Positions 1 through 64,000 of a stretch of 64,000 nucleotides of DNA are shown piece by piece. Below the pieces are notes generated by a model. It saw only the letters and a program-made list of their open reading frames with translations. It did no database searches and was not told the origin of the DNA. Numbering within the stretch: position 1 is the stretch's first letter; each line of letters starts with the position of its first letter. A program made the translations under genes and the position numbers. This DNA is from Microbacterium sp. ABRD28 (GTDB lineage Bacteria > Actinomycetota > Actinomycetes > Actinomycetales > Microbacteriaceae), in assembly GCF_003850245.1 (NCBI RefSeq), contig NZ_CP031015.1, positions 1,488,001-1,552,000 of the forward strand, given 5' to 3'.

Positions 1-2423
1 ACGAGCGCCTCGGTGTAGAGGCGTCGCACCGAGCGCTTGGCCTCGATGAGGTTCGTCATCAGCGGCTGCGTCATCGAGGGGTCGTCGCCCTCGTTGTGGC
101 CTCGGCGGCGGTAGCAGACGAGATCGATCACGACGTCGCGGTGGAACTTCTCGCGGTAGGCGAAGGCCAGCTGCGCCACGCGGACGACAGCCTCGGGGTC
201 GTCGCCGTTGACGTGGAAGATCGGTGCCTGGATCGTCTTGGCGACGTCGGTGGCGTACACCGAGGTGCGGGCGTCGGTGGGCATCGTGGTGAAGCCGACC
301 TGGTTGTTGACCACGATGTGCACGGTGCCGCCCGTGCGGTAACCGCGCAACTGCGACATCTGAAGGGTCTCGACCACCACACCCTGGCCGGCGAAGGCCG
401 CGTCGCCGTGGATGAGCACCGGCAGCCAGGAGAAGGTGCCGACGGGCTTGCGGTCCTGCCGGGCCCGCACGATGCCCTCGAGCACGCCGTCGACGGTCTC
501 GAGGTGGGAGGGGTTGGCCGCGAGGTAGACCGGCAGCTCACTGCCGTCGTCGGCGACGAAGGTGCCCTCGGTGCCGAGGTGGTACTTCACGTCGCCCGAG
601 CCGCGCTTGGACCCCACGGCGACCGAGCCCTCGAACTCGCGGAACACCTGTCCGTAGGTCTTGCCGCCGATGTTGGTGAGGACGTTCAGGCGGCCGCGGT
701 GGGCCATGCCGATCGCCGCGCCGTCCAAGCCCGCCTGCGCGGCGCCCTGCAGCACCTCGTCCAGCAGCGGGATGAGGGACTCGCCGCCCTCGAGGCTGAA
801 GCGCTTCTGGCCGACGTACTTCGTCTGCAGGAAGGTCTCGAAGGCCTCGGCCTGGTTCAGCTTCGACAGGATGCGCAGCTGCTCGTCGTGGCCGGGCTTG
901 GTGTACTTGACCTCGACGTTCTGCTGGAACCACAGTCGCTGCGCCGGGTCCTGGATGTGCATGTACTCCAGGCCGATGGTGCGGCAGTACGAGTCGCGCA
1001 GCACACCGAGGATCTCACGGAGCTTCATGAGGCGCTTGCCGCCGAAGCCGCCGGTGACGAACTCGCGATCGAGGTCCCAGAACGTGAGGCCGTGCTGCTC
1101 GATCTCGAGATCGGGGTGGGTGCGCTGGACGTACTCGAGCGGGTCGATGTCGGCCATGAGGTGCCCGCGTACGCGGAAGGAGTTGATGAGCTCCTGCACG
1201 CGAGCGGTCTTGTCGACGCGCTCGGCGATGTCGACGTTGATGTCGCTGGCCCAGTGGATGGGGGCGTAGGGGATGCGCAGTGCGGCGAAGATGTCGTCGT
1301 AGAACCCGCGCTTGCCGATGAGGAGCTCGTGGATGATCTTCAGGAACTCGCCCGAGCCGGCGCCCTGGATGACGCGGTGGTCGTAGGTGCTGGTGAGGGT
1401 GATCGTCTTGCCGATCGCCATCTCGTTGAGCGTCTTCTCGCTGGCACCCTGGAACTCGGCCGGGTAGTCCAGCGCGCCCGCGCCGACGATGCAGCCCTGC
1501 CCCTTCATCAGGCGCGGTACCGAATGGACGGTGCCGATACCGCCGGGGTTGGTCAACGAGATCGTGGTGCCCTGGAAATCGGCCGCGGTGAGCTTGTTGC
1601 CCCGGGCGCGGGTGACCAGGTCCTCGTACGAGGCGAGGTACTCGCCGAAGGTGAGGCTCTCGGCCCGCTTGATGCTCGGAACCAGGAGCGACCGTGTGCC
1701 GTCGGGCTTGGGGAGGTCGATCGCGATGCCGAGGTTGATGTGGGCGGGAGCTACCACGGAGGGCTTGCCGTCCACCTCGGCGTAGAAGACGTTCTGGCTG
1801 GGGAACGCCTTCAGCGCCTGGATCATGGCCCAGCCGATGAGGTGGGTGAAGCTCACCTTGCCGCCACGAGTGCGCGACATGTGGTTGTTGATGACGATGC
1901 GGTTGTCGATCATCAGCTTCGCCGGAACGGTGCGCACGCTCGTCGCGGTGGGCACGGTCAGCGACTGGTCCATGTTCGCTGCGAGGGTCTTGGTCATGCC
2001 CTTGAGGACGGTGACCTTGTCCTCGTCGGCCTGCTCCGGTGCGGCCGACGGGGTGGCCTTGGGGGCCTGCGCCGGGATCGGCTGCGGGGCCGCGGGCTTC
2101 GCGGTGGTCCGGGCGACCGGCTGGACGCCGATCACGGGCACCGGTGCGGTGATCGGGTGGGCGTCGTTCGCGGGGGCGGACGCGGGGGATGCCGCGGGTG
2201 CGGCGTTCCCCGCGGGCGGCGCGTCCGTCGCGGCGGCGCCGGCGTCATCCGAGGTCTCACCGTCCACTTCGACGGGGTGGTAGGCCTCGAGGATCGGCCA
2301 CCACTCCTTGTCCACGGAGTTCTTGTCGACCTTGTACTGCTCGTAGAGTTCGTCGACCAGCCATTCGTTGGCCCCGAACTCTCCCTCGCTCGACACCCCG
2401 ACGCCGGTCACCTGGCTCGACAC
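1..2423 (-). CDS. kgd: Multifunctional 2-oxoglutarate decarboxylase/dehydrogenase (Kgd/OdhA type), N-terminal part
   Basis: Fused E2-like/E1 subunit of the 2-oxoglutarate dehydrogenase complex, acting in the cytoplasmic TCA cycle. The gene is cut at the window start, so about 807 residues are visible and the C-terminal transketolase part is missing. In order: a short N-terminal segment ([13 protein letters not shown]), an Ala/Pro-rich linker, an acyltransferase domain with the [15 protein letters not shown] signature carrying the catalytic His, then the E1 thiamine-diphosphate domain ([11 protein letters not shown]; later GHNEGDDPS). This fusion is typical of actinobacteria such as Mycobacterium and Corynebacterium, where the complex is controlled by GarA/OdhI; no such regulator is in the window. 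A GTG start at 2423 gives [17 protein letters not shown]; the SD is weak. Transcribed divergently from guaB1 across about 180 bp. Confidence 0.95.
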
Positions 2424-2601
2424 GCTCGATCGCCTGCTTTCATCGCCGAAATTCGTCCGTCGTACAGGTCTCGGTACGGCCCGCACGCACGATTGTTAAG
2501 ACTAACCCAGTCTGCCAAGGCCGTTTCCGGGTCCAGCCCCGCTCAGTGGGCCAAGAATCGCCGCTCTTTACGCCATCGCAAAGGTCTCTAGGATCGGTGC
2601 A

Positions 2602-4059
2602 ATGGAGTTCTACGGCGAGAAACCGCAGGTCGACCTCACCTATTCGGACGTGTTCCTCGTTCCGCGCCACTCGGCGATCACGAGCCGCCTCGACGTCGAC
2701 CTCGCCCCTGCCGACGGCACACCCGCGACCCTGCCGCTCGTGTCCGCGAACATGAACTCCGTGACCGGGGCGCGGCTGGCGGCCACGCTCGCGCGACGGG
2801 GTGGACTGGGCGTCCTGCCGCAGGATCTGCCGCTGCAGGAGCTCGACGCGGCGATCCGCTGGGTCAAGGGGCAGCCGGTGCCGTGGGACACGCCGCTGGT
2901 GCTGCCCTCGTCGGCGACCGTCGCCGACGCCGCCCGGCTCCTGCCGGCCACCGAGGGACACGGGATCGTCGTCAGCGACGCGCCCGCCGGTCGCGTGCAC
3001 ATCGACGACGTCCTGGGTGTGGTGCCCGCCCGCAGGCTGGGGTCGGCCCTGCCCGATGCGCGCCTGGGCGACCTCGCCCGCGGACATGCGGCGTCGATCG
3101 ACGCCGACGACGTCGACGACGCACGGCACGCCTTCGATCTCATCGTCGACGCGGACGCCGAGACGGTGTGCGTGCTGCATCACGGTTTCGTCGTCGGCAC
3201 ACTGTCGCGCCGCAGTGCGCTGCGCACCACGCTCTACCGGCCCGCGGTCGACGCGTCGGGGCGCCTCGCGGTCGCCGCGGCGGTGGGTATCAACGGCGAT
3301 GTGGCCGCAAAGGCCCGTGCGCTCGTGGCGGCCGGTGTGGACGTCCTCGTCGTCGACACCGCGCACGGACATCAGGACGGCATGCTCCGGGCCCTCCGCG
3401 CGGTGTCGGCCGAGGACCTCGGTGTGCCCATCGTCGCCGGCAACATCGTCACCGCTGACGGTGTCGCAGACCTCATCGACGCGGGCGCGACGATTCTCAA
3501 GGTCGGCGTCGGTCCCGGTGCGATGTGCACCACCCGGATGATGACGGCGGTCGGTCGCCCGCAATTCTCGGCCGTCCTCGAGACCGCCGAGGCCGCGCGG
3601 GCTCGCGGCGCGCACGTCTGGGCCGACGGCGGGGTGCGCTACCCCCGCGATGTCGCTCTGGCGCTCGCGGCCGGGGCAGCCTCGGTCATGATCGGCTCCT
3701 GGTTCGCGGGCACCATCGAAGCCCCGGGGGAGTTGCTGCGGGATGATGCGGGCCGGGCGTACAAGGAGTCGTGGGGCATGGCATCGACCAAGGCGGTGCA
3801 GGAGCGCTTCGGGCGGCTCGATCCCTATCAGCGAGCACGCAAGGAACTCTTCGCCGAGGGCATCTCGTCATCGAAGATCTACCTCGACCCCCTCCGCCCC
3901 GGCCTCGAGGACCTTCTCGACATGATCACCTCCGGCGTGCGGTCGTCCTTCACCTACGCGGGCGCGCATACCGTGGCTCAGTTCCACGAGCGCGCCCGCG
4001 TGGGGCTGCAGTCCGCCGCCGGCTATGAGGAGGGCAAGGCGCTTCCTGTCAGCTGGTGA
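2602..4059 (+). CDS. guaB1: GuaB1 family IMP dehydrogenase-related protein (probable GMP reductase)
   Basis: 485-residue TIM-barrel enzyme of the IMPDH/GMPR family with an inserted CBS pair (about residues 95-210). The catalytic loop GVGPGAMCTTRMM places the nucleophile at Cys309. The GVGPGAMCTTR form, rather than the GIGPGSICTTR of true IMPDH, fits the GuaB1 branch, which work on Mycobacterium smegmatis assigns to GMP reductase (purine salvage, GMP to IMP). I infer the same activity here. A TAGGAT -10-like hexamer at 2589-2594 lies 7 nt before the ATG, suggesting a leaderless or very short-leader mRNA, although AGGA in the same string could act as an SD. It ends convergently 21 bp from the aldehyde dehydrogenase. 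Confidence 0.9.
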   Translation: MEFYGEKPQVDLTYSDVFLVPRHSAITSRLDVDLAPADGTPATLPLVSANMNSVTGARLAATLARRGGLGVLPQDLPLQELDAAIRWVKGQPVPWDTPLVLPSSATVADAARLLPATEGHGIVVSDAPAGRVHIDDVLGVVPARRLGSALPDARLGDLARGHAASIDADDVDDARHAFDLIVDADAETVCVLHHGFVVGTLSRRSALRTTLYRPAVDASGRLAVAAAVGINGDVAAKARALVAAGVDVLVVDTAHGHQDGMLRALRAVSAEDLGVPIVAGNIVTADGVADLIDAGATILKVGVGPGAMCTTRMMTAVGRPQFSAVLETAEAARARGAHVWADGGVRYPRDVALALAAGAASVMIGSWFAGTIEAPGELLRDDAGRAYKESWGMASTKAVQERFGRLDPYQRARKELFAEGISSSKIYLDPLRPGLEDLLDMITSGVRSSFTYAGAHTVAQFHERARVGLQSAAGYEEGKALPVSW

Positions 4060-4080
4060 TGCGGTCGGCAGCGAGGCTCT

Positions 4081-5571
4081 TCAGAGCGGGTACTGACCCG
4101 GCTCCCGTCGGATCGTGATCCAGCGGGTCTCGGTGAACGCGTCGATGTTCGCCTGCGCGCCGCCGTGACGCGACCCGGTTCCCGAGGCGCCGACGCCGCC
4201 GAACGGGGCGTTGGCCTCGTCGTTCACGGTCTGATCGTTCACGTGCACGATCCCCGAGGGGATGCGCTGCGCCATCTCCCACCCGGCCATCGCGTCGGCG
4301 GTGACGATGCCGAGCGACAGTCCGTACTCGGTGTCGGCGGCGAGGGCGACAGCCTCTTCGTCGGTCGCGAACGACACCACTGACGCGACCGGGCCGAAGA
4401 CCTCGTCGCAGTAGGCGGCGGCGTCCTTCGGCGGATTCGCGAGCACCGTCGGGCGGTAGAAGAGGTCGTCGTAGGTGCCACCCGCGGCCAGGGTCGCTCC
4501 CTGCGCGACGGCGTCCTGGACGAGCGTGTGCACGCGGTCGCGCTGGACCTCGTCGATGAGGGGGCCCAAGTGCACCTGCCCCGCCGCGGGATCGCCGACG
4601 ACCATCGACTCGGCCTTGGCCGCGAGCTTCTCCACGTACGCGTCGAAGAGCGACTCGTGCACGATGTGCCGGCCCACGGTCATGCAGATCTGACCCTGGT
4701 GGAGGAAGGCTCCCCAGGTGGCGAGGTTGACCGCTTGGTCGACATCGGCGTCCTCGCGGATCACGAAGGCGGAATTGCCGCCGAGCTCGAGGTGCGCGCG
4801 GGTGAGGTGGCGTCCGGCGAGTTCGCCCACCGCGCGCCCGGCGCGCGTGGAGCCGGTGAATGCCACGACCCGCACGCGCGGGTCGGCGACCATCGCCTCG
4901 CCCACCTCTGCACCGCCGGGCACCAGCTGGAGCAGTCCCTTCGGAAGGCCCGCCTCTTCGAAGATGCGCACCATGCTGACCCCGCCGGTGATGACGGTGC
5001 GGGGGTCGGGTTTGAGCAGCACGGCGTTGCCGAGGGCGAGCGCGGGGGCGACGGCGCGGATGCCGAGGATCAGCGGCACATTGAAGGGTGAGATGACCCC
5101 GACCACGCCCACCGGAACCTGCTGCGCCAGGGACAGCCGAGGCTCCTCGCTGGCGAGGATCGAGCCGAGGGGCGCCGAGGGGAGGGAGGCCGCCTCGTAG
5201 CACTCCGCTGCCGTCACGTGCAGGGCGAAGCCGGCGAGAGGCGGGATGGCGCCGACCTCGCGGACGTTCCAGCCCATGATCTCCTCGGCGTGATGCTCCC
5301 ACAGCTGTCCTGCCTTGCGAAGGACGCCGGCTCGCACCGGGTGCGGGGTCGCCGCCCACTCGCGCTGCGCGCGTGCGGCACCCTCGGCCGCCTTCGCGAC
5401 ATCGGCGGGGCCCGCCATCCCGACCATCGCGAGCGTGTCGCCGGTCGCGGGCTCGACCGAGGCGATCTGTCCTCCCTCGCCCGGCACCCACGCGCCGTCG
5501 ATGTGGATGAGCCCTGCGAAGACATCAGGGTCGATCAGGGTGGTGGTGGCGGAATCGGTGACGGTCGACAT
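4081..5571 (-). CDS. Aldehyde dehydrogenase family protein (aromatic-aldehyde type)
   Basis: NAD(P)-dependent aldehyde dehydrogenase of 496 residues, the usual family length. Visible motifs: cofactor-binding FTGSTRAG, general-base Glu262 in LELGGNS, and nucleophile Cys296 in GQICMTVGRHIV. The GQICM context resembles benzaldehyde/vanillin dehydrogenases, so an aromatic aldehyde is a likely but unproven substrate. The ATG at 5571 is chosen over the longer reading frame because AAGGAAC sits just upstream and MSTVTDSATT is a plausible N-terminus; upstream codons are intergenic. It stands alone with no degradation operon beside it, so a general detoxification role is equally possible. Confidence 0.9.
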   Translation of the reverse strand: MSTVTDSATTTLIDPDVFAGLIHIDGAWVPGEGGQIASVEPATGDTLAMVGMAGPADVAKAAEGAARAQREWAATPHPVRAGVLRKAGQLWEHHAEEIMGWNVREVGAIPPLAGFALHVTAAECYEAASLPSAPLGSILASEEPRLSLAQQVPVGVVGVISPFNVPLILGIRAVAPALALGNAVLLKPDPRTVITGGVSMVRIFEEAGLPKGLLQLVPGGAEVGEAMVADPRVRVVAFTGSTRAGRAVGELAGRHLTRAHLELGGNSAFVIREDADVDQAVNLATWGAFLHQGQICMTVGRHIVHESLFDAYVEKLAAKAESMVVGDPAAGQVHLGPLIDEVQRDRVHTLVQDAVAQGATLAAGGTYDDLFYRPTVLANPPKDAAAYCDEVFGPVASVVSFATDEEAVALAADTEYGLSLGIVTADAMAGWEMAQRIPSGIVHVNDQTVNDEANAPFGGVGASGTGSRHGGAQANIDAFTETRWITIRREPGQYPL

Positions 5572-5782
5572 CGTTGTTCCTTCGTCGGTCGGTGGACGGG
5601 GTCCACAGATGGATTCGCATGAATGCGTCGGGGGGAAGGATACGGCGGTCACGGCTCGCGCGGCCGGCGGGTTCCCACTCACCGGTACCCCGGTCCGCCA
5701 GCGCGGCCGCACGCGTCCTGCCGTAGACTTCTCGGCGAAATGGACGACCCTCCCAGTTGTAGACCCTGGCCCCACCGCCCTG

Positions 5783-5801
5783 CCCCCACGCTGATCGGGG
5801 G
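5783..5801 (+). promoter_or_regulatory. Possible hairpin hiding the SD of the CNNM gene
   Basis: The run CCCCC at 5783-5787 can pair with GGGGG at 5797-5801 across a 9-nt loop. GGGGG is the purine stretch that would serve as the SD for the ATG at 5811. A TAGACT -10-like hexamer lies at 5724-5729, so the leader would be about 75 nt and C-rich, with other CCC tracts that could compete. This is base pairing read from the sequence; regulation is an inference. Confidence 0.35.
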
Positions 5802-5810
5802 TGACGCGTG

Positions 5811-7136
5811 ATGGATTACGTCATGTTGGGCGTGGGGCTCCTGCTGACCGTCGGCACCGGGCTGTTCGTCGCGAGCGAGTTCGCGCTGGTCAACCTCGAC
5901 CGTGCCGACCTCGAGGCCCGCCGGGAGGCGGGGGAGTCGCGGTTGTCGCTGACCATCAGCGCGCTGCGCATCACCTCCACGCACCTCTCCAGCGCCCAGC
6001 TGGGCATCACCCTGACGACGCTGCTGACCGGCTACACGATGGAGCCCGCCATCTCCAACCTGCTGCGTCCGGTTCTGGTCGGCTGGGGATGGCCCGAGGG
6101 CGTGGTCGTGGCGTTGTCCTCGATCATCGGCGTCTCGATCGCCACGGTGTTCTCGATGATCATCGGCGAGCTCGTCCCGAAGAACTTCGCGTTGGCCGTC
6201 CCGCGCCAGACCGCCAAACTCGTGATGCCTTTCCAGGTGGCCTTCACCACCGTTTTCCGCCCCGCCATCCGGCTCCTCAACGGCAGCGCCAACGCTGTTC
6301 TCCGAGGCCTGGGCATCGAGCCCAAGGAAGAGCTGTCGGGCGCGCGCACGGCCGAAGAGCTGTCGAGTCTCGTCCGTCGTTCGGCCAGCGCCGGGGTCTT
6401 GGAGAAAGACACCGCCAGTCTGCTCGACCGGAGCCTGAACTTCGCCCGGCTCACCGCGGCCGACGTGATGACGCCGCGCCCCAGCATCCATGCCCTGTCG
6501 TCCTCCGAGAATGCGGACGATGTCATCCAGCTCGCGCGTCGGACGGGTCACTCGCGATTTCCCGTGACGGGGGAGTCGATGGACGACATCACCGGCATCG
6601 TGCACTTGAAGGCTGCCATCGGCGTGCCGCGGGAGCGGCGAGCCGACGTGCCGGCGGCGGCGCTGGCGAGCGAGGTCCTGCGCGTGCCTGAAGCGGTGCA
6701 CCTCGACGCCCTCGTCTCGGAGCTGCGGGCGCGGGGCTATCAGATGGCGGTCGTCGTCGACGAGTACGGCGGCACCGCGGGCGTGGTCACCCTCGAAGAC
6801 CTCGTGGAGGAGATCGTCGGCGAGGTGCTCGACGAGCACGACCGCCGCCGCGCCGGCATCGTGCGGGGGAGCGGCTACGTGAGCTTCCCCGGCGAACTGC
6901 GCCCCGACGAGGTGCGCGACCGCACCGGCATCCGCATCCCCGAGGGAGACGTGTACGACACCGTGGGCGGATTCATCATGAGCGTCCTCGAGCGCATCCC
7001 CGCCGTCGGCGACACCGTGAGCATCGAGGACGGCGACCTGGAGGTGCAGCGGATGGACGGCCGCCGCGTCGACCGGGTGCGCTTCACCCCGGCGGTCGTC
7101 GCCGCCCACACCGAGGCGGGGGGTGAGGGCCGATGA
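5811..7136 (+). CDS. CNNM/CorC-type membrane protein with DUF21, CBS pair and CorC_HlyC domain (first of two)
   Basis: Integral membrane protein of the 'hemolysin C-like' CNNM family, about 441 residues. The N-terminal DUF21 region (SEFALVNLDR, then several hydrophobic helices to about residue 160) is followed by a CBS pair (VMTPRPSIHAL; VVVDEYGGTAGVVTLEDLVEEIVGEV) and a C-terminal CorC_HlyC domain. Characterised relatives transport or sense divalent metals such as Mg2+ or Co2+; no metal can be assigned from sequence. ATG 5811 is preferred over the in-frame GTG three bases earlier because GGGGGTG is well spaced from it. It overlaps the next gene by 4 bp (ATGA), so the two paralogues form an operon. 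Confidence 0.9.
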   Translation: MDYVMLGVGLLLTVGTGLFVASEFALVNLDRADLEARREAGESRLSLTISALRITSTHLSSAQLGITLTTLLTGYTMEPAISNLLRPVLVGWGWPEGVVVALSSIIGVSIATVFSMIIGELVPKNFALAVPRQTAKLVMPFQVAFTTVFRPAIRLLNGSANAVLRGLGIEPKEELSGARTAEELSSLVRRSASAGVLEKDTASLLDRSLNFARLTAADVMTPRPSIHALSSSENADDVIQLARRTGHSRFPVTGESMDDITGIVHLKAAIGVPRERRADVPAAALASEVLRVPEAVHLDALVSELRARGYQMAVVVDEYGGTAGVVTLEDLVEEIVGEVLDEHDRRRAGIVRGSGYVSFPGELRPDEVRDRTGIRIPEGDVYDTVGGFIMSVLERIPAVGDTVSIEDGDLEVQRMDGRRVDRVRFTPAVVAAHTEAGGEGR

Positions 7137-8182
7137 GCGATTGGGCCGGAATCGCCTGGCTGGTCGTGCTGCTCCTGGGCAACGCGTTCTTCGTAGGCGC
7201 CGAGTTCGCCGTGATCTCGGCGCGGCGCTCGCAGATCGAGCCGCTGGCCGAGAAGGGCGTGCGCGCTGCTCGCACCGCCCTGTACGCCATGGAGCACGCG
7301 ACCCTGATGCTCGCGACCTCGCAGCTGGGCATCACCATCTGTTCGCTGTTGATCCTGAACGTCTCCGAACCCGCCATCCACCACTTGCTCGAAGAGCCGC
7401 TGGCGCTCACGGGTCTGCCCGAGGGGCTCGTCGACGCGATCGCCTTCGCCATCGCGCTGGTGCTGGTGTCGTACCTGCACGTCGTCTTCGGAGAGATGGT
7501 GCCGAAGAACCTCGCCTTCTCGGTGCCCGACCGCGCGGTGCTGATGCTCGCGGCTCCGCTGGTGTGGGTGTCGAAGGTCTTCCACCCGGTGATCTTCACG
7601 CTCAACTGGATCGCCAACCACATCGTGCGGCTGTTCCGGGTGGAGCCGAAGGACGAGGCCGCGTCGACGTTCACGCTCGAGGAGGTCGCCACGATCGTCA
7701 ACCAGTCGCGCATCGAGGGCGTGCTGGACGACTCGGCGGGGACGGTCGCGGCGGTGATGGAGTTCACCGACAAGAAGGCGAAAGACATCGCCGTGCCGCT
7801 GGCCGACCTGGTGACCCTTCCCGAGACCACGACGCCCGGCGACATCGAGCGGGCCGTCGCCCGGCACGGCTTCTCCCGGTACGTCATCGTCGGCGCCGAC
7901 GGCGCCCCCGTGGGCTACGTGCACCTCAAAGACATCCTCCGGGTGGCCGAGGGGCCGGATGCCGCGGTGGACACCCCGATCCCGGCCAAGCGCATCCATC
8001 ACATGGTGCCGGTGCAGGAGACCACCGACCTCGAGGACGCCCTCGCGCTCATGCGTCGCGACGGCCGCCACCTCGCCCAGGTGCGGGATCAGGGCGGAAC
8101 CATCACCGCGGTCCTCTTCCTCGAGGACGTCATCGAGGAGCTCGTCGGCGAGGTGCAGGACGCGACGAGGCGCCGTCGCTGA
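7133..8182 (+). CDS. CNNM/CorC-type membrane protein, second paralogue
   Basis: 349-residue paralogue of the preceding gene: DUF21 membrane domain (GNAFFVGAEFAVISARRSQ), then CBS pair (DLVTLPETTTPGDIERAV; VRDQGGTITAVLFLEDVIEE). It ends shortly after the second CBS and lacks the CorC_HlyC tail of its partner. Tandem CNNM pairs of a long and a short member are common in actinobacteria and may form a heteromer (inference). The ATG overlaps the upstream stop as ATGA, giving translational coupling. Confidence 0.9.
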   Translation: MSDWAGIAWLVVLLLGNAFFVGAEFAVISARRSQIEPLAEKGVRAARTALYAMEHATLMLATSQLGITICSLLILNVSEPAIHHLLEEPLALTGLPEGLVDAIAFAIALVLVSYLHVVFGEMVPKNLAFSVPDRAVLMLAAPLVWVSKVFHPVIFTLNWIANHIVRLFRVEPKDEAASTFTLEEVATIVNQSRIEGVLDDSAGTVAAVMEFTDKKAKDIAVPLADLVTLPETTTPGDIERAVARHGFSRYVIVGADGAPVGYVHLKDILRVAEGPDAAVDTPIPAKRIHHMVPVQETTDLEDALALMRRDGRHLAQVRDQGGTITAVLFLEDVIEELVGEVQDATRRRR

Positions 8183-8224
8183 GAGCCTGAGGCGGGTGAC
8201 CGGGCGCCTGAGTAGGGTGACGGG

Positions 8225-9130
8225 ATGAGCACCTGGGATCTGCCCGCCACCGCGGCCGAGCTGCACGCCCCCGCCGATAGCGACGACAAGTACCGGCGGG
8301 GCGTCCTCGGCATCCGCACCGGCTCGGACCAGTACCCCGGCGCTGCGGTGCTGGGCGTCGAAGCGGCGTGGCGGACGGGTGTCGGCATGGTCCGCTACCT
8401 CGGCCCCGACCGGCCCACCACGCTCGTCCTGCACCGCAGGCCCGAGACGGTCACCTCGGGCGGGCGCGTGCAAGCCTGGCTGATCGGGTCGGGAACGGAT
8501 GCCGCGGCGAGGCCCCGCGGCGAGATGTCGGCGCTGCGCGACATCCTCTCCCGTCCCGAGCCGGTCGTCATCGACGCCGGCGCCCTCGACCTCGTCGCCG
8601 ACGGCGCACGCGAGGGCGGGGTGCGGGTGCTGACCCCGCATGACCGGGAGCACGACAGGGTGCGGGAGGCTTTCGGGCTCGCCCCCCTCGGCCCCGACGC
8701 CGGAGACCGGCGCGTCGATGCAGCCGTGGAGACCGCGCACCGCACCGGTGCGGTCATGGTGCTCAAGGGCGCGCGCACGATCGTCGCCGAACCCGGGGGG
8801 TGGCACGTCGTGGTCGCACAGGAGGGCACCTCCTGGCTCGCGACCGCCGGAACCGGCGACGTGCTCGCCGGGATTCTCGGGGCGGTCGTGGCCGGCGCGG
8901 CGGCTCGCGAGGAGCGGGCGGGAAACGCCGGCGACGGCGCGGGCGCGGCTGAGCCGGGCCTGGTGCCGTGGGCGCGGCGCGCCGCCGCCGCGGTGTGGCT
9001 GCACCAGCGCGCGGGTGCGCGGGCAGCCGAGCGGGCTGGCGGCGGTGCGGGGCGGCGTGGCGGCCCCGTCACGGCGCTCGATGTGGCCGGCGCCCTGCCC
9101 GCCGTGGTCGCTGAAGCGCTCGCCGGCTGA
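8225..9130 (+). CDS. nnrD: ADP-dependent NAD(P)H-hydrate dehydratase
   Basis: C-terminal YjeF-family (ribokinase-like) domain protein, 301 residues. The family repairs hydrated NADH/NADPH (6-hydroxy forms) using ADP. Signature KYRRGVLGIRTGSDQYPGAA near the N-terminus and the C-terminal nucleotide motif GTGDVLAGILGA are present. There is no N-terminal epimerase (YjeF_N) domain, so this is the stand-alone dehydratase form. TAGGGT at 8213-8218 lies 6 nt before the ATG, as in several genes here, suggesting a leaderless message. The C-terminal third is very Gly/Ala-rich. Confidence 0.9.
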   Translation: MSTWDLPATAAELHAPADSDDKYRRGVLGIRTGSDQYPGAAVLGVEAAWRTGVGMVRYLGPDRPTTLVLHRRPETVTSGGRVQAWLIGSGTDAAARPRGEMSALRDILSRPEPVVIDAGALDLVADGAREGGVRVLTPHDREHDRVREAFGLAPLGPDAGDRRVDAAVETAHRTGAVMVLKGARTIVAEPGGWHVVVAQEGTSWLATAGTGDVLAGILGAVVAGAAAREERAGNAGDGAGAAEPGLVPWARRAAAAVWLHQRAGARAAERAGGGAGRRGGPVTALDVAGALPAVVAEALAG

Positions 9131-9191
9131 GCCCGGCGCACATCCTTCGGCCAGACAGGGGATGGCGGGCACCGCGTCTTAGGATGGGCGC

Positions 9192-10412
9192 GTGTCGAAG
9201 CGGGCGGTGCTCTGGGTCGCGTTCGTGCTGGTGCACGTCGCGGTGGCGGTGCTCGGCTTCCTCCAGCCCAATCAGCCCATGGGCGACGTGTACATGGTCT
9301 ACGAGCCGTGGGCGAGCCGTGCGGCGGCGGCCGACGGGGTCGTCGGGATCACCGAGACCTGGGTCTACCCCGCCCTGGCGCTGGCGCCGATCTTCGTCAC
9401 CCACGTGCTCGCGCCGGTGTTCGGCTCATACCTCGTCGCCTGGCCCGTCGTCGTCACCGCCCTCGATGCCGCCGCCTTCGCGCTCCTCGTCGGGCGGGGC
9501 CGGTCGCAGGGCCGCACGGTGGCGGCCTGGTTCTGGCTGGTGTTCATCCTGGGGCTCGGTCCGGTGGGGATGTACCGACTGGACGCGATCACCGTGCCCC
9601 TGGCCGTCGCGGGCTGCCTCTGGCTTCTGACCAGACCCCGGCTGGCGGCGGTGCTCCTGGCCGCGGCGACCTGGATCAAGGTCTGGCCGGCGGCGCTGCT
9701 CGTGGCCGCCGTCATCGCGGTACGCCGTCGCCTCGCGCTCGTCGGCGGTGCCGCAGCGCTGTCGGCGCTGGTGATCGGGGTCGTCGTCGCCGTCGGCGGA
9801 GCCGCGCACCTCTTCGGCTTCGTCTTCGACCAGACCGAGCGGGGCCTGCAGGTCGAGGCGCCGGTCAGCGCCTTCTGGCTGTGGCGGGCCGTGGCGGGCT
9901 TCGCCGACTCCCGGGTGTTCTACGACGACGAGATCCTGACCTGGCAGGTGACGGGCCCCGGGGCAGCCGCGGTGAGCGATGCGATGACCGCCGTGATGGT
10001 GGCGGCTGTCGCTCTGGTGGCGGCGATCGGAGCGCTGCGCGTTCGCCGTGGCATCCCGTTCCTGCGGGTCTTCCCGGCTCTCGCGCTCAGCCTCGTGCTG
10101 GTCTTCATCGTGACAAACAAGGTCGGTTCGCCGCAGTACCTCACGTGGATCATCGCGCCCCTCGTCGTCGGGCTCGTCCTCGACCGTGACCGCTGGTGGT
10201 CGCCCGCCTGCCTGGCCCTTGTGAGCGCCGCCCTCACCCAGCTGATCTATCCGCTCTGGTACGACCGCGTGCTCGGTGGCGACCCGATCGCCGTCGGCGC
10301 GCTGACGCTGCGCAATGTCCTGCTCGTGGCGCTCCTGACGTGGAGCGTGACGCTGCTCGCGCGAACGCCCCGGCGCGTGCCGGCCCCTGCCGTCGTCGAC
10401 GCCCTGGCCTGA
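9192..10412 (+). CDS. DUF2029/GT87-like polytopic membrane protein
   Basis: 406-residue membrane protein with about 9-11 hydrophobic helices and few soluble loops. The overall pattern (N-terminal helix, Asp-containing first periplasmic loop PNQPMGDVYMVYEPWA, repeated TM segments, KVWPAALL) fits glycosyltransferase family 87/DUF2029, which includes polyprenol-phosphate mannosyltransferases of the actinobacterial envelope. The specific donor and acceptor cannot be told. The GTG start at 9192 has TAGGAT at 9180-9185, 6 nt upstream, and no clear SD. Confidence 0.75.
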   Translation: MSKRAVLWVAFVLVHVAVAVLGFLQPNQPMGDVYMVYEPWASRAAAADGVVGITETWVYPALALAPIFVTHVLAPVFGSYLVAWPVVVTALDAAAFALLVGRGRSQGRTVAAWFWLVFILGLGPVGMYRLDAITVPLAVAGCLWLLTRPRLAAVLLAAATWIKVWPAALLVAAVIAVRRRLALVGGAAALSALVIGVVVAVGGAAHLFGFVFDQTERGLQVEAPVSAFWLWRAVAGFADSRVFYDDEILTWQVTGPGAAAVSDAMTAVMVAAVALVAAIGALRVRRGIPFLRVFPALALSLVLVFIVTNKVGSPQYLTWIIAPLVVGLVLDRDRWWSPACLALVSAALTQLIYPLWYDRVLGGDPIAVGALTLRNVLLVALLTWSVTLLARTPRRVPAPAVVDALA

Positions 10413-10433
10413 TCCGTCAACCGAAAGGACCCC

Positions 10434-10760
10434 ATGCTCGTCGCCTTCTCCGTCGCTCCGAGCGGCACCGGCCGCTCCGACGGCTCCGTCCACGACGCCG
10501 TCGCCGCCGCCGTCCGGGTGGTGCGCAGCTCGGGGCTTGCGCACCGCACCACGTCGATGTTCACCGAGGTCGAGGGGGAGTGGGACGAGGTGATGGATGT
10601 CGTCAAGCGAGCCACCGAGGCGGTCCTGCCCTTCGGCTCGCGGGTGTCGCTCGTTCTCAAGGCCGACATCCGTCCGGGGCGCACGGGCGAGATCGAGGCC
10701 AAGATCGACCGCCTGGAGCGCGCGCTCGGCGAGGAATCCGACCCGCACGCAGAGGCGTGA
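10434..10760 (+). CDS. Thiamine-binding protein, MTH1187/YkoF family
   Basis: Small cytoplasmic protein of 108 residues. Start MLVAFSVAPSG and the segment HRTTSMFTEVEGEWDEVMDV match the MTH1187 (UPF0045) family, ferredoxin-like homodimers or tetramers some members of which bind thiamine-type ligands. Its exact role is unclear. An AAAGGA SD precedes the ATG. The stop overlaps the NUDIX gene start (GTGA), so the two are co-translated. Confidence 0.85.
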   Translation: MLVAFSVAPSGTGRSDGSVHDAVAAAVRVVRSSGLAHRTTSMFTEVEGEWDEVMDVVKRATEAVLPFGSRVSLVLKADIRPGRTGEIEAKIDRLERALGEESDPHAEA

Positions 10761-11545
10761 CCGGGTCGGCGACCCACGAGCCGGGGGCCTCCGCCGCGGC
10801 CGATCGGCTGGCCCGGGTGCTCGCCGACGCGGCGGGGCAGTCGCGCCCGCGCGCGGAGCGCGACGCCGGCGACCCCGATGTCCCTGTCGCCGGAACCGCG
10901 GTCCTGCTGCGCGACACGGCCCGCGGCGTGGAGGTGCTCATGCTCGAGCGCCCCGGTCAGGGATCCTTCGCCGGGGCGTGGGTGTTCCCCGGCGGCAAGG
11001 TCGAGCCCGGCGACGCCGGCGATGCGGGAGCGGACGACGAGGAAGCCACGGCTCGACGCGCTGCTGCGCGAGAGACCCGCGAGGAGGTGGGCCTCGAACT
11101 GCCAGGCGAGTCGCTGTCCACCGTGTCGCGATGGGACCCGCCTCCGGGCCTGCCGCTGCGAATCCGCACGTGGTTCTTCGTCGCCGATCTTCGGGGCGAG
11201 GCGGCCGGCGAGGTCGACGGCCTCGTCCTCGCCGACGGGGAGGTTGTGCGCGCCGAGTGGCTGCGTCCCGACGAGGCCCTCGCCGCGCACGGACGAGGGG
11301 AGCTCGTCCTGTACCCGCCCACCTGGGTGACCCTCCACGATCTCGCCGATGCGGCGAGCGCGGAGGAAGCGATGCAGAGAACGCGGATGACGGGGGTGCG
11401 TCGTTTCGACACCGTGGCCCGGCGGGGACCCGAGGGTCCGATCCTGCTCTGGGAGGGGGATGCGGAATACGACGCGCCCGGTGCGGGCGTCGCCCGTCAT
11501 CGGCTGGAGATCGGCAGTCTTCCGTGGCGGTACCTGCGTCGCTAG
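10757..11545 (+). CDS. NUDIX hydrolase
   Basis: 262-residue NUDIX-fold pyrophosphohydrolase. The Nudix box is visible as GGKVEPGD, then an acidic insert, then ARETREEVGLEL, that is GX5EX7REUXEEXGU with a longer spacing between the first Gly and the REUXEE core. This longer C-terminally extended form resembles NUDT19/RppH-like coenzyme A or acyl-CoA hydrolases, but substrate cannot be assigned. The GTG start at 10757 overlaps the upstream stop (GTGA); the longer upstream frame lies inside other genes. It converges with metX, the two stop codons overlapping by 4 bp. Confidence 0.85.
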   Translation: MTGSATHEPGASAAADRLARVLADAAGQSRPRAERDAGDPDVPVAGTAVLLRDTARGVEVLMLERPGQGSFAGAWVFPGGKVEPGDAGDAGADDEEATARRAAARETREEVGLELPGESLSTVSRWDPPPGLPLRIRTWFFVADLRGEAAGEVDGLVLADGEVVRAEWLRPDEALAAHGRGELVLYPPTWVTLHDLADAASAEEAMQRTRMTGVRRFDTVARRGPEGPILLWEGDAEYDAPGAGVARHRLEIGSLPWRYLRR

Positions 11546-12747
11546 GTGGCGAGCAGGCGCTCCAGGTGGAGCCCGACCGGTGAGGTCTCGATGAGGAACC
11601 CGTCATGGCCGAAGTCGCTGACGAGCTCCACCGCGCGGTCGCCGTCGATGTTGTGGCGGAGTCCGCGTGCGATGCGGTGCTGCCCGTCGACGGGGAAGAG
11701 GCGGTCGCTGTCGATCCCGAGCACGAGCGCGCGCGCCGTCACCCGTTCCAGGGCGCTTTCGACCCCGCCGCGGTCGCGGCCGATGTCGTGCGAGTTCATC
11801 GCCTCGACGAGGGTCAGGTAGCTGTTGGCGTCGAAGCGACGCGTGAACTTGTTGCCGTGGAAGTCGAGATAGCTCTCCACAGCGAAGCGCCCGCCGTGGC
11901 CGAGGGGGCTGACCCCCGACTGCCATGACCGCTGGAAGCGCTGATTCAACTCGGTCGGCGAGCGGTAGTTCAACAGCGCCATCCGTCGTGCCAGCGCGAG
12001 CCCTCGGTGGGGCCCGTCGCCGTCGCCGGCGTCGTAGTACTCCCCGCCCTGGAAGCGCGGATCGATCCGGATCGCCTCGAGCTGCACCGAGTTCAGGGCC
12101 ACCTGGTCGGCGGTCGTGACCGGGGGAGCCGACAGCACCGCCATCCGTTCCACGCGCTCCGGATGCGAGACTGCCCATTCCAGCGCGTGCATGCCGCCCA
12201 TGGAGCCGCCGATGACCGCTGCCCAGGTGTCGATCCCGAGCGCGTCGGCGAGCCGCACCTGGGCGGCGACCTGATCGCGCACGGTGAGGTAGGGGAAACG
12301 GGATGCCCACTCGTAGCCGTCGGGCGCGATGCTCGCCGGTCCCGTCGAGCCCTGACAGCCGCCCAGCATGTTCGGCGCGACCACGAACCAGCGGTCGGTG
12401 TCGACGGGCTTGCCCGGCCCGACGATGTCGTCCCACCAGCCGTCGGTGGGGTGCCCCGGGCCCGCCTCACCGGTGACGTGACTGTCGCCGGTGAGGGCGT
12501 GGAGGACCAGCACGGCGTTGTCGCGCGCCGGTGTGAGCTCGCCCCAGGTCTCGAAGGCGATGCGGATGCCGGGGAGCTCTGTTCCGCCCTCCGTGCGGAA
12601 CGCGCCGAAGGCGGCGAACTGGCGTGCTCCGGCGGGGTCGCCGTCGCGCCAGGCGCCCGTGACGGGCGGGCGGCCGAGAAGCAGACGCGCGTCGGCCTCC
12701 GTCACCGGTGCGCTCGGCACCGTGTCTTCGGAGGTCTGCCAGTCCAT
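11542..12747 (-). CDS. metX: Homoserine O-acetyltransferase
   Basis: 401-residue alpha/beta-hydrolase-fold enzyme that acetylates homoserine with acetyl-CoA, the first committed step of methionine synthesis. Nucleophile Ser182 is in GGSMGGMHALEW, the acid Asp in GIDSDRLFP and the catalytic His in DFGHDGFLIE. LHALTGDSHVTG and NMLGGCQGSTGP are typical MetX segments. Start MDWQTSEDTV at 12747 is preferred; an ATG three codons upstream is possible. With metY about 3 kb away it supplies the direct-sulfhydrylation route. No SAM riboswitch pattern is seen in the short (76 bp) upstream gap. Confidence 0.95.
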   Translation of the reverse strand: MDWQTSEDTVPSAPVTEADARLLLGRPPVTGAWRDGDPAGARQFAAFGAFRTEGGTELPGIRIAFETWGELTPARDNAVLVLHALTGDSHVTGEAGPGHPTDGWWDDIVGPGKPVDTDRWFVVAPNMLGGCQGSTGPASIAPDGYEWASRFPYLTVRDQVAAQVRLADALGIDTWAAVIGGSMGGMHALEWAVSHPERVERMAVLSAPPVTTADQVALNSVQLEAIRIDPRFQGGEYYDAGDGDGPHRGLALARRMALLNYRSPTELNQRFQRSWQSGVSPLGHGGRFAVESYLDFHGNKFTRRFDANSYLTLVEAMNSHDIGRDRGGVESALERVTARALVLGIDSDRLFPVDGQHRIARGLRHNIDGDRAVELVSDFGHDGFLIETSPVGLHLERLLAT

Positions 12748-12823
12748 GCCTGCCATTCTCGCCGCTGGGAAAGGTGGCCAGCGCTGTGTTACGACCCGGC
12801 TAGTGTGGGGCGGGGGGACGGAC

Positions 12824-14020
12824 GTGAACACAGCTCAGGACGCGACGCGCCGAGAGATCATCGCGCAGTACGGCATCGTCGGGGAGCCCCCCGAGCCCGA
12901 CCTCGAGGGTCTGGTGCAGCTGGCCGCGACCATCTCGGGAGTGTCGACCGCGGTGATCAACATCATCGATGATCGGCACCAGCATCAGATCGCCACCGTG
13001 GGGATCTCTCCCGCCGTCTGCGCACGAGAAGACTCGATGTGCGCGGTCGTCTTCGAGGGCGCCCAGCGGGTGGTCGTCAGTGACGCCCGTCGCGATGAGC
13101 GGTTCGCCGAGAATCCCTTCGTCACCGGCGACGTCGCGCGCATCAGGTTCTACGCCTCGAGTCCGCTGGTGACGCCGGGGGGAGTCGCGATCGGAACGCT
13201 GTGCGTCTTCGACGACGATCCCGGCGTGCTCACCGAGGAACAGGGCCACGCGCTCGATGTCCTCGCCCATCAGGTGGTCGACGTGCTGGAGCTGCGCAGA
13301 CTTGCGCGCGAGCTCAAGCGATCCAACGAGGCGCTGGAGGGCTTCGCCCGCCAGGTCAGTCATGATCTGCGCAACCCCCTCACCGCGATCAGCGGTTTTC
13401 TCGAACTCGCCGTCGACAGTCCCGAGCTCGCCGAGGCGCCGGTTGCGGCCCGCGCGATCGAGAGGGCGGAGGCTGCGGCTCAGCGGATGTCCGAAATGCT
13501 GGATGACCTCCTCGCCTTCGCGCGCGTGGGTGGCGTCCCGCCCGCGACGGCGAGGGTCGATGTCGGCGAGCTCCTGGAGGAGATCCAGGACGATCTGCAC
13601 TCGGCGCTCAGCGAGAGCGGTGCCCGCATCGATGTCACGGCGTCGGCCGACATCGAAGGAGACCGCACCATGCTCCGCGTGCTGGTGGAGAATCTCGTCG
13701 CCAACGCCGTGAAGTTCGCCAACGCCGCGGGCGGAAGGCCCCACGTCGACGTCCACGTGGAGCGATCGGCATCCGGCATCCGGCTCATCGTCGACGACGA
13801 CGGACCCGGCATCCCGGAAGACGACAGGGAGCGGGTCTTCGGGCTGATGGAACGAGGCCGCAACGCCCTCGCTCCGGGACTGGGGATCGGACTGGCCACT
13901 TGCCGCCGCATCGCCGAAGCGCACGGCGGACAGATCGGCATCAGCGATTCCCCGCTCGGTGGCGCACGCGTGTGGGTGGTTCTGCCCGGATCTGACAGAT
14001 TCGAGCCCGCCGCCGTCTGA
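12824..14020 (+). CDS. GAF-domain sensor histidine kinase
   Basis: 398-residue soluble histidine kinase without membrane segments. An N-terminal GAF domain (about residues 25-155; DDRHQHQIATVG, CVFDDDPG) is followed by HisKA with phospho-acceptor His180 in QVSHDLRNPLTAISG, then an HATPase_c domain with N box (LVANAVKF), G1 (DDGPGIPEDD) and G2 (GLGIGLATCRRIAEAHGG). It is likely a cytoplasmic sensor of a small molecule or redox state. No response regulator is adjacent, so it is an orphan kinase. The GTG start at 12824 is preceded by GGGGGG. It diverges from metX. Confidence 0.88.
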   Translation: MNTAQDATRREIIAQYGIVGEPPEPDLEGLVQLAATISGVSTAVINIIDDRHQHQIATVGISPAVCAREDSMCAVVFEGAQRVVVSDARRDERFAENPFVTGDVARIRFYASSPLVTPGGVAIGTLCVFDDDPGVLTEEQGHALDVLAHQVVDVLELRRLARELKRSNEALEGFARQVSHDLRNPLTAISGFLELAVDSPELAEAPVAARAIERAEAAAQRMSEMLDDLLAFARVGGVPPATARVDVGELLEEIQDDLHSALSESGARIDVTASADIEGDRTMLRVLVENLVANAVKFANAAGGRPHVDVHVERSASGIRLIVDDDGPGIPEDDRERVFGLMERGRNALAPGLGIGLATCRRIAEAHGGQIGISDSPLGGARVWVVLPGSDRFEPAAV

Positions 14021-14038
14021 GCGCACGATGATGGGAGC

Positions 14039-14737
14039 ATGGCGCGCTTCCTTCTCATCGCCGCTTCGAGCGGCATCGGTCAGGCCACGGCGGAGATCCT
14101 CCGTGAGAGCGGACACGAGGTCGTCACGACCGCGCGCGGGGATGACACCATCACCCCCGACCACGTCGTCGACGCCACCGACTTCGCTGCTGTCGACGAG
14201 GTGTTCGCCGCAGCGGGTGACCTCGACGGCGTCGCCTGCTTCGCCGGATCGCTGCTGCTCAAGCCCGCGCATCTGACGACGGCCGAGGAGTACGACGAGG
14301 TGATCGCCGCATCGCTCACGACCGCCTTCGCGACGGTGCGGGGTGCGGGAAAGCACCTCAAACGCGGAGGATCGGTGGTGCTCGTGTCATCCGCGGCGGC
14401 TCTGCACGGAACGGCCAATCACGAGGCCATCGCCGCCGCGAAATCAGGGGTGGTCGGTCTTGCTCTCTCGTCCGCCGCGACCTACGCGTCGCGCAACCTG
14501 CGGGTGAACGCGGTCGCCCCGGGACTCACCGAGACGTCGCTGACGGCGTCGCTGACCGAGACCGAGGGGGCGCGGAAGGTGTCGGAGGCCATGCACGCCC
14601 TCGGGCGGCTGGGCAAGCCCGACGACGTCGCCCGAGCGGTGGCCTTCCTCCTCGACCCGGCGAACGACTGGATCACCGGGCAGGTGCTGGCCGTCGACGG
14701 AGGCCTCGCGCGGGTGCGCCCGCGCATGAAGGTCTGA
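14039..14737 (+). CDS. SDR-family protein lacking the usual catalytic tyrosine
   Basis: Rossmann-fold short-chain dehydrogenase of 232 residues with cofactor motif AASSGIGQATAE and the C-terminal GQVLAVDGGLAR. Where classical SDRs have YxxxK this protein reads NHEAIAAAKSG, so Lys is kept but Tyr is replaced (Ile at the position four before Lys). A conserved SDR subgroup shares this NHEAIAAAK form, so it may be an atypical reductase or a non-catalytic NAD(P)-binding protein. Function unknown. It ends just before a hairpin shared with metY. Confidence 0.85.
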   Translation: MARFLLIAASSGIGQATAEILRESGHEVVTTARGDDTITPDHVVDATDFAAVDEVFAAAGDLDGVACFAGSLLLKPAHLTTAEEYDEVIAASLTTAFATVRGAGKHLKRGGSVVLVSSAAALHGTANHEAIAAAKSGVVGLALSSAATYASRNLRVNAVAPGLTETSLTASLTETEGARKVSEAMHALGRLGKPDDVARAVAFLLDPANDWITGQVLAVDGGLARVRPRMKV

Positions 14738-14772
14738 CCCGCGGCGCGCGCGATCCGCGACCGAAACGCGAA

Positions 14773-14807
14773 GCGCCCCGCGAACCCTGGTCGAGTTCGC
14801 AGGGCGC
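14773..14807. terminator. Bidirectional terminator hairpin between the SDR gene and metY
   Basis: GCGCCC-C-GCGAA (14773-14784) pairs with TTCGC-A-GGGCGC (14796-14807): eleven pairs, one C/A mismatch, 11-nt loop. It lies between two convergent genes. It lacks a strong T-run, as is usual in high-GC actinobacteria. Confidence 0.6.
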
Positions 14808-14823
14808 CTCGAGGCGCGCCGGG

Positions 14824-16146
14824 TCAGGCGCGCGCGGCCTCCGAGACCCGGCGCGCAGCGGCGAGGGCCTGCTCGAGGTCGGCCTTGAGGTCATCGACGT
14901 TCTCGATCCCCACCGACAGGCGCACGAGCCCCGGGGTCACCCCGGCGGTCAGCTGCTGCTCGGGCGTGAGCTGCGAGTGGGTGGTCGAGGCGGGGTGGAT
15001 GACGAGCGAGCGCACGTCGCCGATGTTGGCGAGGTGGCTGAACAGCGTGAGCGAGTTCACGAACTCGCGGCCTGCATCCACACCGCCCTTCAACTCGAAG
15101 GACAGCACCGCGCCCACACCCTTCGGGGCGTAGCGGTTCGCCGCGGCGTACCAGGGCGAGGTGGGCAGGCCCGAGTAGTTCACCGACGCCACGTCGGACT
15201 GGTTCTCGAGCCACTCGGCGATCTCCTGCGCGTTCTGCACGTGACGCTCGATGCGCAGCGACAGCGTCTCGATGCCCTGCAGGAGCAGCCAGGCGCTGTT
15301 CGGCGAGATGGACGATCCGAGGTCCCGCAGCAGCTGCACGCGGGCCTTGATGATGTAGGCCAGGCCGTCGCCGACGGCTGCGGTGTAGCTCGCTCCGTGG
15401 TACGACGGGTCGGGCTCGGTGAACCCGGGGAAGCGGTCGACGTGCTTGGACCACTCGAACGATCCGCCGTCGACGATCACGCCGCCGATCACGGTACCGT
15501 GGCCGCCGAGGAACTTCGTCGCCGAGTGCAGCACGATGTCGGCGCCGTGCTCGAACGGGCGGATGAGGTAGGGCGTCGCGATGGTGTTGTCGACGATGAG
15601 CGGGACTCCCGCCTCGTGCGCGACGTCGGCGACGGTGCGGATGTCGAGGACGTTGATCTTGGGGTTGCCGATCGTCTCGGCGAAGAACGCCTTGGTGTTC
15701 GGCCGCACCGCGCGGCGCCACTCCTCGGCGTCATCCTGGTTCTCGACGAAGGTGACCTCGATGCCGAGCTTGGCCAGGGTGTACTTGAACAGGTTGTAGG
15801 TGCCGCCGTAGATCGAGCTGGAGGAGACGAAGTGGTCGCCCGCCTCGGCGAGGTTGAGGATCGCGAAGGTCTCGGCCGCCTGGCCGCTGGAGACCAGCAA
15901 GGCGCCGGTGCCGCCCTCGAGCGCCGCGATGCGCTGCTCGACGACATCCTGCGTGGGGTTCTGGATGCGGGTGTAGATGTTTCCGAACTCGGCCAGCGCG
16001 AAGAGGTTGGCGGCGTGATCGGTGTTGTCGAACACGTACGACGTGGTCTGGTAGATGGGCGTGGCGCGGGCCTTCGTCACCGGGTCGGGCTGTGCGCCCG
16101 AGTGGATCTGCTTGGTCTCGAAACGCCAGTTCTCGGGTGCGGACAT
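14824..16146 (-). CDS. metY: O-acetylhomoserine sulfhydrylase / O-acetylserine aminocarboxypropyltransferase
   Basis: 440-residue PLP enzyme of the Cys/Met metabolism family (fold type I) that makes homocysteine from O-acetylhomoserine and sulfide. Schiff-base Lys211 is in LHSATKFLGGHGTVIGG, the PLP ring-stacking region is YTRIQNPTQDVVE, and VDNTIATPYL is conserved. Length agrees with MetY (about 430) and is longer than MetB/MetZ. Together with metX it completes assimilation of sulfide to homocysteine. The 159-bp divergent gap to the next SDR shows no recognisable SAM riboswitch; a TAGGAG SD precedes the ATG. Confidence 0.95.
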   Translation of the reverse strand: MSAPENWRFETKQIHSGAQPDPVTKARATPIYQTTSYVFDNTDHAANLFALAEFGNIYTRIQNPTQDVVEQRIAALEGGTGALLVSSGQAAETFAILNLAEAGDHFVSSSSIYGGTYNLFKYTLAKLGIEVTFVENQDDAEEWRRAVRPNTKAFFAETIGNPKINVLDIRTVADVAHEAGVPLIVDNTIATPYLIRPFEHGADIVLHSATKFLGGHGTVIGGVIVDGGSFEWSKHVDRFPGFTEPDPSYHGASYTAAVGDGLAYIIKARVQLLRDLGSSISPNSAWLLLQGIETLSLRIERHVQNAQEIAEWLENQSDVASVNYSGLPTSPWYAAANRYAPKGVGAVLSFELKGGVDAGREFVNSLTLFSHLANIGDVRSLVIHPASTTHSQLTPEQQLTAGVTPGLVRLSVGIENVDDLKADLEQALAAARRVSEAARA

Positions 16147-16305
16147 GGGCTGCTCCTACCGGTCGATGGGTGCCGCGGCGGGTTCCGCGACCTCTTCGAG
16201 GGTACGGAAGGCCCCCCTCGTCGACAACGCGGGGGAAATGTGACGTAACGCGGGCGCGTGCGGGCCGTGCGCCCCGCGCCGGGTGCGCCTTGTAGCGTGA
16301 GGAGT

Positions 16306-17127
16306 ATGACCGATGCCACGCCGACGGATGCCGCACATCGACCGACCGCCCGACGCGCGGTGGTGACCGGAGCGAGTTCGGGGATCGGCGAGGCGACGGC
16401 GCGGAAGCTCCGGGCGCTCGGCTGGGACGTGGTCGCCGTGGCCCGACGTGCCGAGCGCCTCGCCGCACTGGAGAACGAGATCGGTGCGGTCGCCTTCGCC
16501 GCCGATCTCACCGCCGCCGCCGATGTCGAGGCGCTCGCCGAGTGGCTGGCCGAGACGGGGCCGGTCGACGCGCTCGTCAATGTCGCCGGGGGCGCGCGCG
16601 GCACCGATCGCGTCGAGGACGGCGACCCCGACGACTGGCAGTGGATGTTCGAGGTCAACGTGCTCGCCACGCAGCGCCTCACCGCCGCCCTGCTGCCGCT
16701 GCTGCGCCGCGCCGCCGCCGATCGGGCAGCTCACGCCGACGTGGTCTTCGTCACCTCGACGGCCGCGCAGATCGCCTACGCCGGCGGTGCCGGATACAAC
16801 GCCGCGAAGGCGGGACAGTCGATGATCGCGCATGCGCTGCGCCTCGAGGTCAACGGCGAGCCGCTCCGGGTCATCGAGATCGCGCCGGGCATGGTGCAGA
16901 CCGAGGAGTTCACTCTCAATCGCCTCGGCGGTGATCGCGCCGCGGCCGACCGGGTGTACGAGGACGTCCAGGCGCCGCTCACCGCCGACGACGTCGCGGA
17001 CGTCATCGGGTACGCGCTGTCGGCGCCGGGGCACGTCAACCTCGACCTCGTCACGATGCGACCGGTCGCGCAGTCGGCGCAGCACCTGCTGGCTCGCGGG
17101 CCGCTGCACGTGCGCACTGCCGGCTGA
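16306..17127 (+). CDS. SDR-family NAD(P)-dependent oxidoreductase
   Basis: Classical short-chain dehydrogenase, 273 residues from ATG 16306. Cofactor motif [19 protein letters not shown], and active-site Ser (STAAQ) with YxxxK as YNAAKAG. The segment [20 protein letters not shown] is typical of YdfG-like 3-hydroxy acid (serine) dehydrogenases, so a hydroxy-acid substrate is a reasonable guess. TAGCGT at 16293-16298 is 7 nt from the ATG, with GAGG also present. The stop overlaps the ung start by one base. Confidence 0.88.
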
Positions 17128-17825
17128 TGGCGCGCACGCTCGACGACCTGGCCGGTGCGGGTCTGCTGGATGCCGGGTGGGCGGAAGCACTCGCGCCCGT
17201 CGCCTCCGACATCGCCGCCCTCGGCGAGCGGCTGCGGGCCGAGACCGCCGGGGGCGGCCGGTACCTCCCCGCCGGCGAGCGCGTGCTGCGCGCCTTCTCG
17301 CAGCCGCTCGACGACGTGAAGGTGCTCATCGTGGGGCAGGATCCCTACCCCACGCCGGGTCATCCGATCGGCCTTTCGTTCGCCGTCGATCCGAGCGTGC
17401 GGCCCCTGCCGCGGAGCCTGGCGAACATCTACCGCGAGCTGCACGACGACCTCGGTATCGAGCCCGCCGCCCACGGCGACCTGTCGGCATGGAGCGACCA
17501 GGGGGTGATGCTGCTGAACAGGGTGCTGACCGTCCGCCCTGGTGAGCCCGGCTCTCATCGCGGCTGGGGCTGGGAACGCGTCACCGAGCACGCGATCCGC
17601 GTGCTCGCCGCGCGCGACGAACCCCTCGTGGCGATTCTGTGGGGGAGGGATGCCGCGACCCTGCGTCCGCTCCTCGGTGACACCCCGGTCGTCGCCTCGG
17701 CGCACCCGTCGCCCCTCTCGGCCAGTCGGGGATTCTTCGGGTCGCGGCCCTTCTCGCGCACGAACGAACTCCTCACCGCGCAGGGCGCTTCGGCGGTCGA
17801 CTGGCGCCTGCCCTCCGCCGCGTAG
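17127..17825 (+). CDS. ung: Uracil-DNA glycosylase
   Basis: Family 1 uracil-DNA glycosylase, 232 residues, removing uracil from DNA in base-excision repair. The water-activating motif is [16 protein letters not shown] (catalytic Asp after Gln). The minor-groove motif is [18 protein letters not shown], containing the conserved His. The start codon overlaps the preceding TGA, so it is coupled to the SDR. The Pro after GQDPY in place of the enterobacterial His is usual in actinobacteria. Confidence 0.93.
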
Positions 17826-17834
17826 GCTGTCGCC

Positions 17835-18449
17835 ATGCTGGAGGAGGAATACGAGACGGCGAGACGCCGCCTTCCCCGTCATCTTCGCCGCCGGCCCGAG
17901 CCGGAGCGCCCGTTCTCCTTCGAGATCCGTCCGGTCGCCGACGGCGACATCCCCGATATCCGGGAGATCTACAACTACTACGTCACCAACTCGGTGGTCA
18001 CCTTCGATGAGAAGAAGTGGTCGATCGCGCAGTGGCGCGAGAAGGTGGCTCACCTGAAGAAGCTGGGGCTGCCCTTCCTCGTCGCCGAGTCGCCGTCGGG
18101 TCAGATCCTCGGGTACGCGTACGTGCAGCCGATGTCGAGCAAGTCGGCGTATCGGTATTCGGTGGAGAACTCCATCTACCTCGGGCAGGCCGCGACCGGG
18201 AAGGGACTCGGGCGGGCGCTGCTGGAGGCGCTGATCGTCGCCTGCGAGCAGGCCGGCATCCGGGAGATGGTGGCCGTGATCAGCGACAAGGGGGCCGAGG
18301 CCTCCATCGCTCTGCACGAGAAGATGGGCTTCGAAGAGGTCGGCCGCATGGGCCGGGTCGGCTTCAAGTTCGGCCGGTGGCTCGGGACGGTGTACCTGCA
18401 GAAGTCGCTGAAGCCGGTGAAGAAGCGGCGGGCGCTCTTCGGTCGGTGA
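17835..18449 (+). CDS. GNAT family N-acetyltransferase (phosphinothricin acetyltransferase-like)
   Basis: 204-residue acetyl-CoA-dependent transferase. After a basic 28-residue N-terminus the GNAT core begins at FSFEIRPVADGDIPDIREIYNYYV, with acetyl-CoA-binding motif A as QAATGKGLGRALLEALI and a C-terminal LHEKMGFEEVGRMGRVGFKFGRW like Pat/Bar and MddA-type enzymes acting on small amino-acid analogues. Substrate unknown. TAGGCT at 17823-17828 is 6 nt before the ATG and overlaps the end of ung. Confidence 0.85.
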   Translation: MLEEEYETARRRLPRHLRRRPEPERPFSFEIRPVADGDIPDIREIYNYYVTNSVVTFDEKKWSIAQWREKVAHLKKLGLPFLVAESPSGQILGYAYVQPMSSKSAYRYSVENSIYLGQAATGKGLGRALLEALIVACEQAGIREMVAVISDKGAEASIALHEKMGFEEVGRMGRVGFKFGRWLGTVYLQKSLKPVKKRRALFGR

Positions 18450-18773
18450 TCAGCCGGGGCGTCCGTGCTCGCGCACGCGCTCCACGAGGGTCTGCCATGG
18501 TCCTTCCAGATCGGCATCGCCGAACTCGGCCTCACGATCGGCGCCGTGCGAGGTCGCGTGCACCCGCCAGCGGAATCGATCAGCTCCACGCGTCGGGCGC
18601 GGTGCCGCGTCCCAGGGGCAGGCGTCGATGAGAGGAAGCCAGGATGACGCGTCGTCGCCCTCGAGCTCTGCGCGCCATCGACGGGGGATGCCGGTGACAC
18701 CGCCGGTGCGCTCCACCAGGATCACCACGATCGCCTCCCCGCTGGGCCCGCCCCCGTCCGTCTGATCGCTCAT
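18450..18773 (-). CDS. Emfourin-like protease inhibitor
   Basis: 107-residue protein lying directly downstream of an M4 metallopeptidase on the same strand (34 bp gap). VVILVERTGGVTGIPRRWRAE and the later DRFRWRVHATSHG fit the protealysin-inhibitor emfourin family, whose genes sit next to protealysin-like protease genes. Emfourin binds the protease tightly, so the pair is probably a protease with its intracellular inhibitor. No signal peptide. ATG at 18773 is chosen because the longer frame runs into the intergenic region. Confidence 0.8.
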   Translation of the reverse strand: MSDQTDGGGPSGEAIVVILVERTGGVTGIPRRWRAELEGDDASSWLPLIDACPWDAAPRPTRGADRFRWRVHATSHGADREAEFGDADLEGPWQTLVERVREHGRPG

Positions 18774-18807
18774 CCCCGTCCACGATGCTCTCTCGGGGCC
18801 GAAGCGC

Positions 18808-19860
18808 CTACCCGGCGAGATCGACCCCGACGCCCGCCCAGGCGGCGCGAACGGCCGCTGCTTCTTCGGATGATCCACCGTACTCCGACTGGGCGGTGGC
18901 CACCGTCGCGGCGGCGAACTCGGAGAAGTCCGCGGTGGGGGAGAGAGTGCCCGACGTCAGGGCGAGGTACCACACGCGCCCCGCGCGCTCCCAGGCGTAA
19001 CCGCCGAGCGCGGTGGCGCACAGGTGGAATGCCCGGTTCGGGATGCCGGAGTTGATGTGGACGCCGCCGTTGTCATCGGCGGTCACGACGTAGTCGTCCA
19101 TGTGCCCCGGCTGCGGGTCGCGGCCGAGGATGTCGTCGTCGTACGCGGTTCCCGGCGCCGCGAGCGATCGCAGGGCCCGCCCCTGCACCGCGGGGGTGAA
19201 GATCCCCGCGCCGATGAGCCAGCTGGCCTCTTCGGCGGTCTGGTCGAGGTGGTGCTGCTCGACGAGCACGCCGAACACGTCGGCGAGCGATTCGTTCAGC
19301 GCGCCGGACTGGTCCTGGTATTCGAGGCCGCCGGCGGCCTCGATGACGCCGTGCGCGAGTTCGTGGGCGATGACGGTGAGCGAGCCGGTGAAGCCGGTGA
19401 ACACCTCGCCGTCGCCGTCGCCGAAGACCATGCGCTCACCGTTCCAGAAGGCGTTGTCGTAGTCGCGGCCGTAGTGCACGGTCGCCAGCAGCTGGCCGCC
19501 GTCACCGTCGATGCCGTTGCGGTCGAAGGCGTCCCAGAACGCGTCGAAGGTGATGCCGAGCCCGTCGAAGGCCTCGTCGACGGCGGCGTCACCGGTGGCG
19601 GGGTCGTCCTCGCCGCGCACGCGGCGACCGGGGAGCACCTCGCGACCGCCGGCATCGGAGATCGTGCGGTCGGGCGCGGGGGCGGTCTCGGCGGTGATCG
19701 TGCCGTCATCGCCGATGGACAGGCGCAGCCGACTCCGGGTGATGCGGTACGGCGGGGTGGCCTGCAGGGTGGCGCGCGCCGCGGCGGCCGCGTGGGCGAA
19801 GGTCGGCTCGTTCACGGAGGCGATCCGGGCGAGGAGATAGGGAGGGATGATCGCGCGCAT
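18808..19860 (-). CDS. M4 family metallopeptidase, protealysin-like
   Basis: Thermolysin-fold zinc protease of 350 residues. The zinc motif HELAH is at about 166-170, the third ligand Glu190 in NESLADVFG, and a C-terminal His in HINSGIPNRAFHLC. The N-terminus MRAIIPPYLL matches the PPxL element in the short propeptide of protealysin-like peptidases. There is no secretion signal, in keeping with that group, whose members act intracellularly or are exported by unknown routes. ATG 19860 is preferred to the in-frame GTG further up because it places the PPYLL motif properly. Followed by its probable inhibitor gene. Confidence 0.88.
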   Translation of the reverse strand: MRAIIPPYLLARIASVNEPTFAHAAAAARATLQATPPYRITRSRLRLSIGDDGTITAETAPAPDRTISDAGGREVLPGRRVRGEDDPATGDAAVDEAFDGLGITFDAFWDAFDRNGIDGDGGQLLATVHYGRDYDNAFWNGERMVFGDGDGEVFTGFTGSLTVIAHELAHGVIEAAGGLEYQDQSGALNESLADVFGVLVEQHHLDQTAEEASWLIGAGIFTPAVQGRALRSLAAPGTAYDDDILGRDPQPGHMDDYVVTADDNGGVHINSGIPNRAFHLCATALGGYAWERAGRVWYLALTSGTLSPTADFSEFAAATVATAQSEYGGSSEEAAAVRAAWAGVGVDLAG

Positions 19861-19894
19861 GGCGACCACGCTAACGCTCACCTCCGACGCCGGG

Positions 19895-20691
<797 letters not shown>

Positions 20692-20695
<4 letters not shown>

Positions 20696-21483
20696 GGCGT
20701 CCTCCCCTCGGGGCGCCAGAGCGTGGCGGTGGCGTCGCGGAGGAGACCGCGCGTGACGGGCGACGCGGGGTTGCGCAGGATCGTGGCCACCGGGCCCGCC
20801 TCCACGACCCGTCCGTCTTCGAGGACCACGGCGTCGGTGGCGACCTGGGACAGCACGGCGAGATCGTGGGTGATGAAGATCAGCGACATCCCGTCAACGG
20901 AGACGAGGGTGCGGAGAAGCTCGAGGATCTCGGCCTGGATCGTGACGTCCAGTGCGGTGGTGGGTTCGTCGGCGATGAGCAGGCGGGGCCGGCAGGCGAG
21001 GGCCATCGCAATCGCGACCCGCTGGCGCTGTCCGCCGGAGAGCTGGTGCGGGTAGCGCCCCACGATGCGTTCGGGCTCGGGCAGGGCGACGCGCGCCGCC
21101 TCGGCGACGGCCCGTGCCGCGGCATCCTTGCGGGTCGCCCTCTCGTGGATGCGCACCGCCTCGGCGATCTGCCGACCGACCGTGCGGATCGGGTTCAGCG
21201 CCGTCCGCGGTTCCTGGAAGACGATGCCGATCTCGTCGCCGCGGAGTTCGGCGAGCTCGCGCTCGCGAAGACCGATGAGCTCGCGGCCGTTCCAGCGCAC
21301 GCTCCCCGACGCCGTCGCGCCGTCGGGGAGGAGCCCGAGGATCGCCAGTGCCGTGAGCGACTTCCCCGACCCCGACTCGCCGATGAGCCCCACCCGCGCG
21401 CCGCTCGGCACCTCGAACGAGATGCCGTCCACGACCCGTCGGCCGTTGATCTCGACGACGAGGTCCCTCACCGACAGACTCAT
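20692..21483 (-). CDS. Peptide/nickel ABC transporter ATP-binding protein (DppD/OppD type)
   Basis: 263-residue ATPase with Walker A ([11 protein letters not shown]), signature ([15 protein letters not shown]) and Walker B ([14 protein letters not shown]), and the [18 protein letters not shown] segment typical of DppD/OppD. It is shorter than the usual 320-330 residues and ends soon after the ATPase core, so the C-terminal oligopeptide_HPY extension with its cysteines is missing. Starts at 21483 within the 3' end of the permease gene and overlaps DppF by 4 bp. Confidence 0.9.
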
Positions 21484-22358
21484 GCGACCACCTCGGGCAC
21501 ATGCGTCCGCGCGCGGCGGGCCGACCCGCCGCGGCGGGAGAGGGTCGGGTCGGTGGCGTCGCGGATGCCGTCGCCGAGGAGGTTCAGCCCGAGGACCGTG
21601 AGGGTGATCGCGAGGCCCGGCCACAGCACCGAAAGGGGATACACGGTGAGGTATTGCTGAAGCTCCGCCAGCAGCAGCCCCCACGACGGCTCGGTCGGGG
21701 GCGCGCCGAAGCCGAGGTACGACAGACCCGCCTCGGCGAGGACGGCCACGGCCATGCCCCACGACAGCTGCACGATGAACACCGGCGCGACGTTCGGCAG
21801 CAGGTGGCGGACGAGGTTCTGCGCGGGGGTGAGGCCCGAGGCGCGGCCCGCGAGCACGAAGTCGCTCTGCAGCACGCGCCGGAGCTCGGGTCGCGTGACG
21901 CGGGCGATGTTCACCCCGAAGCCGATGCCCACGGCCCAGATCACGACCCAGAGCGACCCGCCCCAGACGGCCGAGATCATCATCGCGATGAGGAGCACCG
22001 GGAAGGCGATGAGGATGTCGACGGCCACCGCCACCGTCTCCCGCACCCAGCGGCGGGTGAGGGCGCCGAGCGCGGCGAGGGCGAGCCCGAGCACGGTGGC
22101 CACGAGGCCCGCGCCGACCGCGACGACGACCGTCGTCCGCGACCCGGCGATGAGGAGGCTGAGGATGTCACGGCCGGTGCCGTCGGTGCCGAGGACGTGC
22201 GGCCACCCGGGCGGCGCCCAGCGGTTCGGGATGTCGACCTGTTGCGGGTCGAACGGCGTCCACACGAGCGACACCGCGGCGGTGAGGAGGATGACGGCGA
22301 CGACGATGAGACCGAAGCGGCCGGTCGACAGCGCCCAGAGTCGTCGGAAGGCGCTCAT
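21480..22358 (-). CDS. Peptide ABC transporter permease (DppC/OppC type)
   Basis: 292-residue inner-membrane permease with an N-terminal TM, the HVLGTDGTGRDILSLLIAGSR segment typical of DppC, and the EAA loop near LSYLGFGAPPTEPSWG. About six TM helices. Pairs with the DppB-type permease to form the channel. ATGA overlaps at both ends of the gene show tight translational coupling. Confidence 0.92.
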   Translation of the reverse strand: MSAFRRLWALSTGRFGLIVVAVILLTAAVSLVWTPFDPQQVDIPNRWAPPGWPHVLGTDGTGRDILSLLIAGSRTTVVVAVGAGLVATVLGLALAALGALTRRWVRETVAVAVDILIAFPVLLIAMMISAVWGGSLWVVIWAVGIGFGVNIARVTRPELRRVLQSDFVLAGRASGLTPAQNLVRHLLPNVAPVFIVQLSWGMAVAVLAEAGLSYLGFGAPPTEPSWGLLLAELQQYLTVYPLSVLWPGLAITLTVLGLNLLGDGIRDATDPTLSRRGGSARRARTHVPEVVA

Positions 22359-23305
22359 GCGGCCTCCCGCTGCCGGGGGTCGAGGAGGCGGTGGACGAGG
22401 TCGACGAGGAAGCCGACGAGGAGCACGAAACCGGTGAGGATCAGCAGTTCGCCCTGCACCATCGGCAGATCACGGGCGTCGACGTCATTCACCAGCATCC
22501 GTCCGATCCCGGGCAGGCTGAACAGCTGCTCGATGATCACGGCGCCGACGACGATGCCGGCCACCTGGAGACCCAGCACCGAGATCACCGACAGACCGAC
22601 GTTCGGCAGCCCGTGCCGGATCAGGGCGGCGTTGCGGGTGAGGCCCTTGGCTGCGGCGGTGCGCACGTAGTCCTGCCCGATCGCTTGGAGGGTGGCGCTC
22701 CGCACGAACCGCAGCAGCATCGCCCCCTCGATGATGCCGATCGTGAGCGCGGGGAGGATGAGGGCCCGGAGGGCGTCGACGGGCTGGCTCCAGCCACCCC
22801 TGGGGAAGCCCTGGGCGGGGAGCCAGCCGAGCCACACCGCGAAGACCACGACGAGCATCATCCCCGCCCACACCACGGGCACCGCGGCGAGGGCCTGGGC
22901 CCCGACGCTCAGCGCGGTGCCGTCGGCGCGTCCGCGGCGGAGGGCCGAGAGCACGCCGAGCGGGACGCTGACGGCGAGGGCGAAGAGGAGGGACAGGATG
23001 CCGAGGGGCACCGTCACGCGGGCCTTCTCGGCGAGCTCGGCGGTGACCGTCAGGCCCGTGTAGAGCGACGTGCCGAGATCGCCCCGGAACACCCCGCCGA
23101 TCCAGTCGACGTACTGCGCCCACAGCGGTGCGTTCAGCCCGAGGCTCTCCCGGATCGCGGCGACCTGCTCGGGGGTGCCGTTCGTGCCGGCGATCTGCTG
23201 TGCGACGTCTCCGGGGAGGACGCGCAGGGTGAGGAAGATGAGCGCGCTGGCCACGAACAGCCCCAGCAGTAGCAGGGCTCCCCGGGTCAGCGCGTACCGG
23301 ATCAC
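22355..23305 (-). CDS. Peptide ABC transporter permease (DppB/OppB type)
   Basis: 316-residue permease with N-terminal TM (GALLLLGLFVASALIFLTL), the LGLNAPLWAQYVDWIGGVFRGDLG periplasmic segment, and C-terminal EQLFSLPGIGRMLVNDVDARDLP, all typical of DppB. About six TM helices. Start is GTG at 23305, overlapping the TGA of the binding-protein gene. Confidence 0.92.
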   Translation of the reverse strand: MIRYALTRGALLLLGLFVASALIFLTLRVLPGDVAQQIAGTNGTPEQVAAIRESLGLNAPLWAQYVDWIGGVFRGDLGTSLYTGLTVTAELAEKARVTVPLGILSLLFALAVSVPLGVLSALRRGRADGTALSVGAQALAAVPVVWAGMMLVVVFAVWLGWLPAQGFPRGGWSQPVDALRALILPALTIGIIEGAMLLRFVRSATLQAIGQDYVRTAAAKGLTRNAALIRHGLPNVGLSVISVLGLQVAGIVVGAVIIEQLFSLPGIGRMLVNDVDARDLPMVQGELLILTGFVLLVGFLVDLVHRLLDPRQREAA

Positions 23306-24810
23306 TCGCTCTTGGTCAGCTCTGAGAGATCGAGGCGGGCGTTGACGTTGTCAGCCGGCATCCCGTCGATCCCGGTGGCCACCGCACTGACCCCTGCCCA
23401 GTTGTAGAGCCAGTCGGCGGCGGCATCCTCGGCGACGATACGCGCGGCCTCGGCGAGGAGGGCGTCGGCCTCCGCCTCATCCGTGGCACGCAGCGACTGC
23501 TCGTAAAGATCTTGCACTTCGGGGTTGTCGTAGGTGAAGTAGTAGTCGGGGTTCGCCCAGTTCTCGAAGTCGCGGGGCTCGGCGTGGTTGACGTAGCTGA
23601 GCTCGTAGTCCTTGTTCGTGTACACGTCGTTGACCCACACGCCGAAGTCGACCGCGTCGACCTCGAGGGTGATGCCGACCTCGTTGAGGTTCGACACCAA
23701 GATCTGCGGGATCGTCGTGCCGTAGAACGAGGGGATGGTGAGGGTCAGCTCGAGGTCGTCGACCCCTGCTTCCTCCAGCAGCGCGCGCGCTGCCTCGGGA
23801 TCGTACGGCGCCGTGTCGCTGAGGTCCTCGTAGCCGGGGTCGGGCTCGGGGATGGGGCCGTACAGGGTCTGGCCGGCACCGACCGCCTCGACGATGGCGT
23901 CGTGATCGATCGCCTGACGGATCGCCTGGCGAACGCGCTGGTCGTCGAGGGGTGCGGCCGTGCTGTTCATCGCCAGCACGCTCTTGTCGGTGGCGGTGCC
24001 GAGAACGACGGTCCAGTCGCCGTTCTGCTCGATCTGCTCGGTGAGGTTCGGATCGAACCCGGTGAGCACGTCCACTTCGCCCGCGGCCGCGGCGTTCACC
24101 GCGGCTTGGTCCTCGGCGATGTACTGGAAGACCACTTCGCCGACGCCCGCGGCGTCGCCCCAGTAGGCGTCGTTGCGGGTGAGGGTGATGCTCGCCCCCT
24201 GCTGCCACTCCTCGAGGACGAACGGCCCGGTGCCGTTGGCCGCCGTCTGGTAGTCGACGGTGTCGCCCTCCTTGAGGATGATCCCGGCGCGGCCGGTGAG
24301 GTTCCACAGCAGGCTCGAGTCGGGCTGCGCGAGCGTGAGAGTGACGGTCTGCCCGTCGGCGGTGATCGACGACACGTTCGCCAGACGGGCGGAATCGGCC
24401 CACTCGGGGGTGTCCTTGCGGGTCTGCAGCGACCACACCACATCCTGCGCGGTCAGCTCCTGACCGTCGTGGAAGGTGACGCCCTCCTCGAGGGTGAAGG
24501 TGTACGTCAGGCCGTCGTCCGAGACCTCCCAGTCGCTGGCGAGCGCCGGGACGATCTCCTGGTCGGTGGTCCGCGACACCAGGCCCTGGTAGACGTTGTC
24601 GATGAGCACCTGGTCGAGGGCCGCGCCGGTGGTCTGGCGGATGTCGAGGTTGCCGGGCTCGAGCACGAGGCGGATCGCGACCGAGGCATCGGGGTTCGGC
24701 TCGCCTGTCGCGCCCGTCGGACCCGGGTCGGCGGTGGAGGTGCATCCGGCGAGCACGAGGGCGGACGCGGCGAAGAGTGCGGTGGCGGCGAGGGCCGTGC
24801 GGCGAAGCAT
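23302..24810 (-). CDS. Peptide ABC transporter substrate-binding lipoprotein (SBP_bac_5)
   Basis: 502-residue extracytoplasmic solute-binding protein, family 5 (DppA/OppA). The signal peptide ends in the lipobox LVLAGC, so it is a lipoprotein anchored outside the membrane. FTLEEGVTFHDGQELTAQDVVWSLQ and FNGTGPFVLEEW-like segments are characteristic. It is the first gene of the operon and defines specificity, probably peptides or another family-5 ligand. AAAGGA precedes the ATG. A TAGGCT -10-like hexamer (minus strand, 24886-24891) would give a leader of about 65-70 nt containing a hairpin. Confidence 0.93.
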   Translation of the reverse strand: MLRRTALAATALFAASALVLAGCTSTADPGPTGATGEPNPDASVAIRLVLEPGNLDIRQTTGAALDQVLIDNVYQGLVSRTTDQEIVPALASDWEVSDDGLTYTFTLEEGVTFHDGQELTAQDVVWSLQTRKDTPEWADSARLANVSSITADGQTVTLTLAQPDSSLLWNLTGRAGIILKEGDTVDYQTAANGTGPFVLEEWQQGASITLTRNDAYWGDAAGVGEVVFQYIAEDQAAVNAAAAGEVDVLTGFDPNLTEQIEQNGDWTVVLGTATDKSVLAMNSTAAPLDDQRVRQAIRQAIDHDAIVEAVGAGQTLYGPIPEPDPGYEDLSDTAPYDPEAARALLEEAGVDDLELTLTIPSFYGTTIPQILVSNLNEVGITLEVDAVDFGVWVNDVYTNKDYELSYVNHAEPRDFENWANPDYYFTYDNPEVQDLYEQSLRATDEAEADALLAEAARIVAEDAAADWLYNWAGVSAVATGIDGMPADNVNARLDLSELTKSE

Positions 24811-24854
24811 GTGATTCCTTTCGGGACGGCACCCGGGGGAGGGGGATGCCGGCA

Positions 24855-24872
24855 GGCTCGCCCGAGCGAGCC
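24855..24872 (-). promoter_or_regulatory. Hairpin in the 5' leader of the peptide-transport operon
   Basis: GGCTCGC and GCGAGCC form a perfect 7-bp stem with a 4-nt loop, lying between the putative -10 (24886-24891, minus strand) and the start codon at 24810. It could shape the leader or stop read-through from the hydrolase gene ending at 24944. Neither role can be settled from sequence. Confidence 0.4.
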
Positions 24873-24943
24873 GTGGTGCGGATACAGCCTAGGGAACCGC
24901 CGGGAACCCTGCCGAACCCGCTACCCGGAACGCAACAGAAGCG

Positions 24944-25906
24944 TTAATCCTTCCCGGCGGCCCGTCGGACTTCGGCGGCCAGGGCGACGGGGGCGTCCTC
25001 CTGCAGATTGTGGCCGCCGGCGAGAGTGAGGACGGATGCCGCGGGCACACGCTCGCGGAAGACCTCGGCGTCGGCGTCGGTGACGTAGCCACGCTCGCCC
25101 CGGATCAGCTGGAGCGGAGCGCGGACGGCGGCGAGGTCTTCCCATCCCGCCTCACCGAGCACGGCAGCCACGGCATCGCTCCCCGCGCCCGCGTCGGCGT
25201 CGGTGGCGGGCCGGTCGCCCCCGTCGGAGGCGGCGGCCGCGATGTGGGCGAAGTGGTGCTTCCACTCCACCCGCCCGTCGGCGCGGATGCGCGAGTTGAA
25301 GTACACCCCCCGCGCCGCCTTCTCGCGCGTACCGCCGCCGAGTCCGAATGCCATGGCCTTCTCGACGAGCTCGTCGCGGTCGGCCCAATCCGTGGGCCCG
25401 GCGAAGAACCGGCGGATCTGTGCGGCCCCGGCGTTCGGATCGAGGCCCGGGGTGATGTCGATCACGACGAGGCGCTCGACGAGGTCGGGGCGAGCGGCGG
25501 CGACGGCAGCGGCGGTGAGACCCCCGAGGGACTGTCCGACCAGCACCTGCGGACGATCGGTCCAGGCGGTCATCGCCGTGGCGACGTCGGGTGCCAGCAT
25601 CCGTCCGACATAGGCGGCGTCGGCGCGCCACGACGAATCGCCGTGTCCGGGCAGGTCGATCGCGAGGGCCGGAAGACCGAGGGCGATGACGGTGGTGTCC
25701 CAGGTGTGGGCGTTCAGCCCCGCACCGTGGAGGAAGGTCACCACGGGTCGGTCACCGGGGGAATCGAACCACCACCGCAGTCCGCTGACGACCCGACCGT
25801 CGGGAAGGTCGATCCGACGGCGCTCACCGTGGGGGAGCGGGCCCGGCAGACCGGCGTCGGCCGCCTGGGCGGGGAGGAATGAGAACTCATCGGCGGGTTC
25901 GGTCAC
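24944..25906 (-). CDS. Alpha/beta hydrolase
   Basis: 320-residue alpha/beta-hydrolase-fold protein. HGAGLNAHTWD forms the oxyanion region, nucleophile Ser126 is in VGQSLGG, and the likely catalytic His is in LAGGHNLQED. No signal peptide. Starts with GTG at 25906 (VTEPADEFSF); the longer open frame upstream is antisense to the AhpD-like gene and rejected. Substrate unknown: esterases, epoxide hydrolases and haloperoxidase-like enzymes share this pattern. Confidence 0.85.
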   Translation of the reverse strand: MTEPADEFSFLPAQAADAGLPGPLPHGERRRIDLPDGRVVSGLRWWFDSPGDRPVVTFLHGAGLNAHTWDTTVIALGLPALAIDLPGHGDSSWRADAAYVGRMLAPDVATAMTAWTDRPQVLVGQSLGGLTAAAVAAARPDLVERLVVIDITPGLDPNAGAAQIRRFFAGPTDWADRDELVEKAMAFGLGGGTREKAARGVYFNSRIRADGRVEWKHHFAHIAAAASDGGDRPATDADAGAGSDAVAAVLGEAGWEDLAAVRAPLQLIRGERGYVTDADAEVFRERVPAASVLTLAGGHNLQEDAPVALAAEVRRAAGKD

Positions 25907-25957
25907 GCGGCCATTCTGCCTCAGGCCCGCTCGCGGCCGCGCGGGTAGGCTGACGCC

Positions 25958-26443
25958 ATGACCGCGGAACAGCGCGTACACCTGGCGAAGTCGGCTCCCC
26001 CCGCCTACAGCTCGCTCGCGGGCCTGGCGAAGCAGGTCGGGGCGATCGCGGCCGAGGCCGGCATCGATGACCGCCTCAAGGAGATCGTGCAGATCCACGT
26101 GTCCCAGCTCAACGGCTGCGCCTACTGCGTTCGCGTGCACGTGGAGAAGGGGGTGAAGGCGGGGCTCGACGCCGACGTCGTCGCGCAGATCGCCACGTGG
26201 CGTGACTCGGGCGTCTTCTCCGAGCGCGAGCGGGCCGGGCTCGAGCTGGCCGAGGCCTTCACCTTCATCCACGACGACGGGATCCCCGACGACGTCTACG
26301 ACCGTGTCGGGGGTGTCCTCAGCGAGGCCGAGTACGTCGCCCTCAGCTGGATCCTCATCTCCATCAACGCCTTCAACCGCCTCGCCATCGCCGGGCGGTA
26401 CCCGGTTGCGTCGCGGGAGACCAGCGCGGCGACCTCGCGATGA
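25958..26443 (+). CDS. Carboxymuconolactone decarboxylase (AhpD-like) family protein
   Basis: 161-residue helical AhpD-fold protein with the redox/proton-relay motif NGCAYCVRVH (Cys54, Cys57, His61), typical of alkylhydroperoxidase-like members. Likely a peroxidase-type or electron-transfer protein rather than a true decarboxylase. TAGGCT at 25946-25951 lies 6 nt before the ATG, suggesting a leaderless transcript. The stop overlaps the phosphatase gene start (ATGA). Confidence 0.85.
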   Translation: MTAEQRVHLAKSAPPAYSSLAGLAKQVGAIAAEAGIDDRLKEIVQIHVSQLNGCAYCVRVHVEKGVKAGLDADVVAQIATWRDSGVFSERERAGLELAEAFTFIHDDGIPDDVYDRVGGVLSEAEYVALSWILISINAFNRLAIAGRYPVASRETSAATSR

Positions 26444-27207
26444 CCTCGGACGACCCGCACGTCCCCGGCAGCGTCAACCTCCGCGACACCGGGGGGCTCC
26501 CGGCCGGTCGCGGCACGACGCGATCCGGCGTCCTCTTCCGGTCGGGGAATCTCGCCCAGCTCCACGACGACGGTGTGGCGGCGCTCGGTCGCCTGGGCAT
26601 CCGGACCATCGTCGACCTCCGCGCCGACGACGAGGTCGCCCACGCCCCGAGCCGCGTGGGTTCGCTCGGGGTCACCACGGCCCATGTGCCGCTCTTCCTC
26701 GGCTCGGTGACCTCGTTCTTCACCCAGGACATGAGCCTGTCCGACATGTACCGCTCGCTCGCCGAGGAATCGGGTGAGCAGATCGTGACCGCGATCCGCG
26801 CCATCCTCGGTGATCCCCCCGCCCTGGTCCACTGCACGGTGGGGAAGGATCGCACGGGGGTCACCGTCGCCATCGCGCTCGCCGCGGCGGGCGTCGACCG
26901 CGAGGCGATCATCGCCGACTACGCCCGCACCGAGGGCCTGCTGCCCGAGTGGCGCAACCGCGACATCGTGGCGCGGCTGAAGCAGCGGCATCCCGAAGCC
27001 GTTCACCTGGAGGAACTGGCCACCCGCTCGCCGGCGCCGGTGATGCGCGCGTTCCTCGACGACCTCGACGAGCGATACGGGTCGGTGGCCGGCTTCCTCG
27101 TCGCGCACGGGCTCGGCGAGGACGAGGTACGGCGGCTCCGCGAGGTTCTCGTGGAGGAGGCGAGGGGCGCCTCCGAGAAAGACCTCGCATCGAACGACTC
27201 AGGTTAG
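26440..27207 (+). CDS. Tyrosine-protein phosphatase, PtpB/DSP family
   Basis: 255-residue protein with P-loop HCTVGKDRTG (Cys132 nucleophile, Arg138), the HCxxGKDR(T/A)G form of MptpB-like phosphatases that act on phospho-Tyr/Ser/Thr and phosphoinositides. The N-terminal NLRDTGGL and LFRSGNLAQL, IRTIVDLRADDE are also typical. Cytoplasmic, no signal. Coupled to the AhpD-like gene by ATGA. Target proteins unknown. Confidence 0.88.
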   Translation: MTSDDPHVPGSVNLRDTGGLPAGRGTTRSGVLFRSGNLAQLHDDGVAALGRLGIRTIVDLRADDEVAHAPSRVGSLGVTTAHVPLFLGSVTSFFTQDMSLSDMYRSLAEESGEQIVTAIRAILGDPPALVHCTVGKDRTGVTVAIALAAAGVDREAIIADYARTEGLLPEWRNRDIVARLKQRHPEAVHLEELATRSPAPVMRAFLDDLDERYGSVAGFLVAHGLGEDEVRRLREVLVEEARGASEKDLASNDSG

Positions 27208-27217
27208 GCAACCCTTC
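27199..27217 (+). promoter_or_regulatory. DtxR/IdeR-like iron box overlapping the promoter of the SIP gene
   Basis: Starting at 27199 the 19 bases match the DtxR/IdeR consensus TTAGGTTAGGCTAACCTAA at 14 of 19 positions by eye. It overlaps the likely -35 (TTAGGC, 27204-27209), with -10 TATAGT at 27226-27231 (16-nt spacing). This is the classical position for iron-dependent repression. Downstream is a siderophore-interacting-protein domain, which fits. Confidence 0.7.
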
Positions 27218-27240
27218 CTCGGCGGTATAGTGAAAGGGCC

Positions 27241-27717
27241 ATGTCGAAGATCGCCCCGTCGCCCACCGAGCACAACACCGCTGCCTGCCGCTCATCGCGG
27301 CACACGCGCGTGCAGCACGTGATCGCCGCCGACGAAGCGTCGCTCGTCGAGCTCGAGACGCTCCTGGCGACCCTCCCGCTGTGCTCGACCGGACGGGTGT
27401 TCATCGAGATCCCCGACGACGCCGCGCGCCGCGACATCGCCGTTCCGCCGAGGATGGTGCTCACCTGGCTCGACCGCTCGCGCCGCAGCGGCGCACCCGG
27501 CACGGGTCGTGGCTGCACCTCGGGCGAGGCCCTGTCTCGCGCGGTGATCGCGTGGGCCGACGAGATGCTCTGCGACGACGGCGACGCCACGCGCATCCAT
27601 CTTCTCGGCGGCTACCTCGGGACCGTCGACATCGTCGAACACCTCACCGGGGTGCGCGAGATCGACCCCTCGCACATCCACACCCCGGCTCGCTACGGTC
27701 TCAGCTCCGCGCGCTGA
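27241..27717 (+). CDS. Short SIP-domain protein (siderophore-interacting protein C-terminal domain)
   Basis: 158-residue protein corresponding to the SIP (NAD-binding) half of siderophore-interacting ferric reductases: HVIAADEASLVELETLLATLP, VFIEIPDDA, and a C-terminal LLGGYLGTVDIVEHLTG. The FAD-binding barrel of full-length ViuB/FscN proteins (about 250-300 residues) is absent, so it may act with a partner or be regulatory. Expression is probably iron-repressed through the box at 27199-27217. The TATAGT to ATG distance is 9 nt, giving a near-leaderless mRNA. The last 17 bases overlap the convergent gene. Confidence 0.8.
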   Translation: MSKIAPSPTEHNTAACRSSRHTRVQHVIAADEASLVELETLLATLPLCSTGRVFIEIPDDAARRDIAVPPRMVLTWLDRSRRSGAPGTGRGCTSGEALSRAVIAWADEMLCDDGDATRIHLLGGYLGTVDIVEHLTGVREIDPSHIHTPARYGLSSAR

Positions 27718-28117
27718 CGCGCTCGGGCCGGCGGGGGAGATAGCGGCCGTCCTCCAGGCCCGCCTGGACCTCGAAGCGGTTGCGCAGCGGATCACGCCCC
27801 GCCAGCAGATACAGCACGGGCATGAGGAACCCGTACCGGCGCCACTGGCGCTTGTGCACCGCCTCGTGTCGGAGGAGCCGGTCGTCGACGGTGCCCGTGC
27901 CGGTGAGGAAGCAGTCGCCGACGCACACTCCGCCTCGCGCGAAGGTCCAGTTCGGCATGCCGCGGAAGACGAGCAGCCCGCCCCGGCGCTCGACCCTGCC
28001 CGTGCTCCACAGCGCGCCCCACACGCGGCCGAGGGCGCACCCGTAGAGGTACCCGAGATAGCTGAACGGCGAGTCGAGAAGCAGGGACGGGATGAACCGG
28101 TCGGGGTCGTCGCTCAC
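27701..28117 (-). CDS. Hypothetical protein with HEAVH motif
   Basis: 138-residue protein of unknown function. It contains VDDRLLRHEAVHKRQWRRYG, an HExxH motif of the kind seen in small zinc-dependent peptidase-like proteins, and a short hydrophobic stretch (YGFLMPVLYLLAG). A third zinc ligand is not obvious. Its ATG overlaps the stop of the arginase-like gene (ATGA) and its 3' end overlaps the SIP gene by 17 bp. A homologous family of small actinobacterial proteins exists, but its function is not known to me. Confidence 0.7.
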   Translation of the reverse strand: MSDDPDRFIPSLLLDSPFSYLGYLYGCALGRVWGALWSTGRVERRGGLLVFRGMPNWTFARGGVCVGDCFLTGTGTVDDRLLRHEAVHKRQWRRYGFLMPVLYLLAGRDPLRNRFEVQAGLEDGRYLPRRPERVSARS

Positions 28118-28926
28118 GCCAGCGCCCCGACAATGCGCAGGATCGTGCCGAGATCGTCGACGGCCACTTCGGGTTCGGTCGGGGAGAACTCGGTGAGCGT
28201 CGCTCCCGCAAGCGGAAGGCGGGCTCGAACGGCGCGGATCGTGCCGACGACCTGCTCCACCGTGGCTCCGAAGGGCACCGGATGACTCACGCCGCTGATC
28301 AGCCCGGGATCGAGCACGTCGAGGTCGACGTGGATGTACACGCGGCTCGCCCCTGTTGCGGCGACCGCCTCGGCGACGGCCTCGGGGTCGGCGAGGGCGT
28401 CGGGGCCGAGGAGGGTGATCCCGGATGCCGGGGCGAAGTCCTCCTCCTCGGCATCGAATTCGCGGGTCCCCGCCAGCAGAACACGTGAGGCGGGAAGCGG
28501 GAAATCCAAGGCGAGCCCCGCCGGGGCGTCGCCGAGGAGGGCTCGCACGACCATTCCGTGGAAGGCGCCGCTCGGCGAGGTCGCCGGCGTCTGCAGATCG
28601 GCGTGGGCGTCGAGCCAGAGGACGGTCACGTCGGAGGTGTCGAGCGCCGCGAGAGAGGGGAGCGCCACCCCGCAGTCGCCCCCGACCACCACCGCCGGCC
28701 CGTCACCGTCGGCGACCGCGCGCGTGACCAGTTCGGCGATGCGGGTAAGCGAGCTGAAGCGACGCACCCCCGAGCCGAGGTCCTCGCCGGCTTCGGTGGG
28801 GACCTCGAGGATCGTGGTCGCAGTGCGGGGGAGATCGCCGGCGATCGCCAGCGCCCCGTCGATGAGACGCATCGCCCGCGATGACGATGACCCCTGCCAT
28901 TGCGGGACGACGATGAAGCGTGCCAC
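28114..28926 (-). CDS. Arginase/agmatinase (ureohydrolase) family protein
   Basis: 270-residue ureohydrolase-fold protein. The metal motifs DAHADLQT (residues 106-110 carry the ligands), AFHGM and HVDLDVLDP are present. The first motif, normally GGDHS with a metal-binding His, reads GGDCG here (Cys85). This GGDC variant occurs in a subgroup of arginase-like proteins of uncertain substrate, so arginine should not be assumed. GTG start at 28926 has an excellent AAGGAG SD; the longer frame includes the upstream terminator. It is co-transcribed with the HEAVH protein. Confidence 0.85.
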   Translation of the reverse strand: MARFIVVPQWQGSSSSRAMRLIDGALAIAGDLPRTATTILEVPTEAGEDLGSGVRRFSSLTRIAELVTRAVADGDGPAVVVGGDCGVALPSLAALDTSDVTVLWLDAHADLQTPATSPSGAFHGMVVRALLGDAPAGLALDFPLPASRVLLAGTREFDAEEEDFAPASGITLLGPDALADPEAVAEAVAATGASRVYIHVDLDVLDPGLISGVSHPVPFGATVEQVVGTIRAVRARLPLAGATLTEFSPTEPEVAVDDLGTILRIVGALA

Positions 28927-28950
28927 GTCGGCTCCTTCCGTGAGAACGGC

Positions 28951-28984
28951 GACGGGGGTGGGCGATCGTGCGCCCACCCCCGTC
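28951..28984 (-). terminator. Strong terminator hairpin after pspA
   Basis: GACGGGGGTGGGCG (28951-28964) and its exact complement (28971-28984) form a perfect 14-bp stem with a 6-nt loop, 7 bp after the pspA stop and before the arginase-like gene. No long T-run follows. Confidence 0.75.
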
Positions 28985-28991
28985 GATGCGA

Positions 28992-29744
28992 TCAGACCGC
29001 GTCGGGGCTGGCCGGCAGCGCCTGGGGCGTCGGGCCCCCGGTCTTCAGTGCGGCCAGGCGCGCCTCGACCTCGGTGAGCTCACCGACATCCTCCAGCGCG
29101 TTGAACTGCGCGTCCAGGCTCGAGGCGGCCAGTTCCTGCTTGCCCTGGGCCAGGGCCTCCTGGCGGCGGACCTTGTCCTCGAACCGGCCGAGCTCGCTGG
29201 TGGGGTCGAGCACGTCGATGGAGCGGACCGCGTCGTGCACCTTGGTCTGGGCCTCGGCGACCTTCGCGCGCGACAGCAGCTCGGAGCGCTTGGACTTCAG
29301 CTGCTCGAGCTTCTGCTTCATGCCGTTGAGGCCGTCCTTGAGCTTGTCGACGACCTCGGTCTGGGTGGCGATGGTGGGGGCGATCGCCCGCGCCTCGTTC
29401 TCTTCGCTGATCTGGCGCTGCAGGGCGATCTTGGCGAGGTTGTCGAACTTGTCGGCGTCGACGGTGTTGCCCTGGGCGCGCAGCTCGTCGGCCTTGCGGC
29501 TGGCCGCGAGCGCCTTGTTGCCCCACTCGGCAGCCGCCTGCACGTCCTCCTGGTGGTCGCGCTCGAGCAGGCGCAGGTTGCCGATCGTCTCGGCGATCGC
29601 CGACTCGGCGTCGGCGATGGAGTTGGTGTAGTCGCGCACCAGCTGGTCGAGCATCTTCTGCGGATCCTCGGCCTGGTCGATGAGGGCGTTGATGTTCGCT
29701 CGGACGAGCGTGGAGATGCGACCGAAGATGGACTGCTTGGCCAT
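28992..29744 (-). CDS. pspA: PspA/IM30 family protein
   Basis: 250-residue, almost wholly helical coiled-coil protein of the ESCRT-III-like PspA/IM30/Vipp1 family that binds and stabilises stressed membranes. MAKQSIFGRISTLVRANINA is the amphipathic membrane-binding helix, followed by IDQAEDPQKMLDQLVRDY. ATG 29744 is chosen for SD spacing (GGAAGG); a second ATG lies three bases upstream. It sits downstream of a TPM-domain protein on the same strand, a pairing seen in many actinobacteria. The C-terminal linker ends in Pro/Ala-rich sequence. Confidence 0.92.
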   Translation of the reverse strand: MAKQSIFGRISTLVRANINALIDQAEDPQKMLDQLVRDYTNSIADAESAIAETIGNLRLLERDHQEDVQAAAEWGNKALAASRKADELRAQGNTVDADKFDNLAKIALQRQISEENEARAIAPTIATQTEVVDKLKDGLNGMKQKLEQLKSKRSELLSRAKVAEAQTKVHDAVRSIDVLDPTSELGRFEDKVRRQEALAQGKQELAASSLDAQFNALEDVGELTEVEARLAALKTGGPTPQALPASPDAV

Positions 29745-29835
29745 CATGTTTCCTTCCTGTCGGTACGTGGGGTGAGCCGGAGCTCTGGGTCGAACGATGC
29801 GAGTGTCGGTGGTGGGTCCGGACGTGGGCGGCGGA

Positions 29836-31842
29836 TCAGAAGCGGCCACCTCCGCGGCGCCCGCGCGTTCCTCCGCCTCCGAAGCTACCGGTGCGGAGTC
29901 CGCCGCCGCCCGAACGGCGCCCGCCGAACGAGGCGGACCCGCCGGAGCCCCACGATGAACCGCCCCCTCCGCCGCGCAGGGAGTTGACGACGATGCCGCC
30001 GAGGATCGCCCCGAGGATGTCGCTGCCGGCGCCTCCGGCTCGGCCCCCGCCGAACATGCCGTCGCTGTTGTATCCGCCGCCGTCGAAGGCGCCGACATCG
30101 CGCTGGGCCGTGGCCAGGGCCTCGTCGGCGAGCGCCTGGGCGCGCTCGGCCTCGGCCAGTGCGGCGCGCGGATCGGAGGTCTGGAGGTGCTCGGCGCGGA
30201 CGGCGGCGGCGCCGGCCTCGGCGAGGCGGGTACGGGCGTTCGCGCCCACCGCCCCGCGCCGCGTCATGATGTAGTCCTCTGCCGCGGCGACCCGGGCGCG
30301 GGCGCCGGTGAGGGTGCGGGCGAGCGCCTCGGTCAGCCGGCGCTGCTCGGCCTGGGCGTCGCGGATGCCCGCCACCAGCGCATCCAGCTGCTGATCGGCG
30401 GCTTGCAGCCGGTGCAGCGTCGCGAGCGGGTCACGGGGGCTCGCCGACAATTCGTCGCGTGCGAGCCCGGTGACCTGCCGCGTGGCCGCGACGGCCGCGG
30501 CGACCTGGCCGTCGGGGTCGGGGAGTGCCCCCGACGCGGCCGTCTCGCGCTCGAGCTCGGCGATGAGATCGGATGCCGCCTTCTCGGCGTTTCGCAGATC
30601 GGCGGCCAGCTTCTCCACCGCGTTCTGAAGCACCTCGGCCTGGTCGACGGCCTCTTCAGCAGCACGGATGCCGACAGCGGCCTCGCCGCCGTCGCCGCCG
30701 TCCAGAGCGGTCCGTGCCTCGGTCAACTGCTGCTCGGCGAACCCGAGACGCTGACGCGCCTGTTCGACGTTGTCGGCGACGGCGCTGAGGGCGGTGTCGC
30801 GGTAGGTCGCGCGCAGCTGCGTCATCCGCTCTTCGGCGGCGCCGAGCCGGGCGATCGCATGCTCTCGCTCGGCAGCGACACGGGTGAGGGCCTCGGGGGC
30901 GGTGCGCTCGAGCTCGCGCAGCGCATCGAAGTCGGCGGCCTTCTCGTCGAGCCCGGCGTTGGCGGCCTGGCAGAGCTGGAGGATGCGCTCGTTCCACTCG
31001 CGGCGATCCGCGTCGGTGTCGGCGATCTCGTCGTCGAGGCGCTGCTTGAGCGTGAAGGCCTCGGCGAGCTGCGCCTTGGCCGTGTCGAGGGCGGCGACGA
31101 AATCGGCGGTGGCGTCGTCGCCGAACTGCGCGCGGGCGAAGCCGAGCTCCTGCTCGCTGGTGCGGACGGCGTCGTCGGTGTCGACCAGGGCCGAGGCGGC
31201 CTGTCGTTCGAGGTCGGCCAGGGGCATCTGCGGAGCCTCGGCCGACGCGGGGTGCGCGCCGGCGGCGGCACCGACGGCGCGGCGGCGGCGTCGCACGAGG
31301 AGCCAGATGACGACGACCGCGGCGACACCCACCAGAACAAGAACGAAGATCCACCCCGCTCCGGCACCGGAGGTGGTGGCGGACTCGAAACCGTCGACCG
31401 TCGTGGTCACGGCACCCACCCAGTCTCCGTCGCGGAGGAAGGGGCGGATCTCTCCTTCGATGGCGGTCAGCTCGTCGGCCGACACCGGGCCCGCACTGTC
31501 GGCCGAGATGTAGTACTCCCGCCCGTCGGTCGAGACCGCGAGCACGTACTGGTCGATGCCGAGGCCGTTGCGCGAAGCCACCTCGTCGGCCCACTGCTGA
31601 CTGTCGTCGGGGTTGGTGAACTCCGAGACGAAGACCGCGTAGAGATCGATGCCGGTCTGGTCGTACAGCGCGGCGAGCTGGTCCTGGACGGCCGACTCCT
31701 CAGCCTGGTCGAGCACGTCGGACTCGTCGACCACGTACCCGGCGCCCAGCTCCACCGGGTCGGTCGCCGAGGCGGCGGGTCCGCCCGCCACGAGGATCAT
31801 CGTCAGCGCCGCCGTGACCGCCGCCGCCCATCGCGCACGCAT
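29836..31842 (-). CDS. TPM-domain membrane protein with coiled coil and Gly-rich tail
   Basis: 668-residue protein. Signal peptide (about 1-27, ending ASAT), extracytoplasmic TPM domain (about 30-155; YVVDESDVLDQAEE, LAVSTDGREYYI), one TM segment (GWIFVLVLVGVAAVVVIWLLV), then about 400 residues of Ala/Glu-rich cytoplasmic coiled coil and a Gly/Ser-rich basic tail ending GRRGGGRF. TPM domains occur in phosphatase-like and photosystem-repair proteins; catalysis is not assured. Its position 91 bp upstream of pspA suggests a role in envelope stress or membrane remodelling. No C-terminal second TM is seen. Confidence 0.82.
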   Translation of the reverse strand: MRARWAAAVTAALTMILVAGGPAASATDPVELGAGYVVDESDVLDQAEESAVQDQLAALYDQTGIDLYAVFVSEFTNPDDSQQWADEVASRNGLGIDQYVLAVSTDGREYYISADSAGPVSADELTAIEGEIRPFLRDGDWVGAVTTTVDGFESATTSGAGAGWIFVLVLVGVAAVVVIWLLVRRRRRAVGAAAGAHPASAEAPQMPLADLERQAASALVDTDDAVRTSEQELGFARAQFGDDATADFVAALDTAKAQLAEAFTLKQRLDDEIADTDADRREWNERILQLCQAANAGLDEKAADFDALRELERTAPEALTRVAAEREHAIARLGAAEERMTQLRATYRDTALSAVADNVEQARQRLGFAEQQLTEARTALDGGDGGEAAVGIRAAEEAVDQAEVLQNAVEKLAADLRNAEKAASDLIAELERETAASGALPDPDGQVAAAVAATRQVTGLARDELSASPRDPLATLHRLQAADQQLDALVAGIRDAQAEQRRLTEALARTLTGARARVAAAEDYIMTRRGAVGANARTRLAEAGAAAVRAEHLQTSDPRAALAEAERAQALADEALATAQRDVGAFDGGGYNSDGMFGGGRAGGAGSDILGAILGGIVVNSLRGGGGGSSWGSGGSASFGGRRSGGGGLRTGSFGGGGTRGRRGGGRF

Positions 31843-31981
31843 GGATCAGCCTCCCACCGTGAGTCTATGCAGGGGGGCTGACCACGCGGTAGGGAAACGT
31901 CCAGGCTCGCCCGAGTCGCGGGTCGCTGCACCTCACGGCGACCGCTCACGGGTATGGTCTTCGCGGCCGCGGAGGGAACAC

Positions 31982-32827
31982 ATGGACGATCGATACGGTG
32001 GCGACGTGCTGTCGGCGGGTTGGCGCGAGCGCGGCCGTCCGGTGGTGGCGCGCGTCGGCGCGGAGCGCGACCTGGTCGTCGAAGTCGCCGACGACGGGTT
32101 CTGCGGCGCCGTCACCGGCGTCACCGGGGGACTGGTCGAACTCGAGGACCGCCTCGGGCGGCGACGGGTGTTCCCGCTCGGCCCCGGATTCCTCATCGAC
32201 GGAGCCGACGTGATCCTCGACCCCCCGCGTCCGGCAGCGGCATCGGCGCCGCGACGCACGGCATCCGGATCGTTCGCCGTCGCCGACGCGCGGGCGCGGA
32301 CGGCCCGGGCGAGCCGCATCCTCGTCGAGGGGCGACACGATGCCGAACTGGTCGAGAGAGTCTGGGGCGACGACCTGCGCGTCGAGGGCGTCGTGGTCGA
32401 GTATCTGGAAGGGGTCGACCATCTCGCCGATGTCCTCGACGCCGATCCGCCGAGCTCCGACCGCCGCTACGGCGTGCTCGTCGACCACCTCGTGCCGGGC
32501 TCGAAGGAGTCGAGACTGGCGGCCGCAGTCGAGGCGACCCGCCACGGGCCCTTCGTGCGGATCGTGGGGCATCCGTTCGTCGACGTGTGGCAGTGCGTCA
32601 CACCCCGGGCGATGGGGATCAGCGCGTGGCCCGAGGTGCCACGGGGCATCGAGTTCAAGGTCGGTGTCTGCCGGGCGCTCGGCTGGCCGGCGCGGGATCA
32701 GGCCGACATCGCCCGTGCCTGGCAGCGGATCCTCGGACGCGTGAGCTCGTACCGCGACCTCGAACCGGCTCTCCTCGGGCGTGTGGAGGAGCTCATCGAT
32801 TTCGTGACCGAACCCGGCGCCGCCTGA
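31982..32827 (+). CDS. DUF3097 family protein
   Basis: 281-residue cytoplasmic protein conserved in actinobacteria. MDDRYGGDVLSAGWRERGRP and the central RILVEGRHDAELVERVWGDDL and EYLEGVDHL segments are typical. The central part resembles a TOPRIM-like core (EGxxDxxL, then an acidic pair), suggesting a nucleic-acid-related activity, but no function is established. A GGAGG SD lies before ATG 31982. Divergent from the TPM gene. Confidence 0.82.
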   Translation: MDDRYGGDVLSAGWRERGRPVVARVGAERDLVVEVADDGFCGAVTGVTGGLVELEDRLGRRRVFPLGPGFLIDGADVILDPPRPAAASAPRRTASGSFAVADARARTARASRILVEGRHDAELVERVWGDDLRVEGVVVEYLEGVDHLADVLDADPPSSDRRYGVLVDHLVPGSKESRLAAAVEATRHGPFVRIVGHPFVDVWQCVTPRAMGISAWPEVPRGIEFKVGVCRALGWPARDQADIARAWQRILGRVSSYRDLEPALLGRVEELIDFVTEPGAA

Positions 32828-32847
32828 GCGGTCGGTAGCCTGGGGGT

Positions 32848-33582
32848 ATGCCCGAATCCACCGACGTCCGCGTCTTCCGCGAGCGGCCGGTGTCGTTCGT
32901 CCGGCGCAGCGGTCGGATGTCCGAGGCGCAGGAACGCGCATGGGAACAGCTGTCGGCGCACTACGTGCTGGATTTCGAACGCGGCGACGCGGCGACGAGC
33001 GTGCGACCGGATGCCGCCATCGACCCCGCACGGGTGTTCGGCCGTCGAGCTCCCCTCGTGGTGGAGATCGGGTCGGGCCAGGGGCATGCGATCGTCCACG
33101 CCGCGGCCTCTCGTCCCGACACCGACTTCCTCGCCGTCGAGGTGTTCAAGGCGGGCCTTGCCCGCACCATGCTCGATGCCGATCGCGCCGCGGCGCGCAA
33201 TCTCCGACTGGCCGAGGCCAATGCGCCCGAGGTGCTGGAGCACCTTCTGCCCGCGGGCTCGGTGGATGAGCTGTGGATCTTCTTCCCCGATCCGTGGCAC
33301 AAGAAGCGGCACACCAAGCGGCGCCTGATCGACCCGGATTTCGCCCCGTTGGTCCGGCAGGCGCTCCGCCCCGGCGGCGTGGTGCGATTGGCCACCGACT
33401 GGGAGGACTACGCGCGGCAGATGCGCGTCGTGTTCGATGAGGCGCAGGGATTCACCCGCGATTTCTCCGGGGAGTGGGCCGAGCGTCACCCCGGGCGGGT
33501 GCTCACCGCGTTCGAGCGCAAGGGCGAGCGAGCGGGGCGCGCGATCCGCGACCTCGCCTACCGCACCGCCGGTGGGCGCTGA
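32848..33582 (+). CDS. trmB: tRNA (guanine-N7-)-methyltransferase
   Basis: 244-residue SAM-dependent methyltransferase that modifies G46 in tRNA. SAM motif VEIGSGQGHAIVHAA and the TrmB signature FFPDPWHKKRHTKRRLI are clear. ATG 32848 has TAGCCT at 32836-32841, 6 nt upstream. It runs into the CPBP gene through a TGATG overlap. Confidence 0.93.
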   Translation: MPESTDVRVFRERPVSFVRRSGRMSEAQERAWEQLSAHYVLDFERGDAATSVRPDAAIDPARVFGRRAPLVVEIGSGQGHAIVHAAASRPDTDFLAVEVFKAGLARTMLDADRAAARNLRLAEANAPEVLEHLLPAGSVDELWIFFPDPWHKKRHTKRRLIDPDFAPLVRQALRPGGVVRLATDWEDYARQMRVVFDEAQGFTRDFSGEWAERHPGRVLTAFERKGERAGRAIRDLAYRTAGGR

Positions 33583-34487
33583 TGCCCGCGCTTCCCGAGG
33601 TCGCGACCCTCCACCGCCCGGCGCTGTCGGCCAAACTCGCCCCGGCGATCCTGGTGTGCCTGGCCGCTCCGGCGTTCTTCGTCCTCCTGCTGCCCTGGCT
33701 CGGGTGGACCCTCCTGGCCGCCGGTCTGCTGGCAGCCTTCCTGGTCGAGCGATCCGACGCCCGCCGTGCGATGACCTCGGGCACGGCGGCGGAGGGCTTC
33801 GAGGGACGTCGGCCCCCCGGCATCCTTCGCGACCTGTCTCTCATCGCCGCCGGTCTGCTCATCGTCAGCGCCATCCCGCTCAAGGCCGAGCTCGACAACA
33901 TCGCCATGCTGCGGTTCACCGTGGCCCTCGGCGGGGCGGTGCTGGTGCCCTACCTGATCTCGCGATTCGTGTATCGCGACTACGCCATCCGCTTCCCGTG
34001 GCGAGGCGGTGGCCGGTGGACCTCGCTGCAGTGGGGCTGGCTCGTTGGCGTGCTGGTGCTCGGCTGGCTGATCCTGCCGTTCTACTTCATCACGTCGGGG
34101 GTCTACCAGAACTGGCCGGTCGTGGACACCCCCGACCTCATCGCGCGACTGTTCGTCGGCGTGGGCGCGGTGGGCATCTGGGACGAGCTGTTCTTCATCT
34201 GCACGTGCTTCGCCCTGCTCCGCCGCCACTTCCCCGACGTGCAGGCCAATGTGCTGCAGGCGATCGTCTTCGTGTCGTTCCTCTGGGAACTCGGCTACCG
34301 CGCGTGGGGTCCGGTGCTGACCATCCCCTTCGCGCTCCTTCAGGGCTACATCTTCATGCGCACGCGGTCACTCGCCTACGTCGTCACGGTGCATCTGCTC
34401 TTCGACGCCGTGGTGTTCGCCGTGCTCGTGCACGCCCACAACCCGGGGCTTCTCGACGGGCTGTTCTTCGTTCCGAGCCCCGGCTGA
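33582..34487 (+). CDS. CPBP-family intramembrane protein with degenerate active site
   Basis: 301-residue polytopic membrane protein, about 7-8 TM helices. It has the CPBP (Abi) arrangement, but the usual EExxxR motif reads DELFFICT and the last motif reads HLLFD. The first Glu and the Arg are therefore replaced and proteolytic activity is doubtful. The start codon overlaps the trmB stop. A diverged fragment of a second CPBP gene lies 17 kb away (51600-51665). Confidence 0.8.
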   Translation: MPALPEVATLHRPALSAKLAPAILVCLAAPAFFVLLLPWLGWTLLAAGLLAAFLVERSDARRAMTSGTAAEGFEGRRPPGILRDLSLIAAGLLIVSAIPLKAELDNIAMLRFTVALGGAVLVPYLISRFVYRDYAIRFPWRGGGRWTSLQWGWLVGVLVLGWLILPFYFITSGVYQNWPVVDTPDLIARLFVGVGAVGIWDELFFICTCFALLRRHFPDVQANVLQAIVFVSFLWELGYRAWGPVLTIPFALLQGYIFMRTRSLAYVVTVHLLFDAVVFAVLVHAHNPGLLDGLFFVPSPG

Positions 34488-34608
34488 GCCCCACCGGGGA
34501 GGCCGTCCTCCTCAGGACCTTGGTCCCTGCCTCGTCCGCGGCGCCGCCCTAGCGTCGGGGTAGCGCCCGCGGCACAGGGGCCGAGTCGCCGAGGCTGGAG
34601 GAAACGAC

Positions 34609-35034
34609 ATGAGTACTGTCAGAACGACGGGCATGGACACCGCCGAGACCACCGGATGGGCAGGGTGGGTCGTCTTCGCCGGGGTGATCCTTCTCGTCAG
34701 CGGAGTCTTCAGCGGCGTACAGGGCCTCGTCGCGCTCGTAGGTCCCGACACGTATTACGTGATGACCAACGGATCGCTGTGGCTGATGGACGTCGCCGGC
34801 TGGGGCTGGTGGAACCTCATCGTCGGGGCGCTCCTGGTGCTGACCGCTGTGGCGCTGTTCGCCGGGCAGGCGTGGGCGCGGGTCATCGCCGTCATCCTCG
34901 CCGGGCTGAGCGCCGTGGGCCAGCTGATGCTGATCCCGGCTCAACCCTGGTGGTCGTTGATCGTCATCGCCATCGATGTCGTCATCATCTACGCGCTGAC
35001 CGTGCACGGCCGCGAGCTGCGCACCGACGTCTGA
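34609..35034 (+). CDS. DUF7144 family membrane protein
   Basis: 141-residue protein with four TM helices (WAGWVVFAGVILLVSG; LWLMDVAGWGWWNLIVGALLVLTAVAL; VIAVILAGLSAVGQLML; LIVIAIDVVIIYAL). This is the DUF7144 pattern of actinobacteria, often found beside DUF6325 and SHOCT genes, as here. Function unknown; stress-associated roles are speculative. GGAGG precedes the ATG. Confidence 0.8.
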   Translation: MSTVRTTGMDTAETTGWAGWVVFAGVILLVSGVFSGVQGLVALVGPDTYYVMTNGSLWLMDVAGWGWWNLIVGALLVLTAVALFAGQAWARVIAVILAGLSAVGQLMLIPAQPWWSLIVIAIDVVIIYALTVHGRELRTDV

Positions 35035-35090
35035 GACGCGGCGGCTCGTTCCAGCCCGACGGGAGGGGACGCGCGGGAAAGGACACGCCC

Positions 35091-35507
35091 ATGACCACCT
35101 TCGACTACGGTCCGATCGAGTTCTACGCCATCGCCTTCGACGGCGATCGCCCCGGTCCCACCGTCCTGCAAGCGATCGACGACCTCGTCGCCACGGGTAC
35201 GGTGAACCTCCTCGATCTCGTCTTCGTCCGACGTTCGCCGGAGGGTGAGATCGAGACGCTCGATGTCAGCGACACCGTCGACGACGGTGCGCCCGCCCTC
35301 GACCTCGTGGGACTCGCCGGCCACGAAGACATCCAATACCTCGCGGACAGTCTGGAACCGGGCACCTCGGCGGCGATCGTCGTCGTCGAGTTGTTGTGGG
35401 CGAAGGCGTTCGCCGCCGCGCTCTACGACGCAGGCGGCGCTGTCATCGCGCGGGAGGGAATCCCCGCACCCGTCGTCAATGCGTTCCTGTCCGAGTACGC
35501 GGACTGA
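35091..35507 (+). CDS. DUF6325 family protein
   Basis: 138-residue cytoplasmic protein: DYGPIEFYAIAFDGD, then LLDLVFVRRSPEGEIETLDV, and ALYDAGGAVIAREGIPAPVV. This is the DUF6325 (DUF1269-like) pattern. Function unknown. It lies between the DUF7144 and SHOCT genes with short gaps, so the three probably form one transcription unit. Confidence 0.8.
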   Translation: MTTFDYGPIEFYAIAFDGDRPGPTVLQAIDDLVATGTVNLLDLVFVRRSPEGEIETLDVSDTVDDGAPALDLVGLAGHEDIQYLADSLEPGTSAAIVVVELLWAKAFAAALYDAGGAVIAREGIPAPVVNAFLSEYAD

Positions 35508-35521
35508 GAGAGGAGAACGAC

Positions 35522-35872
35522 ATGCCCTTGGGTCGACGAGGCCGCCCAGGCCTCATCGGGATGGCGGCTCGAACGGCGGTCGTGGCAGGCACAGCGACTG
35601 CTGTGTCGGGTCGCGTCCAGCAACACCAGCAGCAGAAGTACGCTGAGCAGTCGCAGCAGCAGGCCGACGAGGCCGCGGCGCAGCAGGCGGCCATCGATCA
35701 GGCGGCCCCGCAGGCCGTCGCCGATGCGCAGGCGGCCCGGACGCCTCCCGTCCCGCCGCCCGCAGGAGGAGACGATGTGATCGCACGGCTCACCCAGCTC
35801 GCGCAGCTGCATGCGCAGGGCGCCCTCACCGACGACGAGTTCGCGGCCGCCAAGGCGAAGCTGCTGAGCTGA
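35522..35872 (+). CDS. SHOCT-domain protein
   Basis: 116-residue protein. A basic N-terminus with one weak hydrophobic segment (MAARTAVVAGTATAVSG), a Gln/Ala-rich linker, and a C-terminal SHOCT domain (VIARLTQLAQLHAQGALTDDEFAAAKAKLL) that usually mediates oligomerisation. Good SD (GAGAGGAGAA). It is the last core gene before the accessory island. Confidence 0.82.
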   Translation: MPLGRRGRPGLIGMAARTAVVAGTATAVSGRVQQHQQQKYAEQSQQQADEAAAQQAAIDQAAPQAVADAQAARTPPVPPPAGGDDVIARLTQLAQLHAQGALTDDEFAAAKAKLLS

Positions 35873-35986
35873 AATGCCGGCTCGCCTCTTGGCCTCTCGC
35901 GTGAGCGCAGAATACCGCCGGGCGTCGTGTTCTGCTCTTCTGGAACTTCAGCTCTCAGGGGCCCACGAACATCCCAGGTTGGGGAC

Positions 35987-36592
35987 TCAGCCTTCATGAA
36001 CTTCGGACTCTCGGCGCTTGCAGTCCTTCGCGCGTCGGTAGTAGCTGGATCGGGACATCCCGAGATCACGCGCGACCTCGGTCACGGGCTCTCCGCTTCG
36101 GACGAGCCGGATCGCATTGTGGATCTGGCTGTCGGTGATGCGCTGTGGACGGCCGCCAAGGTTCTTGCCAGCGGCACGACGCTTGCTGATTGAATCCAGG
36201 ATGCGTTCGCGCTTGATCTCGTGTTCCATCTGCGCCAGCGCCGCCATAATGGTGAACACCATCGCCCCCATCGGCGTCGACGTATCCACGTCTCCGCCGC
36301 CCAGGTTCAAGACCCGGAGACCCGCCCCGCGGGTGCGGAGCTCATCCGCGAATTCGAGCATATTCTGCGTGGATCGCCCGAGTCTGTCCAATGTCGTAAT
36401 GACTAGCGTGTCGCCTTCGATGAGCGCTTCCACAGCCCGATCGAACTGAGGACGAGACGCGCGCGCACCGGAAACGCCGTGATCGACGTAAAGGTCGTCA
36501 CGTCGGACGCCCGCGGCGAGGATGTCCGCCTCTTGTCGGTCAGTCGATTGCTGCCTCGTCGATACCCGCGAGTATCCGATGAGCTTTTGCAT
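35987..36592 (-). CDS. Serine recombinase (resolvase/invertase family) at the island edge
   Basis: 201-residue small serine recombinase. The catalytic domain starts GYSRVSTRQQ with nucleophile Ser11, then LVITTLDRLGRSTQNML and MGAMVFTIMAALAQMEHEIKRER (long E-helix), ending with a C-terminal helix-turn-helix (PVTEVARDLGMSRSSYYRRA). Length and domains equal those of Tn3-type resolvases and Hin/Pin invertases. No tnpA or invertible segment accompanies it. It faces away from an array of gene modules separated by a repeated motif, and a partial inverted copy of that motif (36602-36613) is 10-20 bp before its start codon. I infer that it acts on those sites. Confidence 0.93.
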   Translation of the reverse strand: MQKLIGYSRVSTRQQSTDRQEADILAAGVRRDDLYVDHGVSGARASRPQFDRAVEALIEGDTLVITTLDRLGRSTQNMLEFADELRTRGAGLRVLNLGGGDVDTSTPMGAMVFTIMAALAQMEHEIKRERILDSISKRRAAGKNLGGRPQRITDSQIHNAIRLVRSGEPVTEVARDLGMSRSSYYRRAKDCKRRESEVHEG

Positions 36593-36995
36593 GGTGTCCT
36601 CCGATGTGTCTCGGAAGGGACGGCGAGTCCGTCGATTCCGCCCAAAGCCTGCGGCACATGGTTACGGGAATCCACAGCGATGCCCGCCTAGCGCTGTTGT
36701 ATTCCTCCCACCGAACTGCACCGCGGGGCTCGGCATGGCTGTCATCGTCGCCAACGGAGGCTCACTCTCGACGGGTCGTCAGCCGCCGCGACGTGTCGGC
36801 GATGCGTCGCGCAAGGTAAGCGTTACGAGACAGGTGGCTCCGCCAGCGGCCCGCGCAAGGGGCGCTTTCCTGTCGGTGGAGGTTGGGGGGCGCTTTGGAC
36901 TCAGGTTCCCGTTACTGACGGTCCAGGTGTGCCCATTGCTATGGTCGATGGTCACATCAGATGGACCCTTAGTCGTCCGAGGAAGGTGGCCGCAG
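36593..36995. other. Intergenic edge of the array: candidate primary recombination site region
   Basis: About 400 bp without a gene. At 36602-36613 the minus strand reads CGAGACACATCG, 12 bases identical to the right half of the site at 47432 (CGAGACACATCG). The first forward site is at 36818-36831, after which the first tandem unit and the promoter of its gene follow. In integrons the equivalent place would hold attI. Nothing else is recognised. Confidence 0.5.
36818..36831 (+). repeat. Module-junction site 1
   Basis: AAGCGTTACGAGAC. With its left flank GTCGCGCAAGG, the 26 bases form the best inverted repeat of all the sites: arms GTCGCGCAAGG and the complement of CGTTACGAGAC agree at 8 of 11 positions around a TAAG centre. 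Confidence 0.6.
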
Positions 36996-37673
36996 GTGCC
37001 TGAGCCAATGACACGGACGGGTGCGAAGCGTCGGCTACTGTCTTGGGTTCCGATCTCGATCGTCGCGCTGATCTGTCTCGGTTTCGTCGTGGCGGTGGTT
37101 TCGATGGAGAACTCGTGGTGGGTCGACGAGGATCGACCGGCAACTGCGGATCAGGAGGCGTCGGACGGCATGTCCGTGTTCACCGAAGCAGGAGTGGACT
37201 ACCTCACGCGCGAGGGCAGACTCCTTATGCGTGTGGGGTCGGGGTCACTGCCCAGCTCGGAGCTGGGACTCCAAGCAAATGAGACCCAAAGCTTTGAACC
37301 GATCGTTCCTATCGAGGCGGTCATTGTCGCGCCCGATGGTTCGTTCTACGTTGACCTGCTTCGATCCTTCACCATCACCACATCTCGGGGTGAGGTCGAG
37401 TCCGTACAGCTGGTGCGGGAGGCCAACGGCGCCTGGCTGACGGTATTTCCAAACTTGCAGCGCACGGCGAGGTTCTGGGGGTGGACAGACTCCGACCTTG
37501 AACAGCTGCAGCGCGATCTCACCGCCGCGTCTCACGAGGGGAACGGCAACCAGTACTCGGCTGAGCTTCCTGCGGTCGAGCACAATGGCGCACTGGTGTC
37601 CGCTCACGTCGATGTCGATCTGTCACAGTCGGAGATCACTGCAACCTTCCTCATCAGCCCGCTCGCTCAGTAA
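36996..37673 (+). CDS. Cassette membrane-anchored hypothetical protein, copy 1
   Basis: 225-residue protein, not recognised. One N-terminal TM (LLSWVPISIVALICLGFVVAVVS) follows a short basic segment, then an exported domain of about 180 residues (FTEAGVDYLTREGRLLMRVG, YVDLLRSFTITTSRGEVESV). It is a type II membrane protein by this pattern. GTG 36996 is chosen because GAGGAAGG lies 9 nt upstream; the ATG at 37008 has no SD. TATGGT just upstream may be the -10. The 3' end overlaps the convergent gene by 51 bp. Two further copies follow at 38830 and 40660. Confidence 0.75.
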   Translation: MPEPMTRTGAKRRLLSWVPISIVALICLGFVVAVVSMENSWWVDEDRPATADQEASDGMSVFTEAGVDYLTREGRLLMRVGSGSLPSSELGLQANETQSFEPIVPIEAVIVAPDGSFYVDLLRSFTITTSRGEVESVQLVREANGAWLTVFPNLQRTARFWGWTDSDLEQLQRDLTAASHEGNGNQYSAELPAVEHNGALVSAHVDVDLSQSEITATFLISPLAQ

Positions 37674-38258
37674 GCGTGAACTTGCCTTGTCAGAGCAAGG
37701 TCGACGAACGGCCCAGGCGATGAGTGTAAGGGTGAACGCGATCCCGGGCGCGTTCCATCGCTCGATGTAGTTGACGGGAACATTGCCGGCCCGAGCGCAG
37801 ATGCTACTCAAGCGCGTCGCAGCACGATCAGAATCGGCGGCAAAGCCAGGCGCGAGCGTCTCCATCCGCACCACATTGACCCCACGGACGACACCCTGTC
37901 CGGCTTGCATCGTATTCACCACGCCGCCCGGTGAGATCAGCATGACCACCGGCCGCACTGAGCGAGACCCATACCGGACGCGAGGAACACCACTCCCGGA
38001 AACGCTGATCTGCGACGACGCGGTAAAGGACACCGAGCGAAGCGGGTTACGAATAACGAACTCACCGTTGCGATAGCTCATGCTTGGATACGCCCATAGG
38101 ACCCAAATCACCCACAAGAGCAGCGCCGCCGGCGCAAGCACGGCACCGGGAGCCACGCGCGCCGGAAGCACAGCCGTCAACGCCGCGAGAAACCCAAAGC
38201 CCAACGGCAGCACAACGGCGAGTGACTCAGCGGCCGGAAGACGAAGCTCCCACTTCAC
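37623..38258 (-). CDS. Cassette PH-like membrane protein, copy 1 (frameshift-extended)
   Basis: 211-residue protein with two N-terminal TMs (LAVVLPLGFGFLAALTAVL; AALLLWVIWVLWAYPSM), a soluble part with PH-like character (YRNGEFVIRNPLRSVSFTAS, VVMLISPGG), and a C-terminal hydrophobic segment (IAFTLTLIAWAV). Compared with copy 3, one A is missing near the end (GACGAACGG against GACGAAACGG), so the frame runs on for 22 more codons antisense to the neighbouring gene. The 189-residue form of copy 3 is probably ancestral. GTG start with GGGAGAG upstream. Confidence 0.7.
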   Translation of the reverse strand: MKWELRLPAAESLAVVLPLGFGFLAALTAVLPARVAPGAVLAPAALLLWVIWVLWAYPSMSYRNGEFVIRNPLRSVSFTASSQISVSGSGVPRVRYGSRSVRPVVMLISPGGVVNTMQAGQGVVRGVNVVRMETLAPGFAADSDRAATRLSSICARAGNVPVNYIERWNAPGIAFTLTLIAWAVRRPCSDKASSRLLSERADEEGCSDLRL

Positions 38259-38434
38259 TCATCTCTCCCATCCGTGCGCTGGCAATAGGTCGACCCTATG
38301 CGACCAACGCTTGAAGGGGCTTTGCGCACGCCAGCAAGTGCGCGGGGCACTGACGGTAAGGCCGGCGGGCGACTCAAGAAGCGCCAAGAACAGCGTTTGC
38401 GCGACAGCGGTGCCCCGATTGGCCCTGACCGATG

Positions 38435-38653
38435 AGACACAAGAACGATCGGTGGATGTCGAATCGGTTGAGGGGTTGAGCGATTCCGTCGCGCTGCCTT
38501 CCGCTCGCACGCGAGTGTGCTGGAAGCCGACTCCGAATCGGCCGCCGCGCTACTCCTATTCGAGCCGTGCGGCGAGATCTTTGTCAGCATCCTCAAACGA
38601 GCGCGTTTCGACGCCGCCGACGCGCTCCGAAACCGGCCAGCGCAGTCGATCGG
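38435..38653 (+). repeat. Cassette-tail element, about 219 bp, copy 1
   Basis: Segment starting AGACACAAGAACGATCGG that forms the right end of each tandem unit and recurs in diverged form (roughly 85% by eye) at 51305-51522, where it again ends at a junction site. Position and repetition suggest a recombination-site flank comparable in place to the attC end of integron cassettes. A short frame (ESAAALLLFEPCGEIFVSIL) is kept in all copies, so a coding origin is possible. Confidence 0.65.
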
Positions 38654-38667
38654 AAGCGTTACGAGAC
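38654..38667 (+). repeat. Module-junction site 2
   Basis: AAGCGTTACGAGAC, identical to site 1, between units 1 and 2; left flank GCAGTCGATCGG. Confidence 0.6.
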
Positions 38668-38829
38668 AGGTGGCTCCGCCAGCGGCCCGCGCAAGGGGCG
38701 CTTTCCTGTCGGTGGAGGTTGGGGCGCTTTGGACTCAGGTTCCCGTTACTGACGGTCCAGGTGTGCCCATTGCTATGGTCGATGGTCACATCAGATGGAC
38801 CCTTAGTCGTCCGAGGAAGGTGGCCGCAG

Positions 38830-39507
38830 GTGCCTGAGCCAATGACACGGACGGGTGCGAGGCGTCGGCTACTGTCTTGGGTTCCGATCTCGATCGTCGC
38901 GCTGATCTGTCTCGGTTTCGTCGTGGCGGTGGTTTCGATGGAGAACTCGTGGTGGGTCGACGAGGATCGACCGGCAACTGCGGATCAGGAGGCGTCGGAC
39001 GGCATGTCCGTGTTCACCGAAGCAGGAGTGGACTACCTCACGCGCGAGGGCAGACTCCTTATGCGTGTGGGGTCGGGGTCACTGCCCAGCTCGGAGCTGG
39101 GACTCCAAGCAAATGAGACCCAAAGCTTTGAACCGATCGTTCCTATCGAGGCGGTCATTGTCGCGCCCGATGGTTCGTTCTACGTTGACCTGCTTCGATC
39201 CTTCACCATCACCACATCTCGGGGTGAGGTCGAGTCCGTACAGCTGGTGCGGGAGGCCAACGGCGCCTGGCTGACGGTATTTCCAAACTTGCAGCGCACG
39301 GCGAGGTTCTGGGGGTGGACAGACTCCGACCTTGAACAGCTGCAGCGCGATCTCACCGCCGCGTCTCACGAGGGGAACGGCAACCAGTACTCGGCTGAGC
39401 TTCCTGCGGTCGAGCACAATGGCGCACTGGTGTCCGCTCACGTCGATGTCGATCTGTCACAGTCGGAGATCACTGCAACCTTCCTCATCAGCCCGCTCGC
39501 TCAGTAA
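38830..39507 (+). CDS. Cassette membrane-anchored hypothetical protein, copy 2
   Basis: Second copy of the 225-residue single-TM protein; differs from copy 1 by Arg for Lys in the N-terminal TGARRRL stretch. The same GTG start and SD are kept. The longer open frame through the preceding tail exists only because the unit is tandemly repeated. Confidence 0.75.
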   Translation: MPEPMTRTGARRRLLSWVPISIVALICLGFVVAVVSMENSWWVDEDRPATADQEASDGMSVFTEAGVDYLTREGRLLMRVGSGSLPSSELGLQANETQSFEPIVPIEAVIVAPDGSFYVDLLRSFTITTSRGEVESVQLVREANGAWLTVFPNLQRTARFWGWTDSDLEQLQRDLTAASHEGNGNQYSAELPAVEHNGALVSAHVDVDLSQSEITATFLISPLAQ

Positions 39508-40092
39508 GCGTGAACTTGCCTTGTCAGAGCAAGGTCGACGAACGGCCCAGGCGATGAGTGTAAGGGTGAACGCGATCCCGGGCGCGTTCCATCGCTCGAT
39601 GTAGTTGACGGGAACATTGCCGGCCCGAGCGCAGATGCTACTCAAGCGCGTCGCAGCACGATCAGAATCGGCGGCAAAGCCAGGCGCGAGCGTCTCCATC
39701 CGCACCACATTGACCCCACGGACGACACCCTGTCCGGCTTGCATCGTATTCACCACGCCGCCCGGTGAGATCAGCATGACCACCGGCCGCACTGAGCGAG
39801 ACCCATACCGGACGCGAGGAACACCACTCCCGGAAACGCTGATCTGCGACGACGCGGTAAAGGACACCGAGCGAAGCGGGTTACGAATAACGAACTCACC
39901 GTTGCGATAGCTCATGCTTGGATACGCCCATAGGACCCAAATCACCCACAAGAGCAGCGCCGCCGGCGCAAGCACGGCACCGGGAGCCACGCGCGCCGGA
40001 AGCACAGCCGTCAACGCCGCGAGAAACCCAAAGCCCAACGGCAGCACAACGGCGAGTGACTCAGCGGCCGGAAGACGAAGCTCCCACTTCAC
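39457..40092 (-). CDS. Cassette PH-like membrane protein, copy 2 (frameshift-extended)
   Basis: Second copy of the 211-residue form, apparently identical to copy 1 including the single-base deletion that removes the ancestral stop and makes it overlap the forward gene by 51 bp. Confidence 0.7.
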   Translation of the reverse strand: MKWELRLPAAESLAVVLPLGFGFLAALTAVLPARVAPGAVLAPAALLLWVIWVLWAYPSMSYRNGEFVIRNPLRSVSFTASSQISVSGSGVPRVRYGSRSVRPVVMLISPGGVVNTMQAGQGVVRGVNVVRMETLAPGFAADSDRAATRLSSICARAGNVPVNYIERWNAPGIAFTLTLIAWAVRRPCSDKASSRLLSERADEEGCSDLRL

Positions 40093-40268
40093 TCATCTCT
40101 CCCATCCGTGCGCTGGCAATAGGTCGACCCTATGCGACCAACGCTTGAAGGGGCTTTGCGCACGCCAGCAAGTGCGCGGGGCACTGACGGTAAGGCCGGC
40201 GGGCGACTCAAGAAGCGCCAAGAACAGCGTTTGCGCGACAGCGGTGCCCCGATTGGCCCTGACCGATG

Positions 40269-40487
40269 AGACACAAGAACGATCGGTGGATGTCGAATCG
40301 GTTGAGGGGTTGAGCGATTCCGTCGCGCTGCCTTCCGCTCGCACGCGAGTGTGCTGGAAGCCGACTCCGAATCGGCCGCCGCGCTACTCCTATTCGAGCC
40401 GTGCGGCGAGATCTTTGTCAGCATCCTCAAACGAGCGCGTTTCGACGCCGCCGACGCGCTCCGAAACCGGCCAGCGCAGTCGATCGG
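40269..40487 (+). repeat. Cassette-tail element, copy 2
   Basis: Same tail element as at 38435-38653, ending at junction site 3. Confidence 0.65.
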
Positions 40488-40501
40488 AAGCGTTACGAGA
40501 C
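40488..40501 (+). repeat. Module-junction site 3
   Basis: AAGCGTTACGAGAC, between units 2 and 3; identical to sites 1 and 2. Confidence 0.6.
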
Positions 40502-40659
40502 AGGTGGCTCCGCCAGCGGCCCGCGCAAGGGGCGCTTTCCTGTCGGTGGAGGTTGGGGCGCTTTGGACTCAGGTTCCAGTGACGGCCCAGGTGTGCCCAT
40601 TGCTATGGTCGATGGTCACATCAGATGGACCCTTAGTCGTCCGAGGAAGGTGGCCGCAG

Positions 40660-41337
40660 GTGCCTGAGCCAATGACACGGACGGGTGCGAGGCGTCGGCT
40701 ACTGTCTTGGGTTCCGATCTCGATCGTCGCGCTGATCTGTCTCGGTTTCGTCGTGGCGGTGGTTTCGATGGAGAACTCGTGGTGGGTCGACGAGGATCGA
40801 CCGGCAACTGCGGATCAGGAGGCGTCGGACGGCATGTCCGTGTTCACCGAAGCAGGAGTGGACTACCTCACGCGCGAGGGCAGACTCCTTATGCGTGTGG
40901 GGTCGGGGTCACTGCCCAGCTCGGAGCTGGGACTCCAAGCAAATGAGACCCAAAGCTTTGAACCGATCGTTCCTATCGAGGCGGTCATTGTCGCGCCCGA
41001 TGGTTCGTTCTACGTTGACCTGCTTCGATCCTTCACCATCACCACATCTCGGGGTGAGGTCGAGTCCGTACAGCTGGTGCGGGAGGCCAACGGCGCCTGG
41101 CTGACGGTATTTCCAAACTTGCAGCGCACGGCGAGGTTCTGGGGGTGGACAGACTCCGACCTTGAACAGCTGCAGCGCGATCTCACCGCCGCGTCTCACG
41201 AGGGGAACGGCAACCAGTACTCGGCTGAGCTTCCTGCGGTCGAGCACAATGGCGCACTGGTGTCCGCTCACGTCGATGTCGATCTGTCACAGTCGGAGAT
41301 CACTGCAACCTTCCTCATCAGCCCGCTCGCTCAGTAA
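40660..41337 (+). CDS. Cassette membrane-anchored hypothetical protein, copy 3
   Basis: Third copy of the 225-residue protein; as copy 2 it has Arg in TGARRRL. The upstream region differs slightly, losing GTTACTGACGGT, which may alter promoter strength. Here the gene does not overlap its convergent neighbour. Confidence 0.75.
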   Translation: MPEPMTRTGARRRLLSWVPISIVALICLGFVVAVVSMENSWWVDEDRPATADQEASDGMSVFTEAGVDYLTREGRLLMRVGSGSLPSSELGLQANETQSFEPIVPIEAVIVAPDGSFYVDLLRSFTITTSRGEVESVQLVREANGAWLTVFPNLQRTARFWGWTDSDLEQLQRDLTAASHEGNGNQYSAELPAVEHNGALVSAHVDVDLSQSEITATFLISPLAQ

Positions 41338-41353
41338 GCGTGAACTTGCCTTG

Positions 41354-41923
41354 TCAGAGCAAGGTCGACGAAACGGCCCAGGCGATGAGTGTAAGGGTGA
41401 ACGCGATCCCGGGCGCGTTCCATCGCTCGATGTAGTTGACGGGAACATTGCCGGCCCGAGCGCAGATGCTACTCAAGCGCGTCGCAGCACGATCAGAATC
41501 GGCGGCAAAGCCAGGCGCGAGCGTCTCCATCCGCACCACATTGACCCCACGGACGACACCCTGTCCGGCTTGCATCGTATTCACCACGCCGCCCGGTGAG
41601 ATCAGCATGACCACCGGCCGCACTGAGCGAGACCCATACCGGACGCGAGGAACACCACTCCCGGAAACGCTGATCTGCGACGACGCGGTAAAGGACACCG
41701 AGCGAAGCGGGTTACGAATAACGAACTCACCGTTGCGATAGCTCATGCTTGGATACGCCCATAGGACCCAAATCACCCACAAGAGCAGCGCCGCCGGCGC
41801 AAGCACGGCACCGGGAGCCACGCGCGCCGGAAGCACAGCCGTCAACGCCGCGAGAAACCCAAAGCCCAACGGCAGCACAACGGCGAGTGACTCAGCGGCC
41901 GGAAGACGAAGCTCCCACTTCAC
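41354..41923 (-). CDS. Cassette PH-like membrane protein, copy 3 (probable original form)
   Basis: 189-residue version ending LTLIAWAVSSTLL, a complete C-terminal TM, 16 bp from the end of the convergent gene. The extra A at about 41371 compared with copies 1 and 2 explains the earlier stop. The compact fit with the neighbouring gene suggests that this is the ancestral frame. Confidence 0.72.
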   Translation of the reverse strand: MKWELRLPAAESLAVVLPLGFGFLAALTAVLPARVAPGAVLAPAALLLWVIWVLWAYPSMSYRNGEFVIRNPLRSVSFTASSQISVSGSGVPRVRYGSRSVRPVVMLISPGGVVNTMQAGQGVVRGVNVVRMETLAPGFAADSDRAATRLSSICARAGNVPVNYIERWNAPGIAFTLTLIAWAVSSTLL

Positions 41924-42099
41924 TCATCTCTCCCATCCGTGCGCTGGCAATAGGTCGACCCTATGCGACCAACGCTTGAAGGGGCTTTGCGCACGCCAGC
42001 AAGTGCGCGGGGCACTGACGGTAAGGCCGGCGGGCGACTCAAGAAGCGCCAAGAACAGCGTTTGCGCGACAGCGGTGCCCCGATTGGCCCTGACCGATG

Positions 42100-42163
42100 A
42101 GACACAAGAACGATCGGTGGATGTCGAATCGGTTGAGGGGTTGAGCGATTCCGTCGCGCTGCC
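42100..42163 (+). repeat. Cassette-tail element, copy 3, left part
   Basis: The tail element is cut by the IS after GCGCTGCC. The rest resumes at 43499 and runs to 43653. Confidence 0.6.
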
Positions 42164-42215
42164 TGAATCGCCCCGGGTCTCGTGGAGGGTCTGATTCCCC
42201 GAGAGGATGATGACT

Positions 42216-42542
42216 ATGCCAGCGCAGAGGAAGTATCCGCCGGAGCTTCGTGAGCGTGCGATGCGGCTTGTGGCTGAGGCCCGGAAGGAGGATCCGGAGC
42301 TGTCGCTGAATCAGGCAGTGGTCCGGATCGGGCAGCGTGTCGGGGTCAATTCCGACACGCTGCGGGGTTGGTGCAAGCAGGCCGCGATTGACGCGGGCGA
42401 GCGTCCCGGGACGACGACGAGTGATGCGGCTCGGATCAAGCAGCTCGAGGCGGAGAACCGGGAGTTGAAGAGGGCGAACGAGATTCTGTTGGCGGCCTCG
42501 TCGTTCTTCGCGCGGGAGCTCGACCCGCGACTGCCGTGGTAG
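42216..42542 (+). CDS. IS3-family transposase OrfA
   Basis: 108-residue helix-turn-helix and leucine-zipper protein (YPPELRERAMRLVAEAR, VNSDTLRGWCKQA, IKQLEAENRELKRANEIL). Start MPAQRKYPPEL at 42216 is preferred over two ATGs at 42207/42210 because GAGAGG is then properly spaced. The gene overlaps orfB, which lies in the -1 frame. Confidence 0.92.
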   Translation: MPAQRKYPPELRERAMRLVAEARKEDPELSLNQAVVRIGQRVGVNSDTLRGWCKQAAIDAGERPGTTTSDAARIKQLEAENRELKRANEILLAASSFFARELDPRLPW

Positions 42543-43480
42543 TTCAGTTCATCGACGATCATCGTGACCGGTTCGGGGTCGAGCCGATCTGCCGGGTGCT
42601 CAGCGAGCATGCCGTGCCGATCGCTCCGTCCGGTTACTACGCGTTCAAAAAGCGGCCGCCGTCGGCGCGGGCGATCAGCGACGCGGAGATGATCGTGCAG
42701 ATCGAGAAGGTGTTCTGGGACCGAAAGCTCGGCCGCGGGATCAGCGGCGCCCGGAAGGTCTGGCACCTGCTGCGACGGCAGGGCACCGTCGTGGCCCGTT
42801 GCACGGTCGAACGGCTCATGCGGCAGCAGGGGCTGCGCGGGATCCGCCGCGGCAAGCAGTTCATCACCACCAAAGCGGACGGGGCGGCATTCCGGCCGCC
42901 GGATCACGTGCAGCGCTGCTTCCGCGCGAACCGGCCGAACGAGCTCTGGGTGGTCGACTTCACCTATGTTCCGACGTGGTCGGGGATGGCGTTCACCGCG
43001 TTCGTCACCGACGTGTTCTCCCGCAGGATCGTGGGCTGGCGGACCATGAACCGGATGCCCACCGACCTCCCGTTGGATGCGCTCGAGATGGCTCTCTGGA
43101 TCAGAGACCGCGCGGGCCAGGACGTCACCGGCGTCATCCAGCACTCGGATGCCGGATCGCAATACACCGCGATCCGCTACGCCGAGCGCCTCGCCGACGT
43201 CGGCGCGATCGCATCGATCGGAACGGTCGGCGACTCCTACGACAACGCCCTCGCCGAGACAGTTGTGGGTCTCTACAAGACCGAGTGCGTGAAGATCGAC
43301 GGCCCGTTCCGCACAGCCGACGAACTCGAGCTCGCCACGCTGTCCTGGGTGCACTGGTTCAACGAGAATCGGCTGCACTCATCGATCGGATACCTCACAC
43401 CGATCGAGAAGGAGAACCAGTACTACCGTGAGGTCAACCCCCAGAGCCAGCCGGCGCTGGGAGAACTCGCCCTCCACTAA
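42536..43480 (+). CDS. IS3-family transposase OrfB
   Basis: 314-residue DDE catalytic subunit: VVDFTYVPTW (first Asp), QHSDAGSQYT (second Asp) and ALAETVVGLYKTE (Glu), preceded by the HTH_21-like SGARKVWHLLRRQG. Probably made as an OrfAB fusion by -1 frameshifting in the 7-bp overlap, as in other IS3 elements; a GTG at 42536 is also possible. The TAA stop lies inside the right inverted repeat. The element looks intact and possibly active. Confidence 0.93.
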   Translation: MVVQFIDDHRDRFGVEPICRVLSEHAVPIAPSGYYAFKKRPPSARAISDAEMIVQIEKVFWDRKLGRGISGARKVWHLLRRQGTVVARCTVERLMRQQGLRGIRRGKQFITTKADGAAFRPPDHVQRCFRANRPNELWVVDFTYVPTWSGMAFTAFVTDVFSRRIVGWRTMNRMPTDLPLDALEMALWIRDRAGQDVTGVIQHSDAGSQYTAIRYAERLADVGAIASIGTVGDSYDNALAETVVGLYKTECVKIDGPFRTADELELATLSWVHWFNENRLHSSIGYLTPIEKENQYYREVNPQSQPALGELALH

Positions 43481-43653
43481 ACCCGGGGCGATTCAGCCTT
43501 CCGCTCGCACGCGAGTGTGCTGGAAGCCGACTCCGAATCGGCCGCCGCGCTACTCCTATTCGAGCCGTGCGGCGAGATCTTTGTCAGCATCCTCAAACGA
43601 GCGCGTTTCGACGCCGCCGACGCGCTCCGAAACCGGCCAGCGCAGTCGATCGG

Positions 43654-43667
43654 AAGGGATACGAGAC
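43654..43667 (+). repeat. Module-junction site 4
   Basis: AAGGGATACGAGAC at the end of the tandem array; to its left the third tail element, to its right the sortase module. The switch from CGTTACGAGAC to GGATACGAGAC at an identical left flank places the recombination breakpoint inside the motif. Confidence 0.65.
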
Positions 43668-43868
43668 AAACCGCGATCCGCAAGGTGCGGGCGCGTGACC
43701 CTTGCCGTGCGAATATCATCGGACGGGTCCTGCTCTGGAGTCGGATGGCGCGACGAGCTACCCACGGCCATGGACCACGTGAGCTACGGGCTTCGCGGCC
43801 CGATTCATCGCATTTTGATCGCCGTCGAAATCTAGCCCTGCGTGTGTACCTCTGTGAGTATCGAAAAG

Positions 43869-44663
43869 GTGAGCATTGCTGACAACCACCTGACGAGACG
43901 TCCTGGGCGGGTCTCGGTTGTTGGTGTGGTCGGGGAGATTCTCATCACGCTGGGTGTGGTTGCGCTGTTGTATGTGGCCTGGCAGACGTGGATCGGGGAT
44001 GTCATCTACAGCGCCCAGGCTCGCGAGAAAGGTCAGGCTCTTTCCGAGCAGTGGGCACAGGAGTACACCGATTCGACGCTGATGCCGTCAGACGCCTCAA
44101 GCTCTCCAAGCTCTCCAAGCTCTGATGGATCGTCCGCGCCGGCGCCGGCGGTGGATCCGCCCGTCCTCGCGCAGCCCGCGGACGCGCAAACTTTCGCCAC
44201 GATACGTATCCCTCGGTTTGGTCCCGACTACGTCCATGAAGTCGCCGGGGGCACGTCCCGCGAAACCACTCTCGATACCGCCCGTGTGGGTCACTATGAC
44301 GACTCAGAAATGCCCGGGCAGGTCGGCAACTTCGCCCTCGCCGCGCACCGCACCACGTTCGGCGCCCTCTTCAACCGGATTCCATCCCTGAAAGTGGGAG
44401 ACGCCATCGTCATCGAGACGGCTGACGGCTGGTACACGTATCGATTCCGTAATCACCAGTACGTCGTCCCCACCCAGGTCGACATCCTTCTTGACGTCCC
44501 ACAGAAACCAGAGGTCGCCGCGAACGGCCGCTATCTCACAATGACAAGCTGCAGCCCTATCGGCTCCCTCGCCGAACGCATCGTCGGCTACAGCGTCTTC
44601 GAAAGCTACACACCCCGGTCCGAGGGTGAACCAGCCTCCCTCACCCCACCCACGGATTCGTAA
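43869..44663 (+). CDS. Class E sortase
   Basis: 264-residue sortase. N-terminal TM (about 17-40), Ser/Pro-rich linker (70-105), then the catalytic barrel with His160 (LAAHRTTFG), Cys228 (LTMTSCSP) and Arg237 (LAERIVGYSVF). The TxTC motif and actinobacterial setting indicate class E, which anchors LAxTG-type proteins to the cell wall. No substrate with a sorting signal is seen nearby, so it is an orphan in a mobile module. Start is uncertain: GTG 43869 gives a typical short N-terminus, but in-frame GTGs at 43842 and 43854 exist. Confidence 0.88.
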   Translation: MSIADNHLTRRPGRVSVVGVVGEILITLGVVALLYVAWQTWIGDVIYSAQAREKGQALSEQWAQEYTDSTLMPSDASSSPSSPSSDGSSAPAPAVDPPVLAQPADAQTFATIRIPRFGPDYVHEVAGGTSRETTLDTARVGHYDDSEMPGQVGNFALAAHRTTFGALFNRIPSLKVGDAIVIETADGWYTYRFRNHQYVVPTQVDILLDVPQKPEVAANGRYLTMTSCSPIGSLAERIVGYSVFESYTPRSEGEPASLTPPTDS

Positions 44664-44724
44664 CCCGACAGCCGAGACCAGACGCAAAAGCGGGGGCTCG
44701 GACAATCACGCGTCGACTGGACAT

Positions 44725-44736
44725 GTTTAGGTAAAC
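44725..44736 (+). promoter_or_regulatory. Palindrome and repeat before the membrane protein/sigma pair
   Basis: GTTTAGGTAAAC is a perfect palindrome, embedded in a direct repeat GGACATGT (44719-44726 and 44737-44744). It is a candidate operator or autoregulated promoter for the downstream pair. Confidence 0.35.
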
Positions 44737-44757
44737 GGACATGTGAGGCGGCGCGGG

Positions 44758-45333
44758 ATGGACGATGTGCAATTCGACGTGATGCTGCGGGGAAGCGCGC
44801 CCGCAACCCGTCCGAGAGACGAGATAGCGGCGCACAGCAATCGCATGTTGAGTGAGGCCCGCGCCGGCCGACGTCGACGTCTCCAAACCTGGACCGCAGG
44901 AATTGGGCTGTCTGCCGTACTCATCGGTGGAGGGTCGGCCGCACTCGCGGGTAGCGGCGTGGAAACCCCATGGGGGTGGATGGCCGACAACGTCTTCTCC
45001 ATCCCCCAGAACAACGGAGAGATCTGCTTCCAAGGGATGCGCATTTCGTTCGCAGGCGCCGACCAGGACGCACCGATCGTTGCCGACGCGCGAGAGATCC
45101 TCAGCGGGATCGACGTCGACGCGTTGGACACCACTCAAACCGAGGAAGACCTCGCATGGGAGGCCACCCGCTCGAAGAACAACCCGGACCCGCTCAATCC
45201 CGACGAACTCAAGCAAAGTGCTATCGGAACGATGGTCGCCCAGATCGTCTTCGATGAGCTCGCTGCCCGAGGCTATGACCTCAACCCCAGCCCAATCTCA
45301 GTCGAGACGCAAACCACGGACTGCTCGCAATGA
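44758..45333 (+). CDS. Single-TM protein, possible anti-sigma factor
   Basis: 191-residue protein: basic cytoplasmic N-terminus with RDEIAAHSNRML and EARAGRRRRLQTW, one TM (TAGIGLSAVLIGGGSAALAG), and an exported C-terminal domain with two Cys. Its stop overlaps the start of an ECF sigma gene (ATGA), and this architecture fits a membrane partner of the sigma factor. No zinc-binding HxxxCxxC anti-sigma motif is seen, so the role is an inference. ATG 44758 is preferred to GTG 44743. Confidence 0.65.
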   Translation: MDDVQFDVMLRGSAPATRPRDEIAAHSNRMLSEARAGRRRRLQTWTAGIGLSAVLIGGGSAALAGSGVETPWGWMADNVFSIPQNNGEICFQGMRISFAGADQDAPIVADAREILSGIDVDALDTTQTEEDLAWEATRSKNNPDPLNPDELKQSAIGTMVAQIVFDELAARGYDLNPSPISVETQTTDCSQ

Positions 45334-45878
45334 CCACTGACCAGAGCGGCGGCTCCTTCTTCGAGTCAGTGGTCAGCGCGAATGGGGCCGATGTCATGCG
45401 ATACCTCGAAGGGCGCGTACACGACGGCGGTGACGCCGCGGAAGCGTACGGCGAGACGTTGCTGACGGCGTGGCGCGCGCGACGACGAATGCCGACCGAT
45501 CCGGCGGAAGCCCGATTGTGGCTATTCGGAGTGGCACGCAAAGTGCTGCTGAACAACACACGTTCTCTCGCACGGCGGTCTGCGGCCACCCAGCGCCTGC
45601 GAGAGCGCATCACCGCTGCACCGCCGCCGCCGGCTTCAACCGACGCGGTGGAAGTTCGCGACGCCATCAAAGCCTTGCCGACTGAACTCGCAGACGTGAT
45701 CCGCCTCACCTACTGGGACGGGTTCACATCACACGAGATCGCTGACTTCCTAGGCATACCTGCGTCGACAGTGAGGACACGAATCAGCACCGCACGCGAA
45801 CTCCTCCGCACCGCCCTCGACCCCGCAGCCACGGCCAGGGATCAATCCACCGCACAGTCGCTATCATCCGAACCTTGA
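45330..45878 (+). CDS. ECF-type RNA polymerase sigma factor
   Basis: 182-residue sigma-70-family factor with region 2 (VMRYLEGRVHDGGDAAEAYGETLLTAW, LWLFGVARKVLLNN) and region 4 (LPTELADVIRLTYWDGFTSHEIADFLGIPASTVRTRI). Co-translated with the membrane protein before it. Together with the sortase gene this could form a module that senses and modifies the cell surface. The Pro/Ala linker between regions is short. Confidence 0.87.
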   Translation: MTTDQSGGSFFESVVSANGADVMRYLEGRVHDGGDAAEAYGETLLTAWRARRRMPTDPAEARLWLFGVARKVLLNNTRSLARRSAATQRLRERITAAPPPPASTDAVEVRDAIKALPTELADVIRLTYWDGFTSHEIADFLGIPASTVRTRISTARELLRTALDPAATARDQSTAQSLSSEP

Positions 45879-46211
45879 CGCCTTCTACCAGCGCCCGCAA
45901 GCAGATCCCGAGTGCGACAGGGGTGTAACGCAAGGCAAGGGATACGAGACATATCGCCTTGGAAGATTGCGAGCAGGGGCGCGCTTCGTCGCGGCGCCTC
46001 CGCGGTCGCGTCCTCTGGAGATGCCGAATCGCGGTAGCACCGCGGCGATCGATGACGCGCGACGCGCCTTCCGCTCCGGTCCTTCAATCTCCACACGGAG
46101 CAACGCTCCGAGCGATGTAGTTGACTGACGAGGAATGGTGCACCGCCAGGGACCACGCCGGCATCAATTCGTGCAGTTGTTGAACCAACGGGAAGACCAG
46201 AACGGGCAGAG
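45879..46211 (+). other. Gene-free module junction region
   Basis: 333 bp with no convincing gene. It holds the end of the sigma module (CCGAGTGCGACAGGGGTGTAACGC), site 5 and the leader of the next gene. Around 46105-46125 the minus strand can be read as VNYIARSVAP, reminiscent of the tail of the PH-like cassette protein, possibly a remnant. Confidence 0.4.
45937..45950 (+). repeat. Module-junction site 5
   Basis: AAGGGATACGAGAC preceded by GTAACGCAAGGC, close to the left arm of site 1. Followed by ATATCG. Upstream CCGAGTGCGACAG is shared with site 7. Confidence 0.6.
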
Positions 46212-46670
46212 ATGACATCGACACACGAGGACCGGGCCGAACGGGCCGCGCGTGAATTCGCTGACGCAGTGGTGGATTTGGTGGGAGCCGACGGTGAGTC
46301 GACGATCTCGACACCTGAGGCGGAGTTCGACGTTGTTGTGAAGATTTCCCCGCGAAGAGCGGACGCCGTTGCACTCGAGGTCATGATCTTCGGCACGGAG
46401 CAAGTCGTGGTCTATGCCCGCCGGCCGGCATTGGGTTGGTGGACGTTCGGCGGTACGACCGCCACGGCCGACGCTTGGGCTGTCATACAGCAGATAGTCG
46501 ATCGGGGCGGACAGGTGATCGTGGAGAAGCGGGGGAACTTCCTTCGTCATGGCATCGTTCGACTCCATGACACAGACGGCGCGCTGATTCAGTCAATGGA
46601 AGACGGCGGGGCCGGGCCCTGGAAACGGATCACCACGTTTCCTCCTTACCGAGTGCCGTCGTCAGCGTAA
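46212..46670 (+). CDS. Hypothetical protein, single gene of its module
   Basis: 152-residue acidic cytoplasmic protein without TM or signal. Segments AEFDVVVKISPRRADAVALEVMIFG and YARRPALGWWTFGGTT are notable but match nothing I recognise. GGGCAGAG precedes the ATG. It is the only gene between sites 5 and 6. Confidence 0.6.
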   Translation: MTSTHEDRAERAAREFADAVVDLVGADGESTISTPEAEFDVVVKISPRRADAVALEVMIFGTEQVVVYARRPALGWWTFGGTTATADAWAVIQQIVDRGGQVIVEKRGNFLRHGIVRLHDTDGALIQSMEDGGAGPWKRITTFPPYRVPSSA

Positions 46671-46806
46671 GACGCTTCGATCCCCCGCACGGTGGCAGTC
46701 AAAGGTGGCGGAACCGACGAACCGAGTTGAGCCAGCTGACGTTTACGGCTGAAGCGTGCGCTCCCGATGGGATCCGCCAGAGGGACGCCGAGCAGCACCG
46801 CAAGGC

Positions 46807-46820
46807 AAGGGATACGAGTC
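46807..46820 (+). repeat. Module-junction site 6
   Basis: AAGGGATACGAGTC preceded by ACCGCAAGGC. The site runs into the complement of the toxin stop codon (46819-46821), so the module boundary abuts the toxin gene exactly. Confidence 0.6.
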
Positions 46821-47076
46821 AGCGGTCGTAGATGTCGCGGCGGTGTCCTAGGGTGACGACGACCACCACGAGGATGTCGTCCTGGACGGTGTAGATGATG
46901 CGGTAGTTTCCGACGCGCACCCTGAGGCCGTCCCGGCCCTGTAGTGCCTTGGCTCCGGGCGGCCGCGGATCCTGACCGAGCAGCGCGATGGCGCCGCGGA
47001 TGCGGTCGCAGTCCTGGTGATCGATGCGCTTGAGCGCTCGAATAGCTGCCGGTCGGATTTCGATCCGGTAGCTCAC
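46819..47076 (-). CDS. RelE/ParE family toxin
   Basis: 85-residue toxin of the RelE superfamily: YRIEIRPAAIRALKRIDHQD, IRGAIALLGQDPRPPGAKAL, LRVRVGNYRIIYTVQDDILVVVVVTLGHRRDIY. The conserved basic residues and C-terminal HRRDIY are those of active RelE mRNA interferases. It follows its antitoxin with a 4-bp overlap. As a stability module it may help to keep the array. Confidence 0.9.
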   Translation of the reverse strand: MSYRIEIRPAAIRALKRIDHQDCDRIRGAIALLGQDPRPPGAKALQGRDGLRVRVGNYRIIYTVQDDILVVVVVTLGHRRDIYDR

Positions 47077-47321
47077 TCCCAGCCCAGGTCCTTCTTGACC
47101 TGGTTCCAGGGGATGTTCTCGCCTTCTTCAGCCATCGCTTCATCGAAGGCAGCCGCGTCCTCGGCGTCCTCGAGAGCCTCGAGCATGCGCTCATACTGCT
47201 CCGGACTCACCACCACTGCTGCGCGCTGACCGCGCCGTTCGATGAAGACCGCTTCCTTCTGGGAACGAGCGATCACGTCCGACAGATGGCTGCGGGCGTC
47301 TGCGACGCTGACACTCGACAT
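47073..47321 (-). CDS. Phd/YefM family antitoxin
   Basis: 82-residue antitoxin: SSVSVADARSHLSDVIARSQ, VFIERRGQRAAVVVSPEQYERM and an acidic C-terminal tail (EEGENIPWNQV) that would bind the toxin. ATG at 47321 is chosen because it matches the normal Phd N-terminus. The inverted repeat at 47330-47356 upstream is the probable autoregulatory operator. Confidence 0.9.
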   Translation of the reverse strand: MSSVSVADARSHLSDVIARSQKEAVFIERRGQRAAVVVSPEQYERMLEALEDAEDAAAFDEAMAEEGENIPWNQVKKDLGWE

Positions 47322-47329
47322 ACCGCAAG

Positions 47330-47356
47330 TGTACATCTATAGCGCAGTGATGTACA
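47330..47356 (-). promoter_or_regulatory. Inverted-repeat operator of the toxin-antitoxin pair
   Basis: TGTACAT (47330-47336) and ATGTACA (47350-47356) are exact complements separated by 13 nt, starting 9 bp before the antitoxin ATG. CTATAG in the centre may be part of the -10. This is the usual location for Phd-type autorepression. Confidence 0.6.
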
Positions 47357-47621
47357 TCAGGTGCCTCACCCACATCACTCCCATTAGCACGCGGACCGAT
47401 GCCGAGTGCGACAGCGGGCGTAGCGCGCGTGAAGGGATACGAGACACATCGTGCTGTTGTGGCCGGTGACGCGACCGGTGCCACGTGCTGGCCGGTCAGG
47501 TGCCATGGTTGAGGTTCAGGAGCCGTCGAGGGCGTAGCTCGCCGAGCGCGAAGCCGATCTGGTCCACCGGCTAGCGGTGCCGTCACCGCAAGGACAGCAA
47601 GCACCTCGCTGGCCCTGCCGA
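47357..47621 (+). other. Gene-free junction between toxin-antitoxin and PH-like modules
   Basis: Holds site 7 and about 180 bp to its right with many stops; a frame LAEREADLVHRLAV (47540-47580) looks like a coding scrap. No gene supported. Confidence 0.4.
47432..47445 (+). repeat. Module-junction site 7
   Basis: AAGGGATACGAGAC followed by ACATCG. CGAGACACATCG here equals the bases upstream of the serine recombinase gene (minus strand, 36602-36613). Left flank CCGAGTGCGACAGCGGGCGTAGCGC resembles that of site 5. Confidence 0.65.
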
Positions 47622-48206
47622 TCACTCCCGGTCAGCGGCGGCGCCCTCGGCGAAGGAATCAAGGGCATCCTCTAAGCCTTCTACGTCAGCGACGTCGTAG
47701 AAGGCGATGGGTGATCCTGGCCCAATGGCGGCAAAGAAATCGAGCCCGGTATTCGCGTATGTCCGCAGGCTTGCCATCCCCGGCAGTCCAGCAGTCGGTC
47801 CGACTTCCGCTCCGAAGACGACGTCAATATGAGTCCGGTTCGGATGTATATAGGCAGTCCTCTCCGAGAGCGGTAGATCTATCTGTTGCACACCTGAGGG
47901 ACCAACGATGATTGCTCGTCGGTCGGTTAGGAGGTAACGGGTCCGGCGCTTGCGTGCGGCCTTAACGAAGAATCGTCCGATGACGCCGTAGACGCCGAAC
48001 GCGACGAACAGAAGGCCGAACAGCCACATCAGGCGAGGAGCGGTCGACGAACTTGCAACAGCCACTGTCCAGAGGATGCTTACGGCCAACCACACGACGC
48101 TGAATGGCACGAAGAATCCATCCGCCCGGGTGAAATGCACCTGGGCGTCCGGCTGTCCTCGCCAGCGAACTACTTCGCCTTTGAGCATTCGAGGTTCGTT
48201 CGTCAC
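47622..48206 (-). CDS. PH-domain-like membrane protein
   Basis: 194-residue protein. LKGEVVRWRGQPDAQVHF at the N-terminus, two TMs (SVVWLAVSILWTVAVAS; LMWLFGLLFVAFGVYGVIG), then RRTRYLLTDRRAIIVGPSGVQQIDL, a motif common in bacterial PH (bPH) proteins. Function unknown. Start uncertain: GTG 48206 or ATG 48188, neither with a good SD. It recalls the PH-like protein of the tandem units in layout but not in sequence. Confidence 0.65.
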   Translation of the reverse strand: MTNEPRMLKGEVVRWRGQPDAQVHFTRADGFFVPFSVVWLAVSILWTVAVASSSTAPRLMWLFGLLFVAFGVYGVIGRFFVKAARKRRTRYLLTDRRAIIVGPSGVQQIDLPLSERTAYIHPNRTHIDVVFGAEVGPTAGLPGMASLRTYANTGLDFFAAIGPGSPIAFYDVADVEGLEDALDSFAEGAAADRE

Positions 48207-48529
48207 ACTGCAACCGTGCCACACCCGCACCTGACGACCTCACCTATCCACACTGGAATTGCGATCCTTCGAGACCCTGCGATCTTCGAGTTGTCGAAAG
48301 GAATGTGCGATCGAGGACTGGCTTTGGTACGGCGGCAACACGGCTGTCTACAGCGTCGCGAAATGGAGTGGCGGGTGTGCGTCCCCAACCTAGGATTGCG
48401 ACGTGCGACGAAGGAGCACGACTCAGCGGTGCCGAGGTGCGTGCCCTCGCAGGTATTCAGACCAGCGCAGCTTCTCGCCGACGGCTTGGCGTGGCGCCAC
48501 GCGGAATGGGGAAATAGACACCATGACGG
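48207..48529 (+). pseudogene. Decayed coding fragments
   Basis: No intact gene. On the plus strand about 48310-48394 a start-less frame with strongly GC-biased third positions reads EDWLWYGGNTAVYSVAKWSG and stops at TAG. A second scrap, EGARLSGAEVRALAGIQTSA, ends at TAG near 48517. They look like remains of one or two genes. Confidence 0.35.
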
Positions 48530-48706
48530 ATGCGTCCTTGCCAGTTGATCCGAGCGCCGGACGGCACCACCGCCTCCCAATCTCTTGCCTCACCACAGGA
48601 CGCCCTCCGGTGGCAGGAAGAGAACGCCGGCACCGTCCGCTACATCCCCGTCTACGAAGCAGACGGAACCACTCAGATTGGTCAATTCCGAGTCGGCGAC
48701 AACTAG
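48530..48706 (+). CDS. Small hypothetical ORF, possibly a gene fragment
   Basis: 58 codons from ATG 48530: MRPCQLIRAPDG, then SPQDALRWQEENAGTVRYIP and VYEADGTTQIGQFRVG. The C-terminal VYEADGTTQIGxF pattern looks like a real protein tail and third positions are GC-rich. It may be the end of a broken gene. No SD is evident. Confidence 0.4.
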   Translation: MRPCQLIRAPDGTTASQSLASPQDALRWQEENAGTVRYIPVYEADGTTQIGQFRVGDN

Positions 48707-48766
48707 AGCGCACGCGGATGGTGAGACGGTGCCGATCCCCGGAGCAACATCCAGCTGCAGCAAAGG

Positions 48767-48780
48767 AAGGGATACGGGAC
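48767..48780 (+). repeat. Module-junction site 8
   Basis: AAGGGATACGGGAC, one mismatch to the consensus, preceded by GCAGCAAAGG. About 190 bp without a gene separates it from the end of the next gene at 48971. Confidence 0.55.
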
Positions 48781-48970
48781 AGGTCTAGCCCCGAATCGGG
48801 CCACATGTCGCTTCCGCGCTACGACTTCACCTGACGGCCCTACGAGAAACCCGATGACGGGGAGGCGCGGCCTGCTAACGAATTCCCGCATCGTTGGGCA
48901 GCGCGCGGTCCGCGACCCCGATGCGATCGTGTCCGAGAGGGTCACGCCTTAGCTCGTTGCTCAAATGGGC

Positions 48971-49711
48971 TTAGCCCAGCACTGTGTCTGCGTATACGTC
49001 CACGCTCGACCCGTTCTGAACGAACTGAAGCACTGTTCCGATGCGGTAGAAGTTCAGAACGGATGACGGGCTCGCTTCGTCGACGATGACGGTTGTAGCG
49101 GGCGGAAACGCCGCCGCTCCGCAGTTAGTAACAACGGCGCCGCGGCCTGGGTCGCGCTCGGCATTGTCTGGCGTGAGAACGCTGAGACAGTCCGTCCCGG
49201 CGGCTGTGTCGGTGGAGGTCGATTCGCGGAAGATGACTGTGTAGCCAAGGAAATCGGCGTATCGCTTGTCTGCGGGCTGCGGTTCGCCGAGCGAGGAGGG
49301 CCAGGTACTGCTGTCTTGGGCCGGCAGGCTGGTGACGTGTTGCACGTCCGCGTAGGGCGACTCCGCTCGAACGAGTGCAGCGGTGGTGGCTGATGTGATG
49401 GCGGCGAAGACCACCGCGGCGGCCAGCGTGAGAGCAACAACGATCGGTGCGGGTGTGCGAATCGCCCTCCGTGACTCGGCGGCGTTCATCGATGATGTGG
49501 ACCGTTCGGTGTCGGTAGCTCTCGGACTGCGATCTGCTCCCAGATCGATCACGGGATGTATTCCGTCGCCCTGAAGCTCTTCGACCGTCGCGGCGTGACC
49601 TTCAAGTTGGCGAAGGCGTTGCTGCGCGGACGGATCGTTGCCGATGTCCGCGTGTGGTCCGTAGGCGCGCTCTCGTAGAAGCTTGAGCTCCTCGTCAGTG
49701 CGATCACTCAT
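48971..49711 (-). CDS. Hypothetical single-TM protein
   Basis: 246 residues. The cytoplasmic N-terminus MSDRTDEELKLLRERAYGP is a common opening of actinobacterial membrane proteins of unknown function. One TM follows (IVVALTLAAAVVFAAITSATTAALV), then an exported domain with two Cys (TDCLSVL, VTNCGAAAF). It is the last gene of a four-gene overlapping operon with a GntR regulator. The ATG overlaps the stop of the small ORF (ATGA). Confidence 0.72.
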   Translation of the reverse strand: MSDRTDEELKLLRERAYGPHADIGNDPSAQQRLRQLEGHAATVEELQGDGIHPVIDLGADRSPRATDTERSTSSMNAAESRRAIRTPAPIVVALTLAAAVVFAAITSATTAALVRAESPYADVQHVTSLPAQDSSTWPSSLGEPQPADKRYADFLGYTVIFRESTSTDTAAGTDCLSVLTPDNAERDPGRGAVVTNCGAAAFPPATTVIVDEASPSSVLNFYRIGTVLQFVQNGSSVDVYADTVLG

Positions 49712-49902
49712 CGGGCCGGTCCCCCAGTGCCGTGGTCATGCAGAAGTTGTAGCGTCGCATCGTCGTCTCCATCACTGATCTGGATGTGCCGGTCGAACGC
49801 TGAGTTCACGCGGAATGCCACGCTGCAGTGAAAGGTGGTGGAGCCGTGACCGAAAACGCACAGCGGACGTACACCAGTTGTCCGTGCCGCCACGATGTCC
49901 AT
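49708..49902 (-). CDS. Small ORF coupled to the GntR gene
   Basis: 64 codons, MDIVAARTTGVRPLCVFGHG to LLHDHGTGGPAR. The ATG overlaps the GntR stop (TAATG) and its TGA overlaps the start of the next gene (ATGA), which argues for translation. No recognisable domain; possibly only a coupling ORF. Confidence 0.45.
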   Translation of the reverse strand: MDIVAARTTGVRPLCVFGHGSTTFHCSVAFRVNSAFDRHIQISDGDDDATLQLLHDHGTGGPAR

Positions 49903-50258
49903 TAGGTCTGGGGGTCCCAGGTTGCGCGGAGAAGGCGGATGGCGTCGTCCAGTCCGACGTTGGCTGTTGCGCACTGGTGCGCGAGGGCTCTGGCGGCATC
50001 GAGGACGGCACGGTTCGTGGTCGAGGCTGATGGGCTGACGCGGGTGCTTCCGCCGGCCTTTGCGCGAAGGATGCCCTCGGACTCGAGTGCGCGGTATGCC
50101 TTCGCGACGGTTCCGGGGGCGACGGAAAGGTCGCGGGCGAGTTGGCGGACAGAGGGCAGCCGATCGTCCGCGGCGAGTTGGCCGGATGCGATCAGTCCGC
50201 GTAGTTGGTCGGCGATCTGATCCGAGGGCGGAGTAGATCCGGCCAGTTCAATGCGCAT
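49902..50258 (-). CDS. GntR-family transcriptional regulator, YtrA subfamily
   Basis: 118-residue winged-helix protein: SDQIADQLRGLIASGQLAADDRLPSVRQLARDLSVAPGTVAKAYRALESEGIL, with only a short C-terminal helical tail, as in YtrA-type GntR proteins. It starts inside the 3' end of the membrane-protein gene (11-bp overlap). It probably autoregulates through the 22-bp inverted repeat at 51185-51206. Confidence 0.88.
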   Translation of the reverse strand: MRIELAGSTPPSDQIADQLRGLIASGQLAADDRLPSVRQLARDLSVAPGTVAKAYRALESEGILRAKAGGSTRVSPSASTTNRAVLDAARALAHQCATANVGLDDAIRLLRATWDPQT

Positions 50259-51171
50259 GAGACGCCGTCCGGGTTCGCGTGGCCGCCAGCTGCTCGATAA
50301 GTACTCGGAACCAGAAGACGAACCCAGTTGTGATCGCGCAGGCGCCGAGTATGAGAAGTGCGGGGGCGAGGAACGCGAAGGGTGGGAAGACTGGCACGAG
50401 CGCGCCGTCCAGCGGAATCCCGGTGTTGAGGGCTGCGGTGTAGGCGAAGAAGATCAGCACAGCACCTAAATGGATGAGGCCGGCGCCAGACGCTGTCATG
50501 AGGATCGTCCGACTTCGGAACCGCCGGATCTCGAGGTCGTCGGCGGATTCTTCGGCGACTGGTGGCCGTGCAATCACCGCGAGCCCCAGCACCGCTGTTG
50601 CTGCAAGCACGGCTATCAGGAGGAGGCTCGGGCCGGAGAATGCCCATCCGTAGATCAGGCGGCCGACGGTACCGACTCCGGCATCCTGCATCCACATCGA
50701 GTACGCACCGTCCTCGTCTGGTTGCGATGCCACACCACCCACCACAGCGAGCGCCACAGCACTGACGGCGATGACGATCGCGAACGCTAACCACCCCCGC
50801 GGCGCGAACGTGGCCGGCGTCCGGCGAGCAAGATCCGCCACTGCTCGTCTCGGTCGCGGTGTGGCCGGAATGCATTGCAGCCCCGTGGCGATGATGCCGC
50901 CGACCAGCGAAGCTGTGAACTGCCACTCGCCAGGAATCATCGACAACCACCCGAACGGGCTAGGGAGGGTGACGACCTGGAACGGCCAGTTACCGCTGCC
51001 CAGAACCACAACCGCAAGCGTCACCGCGATCGCGAGCCCAACCACGGCCCACACGCGAGCGCGCGCCGGCAGATCAGCCACCACCCGGGGCCAGAGCCTG
51101 GTCAGCAGCATCGCCAGCACCAACCCGATCACCGCCGGCGCGATCATCAACGCGGCATACGTCGCATACAT
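50248..51171 (-). CDS. Polytopic membrane protein controlled by GntR
   Basis: 307 residues with about 7-8 TM helices (IAPAVIGLVLAMLLTRL, VWAVVGLAIAVTLAVVVLG, LAFAIVIAVSAVALAVVGG, LLLIAVLAATAVLGLAVIA and others). Not recognised; YtrA-type regulators often sit with ABC or DUF1648-like membrane genes, but no ATPase is present. ATG 51171 is chosen because the longer frame would translate the promoter/operator at 51185-51206. First gene of the operon. Confidence 0.72.
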   Translation of the reverse strand: MYATYAALMIAPAVIGLVLAMLLTRLWPRVVADLPARARVWAVVGLAIAVTLAVVVLGSGNWPFQVVTLPSPFGWLSMIPGEWQFTASLVGGIIATGLQCIPATPRPRRAVADLARRTPATFAPRGWLAFAIVIAVSAVALAVVGGVASQPDEDGAYSMWMQDAGVGTVGRLIYGWAFSGPSLLLIAVLAATAVLGLAVIARPPVAEESADDLEIRRFRSRTILMTASGAGLIHLGAVLIFFAYTAALNTGIPLDGALVPVFPPFAFLAPALLILGACAITTGFVFWFRVLIEQLAATRTRTASHAH

Positions 51172-51184
51172 CCGACACCACCAT

Positions 51185-51206
51185 CCGTACCAAGTTATAA
51201 GTACGG
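51185..51206 (-). promoter_or_regulatory. Operator/promoter of the GntR operon
   Basis: CCGTAC (51185-51190) and GTACGG (51201-51206) form a perfect inverted repeat with a 10-nt centre containing TATAAC on the minus strand, a good -10. It lies 14 bp before the first gene. The size suits a YtrA-like dimer. Confidence 0.55.
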
Positions 51207-51304
51207 TGAGTGTGTCACTGGCTTGATACAGAGTCAACGCCTGATCTCAACATTCACACGCGAATCCCGCTCACGCGATGACTCCAAGCGTTGCGCAAGG
51301 CCTT
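51207..51304 (+). other. Gene-free stretch between the GntR operon promoter and the last tail element
   Basis: About 100 bp; GCGTTGCGCAAGGCC (51288-51302) resembles the left arm of the junction sites (CGCAAGGC) but no GATACGAGAC follows. Nothing else seen. Confidence 0.35.
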
Positions 51305-51522
51305 AGACGCAGGAACGATCGGCGGACGTCGAACCGGTTGAGGCATTGAGCGATTCAGCCGCGCTGCCTTCCGCTCGCACGCGGGTGTGCTGGACGTCGA
51401 CTCCGAATCGGCCGCTGCGCTACTCCTATTTGAGCCGTGCGGCGAGATCTTTGTCAGCATCCTCAACGAGCGCGTTTCGACGCCCGCGACGCGCTCCAAA
51501 ACTGGTCAGTGCAAACGAACGG
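51305..51522 (+). repeat. Diverged cassette-tail element at the right end of the array
   Basis: 218 bp homologous (about 85% by eye) to the tail of the tandem units, from AGACGCAGGAACGATCGG onwards, and ending at a junction site in the same way. Since the modules to its left are unrelated to the tandem units, the tail travels independently of module content. Confidence 0.7.
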
Positions 51523-51536
51523 AAAAGATACGAGAC
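51523..51536 (+). repeat. Module-junction site 9, right end of the array
   Basis: AAAAGATACGAGAC followed by GGGTCGCGG. Last site before the chromosome resumes. Confidence 0.6.
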
Positions 51537-51599
51537 GGGTCGCGGTCGAAGATGTGCGGGAAGGGCAAAACCTGGCTCGCAAGCGATCACGCGCAGCCT

Positions 51600-51665
51600 T
51601 GTTCGCGTTTCCGTTCACGCGCACAAACCAGGGCTCCTCTACGCCCTGTTCTTCGTCCCGAGTCC
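51600..51665 (+). pseudogene. Remnant of a second CPBP-family gene
   Basis: Reads VHAHKPGLLYALFFVPSPS, matching the C-terminus of the CPBP protein ending at 34487 (VHAHNPGLLDGLFFVPSPG). DNA identity is only about 73% by eye, so this is not a recent copy of that gene. The rest is gone; the island border has replaced it. No start codon or stop in phase nearby. Confidence 0.6.
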
Positions 51666-51706
51666 CTCACGCGGGCGTAGCGTGGAACTCGTCGGAAGGG
51701 ATCACG

Positions 51707-52519
51707 ATGTCCGCTCTCACCGAAACCGGCCGCACCGCGGCATCCGTCGACCGGGTTCTCCTCGGGCGCGCGATCGTTCTCGTGCTCGCGCTCGGGCAGA
51801 TCGTGTCGAACGTGGTGTTCGAGGTGTTCTCGCCGAACGACCTGCAGTCGGGCGTGGAGTTCTCGCCGATCGTGCCGCCGGGCCCGATGTTCGCGATCTG
51901 GGGAGTCATCATCACCGCGAGCATCCTGTGGTCGGTGCTGCAGGTGCGCCCCTCGGTGCGGGACTCTGCGGTGCGCGACCGGCTCGTCGTGCCACTCAGC
52001 TTCGTCTACGCGGGATTCGCGCTGTGGCTGGCCGCCGCGTCCCTGGGTCAGCAGTCGCCGCTCACACTCCTGGTGTTCGTGCTCATCGTCGGGGCCCACG
52101 CCGTCGCGTGGCGGCGGATCACCCAGGGGCGCGCCGAGATCGCCGGTTGGAAGCCCGTGGACCGCATCACGCTGTACGTCTCGCAAGGGATCTACGCGGG
52201 ATGGACTTCGATGGCGTTCTTCGTCAACGTCGCCACGGTCGCCCAGGGGGCCGGCGCCCCGAATGACGGGGTGTGGGGCACGACGTGGCAGCTGTTCGTC
52301 ATCGCCGCCGCGGCCGGCGTCGCTGTGGTGTTCGTGGTGCTGAGCGGCGGAAGTGCGTTCTACGCGCTCGCCGCGTCGTACGCGCTCGTGGGCGCGGGGA
52401 TCTCGTCGAGCCTAGGCGGCTTCACCGTCCTCGCGGTCGCGCTGGGCGTGGGCGTGGCGATCGTCGTCGGCTCGACGGTGGTGGTGCGTGCGCTTCGCGC
52501 CCGCCGCGGCGTGGGCTGA
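51707..52519 (+). CDS. Integral membrane protein, possibly TspO/MBR-like
   Basis: 270 residues with about 8-9 TM helices. VPPGPMFAIWGVIITASILW resembles the PxGxxFxIW segment of tryptophan-rich sensory (TspO/MBR)-related proteins of this size, but other tryptophans of TspO are few, so the assignment is tentative. GGAAGGG SD before ATG 51707. First chromosomal gene right of the island. Confidence 0.65.
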   Translation: MSALTETGRTAASVDRVLLGRAIVLVLALGQIVSNVVFEVFSPNDLQSGVEFSPIVPPGPMFAIWGVIITASILWSVLQVRPSVRDSAVRDRLVVPLSFVYAGFALWLAAASLGQQSPLTLLVFVLIVGAHAVAWRRITQGRAEIAGWKPVDRITLYVSQGIYAGWTSMAFFVNVATVAQGAGAPNDGVWGTTWQLFVIAAAAGVAVVFVVLSGGSAFYALAASYALVGAGISSSLGGFTVLAVALGVGVAIVVGSTVVVRALRARRGVG

Positions 52520-52711
52520 CGCTCGGAGCGGAGTAACGGGGTCTGCGGGCCGAGACCAGTGTGGGCCCCGCGGCGCCGGCTTCGGAGGTGGCGCGTGTGG
52601 CGGGATTGCGCATTGGAAGATCGCCGTTCGCGACCATCGATCGCGGTGGGCTCACCGAGCGCCGACATCGCGAATGCGCGCCGGGACGCCATTCACGCGA
52701 TGAAGAAGGAG

Positions 52712-52784
52712 TGCCCCCGACAGGAATCGAACCTGCGACCTTTGGTACCGGAAACCAACGCTCTATCCCCTGAGCTACGGAGGC
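52712..52784 (-). tRNA. tRNA-Arg (anticodon CCG)
   Basis: A 73-nt cloverleaf on the minus strand: acceptor GCCTCCG pairing with CGGGGGC, D-arm GCTCAGGGGATAGAGC, anticodon stem TTGGT/ACCAA around TTCCGGT (anticodon CCG, reading CGG), T-arm GCAGGTTCGATTCCTGT. Discriminator A; CCA not encoded. No integrase or attachment duplication is attached to it. Confidence 0.95.
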
Positions 52785-52806
52785 GTACCGGTCGAGATTA
52801 CCACCC

Positions 52807-52821
52807 GGAAGGGGGCCTTCC
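52807..52821 (-). terminator. Short terminator hairpin after the SGNH hydrolase gene
   Basis: GGAAGG and CCTTCC form a 6-bp stem with GGG loop, 7 bp beyond the SGNH stop and before the tRNA. Confidence 0.4.
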
Positions 52822-52827
52822 CGACGG

Positions 52828-53649
52828 TCAGGGAGCGACGATGTCCTCGTTCAGCGGCGCGTCGGCGACGACATCCGCTCCCTCGCCGAGAGTGCGCACG
52901 GCCTCGGCGACGCGGTCGGCGAGGTAGGCATGACCGTCGGTTGACGGGTGGTCGCGGCCGATCCCGGTGTCGATCACCGCGTCGTAGTTGGTCTCGGTGA
53001 TCCACTCCTCGTCGATCGGGGAGATGTACCACCAGCCGCGGCCGGCCGCGAGAGCAGCGAGGTCATCGTCGATCTGCGCGGTCGCCGCCTCCACCGGCAG
53101 CACCTGCGGCGCGGGGCCGAGGATCACGACCGAGGCCTCGGGGTAGGTCGCCGCGACCGCGTCCCAGACCGCCGTCACGGCCTCGGAGTACCCTGCGGGG
53201 TAGAGGCGGCGGTCGTTGATCGAGCCCTGCAGGATCACCAGGTCGGGATCCAGCGAAGGGTCCAGCGCCGCCACGCGCTCACCGAACGAACCGCCGTCCA
53301 AACCCGGCTTGAGGTAGCCGCTGCCACGAACACCGTTCACCGTGACCTCGGCGCCGAGGCGATCGGCCAAGAGGTACGCATAGCCGAGGGACGGGTCGCT
53401 GGCGGCCGAGCCGAAGGTCCACGAGTCGCCGAACACCAGGATGCGGGGGGTCTCGGGGAGCACGAGCGGTGCGGGCTGGATGACCGCGTCCTCCGGCGCC
53501 GCGACAGCCACCGGCGGGGCCGGGGGAGGCGTGAGCCAGTCCCGGATGACCGCCACGGCGGTCACCGCGCCGACGGCGACGGCGAGCGCCAGCACTGCCG
53601 CAATCAGGCGGCCACGCCACGACGGCCGGGGGGCGAGGGCACGGGTCAC
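52828..53649 (-). CDS. SGNH/GDSL hydrolase, membrane-anchored
   Basis: 273 residues from GTG 53649. N-terminal signal anchor (LIAAVLALAVAVGAVTAVAV), Pro/Ala linker, then the SGNH domain: block I FGDSWTFG (Ser76), Gly in GVRGSGYL, block III GSIND and block V DHPSTDGH with catalytic His. Probably an extracytoplasmic esterase. The long frame upstream is antisense to the transglutaminase gene and rejected. No SD before the GTG, so start and leader are uncertain. Confidence 0.87.
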   Translation of the reverse strand: MTRALAPRPSWRGRLIAAVLALAVAVGAVTAVAVIRDWLTPPPAPPVAVAAPEDAVIQPAPLVLPETPRILVFGDSWTFGSAASDPSLGYAYLLADRLGAEVTVNGVRGSGYLKPGLDGGSFGERVAALDPSLDPDLVILQGSINDRRLYPAGYSEAVTAVWDAVAATYPEASVVILGPAPQVLPVEAATAQIDDDLAALAAGRGWWYISPIDEEWITETNYDAVIDTGIGRDHPSTDGHAYLADRVAEAVRTLGEGADVVADAPLNEDIVAP

Positions 53650-53718
53650 ACGGGAAGGGTAAATCACTCTCGGCCCTGCACCGAATCCGACGCTCTCGGA
53701 GCGTGCGAGGATACTCCG

Positions 53719-54540
53719 GTGCCGCGTGTCGTGACCGCTGAAATGGACCTGGAGATCTGGTCTCCCGTCGACCTGATCCTCCAGGTCGCGGCGACCCGTC
53801 ACACCCCCCTCGCCGAGGAGTCTCTGACGCTCCGTCAGGGCGATCGCGAGTACACGCCGACCGAGATCGTCGACCAGAACGGCAGCCGCCTGCACCGCAT
53901 CACGGGCGAGGCGGGGGTGCTCGAGGTCCGCTACCGCGCGGTCGTCACCGGCCCCGCCGCGGCGACCGAACCCCGCGACCTCGAGACGATCACCTACCTC
54001 CGGCCGAGCCGGTACTGCCAGTCCGACGAGGTGTTCGCCCAGGCCCGCCGTCAGTTCCGGGGCTTGGAGGGTGCCGAGCTGCTGGCGGCGGTCGAGGACT
54101 TCGTCGCATCCAGCACGACCTACGCCCCCGGCCTCAGTCAGGGCACCGACAGCGCGGTCACGACGCTCATGACCGGGCAGGGCGTCTGTCGCGACTACGC
54201 GCACGTGGTCATCGCGCTGCTGCGGGCGATGGATGTGCCGGCGCGCTACACCGCCTGCTACGCCCCGGGGCTCACGCCCATGGACTTCCACGCCGTCGCC
54301 GAGGCCTACCTCGACGGAGCCTGGTACGTCATCGACGCGACACGGCTGGCCGACCGGCGCTCGCTCGTGCGCATCGCCACCGGGCGCGATGCCGCGGACT
54401 GCGCGTTCCTCAGCTACCACGGGGGTGCGGTCGGCCTGCAGCACCTCCGGGTCGACGCCGAATGGACGGCGGGGGAGGGCGTCGATCCGGATCTCCCGGG
54501 CGGCGCCGACGACCACCGCGCCCTCGTGCGGATCGGCTGA
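53719..54540 (+). CDS. Transglutaminase-like protease-fold protein
   Basis: 273 residues. N-terminal beta domain (about 1-90) followed by the transglutaminase core with Cys157 (GQGVCRDYAH), His191 (DFHAVAEAYL) and Asp206 (YVIDAT), the complete triad. No signal peptide, so it is cytoplasmic by sequence. GTG 53719 has GAGG eight bases upstream; GTG 53731 and ATG 53743 are alternatives. Substrate unknown; the family includes peptidases and cyclising enzymes. Confidence 0.85.
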   Translation: MPRVVTAEMDLEIWSPVDLILQVAATRHTPLAEESLTLRQGDREYTPTEIVDQNGSRLHRITGEAGVLEVRYRAVVTGPAAATEPRDLETITYLRPSRYCQSDEVFAQARRQFRGLEGAELLAAVEDFVASSTTYAPGLSQGTDSAVTTLMTGQGVCRDYAHVVIALLRAMDVPARYTACYAPGLTPMDFHAVAEAYLDGAWYVIDATRLADRRSLVRIATGRDAADCAFLSYHGGAVGLQHLRVDAEWTAGEGVDPDLPGGADDHRALVRIG

Positions 54541-54552
54541 CCCACGGCATCC

Positions 54553-54568
54553 GGCGGGTATACCCGCC
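54553..54568 (+). promoter_or_regulatory. Perfect 16-bp palindrome upstream of argS
   Basis: GGCGGGTATACCCGCC is fully self-complementary and ends 5 bp before the TAGACT -10 (54574-54579) of argS. It could be an operator or the terminator of the preceding gene; without a loop an operator is the better fit. Confidence 0.45.
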
Positions 54569-54588
54569 ACATCTAGACTGGTCGGGCT

Positions 54589-56253
54589 ATGAATCCCGAC
54601 ACGCTCTCCGCCGCCCTGCTCGACGTCATCGCCCCGCTTGCCGAGGCCCGACGTCCGGGGGCGAGCGAGGGGCTGACGGCGGCCGACCTGGTGCTGGAAC
54701 GGCCGAAGAACCGCGACCACGGCGACTGGGCCTCCAACGCCGCACTGAAGCTGTCGAAGGCGGTCGGGGCGAACCCGCGCGAGTTCGCGGGTGAGATCGC
54801 CGAGCGCCTCCGCGCCGTCGACGGCGTCGCCGAGGTCGAGGTGGCGGGACCCGGCTTCATCAACATCCGACTGGATGCCGCCGCTGCCGGCGCCCTGGCG
54901 AAGCAGATCGTCGATGCGGGGGAGGCCTACGGCACCGGCGACGCGCTGGCCGCCGAGGTGATCAATCTCGAGTTCGTCTCAGCCAACCCGACCGGCCCGA
55001 TCCATCTGGGCGGCACCCGGTGGGCGGCGGTCGGCGACGCGCTAGCGCGCCTGCTGTCGTCGCAGGGCGCTCGGGTGACCCGGGAGTACTACTTCAACGA
55101 CCACGGCGCGCAGATCGACCGATTCGCCCGCAGCCTGGTCGCCGCACACGAAGGGCGGCCGACCCCCGAGGACGGCTACGGCGGAGCGTACATCGGCGAC
55201 ATCGCCCGTCGCGTCGCTGTCGCCTACGAAGGCGACATCGATGCCCTCGACGCCGAGGCGAAGCAAGAGGCGTTCCGCGAACTCGGCGTCTCATTCATGT
55301 TCGATGAGATCAAGGCCAGCCTCCACGAGTTCGGTGTCGACTTCGACGTCTACTTCCACGAGAACGACCTCCACGACTCGGGCGCCGTCGAGCGCGCCGT
55401 CGCCCGGCTTCGCGAGCTCGGACACATCTACGAGGCCGACGGTGCGACGTGGCTGGAGACCACTCGGTTCGGGGACGACAAAGACCGGGTCGTCATCAAG
55501 TCCGACGGGCAGCCGGCGTACATCTCCGGCGATCTCGCCTACTACCTCGACAAGCGCGAGCGGGGCTTCACCCAGTGCATCATCATGCTCGGCGCCGACC
55601 ACCACGGCTACGTGCGACGCATGATGGCGATGTGCGCCGCATTCGGTGACACGCCGAACGTGAACCTGCAGATCCTCATCGGCCAGCTGGTCAATCTCGT
55701 GAAGGACGGTCAGCCCGTCCGGATGTCCAAGCGGGCCGGGACAGTCGTGACCATGGAGGATCTCGTCGAGATCGTGGGAACGGACGCGGCGCGGTACGCC
55801 CTCACGCGCAGCTCGACCGACTCCAATCTCGACGTCGACCTCGACGTCCTTCAGAAGCGCACGAACGACAACCCCGTCTTCTACGTCCAGTACGCCCACG
55901 CCCGCACCCACAACGTCTCGCGCAACGCTGCGGACTCCGGGGTGGACCGGTCGGAGTTCGCACCCGAGCTGCTCACCCACGAGACGGAGTCGGCGCTGCT
56001 CGGAGCCCTGCAGGAGTTCCCCCGGATCGTGGCGTTCGCCGCCGAGGTGCGCGAGCCGCACCGGGTCGCACGCTACCTCGAGGAGCTCGCCGGGCTCTAC
56101 CACCGCTGGTACGACAACTGCCGCGTCATCCCGCTGGGGGACCAGCCCATCGAACCGGTGCACCGCACCCGCCTGTGGCTGAACGATGCCACCGGCCAGG
56201 TGCTCCGTAACGGCCTGACGCTCCTCGGCGTCTCGGCACCTGAGCGGATGTAG
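54589..56253 (+). CDS. argS: Arginine--tRNA ligase
   Basis: 554-residue class I aminoacyl-tRNA synthetase. N-terminal Arg_tRNA_synt_N domain, HIGH-type motif [20 protein letters not shown]-type motif [10 protein letters not shown], and C-terminal DALR anticodon-binding domain ([18 protein letters not shown]). TAGACT at 54574-54579 gives a leader of only a few nucleotides. argS directly before lysA is a common actinobacterial order. Confidence 0.95.
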
Positions 56254-56257
56254 CACG

Positions 56258-57085
56258 GTGAACCCGGGGGACACCCAGCCGACGCAGCCGCTCCCCGAGT
56301 GGGCGATCGCCACCGCGCCGCCCCCGCGCCGGCGTCGCCGGGTCTGGCCGTGGCTGCTGGCCTTCTTCATGGTGGCGGGCCTGGCGGTCGTGGCGTGGTT
56401 CGTCGGTGAGGCCGTCGCGCGAGACCTCGTCATCCGCACCGTCCGCGAGCAGGTGATCACCAATCTCGCGCTCCCGGCCGATCAGCAGATCGACGTCGAG
56501 GTTTCCGGTGCCGTCCTCCCGCAGCTGATCCGCGGGAGCCTCGACGACCTCGCGATCTCATCGGACGATGTCACGATCGGGCCGCTGACCGGCGACATCG
56601 ATGTCCGCGTCCAGGGGGTTCCGATCAGAGGGGATGCCGACCTGGAGGCCGGGTCGGGATCTGTCACCCTCGACACGGCGCAACTGCAGGCCCTCCTCGG
56701 CAGCCTCGAGGGCTTTCCGGACGGTGCCGAGGTCGCGCTCGACGCTCCGGACGTGCGCCTCTCCACCGCTTTCCCGGTGTTCGGGGTCGAGGTGCCGGTG
56801 ACGATCGCGGTCGTCCCCCAGGCGGTGGAGGGCGACCTCGCCCTCACCCCCTCCGCGGTGTCGGTGGCGGGGGCGGAGCTCACCGCCGATGGCGTGCGCG
56901 ACCAGTTCGGCGGGCTCGCCGACGGCGTGCTCCAGACCTGGACCGTCTGCATCGCCGGCGACCTGCCGGCGGGGGTCACCCTGACCGACCTCGTCGTCGA
57001 GGGCGACCGGCTGACCGGATCGTTCGATGTCGACCCCGCCATCGTCCGCGATGTCTCGCTGCAGGAGAACGGCACGTGTGCATGA
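56258..57085 (+). CDS. LmeA-like (DUF2993) envelope lipid-binding protein
   Basis: 275 residues. Cytoplasmic Pro/Arg-rich N-terminus, one TM (VWPWLLAFFMVAGLAVVAWFVG), then a DUF2993 domain with LIRGSLDDLAISSDDVTIGPLTGDIDV. The founding mycobacterial member LmeA binds phospholipids and supports lipomannan elongation. A similar periplasmic lipid role is inferred. GTG start 4 bp after argS. Confidence 0.82.
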   Translation: MNPGDTQPTQPLPEWAIATAPPPRRRRRVWPWLLAFFMVAGLAVVAWFVGEAVARDLVIRTVREQVITNLALPADQQIDVEVSGAVLPQLIRGSLDDLAISSDDVTIGPLTGDIDVRVQGVPIRGDADLEAGSGSVTLDTAQLQALLGSLEGFPDGAEVALDAPDVRLSTAFPVFGVEVPVTIAVVPQAVEGDLALTPSAVSVAGAELTADGVRDQFGGLADGVLQTWTVCIAGDLPAGVTLTDLVVEGDRLTGSFDVDPAIVRDVSLQENGTCA

Positions 57086-57151
57086 CGGGTCGGACGAGGC
57101 CGGACGTCACGCGACCGGTGGGCAGTGGGGCTCTGCCCTAGACTGCAAGGA

Positions 57152-57184
57152 CTGCCCGACGCGTGAGTCCTCCGGTCGAGGCAG
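57152..57184 (+). promoter_or_regulatory. Leader hairpin upstream of lysA
   Basis: CTGCCCGAC (57152-57160) pairs with GTCG-A-GGCAG (57175-57184): nine pairs, one bulged A, 14-nt loop containing CCTCC. A TAGACT -10 at 57139-57144 would start transcription near 57151, leaving a leader of about 97 nt. Candidate regulatory leader; it does not resemble the lysine riboswitch. Confidence 0.4.
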
Positions 57185-57247
57185 CCCGTCACACCGGCGA
57201 TCCCGGTCGACGTCGCGCCGAAGCATCCACTGATTGGTCTCCCACCC

Positions 57248-58690
57248 GTGTCCGCCGCCCCATCGCCCGGCTCGTCTCCCGCTCGAGACGTGCCCGCCGA
57301 TCCCAACGCCCTCGTCGCTGCCGTGTGGCCCGCGCGTGCGCATCGAGACGACGGCGGAGAGCTCGTGCTCGGGGGAGTCGCGGCGACGGCGCTGGCCGCC
57401 CGATTCGGCACCCCGCTGTACGTGATGGACGAGTCCGAGGTGCGCGAGCACGCCCGGCGCGTGCGCGACGCCTTCGAGGGCGCCGCCGCCGCGCACGGCA
57501 CCACGGCCCGCGTCTACTACGCGGGGAAGGCGTTCCTGTCCACCGAGATCGTGCGGTGGGTGACCGCGGAGGGCCTGGGCGTCGACGTCGCCAGCGGCGG
57601 GGAACTCGCCATCGCGATCGCGGGTGGAGCGGATGCCGCGGCTGTGGGATTCCACGGCAACAACAAGAGCGTCGCCGAGCTCGAGCGAGCGATCGACGTG
57701 GGCGTCGGCTCCATCGTCGTCGACAGCCACATCGAGATCGAGCGTCTGGCTGCTCTGACAGCGCGCGCCGACGCGCCGCGCACCGGCCCTCAGACCGTCT
57801 TCGTCCGTGTCAACAGCGGCGTGCACGCCGAGACCCACTCGTTCCTCGCCACCGCTCACGAGGACCAGAAGTTCGGCTTCGCCCTGCACGATGCTCCCGC
57901 CGCGGTGGCGCGCATCCGCGAGATCCCCGGTCTCCGGCTCGGCGGGCTGCACTCTCACATCGGCTCGCAGATCTTCGGAGTCGCGGGGTTCCGAGAGGCC
58001 GCGTCGCGTCTGATCGATCTGCACGCCGCGCTGCTCGAGGGGGGCGAGGTCCCCGCCCTGAACCTCGGCGGAGGGTTCGGTATCGCCTACACCGAGACCG
58101 ATGAACCCACCGACATCGCAGACCTCGCCGCGGCCATCGTCGGTGCGGTCGCCGAGGAGTGCGCGGCCCGCGGCATCCCCGTTCCCCGCCTCGCGTTCGA
58201 GCCCGGACGCTCCATCGTGGGCCAGGCGGGGGTGACCCTGTACGAAGTCGGCACGGTCAAGCCCGTGCACCTCGAGTCGGGCGTGGACCGCCTCTATGTC
58301 AGCGTCGACGGCGGGATGAGCGACAACGCCCGCACCGCCCTCTACGGTGCGCAGTACTCCGCCCGGATCGCCTCGCGCACCAGCACCGCCGACCCCGCGC
58401 TCAGCCGGGTCGTGGGCAAGCACTGCGAAGCCGGCGACATCGTGGTCGACCTCGAGTACCTGCCCGGCGATGTGGCTCCCGGTGACCTGCTCGCCGTCCC
58501 CGCGACCGGCGCCTACTGCTACTCGCTCGCCAGCAACTACAACGCCGTACCCCGGCCCCCGGTCGTCGCCGTCCGCGACGGCGAGGCCCGGCTCATCGTC
58601 CGCGGCGAGAACGTGGACGACCTCCTCGCCCGAGACGTCGGCGCCGCGGCGCGGCCGGCCGACGCATCATCGAAGGGACCTCATGCCTGA
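57248..58690 (+). CDS. lysA: Diaminopimelate decarboxylase
   Basis: 480-residue PLP enzyme (alanine racemase-like fold III) making L-lysine from meso-diaminopimelate. PLP Lys94 in VYYAGKAFLSTE, GGLHSHIGSQIF, GGGFGIAYTE and the C-terminal active-site GKHCEAGDIV. GTG start. First gene of a lysine/threonine operon; hom starts within its last codons. Confidence 0.95.
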   Translation: MSAAPSPGSSPARDVPADPNALVAAVWPARAHRDDGGELVLGGVAATALAARFGTPLYVMDESEVREHARRVRDAFEGAAAAHGTTARVYYAGKAFLSTEIVRWVTAEGLGVDVASGGELAIAIAGGADAAAVGFHGNNKSVAELERAIDVGVGSIVVDSHIEIERLAALTARADAPRTGPQTVFVRVNSGVHAETHSFLATAHEDQKFGFALHDAPAAVARIREIPGLRLGGLHSHIGSQIFGVAGFREAASRLIDLHAALLEGGEVPALNLGGGFGIAYTETDEPTDIADLAAAIVGAVAEECAARGIPVPRLAFEPGRSIVGQAGVTLYEVGTVKPVHLESGVDRLYVSVDGGMSDNARTALYGAQYSARIASRTSTADPALSRVVGKHCEAGDIVVDLEYLPGDVAPGDLLAVPATGAYCYSLASNYNAVPRPPVVAVRDGEARLIVRGENVDDLLARDVGAAARPADASSKGPHA

Positions 58691-60023
58691 CTACCGTCGC
58701 CTGCGCGTGGCGCTCCTGGGAGCCGGCGCCGTCGGCTCCCAGGTCGCCGCACTGCTGCGCCTCCACAGCGCCGAGCTCGCCGACAGGGCCGGTGCCAGCC
58801 TCGAGCTCGCCGGCATCGCGGTGCGCAATCTCGACGCCCCGCGCGAGACCGACCTGCCCAAGGAGCTGTTCACCACCGACGCCGAGAGCCTCATCGTCGG
58901 CGCCGACATCGTGATCGAGCTCATGGGCGGGATCGAGCCGGCCCGCACCTATCTGCTGCAGGCGATCAACTCCGGCGCCGACGTCGTCACGGCCAACAAG
59001 GCGCTCCTGGCCACCCACGGCCCCGAGATCTTCGACGCCGCCGACCAGGTCGGAGCGCAGGTGTACTACGAAGCGGCCGCGGCGGGTGCGATCCCGATCA
59101 TCCGGCCGCTGCGCGACTCGCTGGCAGGCGACCGCGTGCAGCGCATCATGGGCATCGTCAACGGCACGACCAACTACATCCTCGACCGCATGGACACCGA
59201 GGGGGCCGAGTTCGCCGACGTGCTCGCCGACGCGCAGCGTCTCGGGTACGCCGAGGCCGACCCGACAGCGGATGTGGAGGGCTACGACGCCGCCCAGAAG
59301 GCCGCGATCCTGGCGAGCCTGGCCTTCCACACCTCGGTGCCCCTGGAGTCGGTTCACCGCGAGGGGATCACCGGCATCGACAAGGCGATGATGGATGCCG
59401 CACGGCACGCCGGCCTCGTGATCAAGCTGCTCGCCGTCTGCGAGCGTCTGCGCGACGCCGGCGACGCCGAGTCGATCTCGGTTCGGGTCTACCCCGCTCT
59501 CATCGACCGCACCCACCCCCTCGCCAGCGTCCACGGCGCCAACAACGCCGTGTTCGTCCAGGCCGAGGCCGCGGGCAACCTCATGTTCTACGGCGCGGGT
59601 GCCGGCGGCGTGCAGACCGCCTCGGCCGTGCTCGGCGACGTGGTGTCGGCTGCTCGGCGTCACATCGCCGGCGGCGTCGGCGTGGGGGAGTCCACGCGGG
59701 CCAACCTCGCCGTCGTGCCGATCGGCAGGGTCACCACGCGCTACCAGATCACCCTCGAGGTCGACGACCAGCCGGGGGTGCTCGCCACGGTGGCCGGGAT
59801 CCTGTCGGAGGGGCGTGTGTCGATCGCGACCGTCGAGCAGACGGTCGCCGGTGAACCGGTCCCCGGTGGCGGCACCGCGCCCCAGACCCCTGAGAACACC
59901 GCGCGCCTGGTCATCGGCACGCACAAAGCCAAGGAGCAGGACCTGAGCGAGACCGTGGCACGACTGGCCGGCAGCGGCGTCGTCGAGCGGGTCGTCTCGG
60001 TGCTGCGAGTGGAAGGAGAGTGA
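58683..60023 (+). CDS. hom: Homoserine dehydrogenase
   Basis: 446 residues. NAD(P)-binding [15 protein letters not shown], catalytic-domain motifs [29 protein letters not shown] and [25 protein letters not shown], and a C-terminal ACT domain ([19 protein letters not shown]) for feedback control by threonine. ATG 58683 overlaps lysA by 8 bp. Converts aspartate semialdehyde to homoserine. Confidence 0.95.
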
Positions 60024-60024
60024 C

Positions 60025-61113
60025 ATGGCGCACGTCTGGCGGGGAGTCCTCCGCGAATACGCCGATCGACTGGGAGTGACCGACGACTCCACCGTGGTCA
60101 CCCTGGGGGAGGGCGGCACGCCCCTTCTTCCGGCCCCGGCGCTGTCGCGGCGCACGGGTGCCGACGTCTGGGTGAAGTACGAGGGGATGAACCCGACCGG
60201 ATCGTTCAAGGACCGCGGTATGACGGTCGCGCTCTCGCGCGCCGTCGAGCACGGCGCGAAGGCGGTCATCTGCGCTTCGACGGGCAACACCTCCGCCTCG
60301 GCGGCGGCCTACGCCGCGCACGCCGGCATCACCGCGGCCGTCCTCGTACCCGAGGGCAAGATCGCGATGGGCAAGCTCAGCCAGGCCGTCGCCCATCAGG
60401 GGCGTCTCATTCAGATCCGCGGCAACTTCGACGACTGCCTCGAGATCGCGCGCGAGCTCGCCGACAACTACCCGGTGCACCTGGTGAACTCCGTCAACCC
60501 CGACCGCATCGAGGGTCAGAAGACGGCGGCCTACGAGGTCGTCGAGGTGCTCGGCGACGCACCGGACTTCCACTTCATCCCGGTCGGCAACGCCGGCAAC
60601 TACACCGCCTACTCGCGCGGTTACCGGGAAGAGGTCGAACGCGGCGTGGCCACCCGGGTGCCCCGCATGTTCGGTTTCCAGGCGGCCGGCAGCGCGCCGC
60701 TGGTGACCGGCGCGGTCGTGCGTCACCCCGAGACGATCGCCAGCGCCATCCGGATCGGAAACCCCGCGTCGTGGCAGTTCGCCCTCGAGGAGCGCGAGGC
60801 CACCGACGGCTACTTCGGCGCCATCGACGACGAGCGCATCCTCGCCGCGCAGAAGCTTCTCTCGGGCGAGGTCGGCATCTTCGTCGAGCCCGCTTCGGCG
60901 ATCAGCGTCGCGGGGCTTCTCGACCGCGCCGAGGCCGGGGTCATCCCCGCGGGGTCGCGCGTGGTGCTCACCGTGACCGGGCATGGGCTGAAGGACCCGC
61001 AGTGGGCGCTGCGCAACGCCGACGGCTCGCAGGTGCAGCCGACGGTCGTCGACGCCGCGACCACCGAGGTCGCCTCGGTGCTCGAGCTCGCCCCTGTCGC
61101 GGCACCGGCGTGA
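60025..61113 (+). CDS. thrC: Threonine synthase
   Basis: 362-residue PLP enzyme (fold II) turning O-phosphohomoserine into threonine. PLP Lys62 in [14 protein letters not shown], phosphate loop [10 protein letters not shown], and [16 protein letters not shown]. One base after the hom stop; GGAGAG SD within hom. Confidence 0.95.
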
Positions 61114-62048
61114 GCGGGGTGCCCGTGGGGCGAGAAGTCGTCGTGCGGGTGCCGGCGACGAGCGCGAATCTCGGTCCGGGATTCGACACTCTCGGCCTCG
61201 CCCTGAGCGTCTACGACGAGCTGACGGTCACCGCCCTCGAACCCGGCCGCCTCGAGATCGAGGTCGAGGGACAGGGTGCCGACGGTGTTCCGCGCGACGC
61301 CTCGCACCTCGTGGTGACCGCGATCCGCTACGCGTTCGACGCGGTCGGACGTGAGGTGCCGGGGCTGCGTCTTCGCGCCGTGAACGTCATTCCGCACGGG
61401 CGTGGACTCGGTTCCTCGGGGGCGGCGGTCGTGTCGGGCCTCCTCGCGGCCAAGGGGCTCCTCGCCGGCGACGTCGACCTCGACGACGACACCCTGCTGC
61501 GCCTGGCCACCGAGATGGAGGGTCACCCCGACAACGTCGCGCCGGCCCTCTTCGGCGGACTCACGATCGCCTGGGTCGACGACGGGCGTCCGCAGCACAA
61601 GAAGCTGCTCGTGCACCGCGGTGTCGCGCCGCTGGTGTTCGTCCCCGAGTTCACGATGTCGACCTCGGTCGCGCGGAGCCTGCAGCCGCTTCAGGTGCCG
61701 CGCGAAGACGCCGTGTTCAACGTCTCGCGGTCGGCGCTGCTGATCGCGGCACTGACCCAGAGCCCCGAGCTGCTCCTGGCGGCCACCGAGGACAAGCTGC
61801 ACCAGAACTATCGCGCGCAGGCCATGCCCGACACCGACAGGCTGGTGCGGGCGCTGCGCGCGGTGGGGTTCGCCGCGGTCGTCTCCGGGGCCGGGCCCAG
61901 CGTCCTCGTTCTCGCCGACGGGCCGGGTCGGCGCCTCGAGGCGGTGGCCGTCGCCGAACGCGCCACCGACACCCCGTGGGAGGCCCTCATGCTGGCCGTC
62001 GACGTCAAGGGTGGTACAGTGAGGGAGTACGCGGAGGGTTCCACGTGA
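61110..62048 (+). CDS. thrB: Homoserine kinase
   Basis: 312-residue GHMP kinase phosphorylating homoserine. [18 protein letters not shown] at the N-terminus, ATP loop [17 protein letters not shown], and [15 protein letters not shown] near the C-terminus. GTG 61110 overlaps the thrC stop (GTGA). Last gene of the aspartate-family operon; a TACAGT hexamer near its 3' end may serve the rho promoter. Confidence 0.94.
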
Positions 62049-62226
62049 TACGTGAATCTGGCCTCCGTCGCAATTCTGCGAAACCACCGCACACCTCTCG
62101 TCCTGACGAAGCGCTCTAGCCACGCCAGGTCGCCGGTATCCGGACGAGATTCTGCTTTGCCGCGCGTGCGGTCGTCGTGCACCGTCTGACATTCATCTGC
62201 CTGCAATCTGCTGACAAGGAGAACTC
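62049..62226 (+). other. Leader region of rho
   Basis: 178 bp between thrB and rho. No coding sequence. AAGGAG lies just before the GTG start. A long untranslated leader fits the known autoregulation of rho in other bacteria, but no specific structure was identified. Confidence 0.4.
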
Positions 62227-64000
62227 GTGGAGTCCATCTCCGAGGTCCACACCCCTGACGACACCACCGACGAGCGCGCGGACGCGCCCGAGGCGGTCGC
62301 CACGGACCCGAACACCACCCCCGACAACCAGCCCGAGGCCGAGGCCACTGCTGCGGCGGACGCCGAGAAGAGCACGGATGCCGTCGCCCAAGCGACGCCC
62401 GCCGACGCCCCCGCTGCGGAATCCGCCGATGCCGCTGGCGAGGCACCGGCCGCCGATGCCGCCGCCGTCGTGGAGGCGCCCGCCGACGCTCCTGCCGAGG
62501 AGGCCCCCGCCGAGGCCGCGCCGCGCAAGCGTGCGCCCCGCCGTGCCAAGACCGAGGGCGCCACGGCGACCACCCGCCCCAAGCGCACCCGCGCCACCAA
62601 GGCCGAGAAGACCGCCGCGGCGGACGAGGCGCCTGCCGCGGACCAGCCGGCCGCCGACCAGTCCGCCGTCGACGAGGCCCCTGCCCCGGCGCCCGAGACG
62701 GCGGCTGCCGTCGACGACACGGCCGCCGACGCCGCGTCCAGCCAGAGCGAGGCCGACGCCGACGCCGCGTCCAGTGAGAGCGTCGCCGGCGCCACGACCT
62801 CCCCGGCGGAGGCGCCCGCCACCGACAGCACGTCCGAGGGTGATACGGCAGCGCCTGCCGGCGAGCAGTCCGACGACGCGTCGTCCTCTTCCGAGGGTGA
62901 CGCCGACGCGGGCAGCCGCGACGACGCCGACGAGGCCCCGTCGCGTGGCCGGAGTCGGAGCCGCAACCGCAACCGCAACCGCGGCGGCCAGAACGGAGCC
63001 GCGCAGGAGGCCGGCAACGGCCAGGGCGGCCAGAACCAGGGCGGTCAGAACCAGGGTGGCAACGGTCGCGGCGCGCAGAACCAGAACGCCGCCGCCGCCG
63101 CGAACGCCGGCCCCGACGCATCCGATGAAGACAATTCTTCGACCGGCGGACGCGGTCGCCAGCGCAACAAGCGCCGGGGCCAGGGCCCGGTCGACGAGTT
63201 CGAGACCGAGATCAATGAGGATGACGTCCTCATCCCGATCGCGGGCATCCTCGACGTGCTCGACAACTACGCCTTCGTGCGCACCACCGGCTACCTCCCC
63301 GGACCGCAGGACGTCTACGTCTCGCTCGGTCAGGTGAAGAAGTACAACCTGCGCAAGGGCGACGCCGTCGTCGGCTCGATCAAGCAGCCGCGCGAGGGCG
63401 AGCAGTCCAGCCGCCAGAAGTACAACGCGCTCGTGAAGGTCGACGCCGTCAACGGCCTGTCGGTCGACGACGCCGCCGAGCGCGTCGAGTTCGGCAAGCT
63501 CACGCCGCTGTACCCGCAGGAGCGCCTGCGCCTGGAAACGGCGCCCGAGAAGCTCACGCAGCGCATCATCGACCTCGTGGCGCCCATCGGCAAGGGCCAG
63601 CGCGGCTTGATCGTCGCGCCGCCGAAGGCCGGGAAGACGATCGTGCTGCAGCAGATCGCCAATGCCATCGCGATCAACAACCCCGAGGTGCACCTGATGG
63701 TCGTGCTCGTCGACGAGCGCCCCGAAGAAGTGACCGACATGCAGCGGACGGTCCGCGGCGAGGTCATCGCCTCGACCTTCGACCGGCCGGCCGAGGACCA
63801 CACCACGGTCGCCGAGCTCGCCATCGAGCGGGCCAAGCGCCTGGTGGAGCTCGGTCGCGACGTCGTCGTGCTGCTGGACTCGATCACGCGCCTGGGTCGT
63901 GCCTACAACATCTCCGCGCCCACCTCGGGTCGCGTGCTCACCGGCGGGGTCGACGCCTCGGCCCTGTACCCGCCCAAGCGGTTCTTCGGCGCAGCGCGCA
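62227..64000 (+). CDS. rho: Transcription termination factor Rho, N-terminal part
   Basis: 591 residues visible; cut by the window end. An N-terminal disordered region of about 300 residues (acidic Ala/Asp/Glu-rich, then [12 protein letters not shown] and GQNQGG repeats) precedes the RNA-binding cold-shock-like domain ([20 protein letters not shown]) and the ATPase core with Walker [14 protein letters not shown], Walker [17 protein letters not shown] and the [10 protein letters not shown] segment. The long insert is typical of high-GC actinobacterial Rho and can promote condensate formation or binding to structured RNA. GTG start with AAGGAG. Confidence 0.95.

Follow-up and report, generated by a model that had tools for sequence, protein, structure and literature searches.

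An integron-like cassette array in Microbacterium sp. ABRD28, probably worked by small serine recombinases

A gene cassette array beside a small serine recombinase gene

The window analyzed here is a stretch of 64,000 nucleotides from Microbacterium sp. ABRD28. Its segment 35987-51536 begins with the gene of a small serine recombinase (hereafter REC), followed by a row of gene cassettes with one recurrent site at each border. The features of the locus are as follows (the dyad test is that of the REC genes described further below):

35987..36592, - strand: REC, small serine recombinase of the resolvase/invertase family, 201 aa, transcribed away from the array
36607..36615, + strand: half-site TGTCTCGGA, accessory, at -23 from the REC start
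36805..36832, + strand: site 1, center AA; opens the array 240 bp upstream of REC; passes the dyad test
36818..38653, + strand: cassette A copy 1, convergent ORFs (one ending at 37673 on +, one at 37623-38258 on -), no Pfam family
38641..38668, + strand: site 2, center AA
38654..40487, + strand: cassette A copy 2, direct repeat, spacing 1834
40475..40502, + strand: site 3, center AA
40488..43653, + strand: cassette A copy 3, split by an IS3-family element
42164..43495, + strand: IS3-family insertion sequence, ORFs 42207-42542 and 42536-43480, HTH_Tnp_1 and rve domains
43641..43668, + strand: site 4, center AA
43654..45936, + strand: cassette B, class E sortase 43842-44663, small ORF 44743-45333 (no family), ECF sigma factor 45330-45878
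45924..45951, + strand: site 5, center AA; passes the dyad test
45937..46806, + strand: cassette C, ORF 46212-46670, no family
46794..46821, + strand: site 6, center AA; GAGTCA variant accompanying cassette D
46807..47431, - strand: cassette D, ParE-type toxin 46819-47076, Phd/YefM antitoxin 47073-47336
47419..47446, + strand: site 7, center AA
47432..48766, - strand: cassette E, ORF 47622-48230, sole match PuhB, far below cut-off
48754..48781, + strand: site 8, center AA
48767..51522, - strand: cassette F, ORF 48971-49711, GntR regulator 49902-50258, ORF 50248-51237
51510..51537, + strand: site 9, center AA; last site of the array

The initial annotation of this DNA had reported nine copies of a 14-base motif, all on the forward strand, and a motif search recovered each of them (36818, 38654, 40488, 43654, 45937, 46807, 47432, 48767, and 51523). 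With up to 2 mismatches, the segment contains nine copies on the forward strand and none on the reverse, while 200 dinucleotide shuffles of the same segment gave a mean of 0.07 and a maximum of 2, so that an array of nine copies on one strand is beyond chance. Allowing up to 3 mismatches gives 10 matches across the whole window versus 3.68 expected, the tenth lying at 17844. A motif scattered across the genome would have spoken against a role at this locus; instead, good matches are concentrated in the array: in the 3.27-Mb genome, six places match with 0-1 mismatch and five of them lie here, as do 9 of the 24 with up to 2 mismatches (6 for a reversed control pattern). The nine copies do not mark nine separate junctions between unrelated modules, as had been proposed, but only 8 distinct ones, because the same unit stands three times between those at 36818, 38654, 40488, and 43654.

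This unit, cassette A, spans about 1834 bp, and its three tandem copies are 99.4-99.7% identical. The IS3 element within the third copy has imperfect terminal inverted repeats, GCC flanking both ends, and an ALIL pseudoknot at 42500-42628. Several cassettes have relatives in other Microbacterium genomes (given by G numbers): cassette A copy 1 is 64.6% identical in nucleotides to a segment of G262 that is itself flanked by two sites (C6, 402143-403322), the ECF sigma factor ORF of cassette B has relatives in the arrays of G132, G254, and G262, and cassette D matches G132 at 94.5% over 641 bp in an alignment whose ends lie at -1 and +14 relative to the cores. The GAGTCA variant of site 6 recurs at G132:519873 and G254:3496953, each time with cassette D to its right. 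A block of 170-240 bp is common to different cassette ends. PADLOC returned no defense system beyond one weak HTH match.

Site anatomy and the position of neighbor switches

The 14-base motif of the initial annotation forms only the center and right half of a longer site: the full site has 28 bp, with two 13-bp halves around a central AA. Across 43 distinct aligned sites, the left half, which played no part in choosing them, shows uneven conservation between -12 and -1, weaker than that of the right half, which is biased since the sites were picked on it; beyond the left half, the information is at most 0.46 bit.

Comparison of all 946 site pairs, which are not independent of one another, revealed 7 that have only the right flank in common, 11 only the left, and 1 both. 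Six of the 7 right-shared pairs show no core mismatch at 0 or beyond, and 4 already differ at -1; among the 11 left-shared pairs, 4 first diverge on the right at +2, and differences also occur within the left half (e.g., at -4 and -6). The exceptions are a right-shared pair (G135) with a difference at +3 and a left-shared pair displaced by an indel. The central AA is the sole part common to all one-sided flank-sharing pairs and, judged by these comparative breakpoints, it is where neighbor switches map.

Homologous blocks give a similar picture. Of the 17 blocks of at least 300 bp between genomes, seven terminate no more than 15 bp from a core in each of the two genomes, compared with a mean of 0.007 and a maximum of 1 in 1000 random core sets; the other 10 end within cassettes, and only one block has a core at both ends. 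The expectation that module borders coincide with the motif in relatives was borne out for these seven blocks, with shared cassettes having other neighbors there, and the species comparison points to mobile cassettes with one site each.

Sister arrays and arrays with other central dinucleotides

We counted arrays in 366 Microbacterium genomes, including the window's own (G000), by a 15-mer with at most 1 mismatch. It occurs in 24 genomes, with at least 3 copies on one strand in five (G000, 5; G132, 9; G135, 3; G254, 4; G262, 9; G282 was left out for having its 5 hits inside a 30-bp tandem repeat), so that 4 of the 365 other genomes hold sister arrays. The copies are clustered in all five except for a lone one in G254, and the AA sites lie in direct orientation throughout, with the single exception of G132:532032. 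In other species, the leading array site lies upstream of rlmN; the stretch from rlmN to the first site retains variants of REC-like accessory half-sites in G132, G135, and G254, and no TGTCTC-type half-site was present at 29 other rlmN loci. We considered rlmN as a constant carrier of attI and rejected this, since no core lies within 1.5 kb at 29 other Microbacterium rlmN loci.

No empty site can be read at the window's locus because the flanking gene (51704-52519) has no homologue in the 87 other genomes searched (E up to 1e-40). A 21-letter core pattern, searched in 84,980 species genomes that may omit the window's own and near ones, hit three stretches in two Microbacterium genomes and one in Mesorhizobium, which we take as chance. 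Bases 36400-38700 matched no phage record, and a search of viral contigs found nothing. Against plasmid DNA, the matches of 36500-44000 fall in the IS3 element (best 20 of 532 records), and 44000-51700 gave four short matches.

Related arrays, one of them in another genus, use AT or TA centers: a search with the center left free in the pattern found 15 sites, all with AT or TA. AT-type sites are inverted repeats right up to the central 2 bp. Among 29 AT and 13 TA sites, the center agrees in 12 of 12 one-sided flank pairs, a modest test in which pairs are not independent and random pairing would match in over half, and this suggests that a matching center may be needed for recombination. The AT array of G548 has no small resolvase within 54 kb, and elsewhere that genome has only a 39% relative.

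The recombinase REC and the sites of its clade

REC has the catalytic domain, C-terminal HTH, and length of about 200 aa of small serine recombinases (PF00239, E=1.5e-37; HTH_7, E=3.9e-7). Its best solved relative is a 193-residue DNA-invertase (E=1.6e-32), followed by the Tn3 and gamma-delta resolvases, with near full-length alignment.

An inverted partial motif copy had been described just before the recombinase gene, and it is real, namely TGTCTCGGA at -23. All 7 close REC homologues have a similar half-site between -21 and -25 (up to 1 mismatch); a stricter pattern is matched in 6 of these 7 and not by the window's own copy. Upstream of REC relatives, the half-site TGTCTCGTA forms part of 28-bp dyads, found at all 9 genes 78-100% identical to REC (window's included) versus 1 of 21 distant relatives and never in 167 kb of background, in agreement with the earlier suggestion that the recombinase uses half-sites of the resolvase type. 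Outside the genus, a relative with 73% identity (G621) also has the upstream dyad. A cognate dyad upstream of the gene is a trait expected of small serine recombinases. As the equivalent of this dyad, site 1 is best regarded as attI-like. Because of degenerate left halves, only two of the nine array sites in the window pass the dyad test, and the eight close chromosomal REC homologues have TA rather than AA centers. Locus L080 combines a left flank 100% identical to that of L085 with a right flank 100% identical to that of L081, joined at the TA center of the REC site.

A model of cassette exchange and its alternatives

Flank switches, block ends, and clade dyads together support the original proposal that the sites serve recombination and that a serine-type enzyme shuffles the cassettes. 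We consider it very probable that the region is an integron-like cassette array on which small serine recombinases act, whether encoded in cis or supplied in trans. Each 28-bp site would be bound by a dimer of such an enzyme from the REC clade and cut around its 2-bp center, and half-sites would be rejoined where the central dinucleotides pair. Two direct AA sites would thereby release a cassette as a circle, which could re-enter at another AA site, preferably the leading one beside REC (in the window) or upstream of rlmN (in other species), where the flank offers extra res/attI-like half-sites. Because AA is not palindromic, insertion would be directional, and the array would therefore occupy one strand, while AA, AT, and TA may form compatibility groups that keep arrays separate. 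REC would be supplied in cis, as in the window, or via plasmids. Points against this reading are that classical resolvases favor excision over integration, that most of the window's sites fail the dyad test, that a small resolvase is absent beside four of the five AA arrays and near the AT array of G548, that the close chromosomal REC homologues have TA centers, and that most homologous blocks end within cassettes.

A tentative but credible alternative has the cassettes moved by REC-clade enzymes of incoming plasmids, with the window's REC as a passenger whose upstream site recombined into the array edge. It overlaps with the preferred explanation, which also permits action in trans: REC-clade enzymes may normally act on arrays in that way, because a small resolvase adjoins the cassettes in only 1 of the 5 AA arrays, with none beside the other four, and because close homologues are plasmid-borne. 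REC homologues (60-84%) occur on 29 plasmid records from Arthrobacter, Kocuria, Clavibacter, and others; of 8 examined, 7 have the upstream dyad and three an array-compatible TT (=AA) center. The L080/L081/L085 junction likewise appears to show REC sites recombining with other DNA. The passenger view fits less well with the integron-like layout of the window, in which a divergent enzyme is followed by the first site, and with an open REC frame that has its half-site at -23.

It is very unlikely that the array is worked by a tyrosine recombinase, either the XerC/XerD pair known from dif modules or an integron integrase acting on sites folded like attC. The dif site is likewise 28 bp long (according to the excerpted text of PMC6449649), and PF00589 genes are present in all five array genomes, G000 having exactly two, consistent with XerC and XerD; yet no PF00589 match (E up to 0.001) lies near any of the five AA arrays, flank switches are confined to 2 bp as opposed to the 6-bp central region of dif, and the inverted repeats of AT-type sites leave only the central 2 bp. 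Hairpins resembling attC (ATCCC/GGGAT, TGCG/CGCA) were convincing by eye, but the integron-attC reading was dropped because shuffles and control windows folded about as well, apart from a slight difference in 1 of 4 windows. With RNA energy parameters, mean z of the 43 sites versus controls was -0.22/-0.08, -0.38/-0.47, and -0.12/0.12 in three windows that resemble controls and slightly better (-0.58/0.06) in the fourth.

Least probable of all, at a very low level, is assembly of the units by transposition or by homologous recombination between repeats, with the motif as a regulatory or terminator element. In its favor, the tandem copies of cassette A and the 170-240-bp block could recombine homologously, one IS3 is present, and 10 of the 17 homologous blocks have no core at their ends. 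Against it, unrelated cassettes otherwise have only the site and a weak flank in common, the flank switches hit the same two bases, and IS3 is the only transposase among the window ORFs scanned.

Returning to the small serine recombinases, we find it reasonably likely that they form a "serine integron", a gene-capture platform of Micrococcales that evolved independently of integrons, with plasmid- and chromosome-borne enzymes and a dinucleotide code for compatibility and orientation. Such enzymes would excise, exchange, and insert promiscuous cassettes at 28-bp sites, and plasmids with TT/AA centers would be the cassette vehicles. Among the open PMC papers listed in our literature search, none named a serine-type cassette system in its title or the opening of its abstract.

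Comparison with known systems

As in integrons (IntI/attI/attC), unrelated cassettes alternate with single sites of the same orientation, and the window's recombinase gene is divergent at the leading edge, next to an attI-like region with extra half-sites. Unlike in integrons, the recombinase encoded in cis is a serine enzyme and no tyrosine integrase adjoins the five AA arrays. Each site is a 28-bp dyad that switches over 2 bp and shows no clear fold of the attC kind, and the 43 sites give little sign of acting as folded single strands under RNA energy parameters. To our knowledge, few integrons are known from actinobacteria.

The Xer/dif (pdif) modules of Acinetobacter similarly hold variable genes between 28-bp dyad sites, with the enzyme outside the module. 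For XerC/XerD, dif is built as 11-6-11 (in the excerpt of PMC6449649). The array sites instead have a 13-2-13 layout, their half-sites being those of a serine resolvase clade, and AA sites are direct, G132:532032 excepted; judged against published dif, their 2-bp switch and the AT half-sites that reach the center do not follow an 11+6+11 plan.

The res sites of gamma-delta and Tn3 have TGTC..TA half-sites, a 28-bp crossover site with a 2-bp center, and further half-sites upstream of the gene. Array and REC sites share this half-site type, length, center, and additional upstream half-sites, and comparative breakpoints place the probable crossover within the 2-bp center; unlike res, present once per replicon, they occur in many dispersed copies per locus as cassette borders. 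Multi-site inversion systems of small serine invertases also offer several crossover sites to one enzyme. Those systems invert segments of fixed content, whereas the array cassettes vary between species and their neighbors change.

The cassette-array systems known to us (integrons and dif modules) use tyrosine recombinases. If our reading is true, a serine counterpart in actinobacteria would mean that evolution has solved modular gene capture in a second way. It would account for islands in Microbacteriaceae that consist of unrelated small genes, among them toxin-antitoxin pairs, sigma factors, and sortases, and would make a short dinucleotide-coded site set with a small enzyme usable for ordered DNA assembly.

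The array and its cassettes

The window covers bases 1488001-1552000 of a genome that is one contig of 3.27 Mb; G+C content drops from around 71% to around 63% across about 36-52 kb of the window. Within 35987..51536 the motif occurs nine times on the forward strand and never on the reverse strand (≤2 mismatches; chance expectation from 200 shuffles: mean 0.07, maximum 2), as the initial annotation had reported. Good matches to it are also not scattered genome-wide: the rest of the genome contains 15 places at ≤2 mismatches (6 for the reversed control) and only one at 0-1 mismatch. That all nine copies separate unrelated modules holds for cassettes B to F, which differ, but the first three units are one tandem cassette, and there are therefore 8 distinct junctions.

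35987..36592, minus strand: REC, a small serine recombinase of 201 aa at the left edge, facing away from the array
36818..51522, sites on the plus strand: cassettes between sites 1 to 9, as follows
Cassette A, first three units: three tandem copies of about 1834 bp, the third split by an IS3 element
42164..43495, inside the third copy of A: IS3-family element with an ALIL pseudoknot (Rfam)
Cassette B, right of the A copies: class E sortase, small ORF and ECF sigma factor
Cassette C, between B and D: ORF of no assigned family
Cassette D, between C and E: ParE-type toxin with Phd/YefM antitoxin
Cassette E, between D and F: ORF of no assigned family
Cassette F, last of the array: GntR regulator and two unknown ORFs

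The IS3 element, with GCC on either side as an apparent 3-bp duplication, is the sole transposase among the ORFs scanned, and no defence systems were found. A block of 170-240 bp is common to the ends of otherwise differing cassettes (window 38496-38668, 40330-40502, 43496-43668 and 51366-51538; also 540373-540555 and 541030-541265 in another Microbacterium genome, G132); its right edge is at the core, and no site marks the left one. In the right flank of the array, a 68-bp stretch (51600-51666) is 79% identical to 34414-34481, the 3' end of a CAAX-protease-like gene left of the array.

Sister arrays and site anatomy

The 15-mer AAGGGATACGAGACA (≤1 mismatch) is present in 24 of 366 Microbacterium genomes, five of which have at least three matches on one strand: the window's genome (5), G132 (9), G135 (3), G254 (4) and G262 (9). 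Matches in these five are clustered except for one lone G254 copy, and the reversed control gave one match in each of 5 genomes; G282 was left out because its five matches are a 30-bp tandem repeat. The expected clustering in other genomes was thus seen in four further genomes, but not the expected company of a recombinase gene, as no resolvase lies beside four of the five AA arrays. A PF00239 fragment of G254 (411166) is close to that genome's lone motif copy (412058), away from the array. In G132, G135 and G254 the array begins 250-300 bp upstream of rlmN, with RlmN about 98% identical and related flanks around differing cassette contents; no core was found at 29 other Microbacterium rlmN loci. 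One G132 site (532032, locus L032) is reversed in strand relative to the other sites of its array; it is AA-centred and nearly symmetric, and starts a stretch 96% identical to G254:3490468-3491442.

We gathered 44 sites in the five array genomes at ≤3 mismatches (43 distinct; a match at window 17844 was left out). The right half, by which sites had been picked, is conserved out to +14, and the left half, unused in picking them, shows uneven conservation between -12 and -1, with a low level beyond that; the site is 28 bp long (13+2+13). Many sites are flanked by GATCCCGAGTGCGACAGGGG at left and GGTCGTGATCCGAGA at right, compatible with extra half-sites. There is little support for an attC-like folded structure (mean z of sites versus control windows, with RNA parameters: -0.22 vs -0.08, -0.38 vs -0.47, -0.58 vs 0.06 and -0.12 vs 0.12).

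Breakpoints at the sites

Shared cassettes have different neighbours in different genomes. Homologous blocks of at least 300 bp between array genomes number 17. For 7 of them an end falls no more than 15 bp from a core in each of the two genomes, where randomly placed cores give a mean of 0.007 and at most 1 (1000 trials); the proposed coincidence of module borders with the motif is borne out by these, but not by the 10 that end within cassettes. Only one of the 17 is core-bounded at both ends, cassette D against G132 (94.5% over 641 bp, alignment ends at -1 and +14 from the cores).

Among 946 site pairs, which are not independent, 7 have only the right flank in common, 11 only the left and 1 both. 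The first left difference falls at -1 in 4 right-shared pairs and the first right difference at +2 in 4 left-shared pairs, so that all pairs have nothing but the two central A bases in common. There are exceptions: one right-shared pair (G135) differs at +3, several left-shared pairs differ also within the left half, which would be expected if the copies have diverged, and one carries an indel that says nothing on the breakpoint.

The recombinase and its own sites

Among solved structures, REC is closest to a DNA-invertase (E=1.6e-32), with the resolvases of Tn3 and gamma-delta next. Its relatives (E 1e-30 or better) comprise 52 matches in 44 of 366 Microbacterium genomes, and 30 of the 52 were examined as loci. 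Seven genes 78-84% identical (in G114, G304, G175, G358, G070, G115 and G355) each have a 28-bp dyad with array-type half-sites 151-175 bp upstream; its centre is TA, not the array's AA, as is that of the dyad upstream of an eighth, broken homologue in G114 (79%). For the window's REC, the array's first site takes this role at -240 (centre TT/AA). A dyad thus precedes all nine close genes, compared with 1 of 21 distant relatives, where its sequence is different (a 22nd had no upstream sequence), and none was found in 45 kb of the window outside the array or in 122 kb of rlmN loci. This supports the earlier assignment of the motif to a serine recombinase, though only 2 of the 9 window sites pass the dyad test because left halves are weak. 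At one locus, L080, the REC gene shares its left flank with L085 and its right flank with L081 (100% identical in each case), with the joint at TA; recombination in the middle of the clade's own site is thus recorded in natural DNA. Elsewhere in the window's genome, two adjoining PF00239 pieces (G000:C1:643795-644203) are probably a broken small resolvase gene, around which no 28-bp core was found.

Other centres, genera and plasmids

When any centre was allowed, 8 of the 366 genomes proved to contain palindromic sites, 15 in all (11 AT, 4 TA), which form small arrays such as TA, AT, AT, AT at 0.7-0.9 kb spacing (G033, contig 31). Among 42 sites compared, 29 with AT and 13 with TA (three dyads whose centre was neither were excluded), the centres agree in all 12 pairs with just one common flank, where more than half would agree by random pairing and pairs are not independent. 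The exact right half-site occurs in 6 of 319 sampled family genomes, and 5 of these 6 belong to 4 other genera. One, G548, carries an 8.6-kb array of eight AT sites, bounded on each side by TA sites. The 54 kb around it contain no REC relative, and the genome's only one (39% identical) is on another contig. In another, G621, a 73% relative is preceded at 150 bp by a site with centre AT. At some cassette borders, TA- and AT-centred sites come in pairs spaced by about 60-70 bp (5114/5180 and 11429/11495 in G548 locus L192; 8154/8213 in L193; 8325/8393 in L194).

REC relatives are also found on 29 plasmid records, from at least ten genera of Micrococcales among the 25 matches listed. Of eight loci examined, seven have an upstream dyad 155-186 bp from the gene, and the eighth (Citricoccus) has a half-site at -21 only; away from the REC genes the test gave two matches in about 117 kb. 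Three centres, in two Arthrobacter plasmids and one Pseudarthrobacter plasmid, are TT and so read AA on the opposite strand, like the array sites of the window; the others are TG, TA, AT and AT. Such plasmids offer a candidate source of trans-acting enzyme for arrays without a recombinase gene. The TT-site relatives at L205, L206 and L207 (Arthrobacter, Pseudarthrobacter) have cargo genes no more than 7 kb away, among them genes for resistance to chromate, copper or mercury.

Proposed mechanism and comparison with known systems

Serine integrases cut DNA with a stagger that spans a central dinucleotide, and this dinucleotide must match (PMC4111918). By extension of this rule, AA sites would recombine with AA sites, and since AA is not self-complementary a single array orientation would arise, as seen. 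Cassettes between direct repeats would be excised and may be inserted at another site; a small resolvase might in this way capture cassettes and not just lose them. In G132, G135 and G254, variants of TGTCTCGTAAGG and TTGCGACACA..GTTACGAGA lie between rlmN and the first core; this stretch of the leading site is res-like and analogous to attI. Titles and abstract starts in the open PMC literature revealed no cassette array run by a serine recombinase, and we therefore regard such an array as a new kind of system, albeit one that uses an enzyme family already known.
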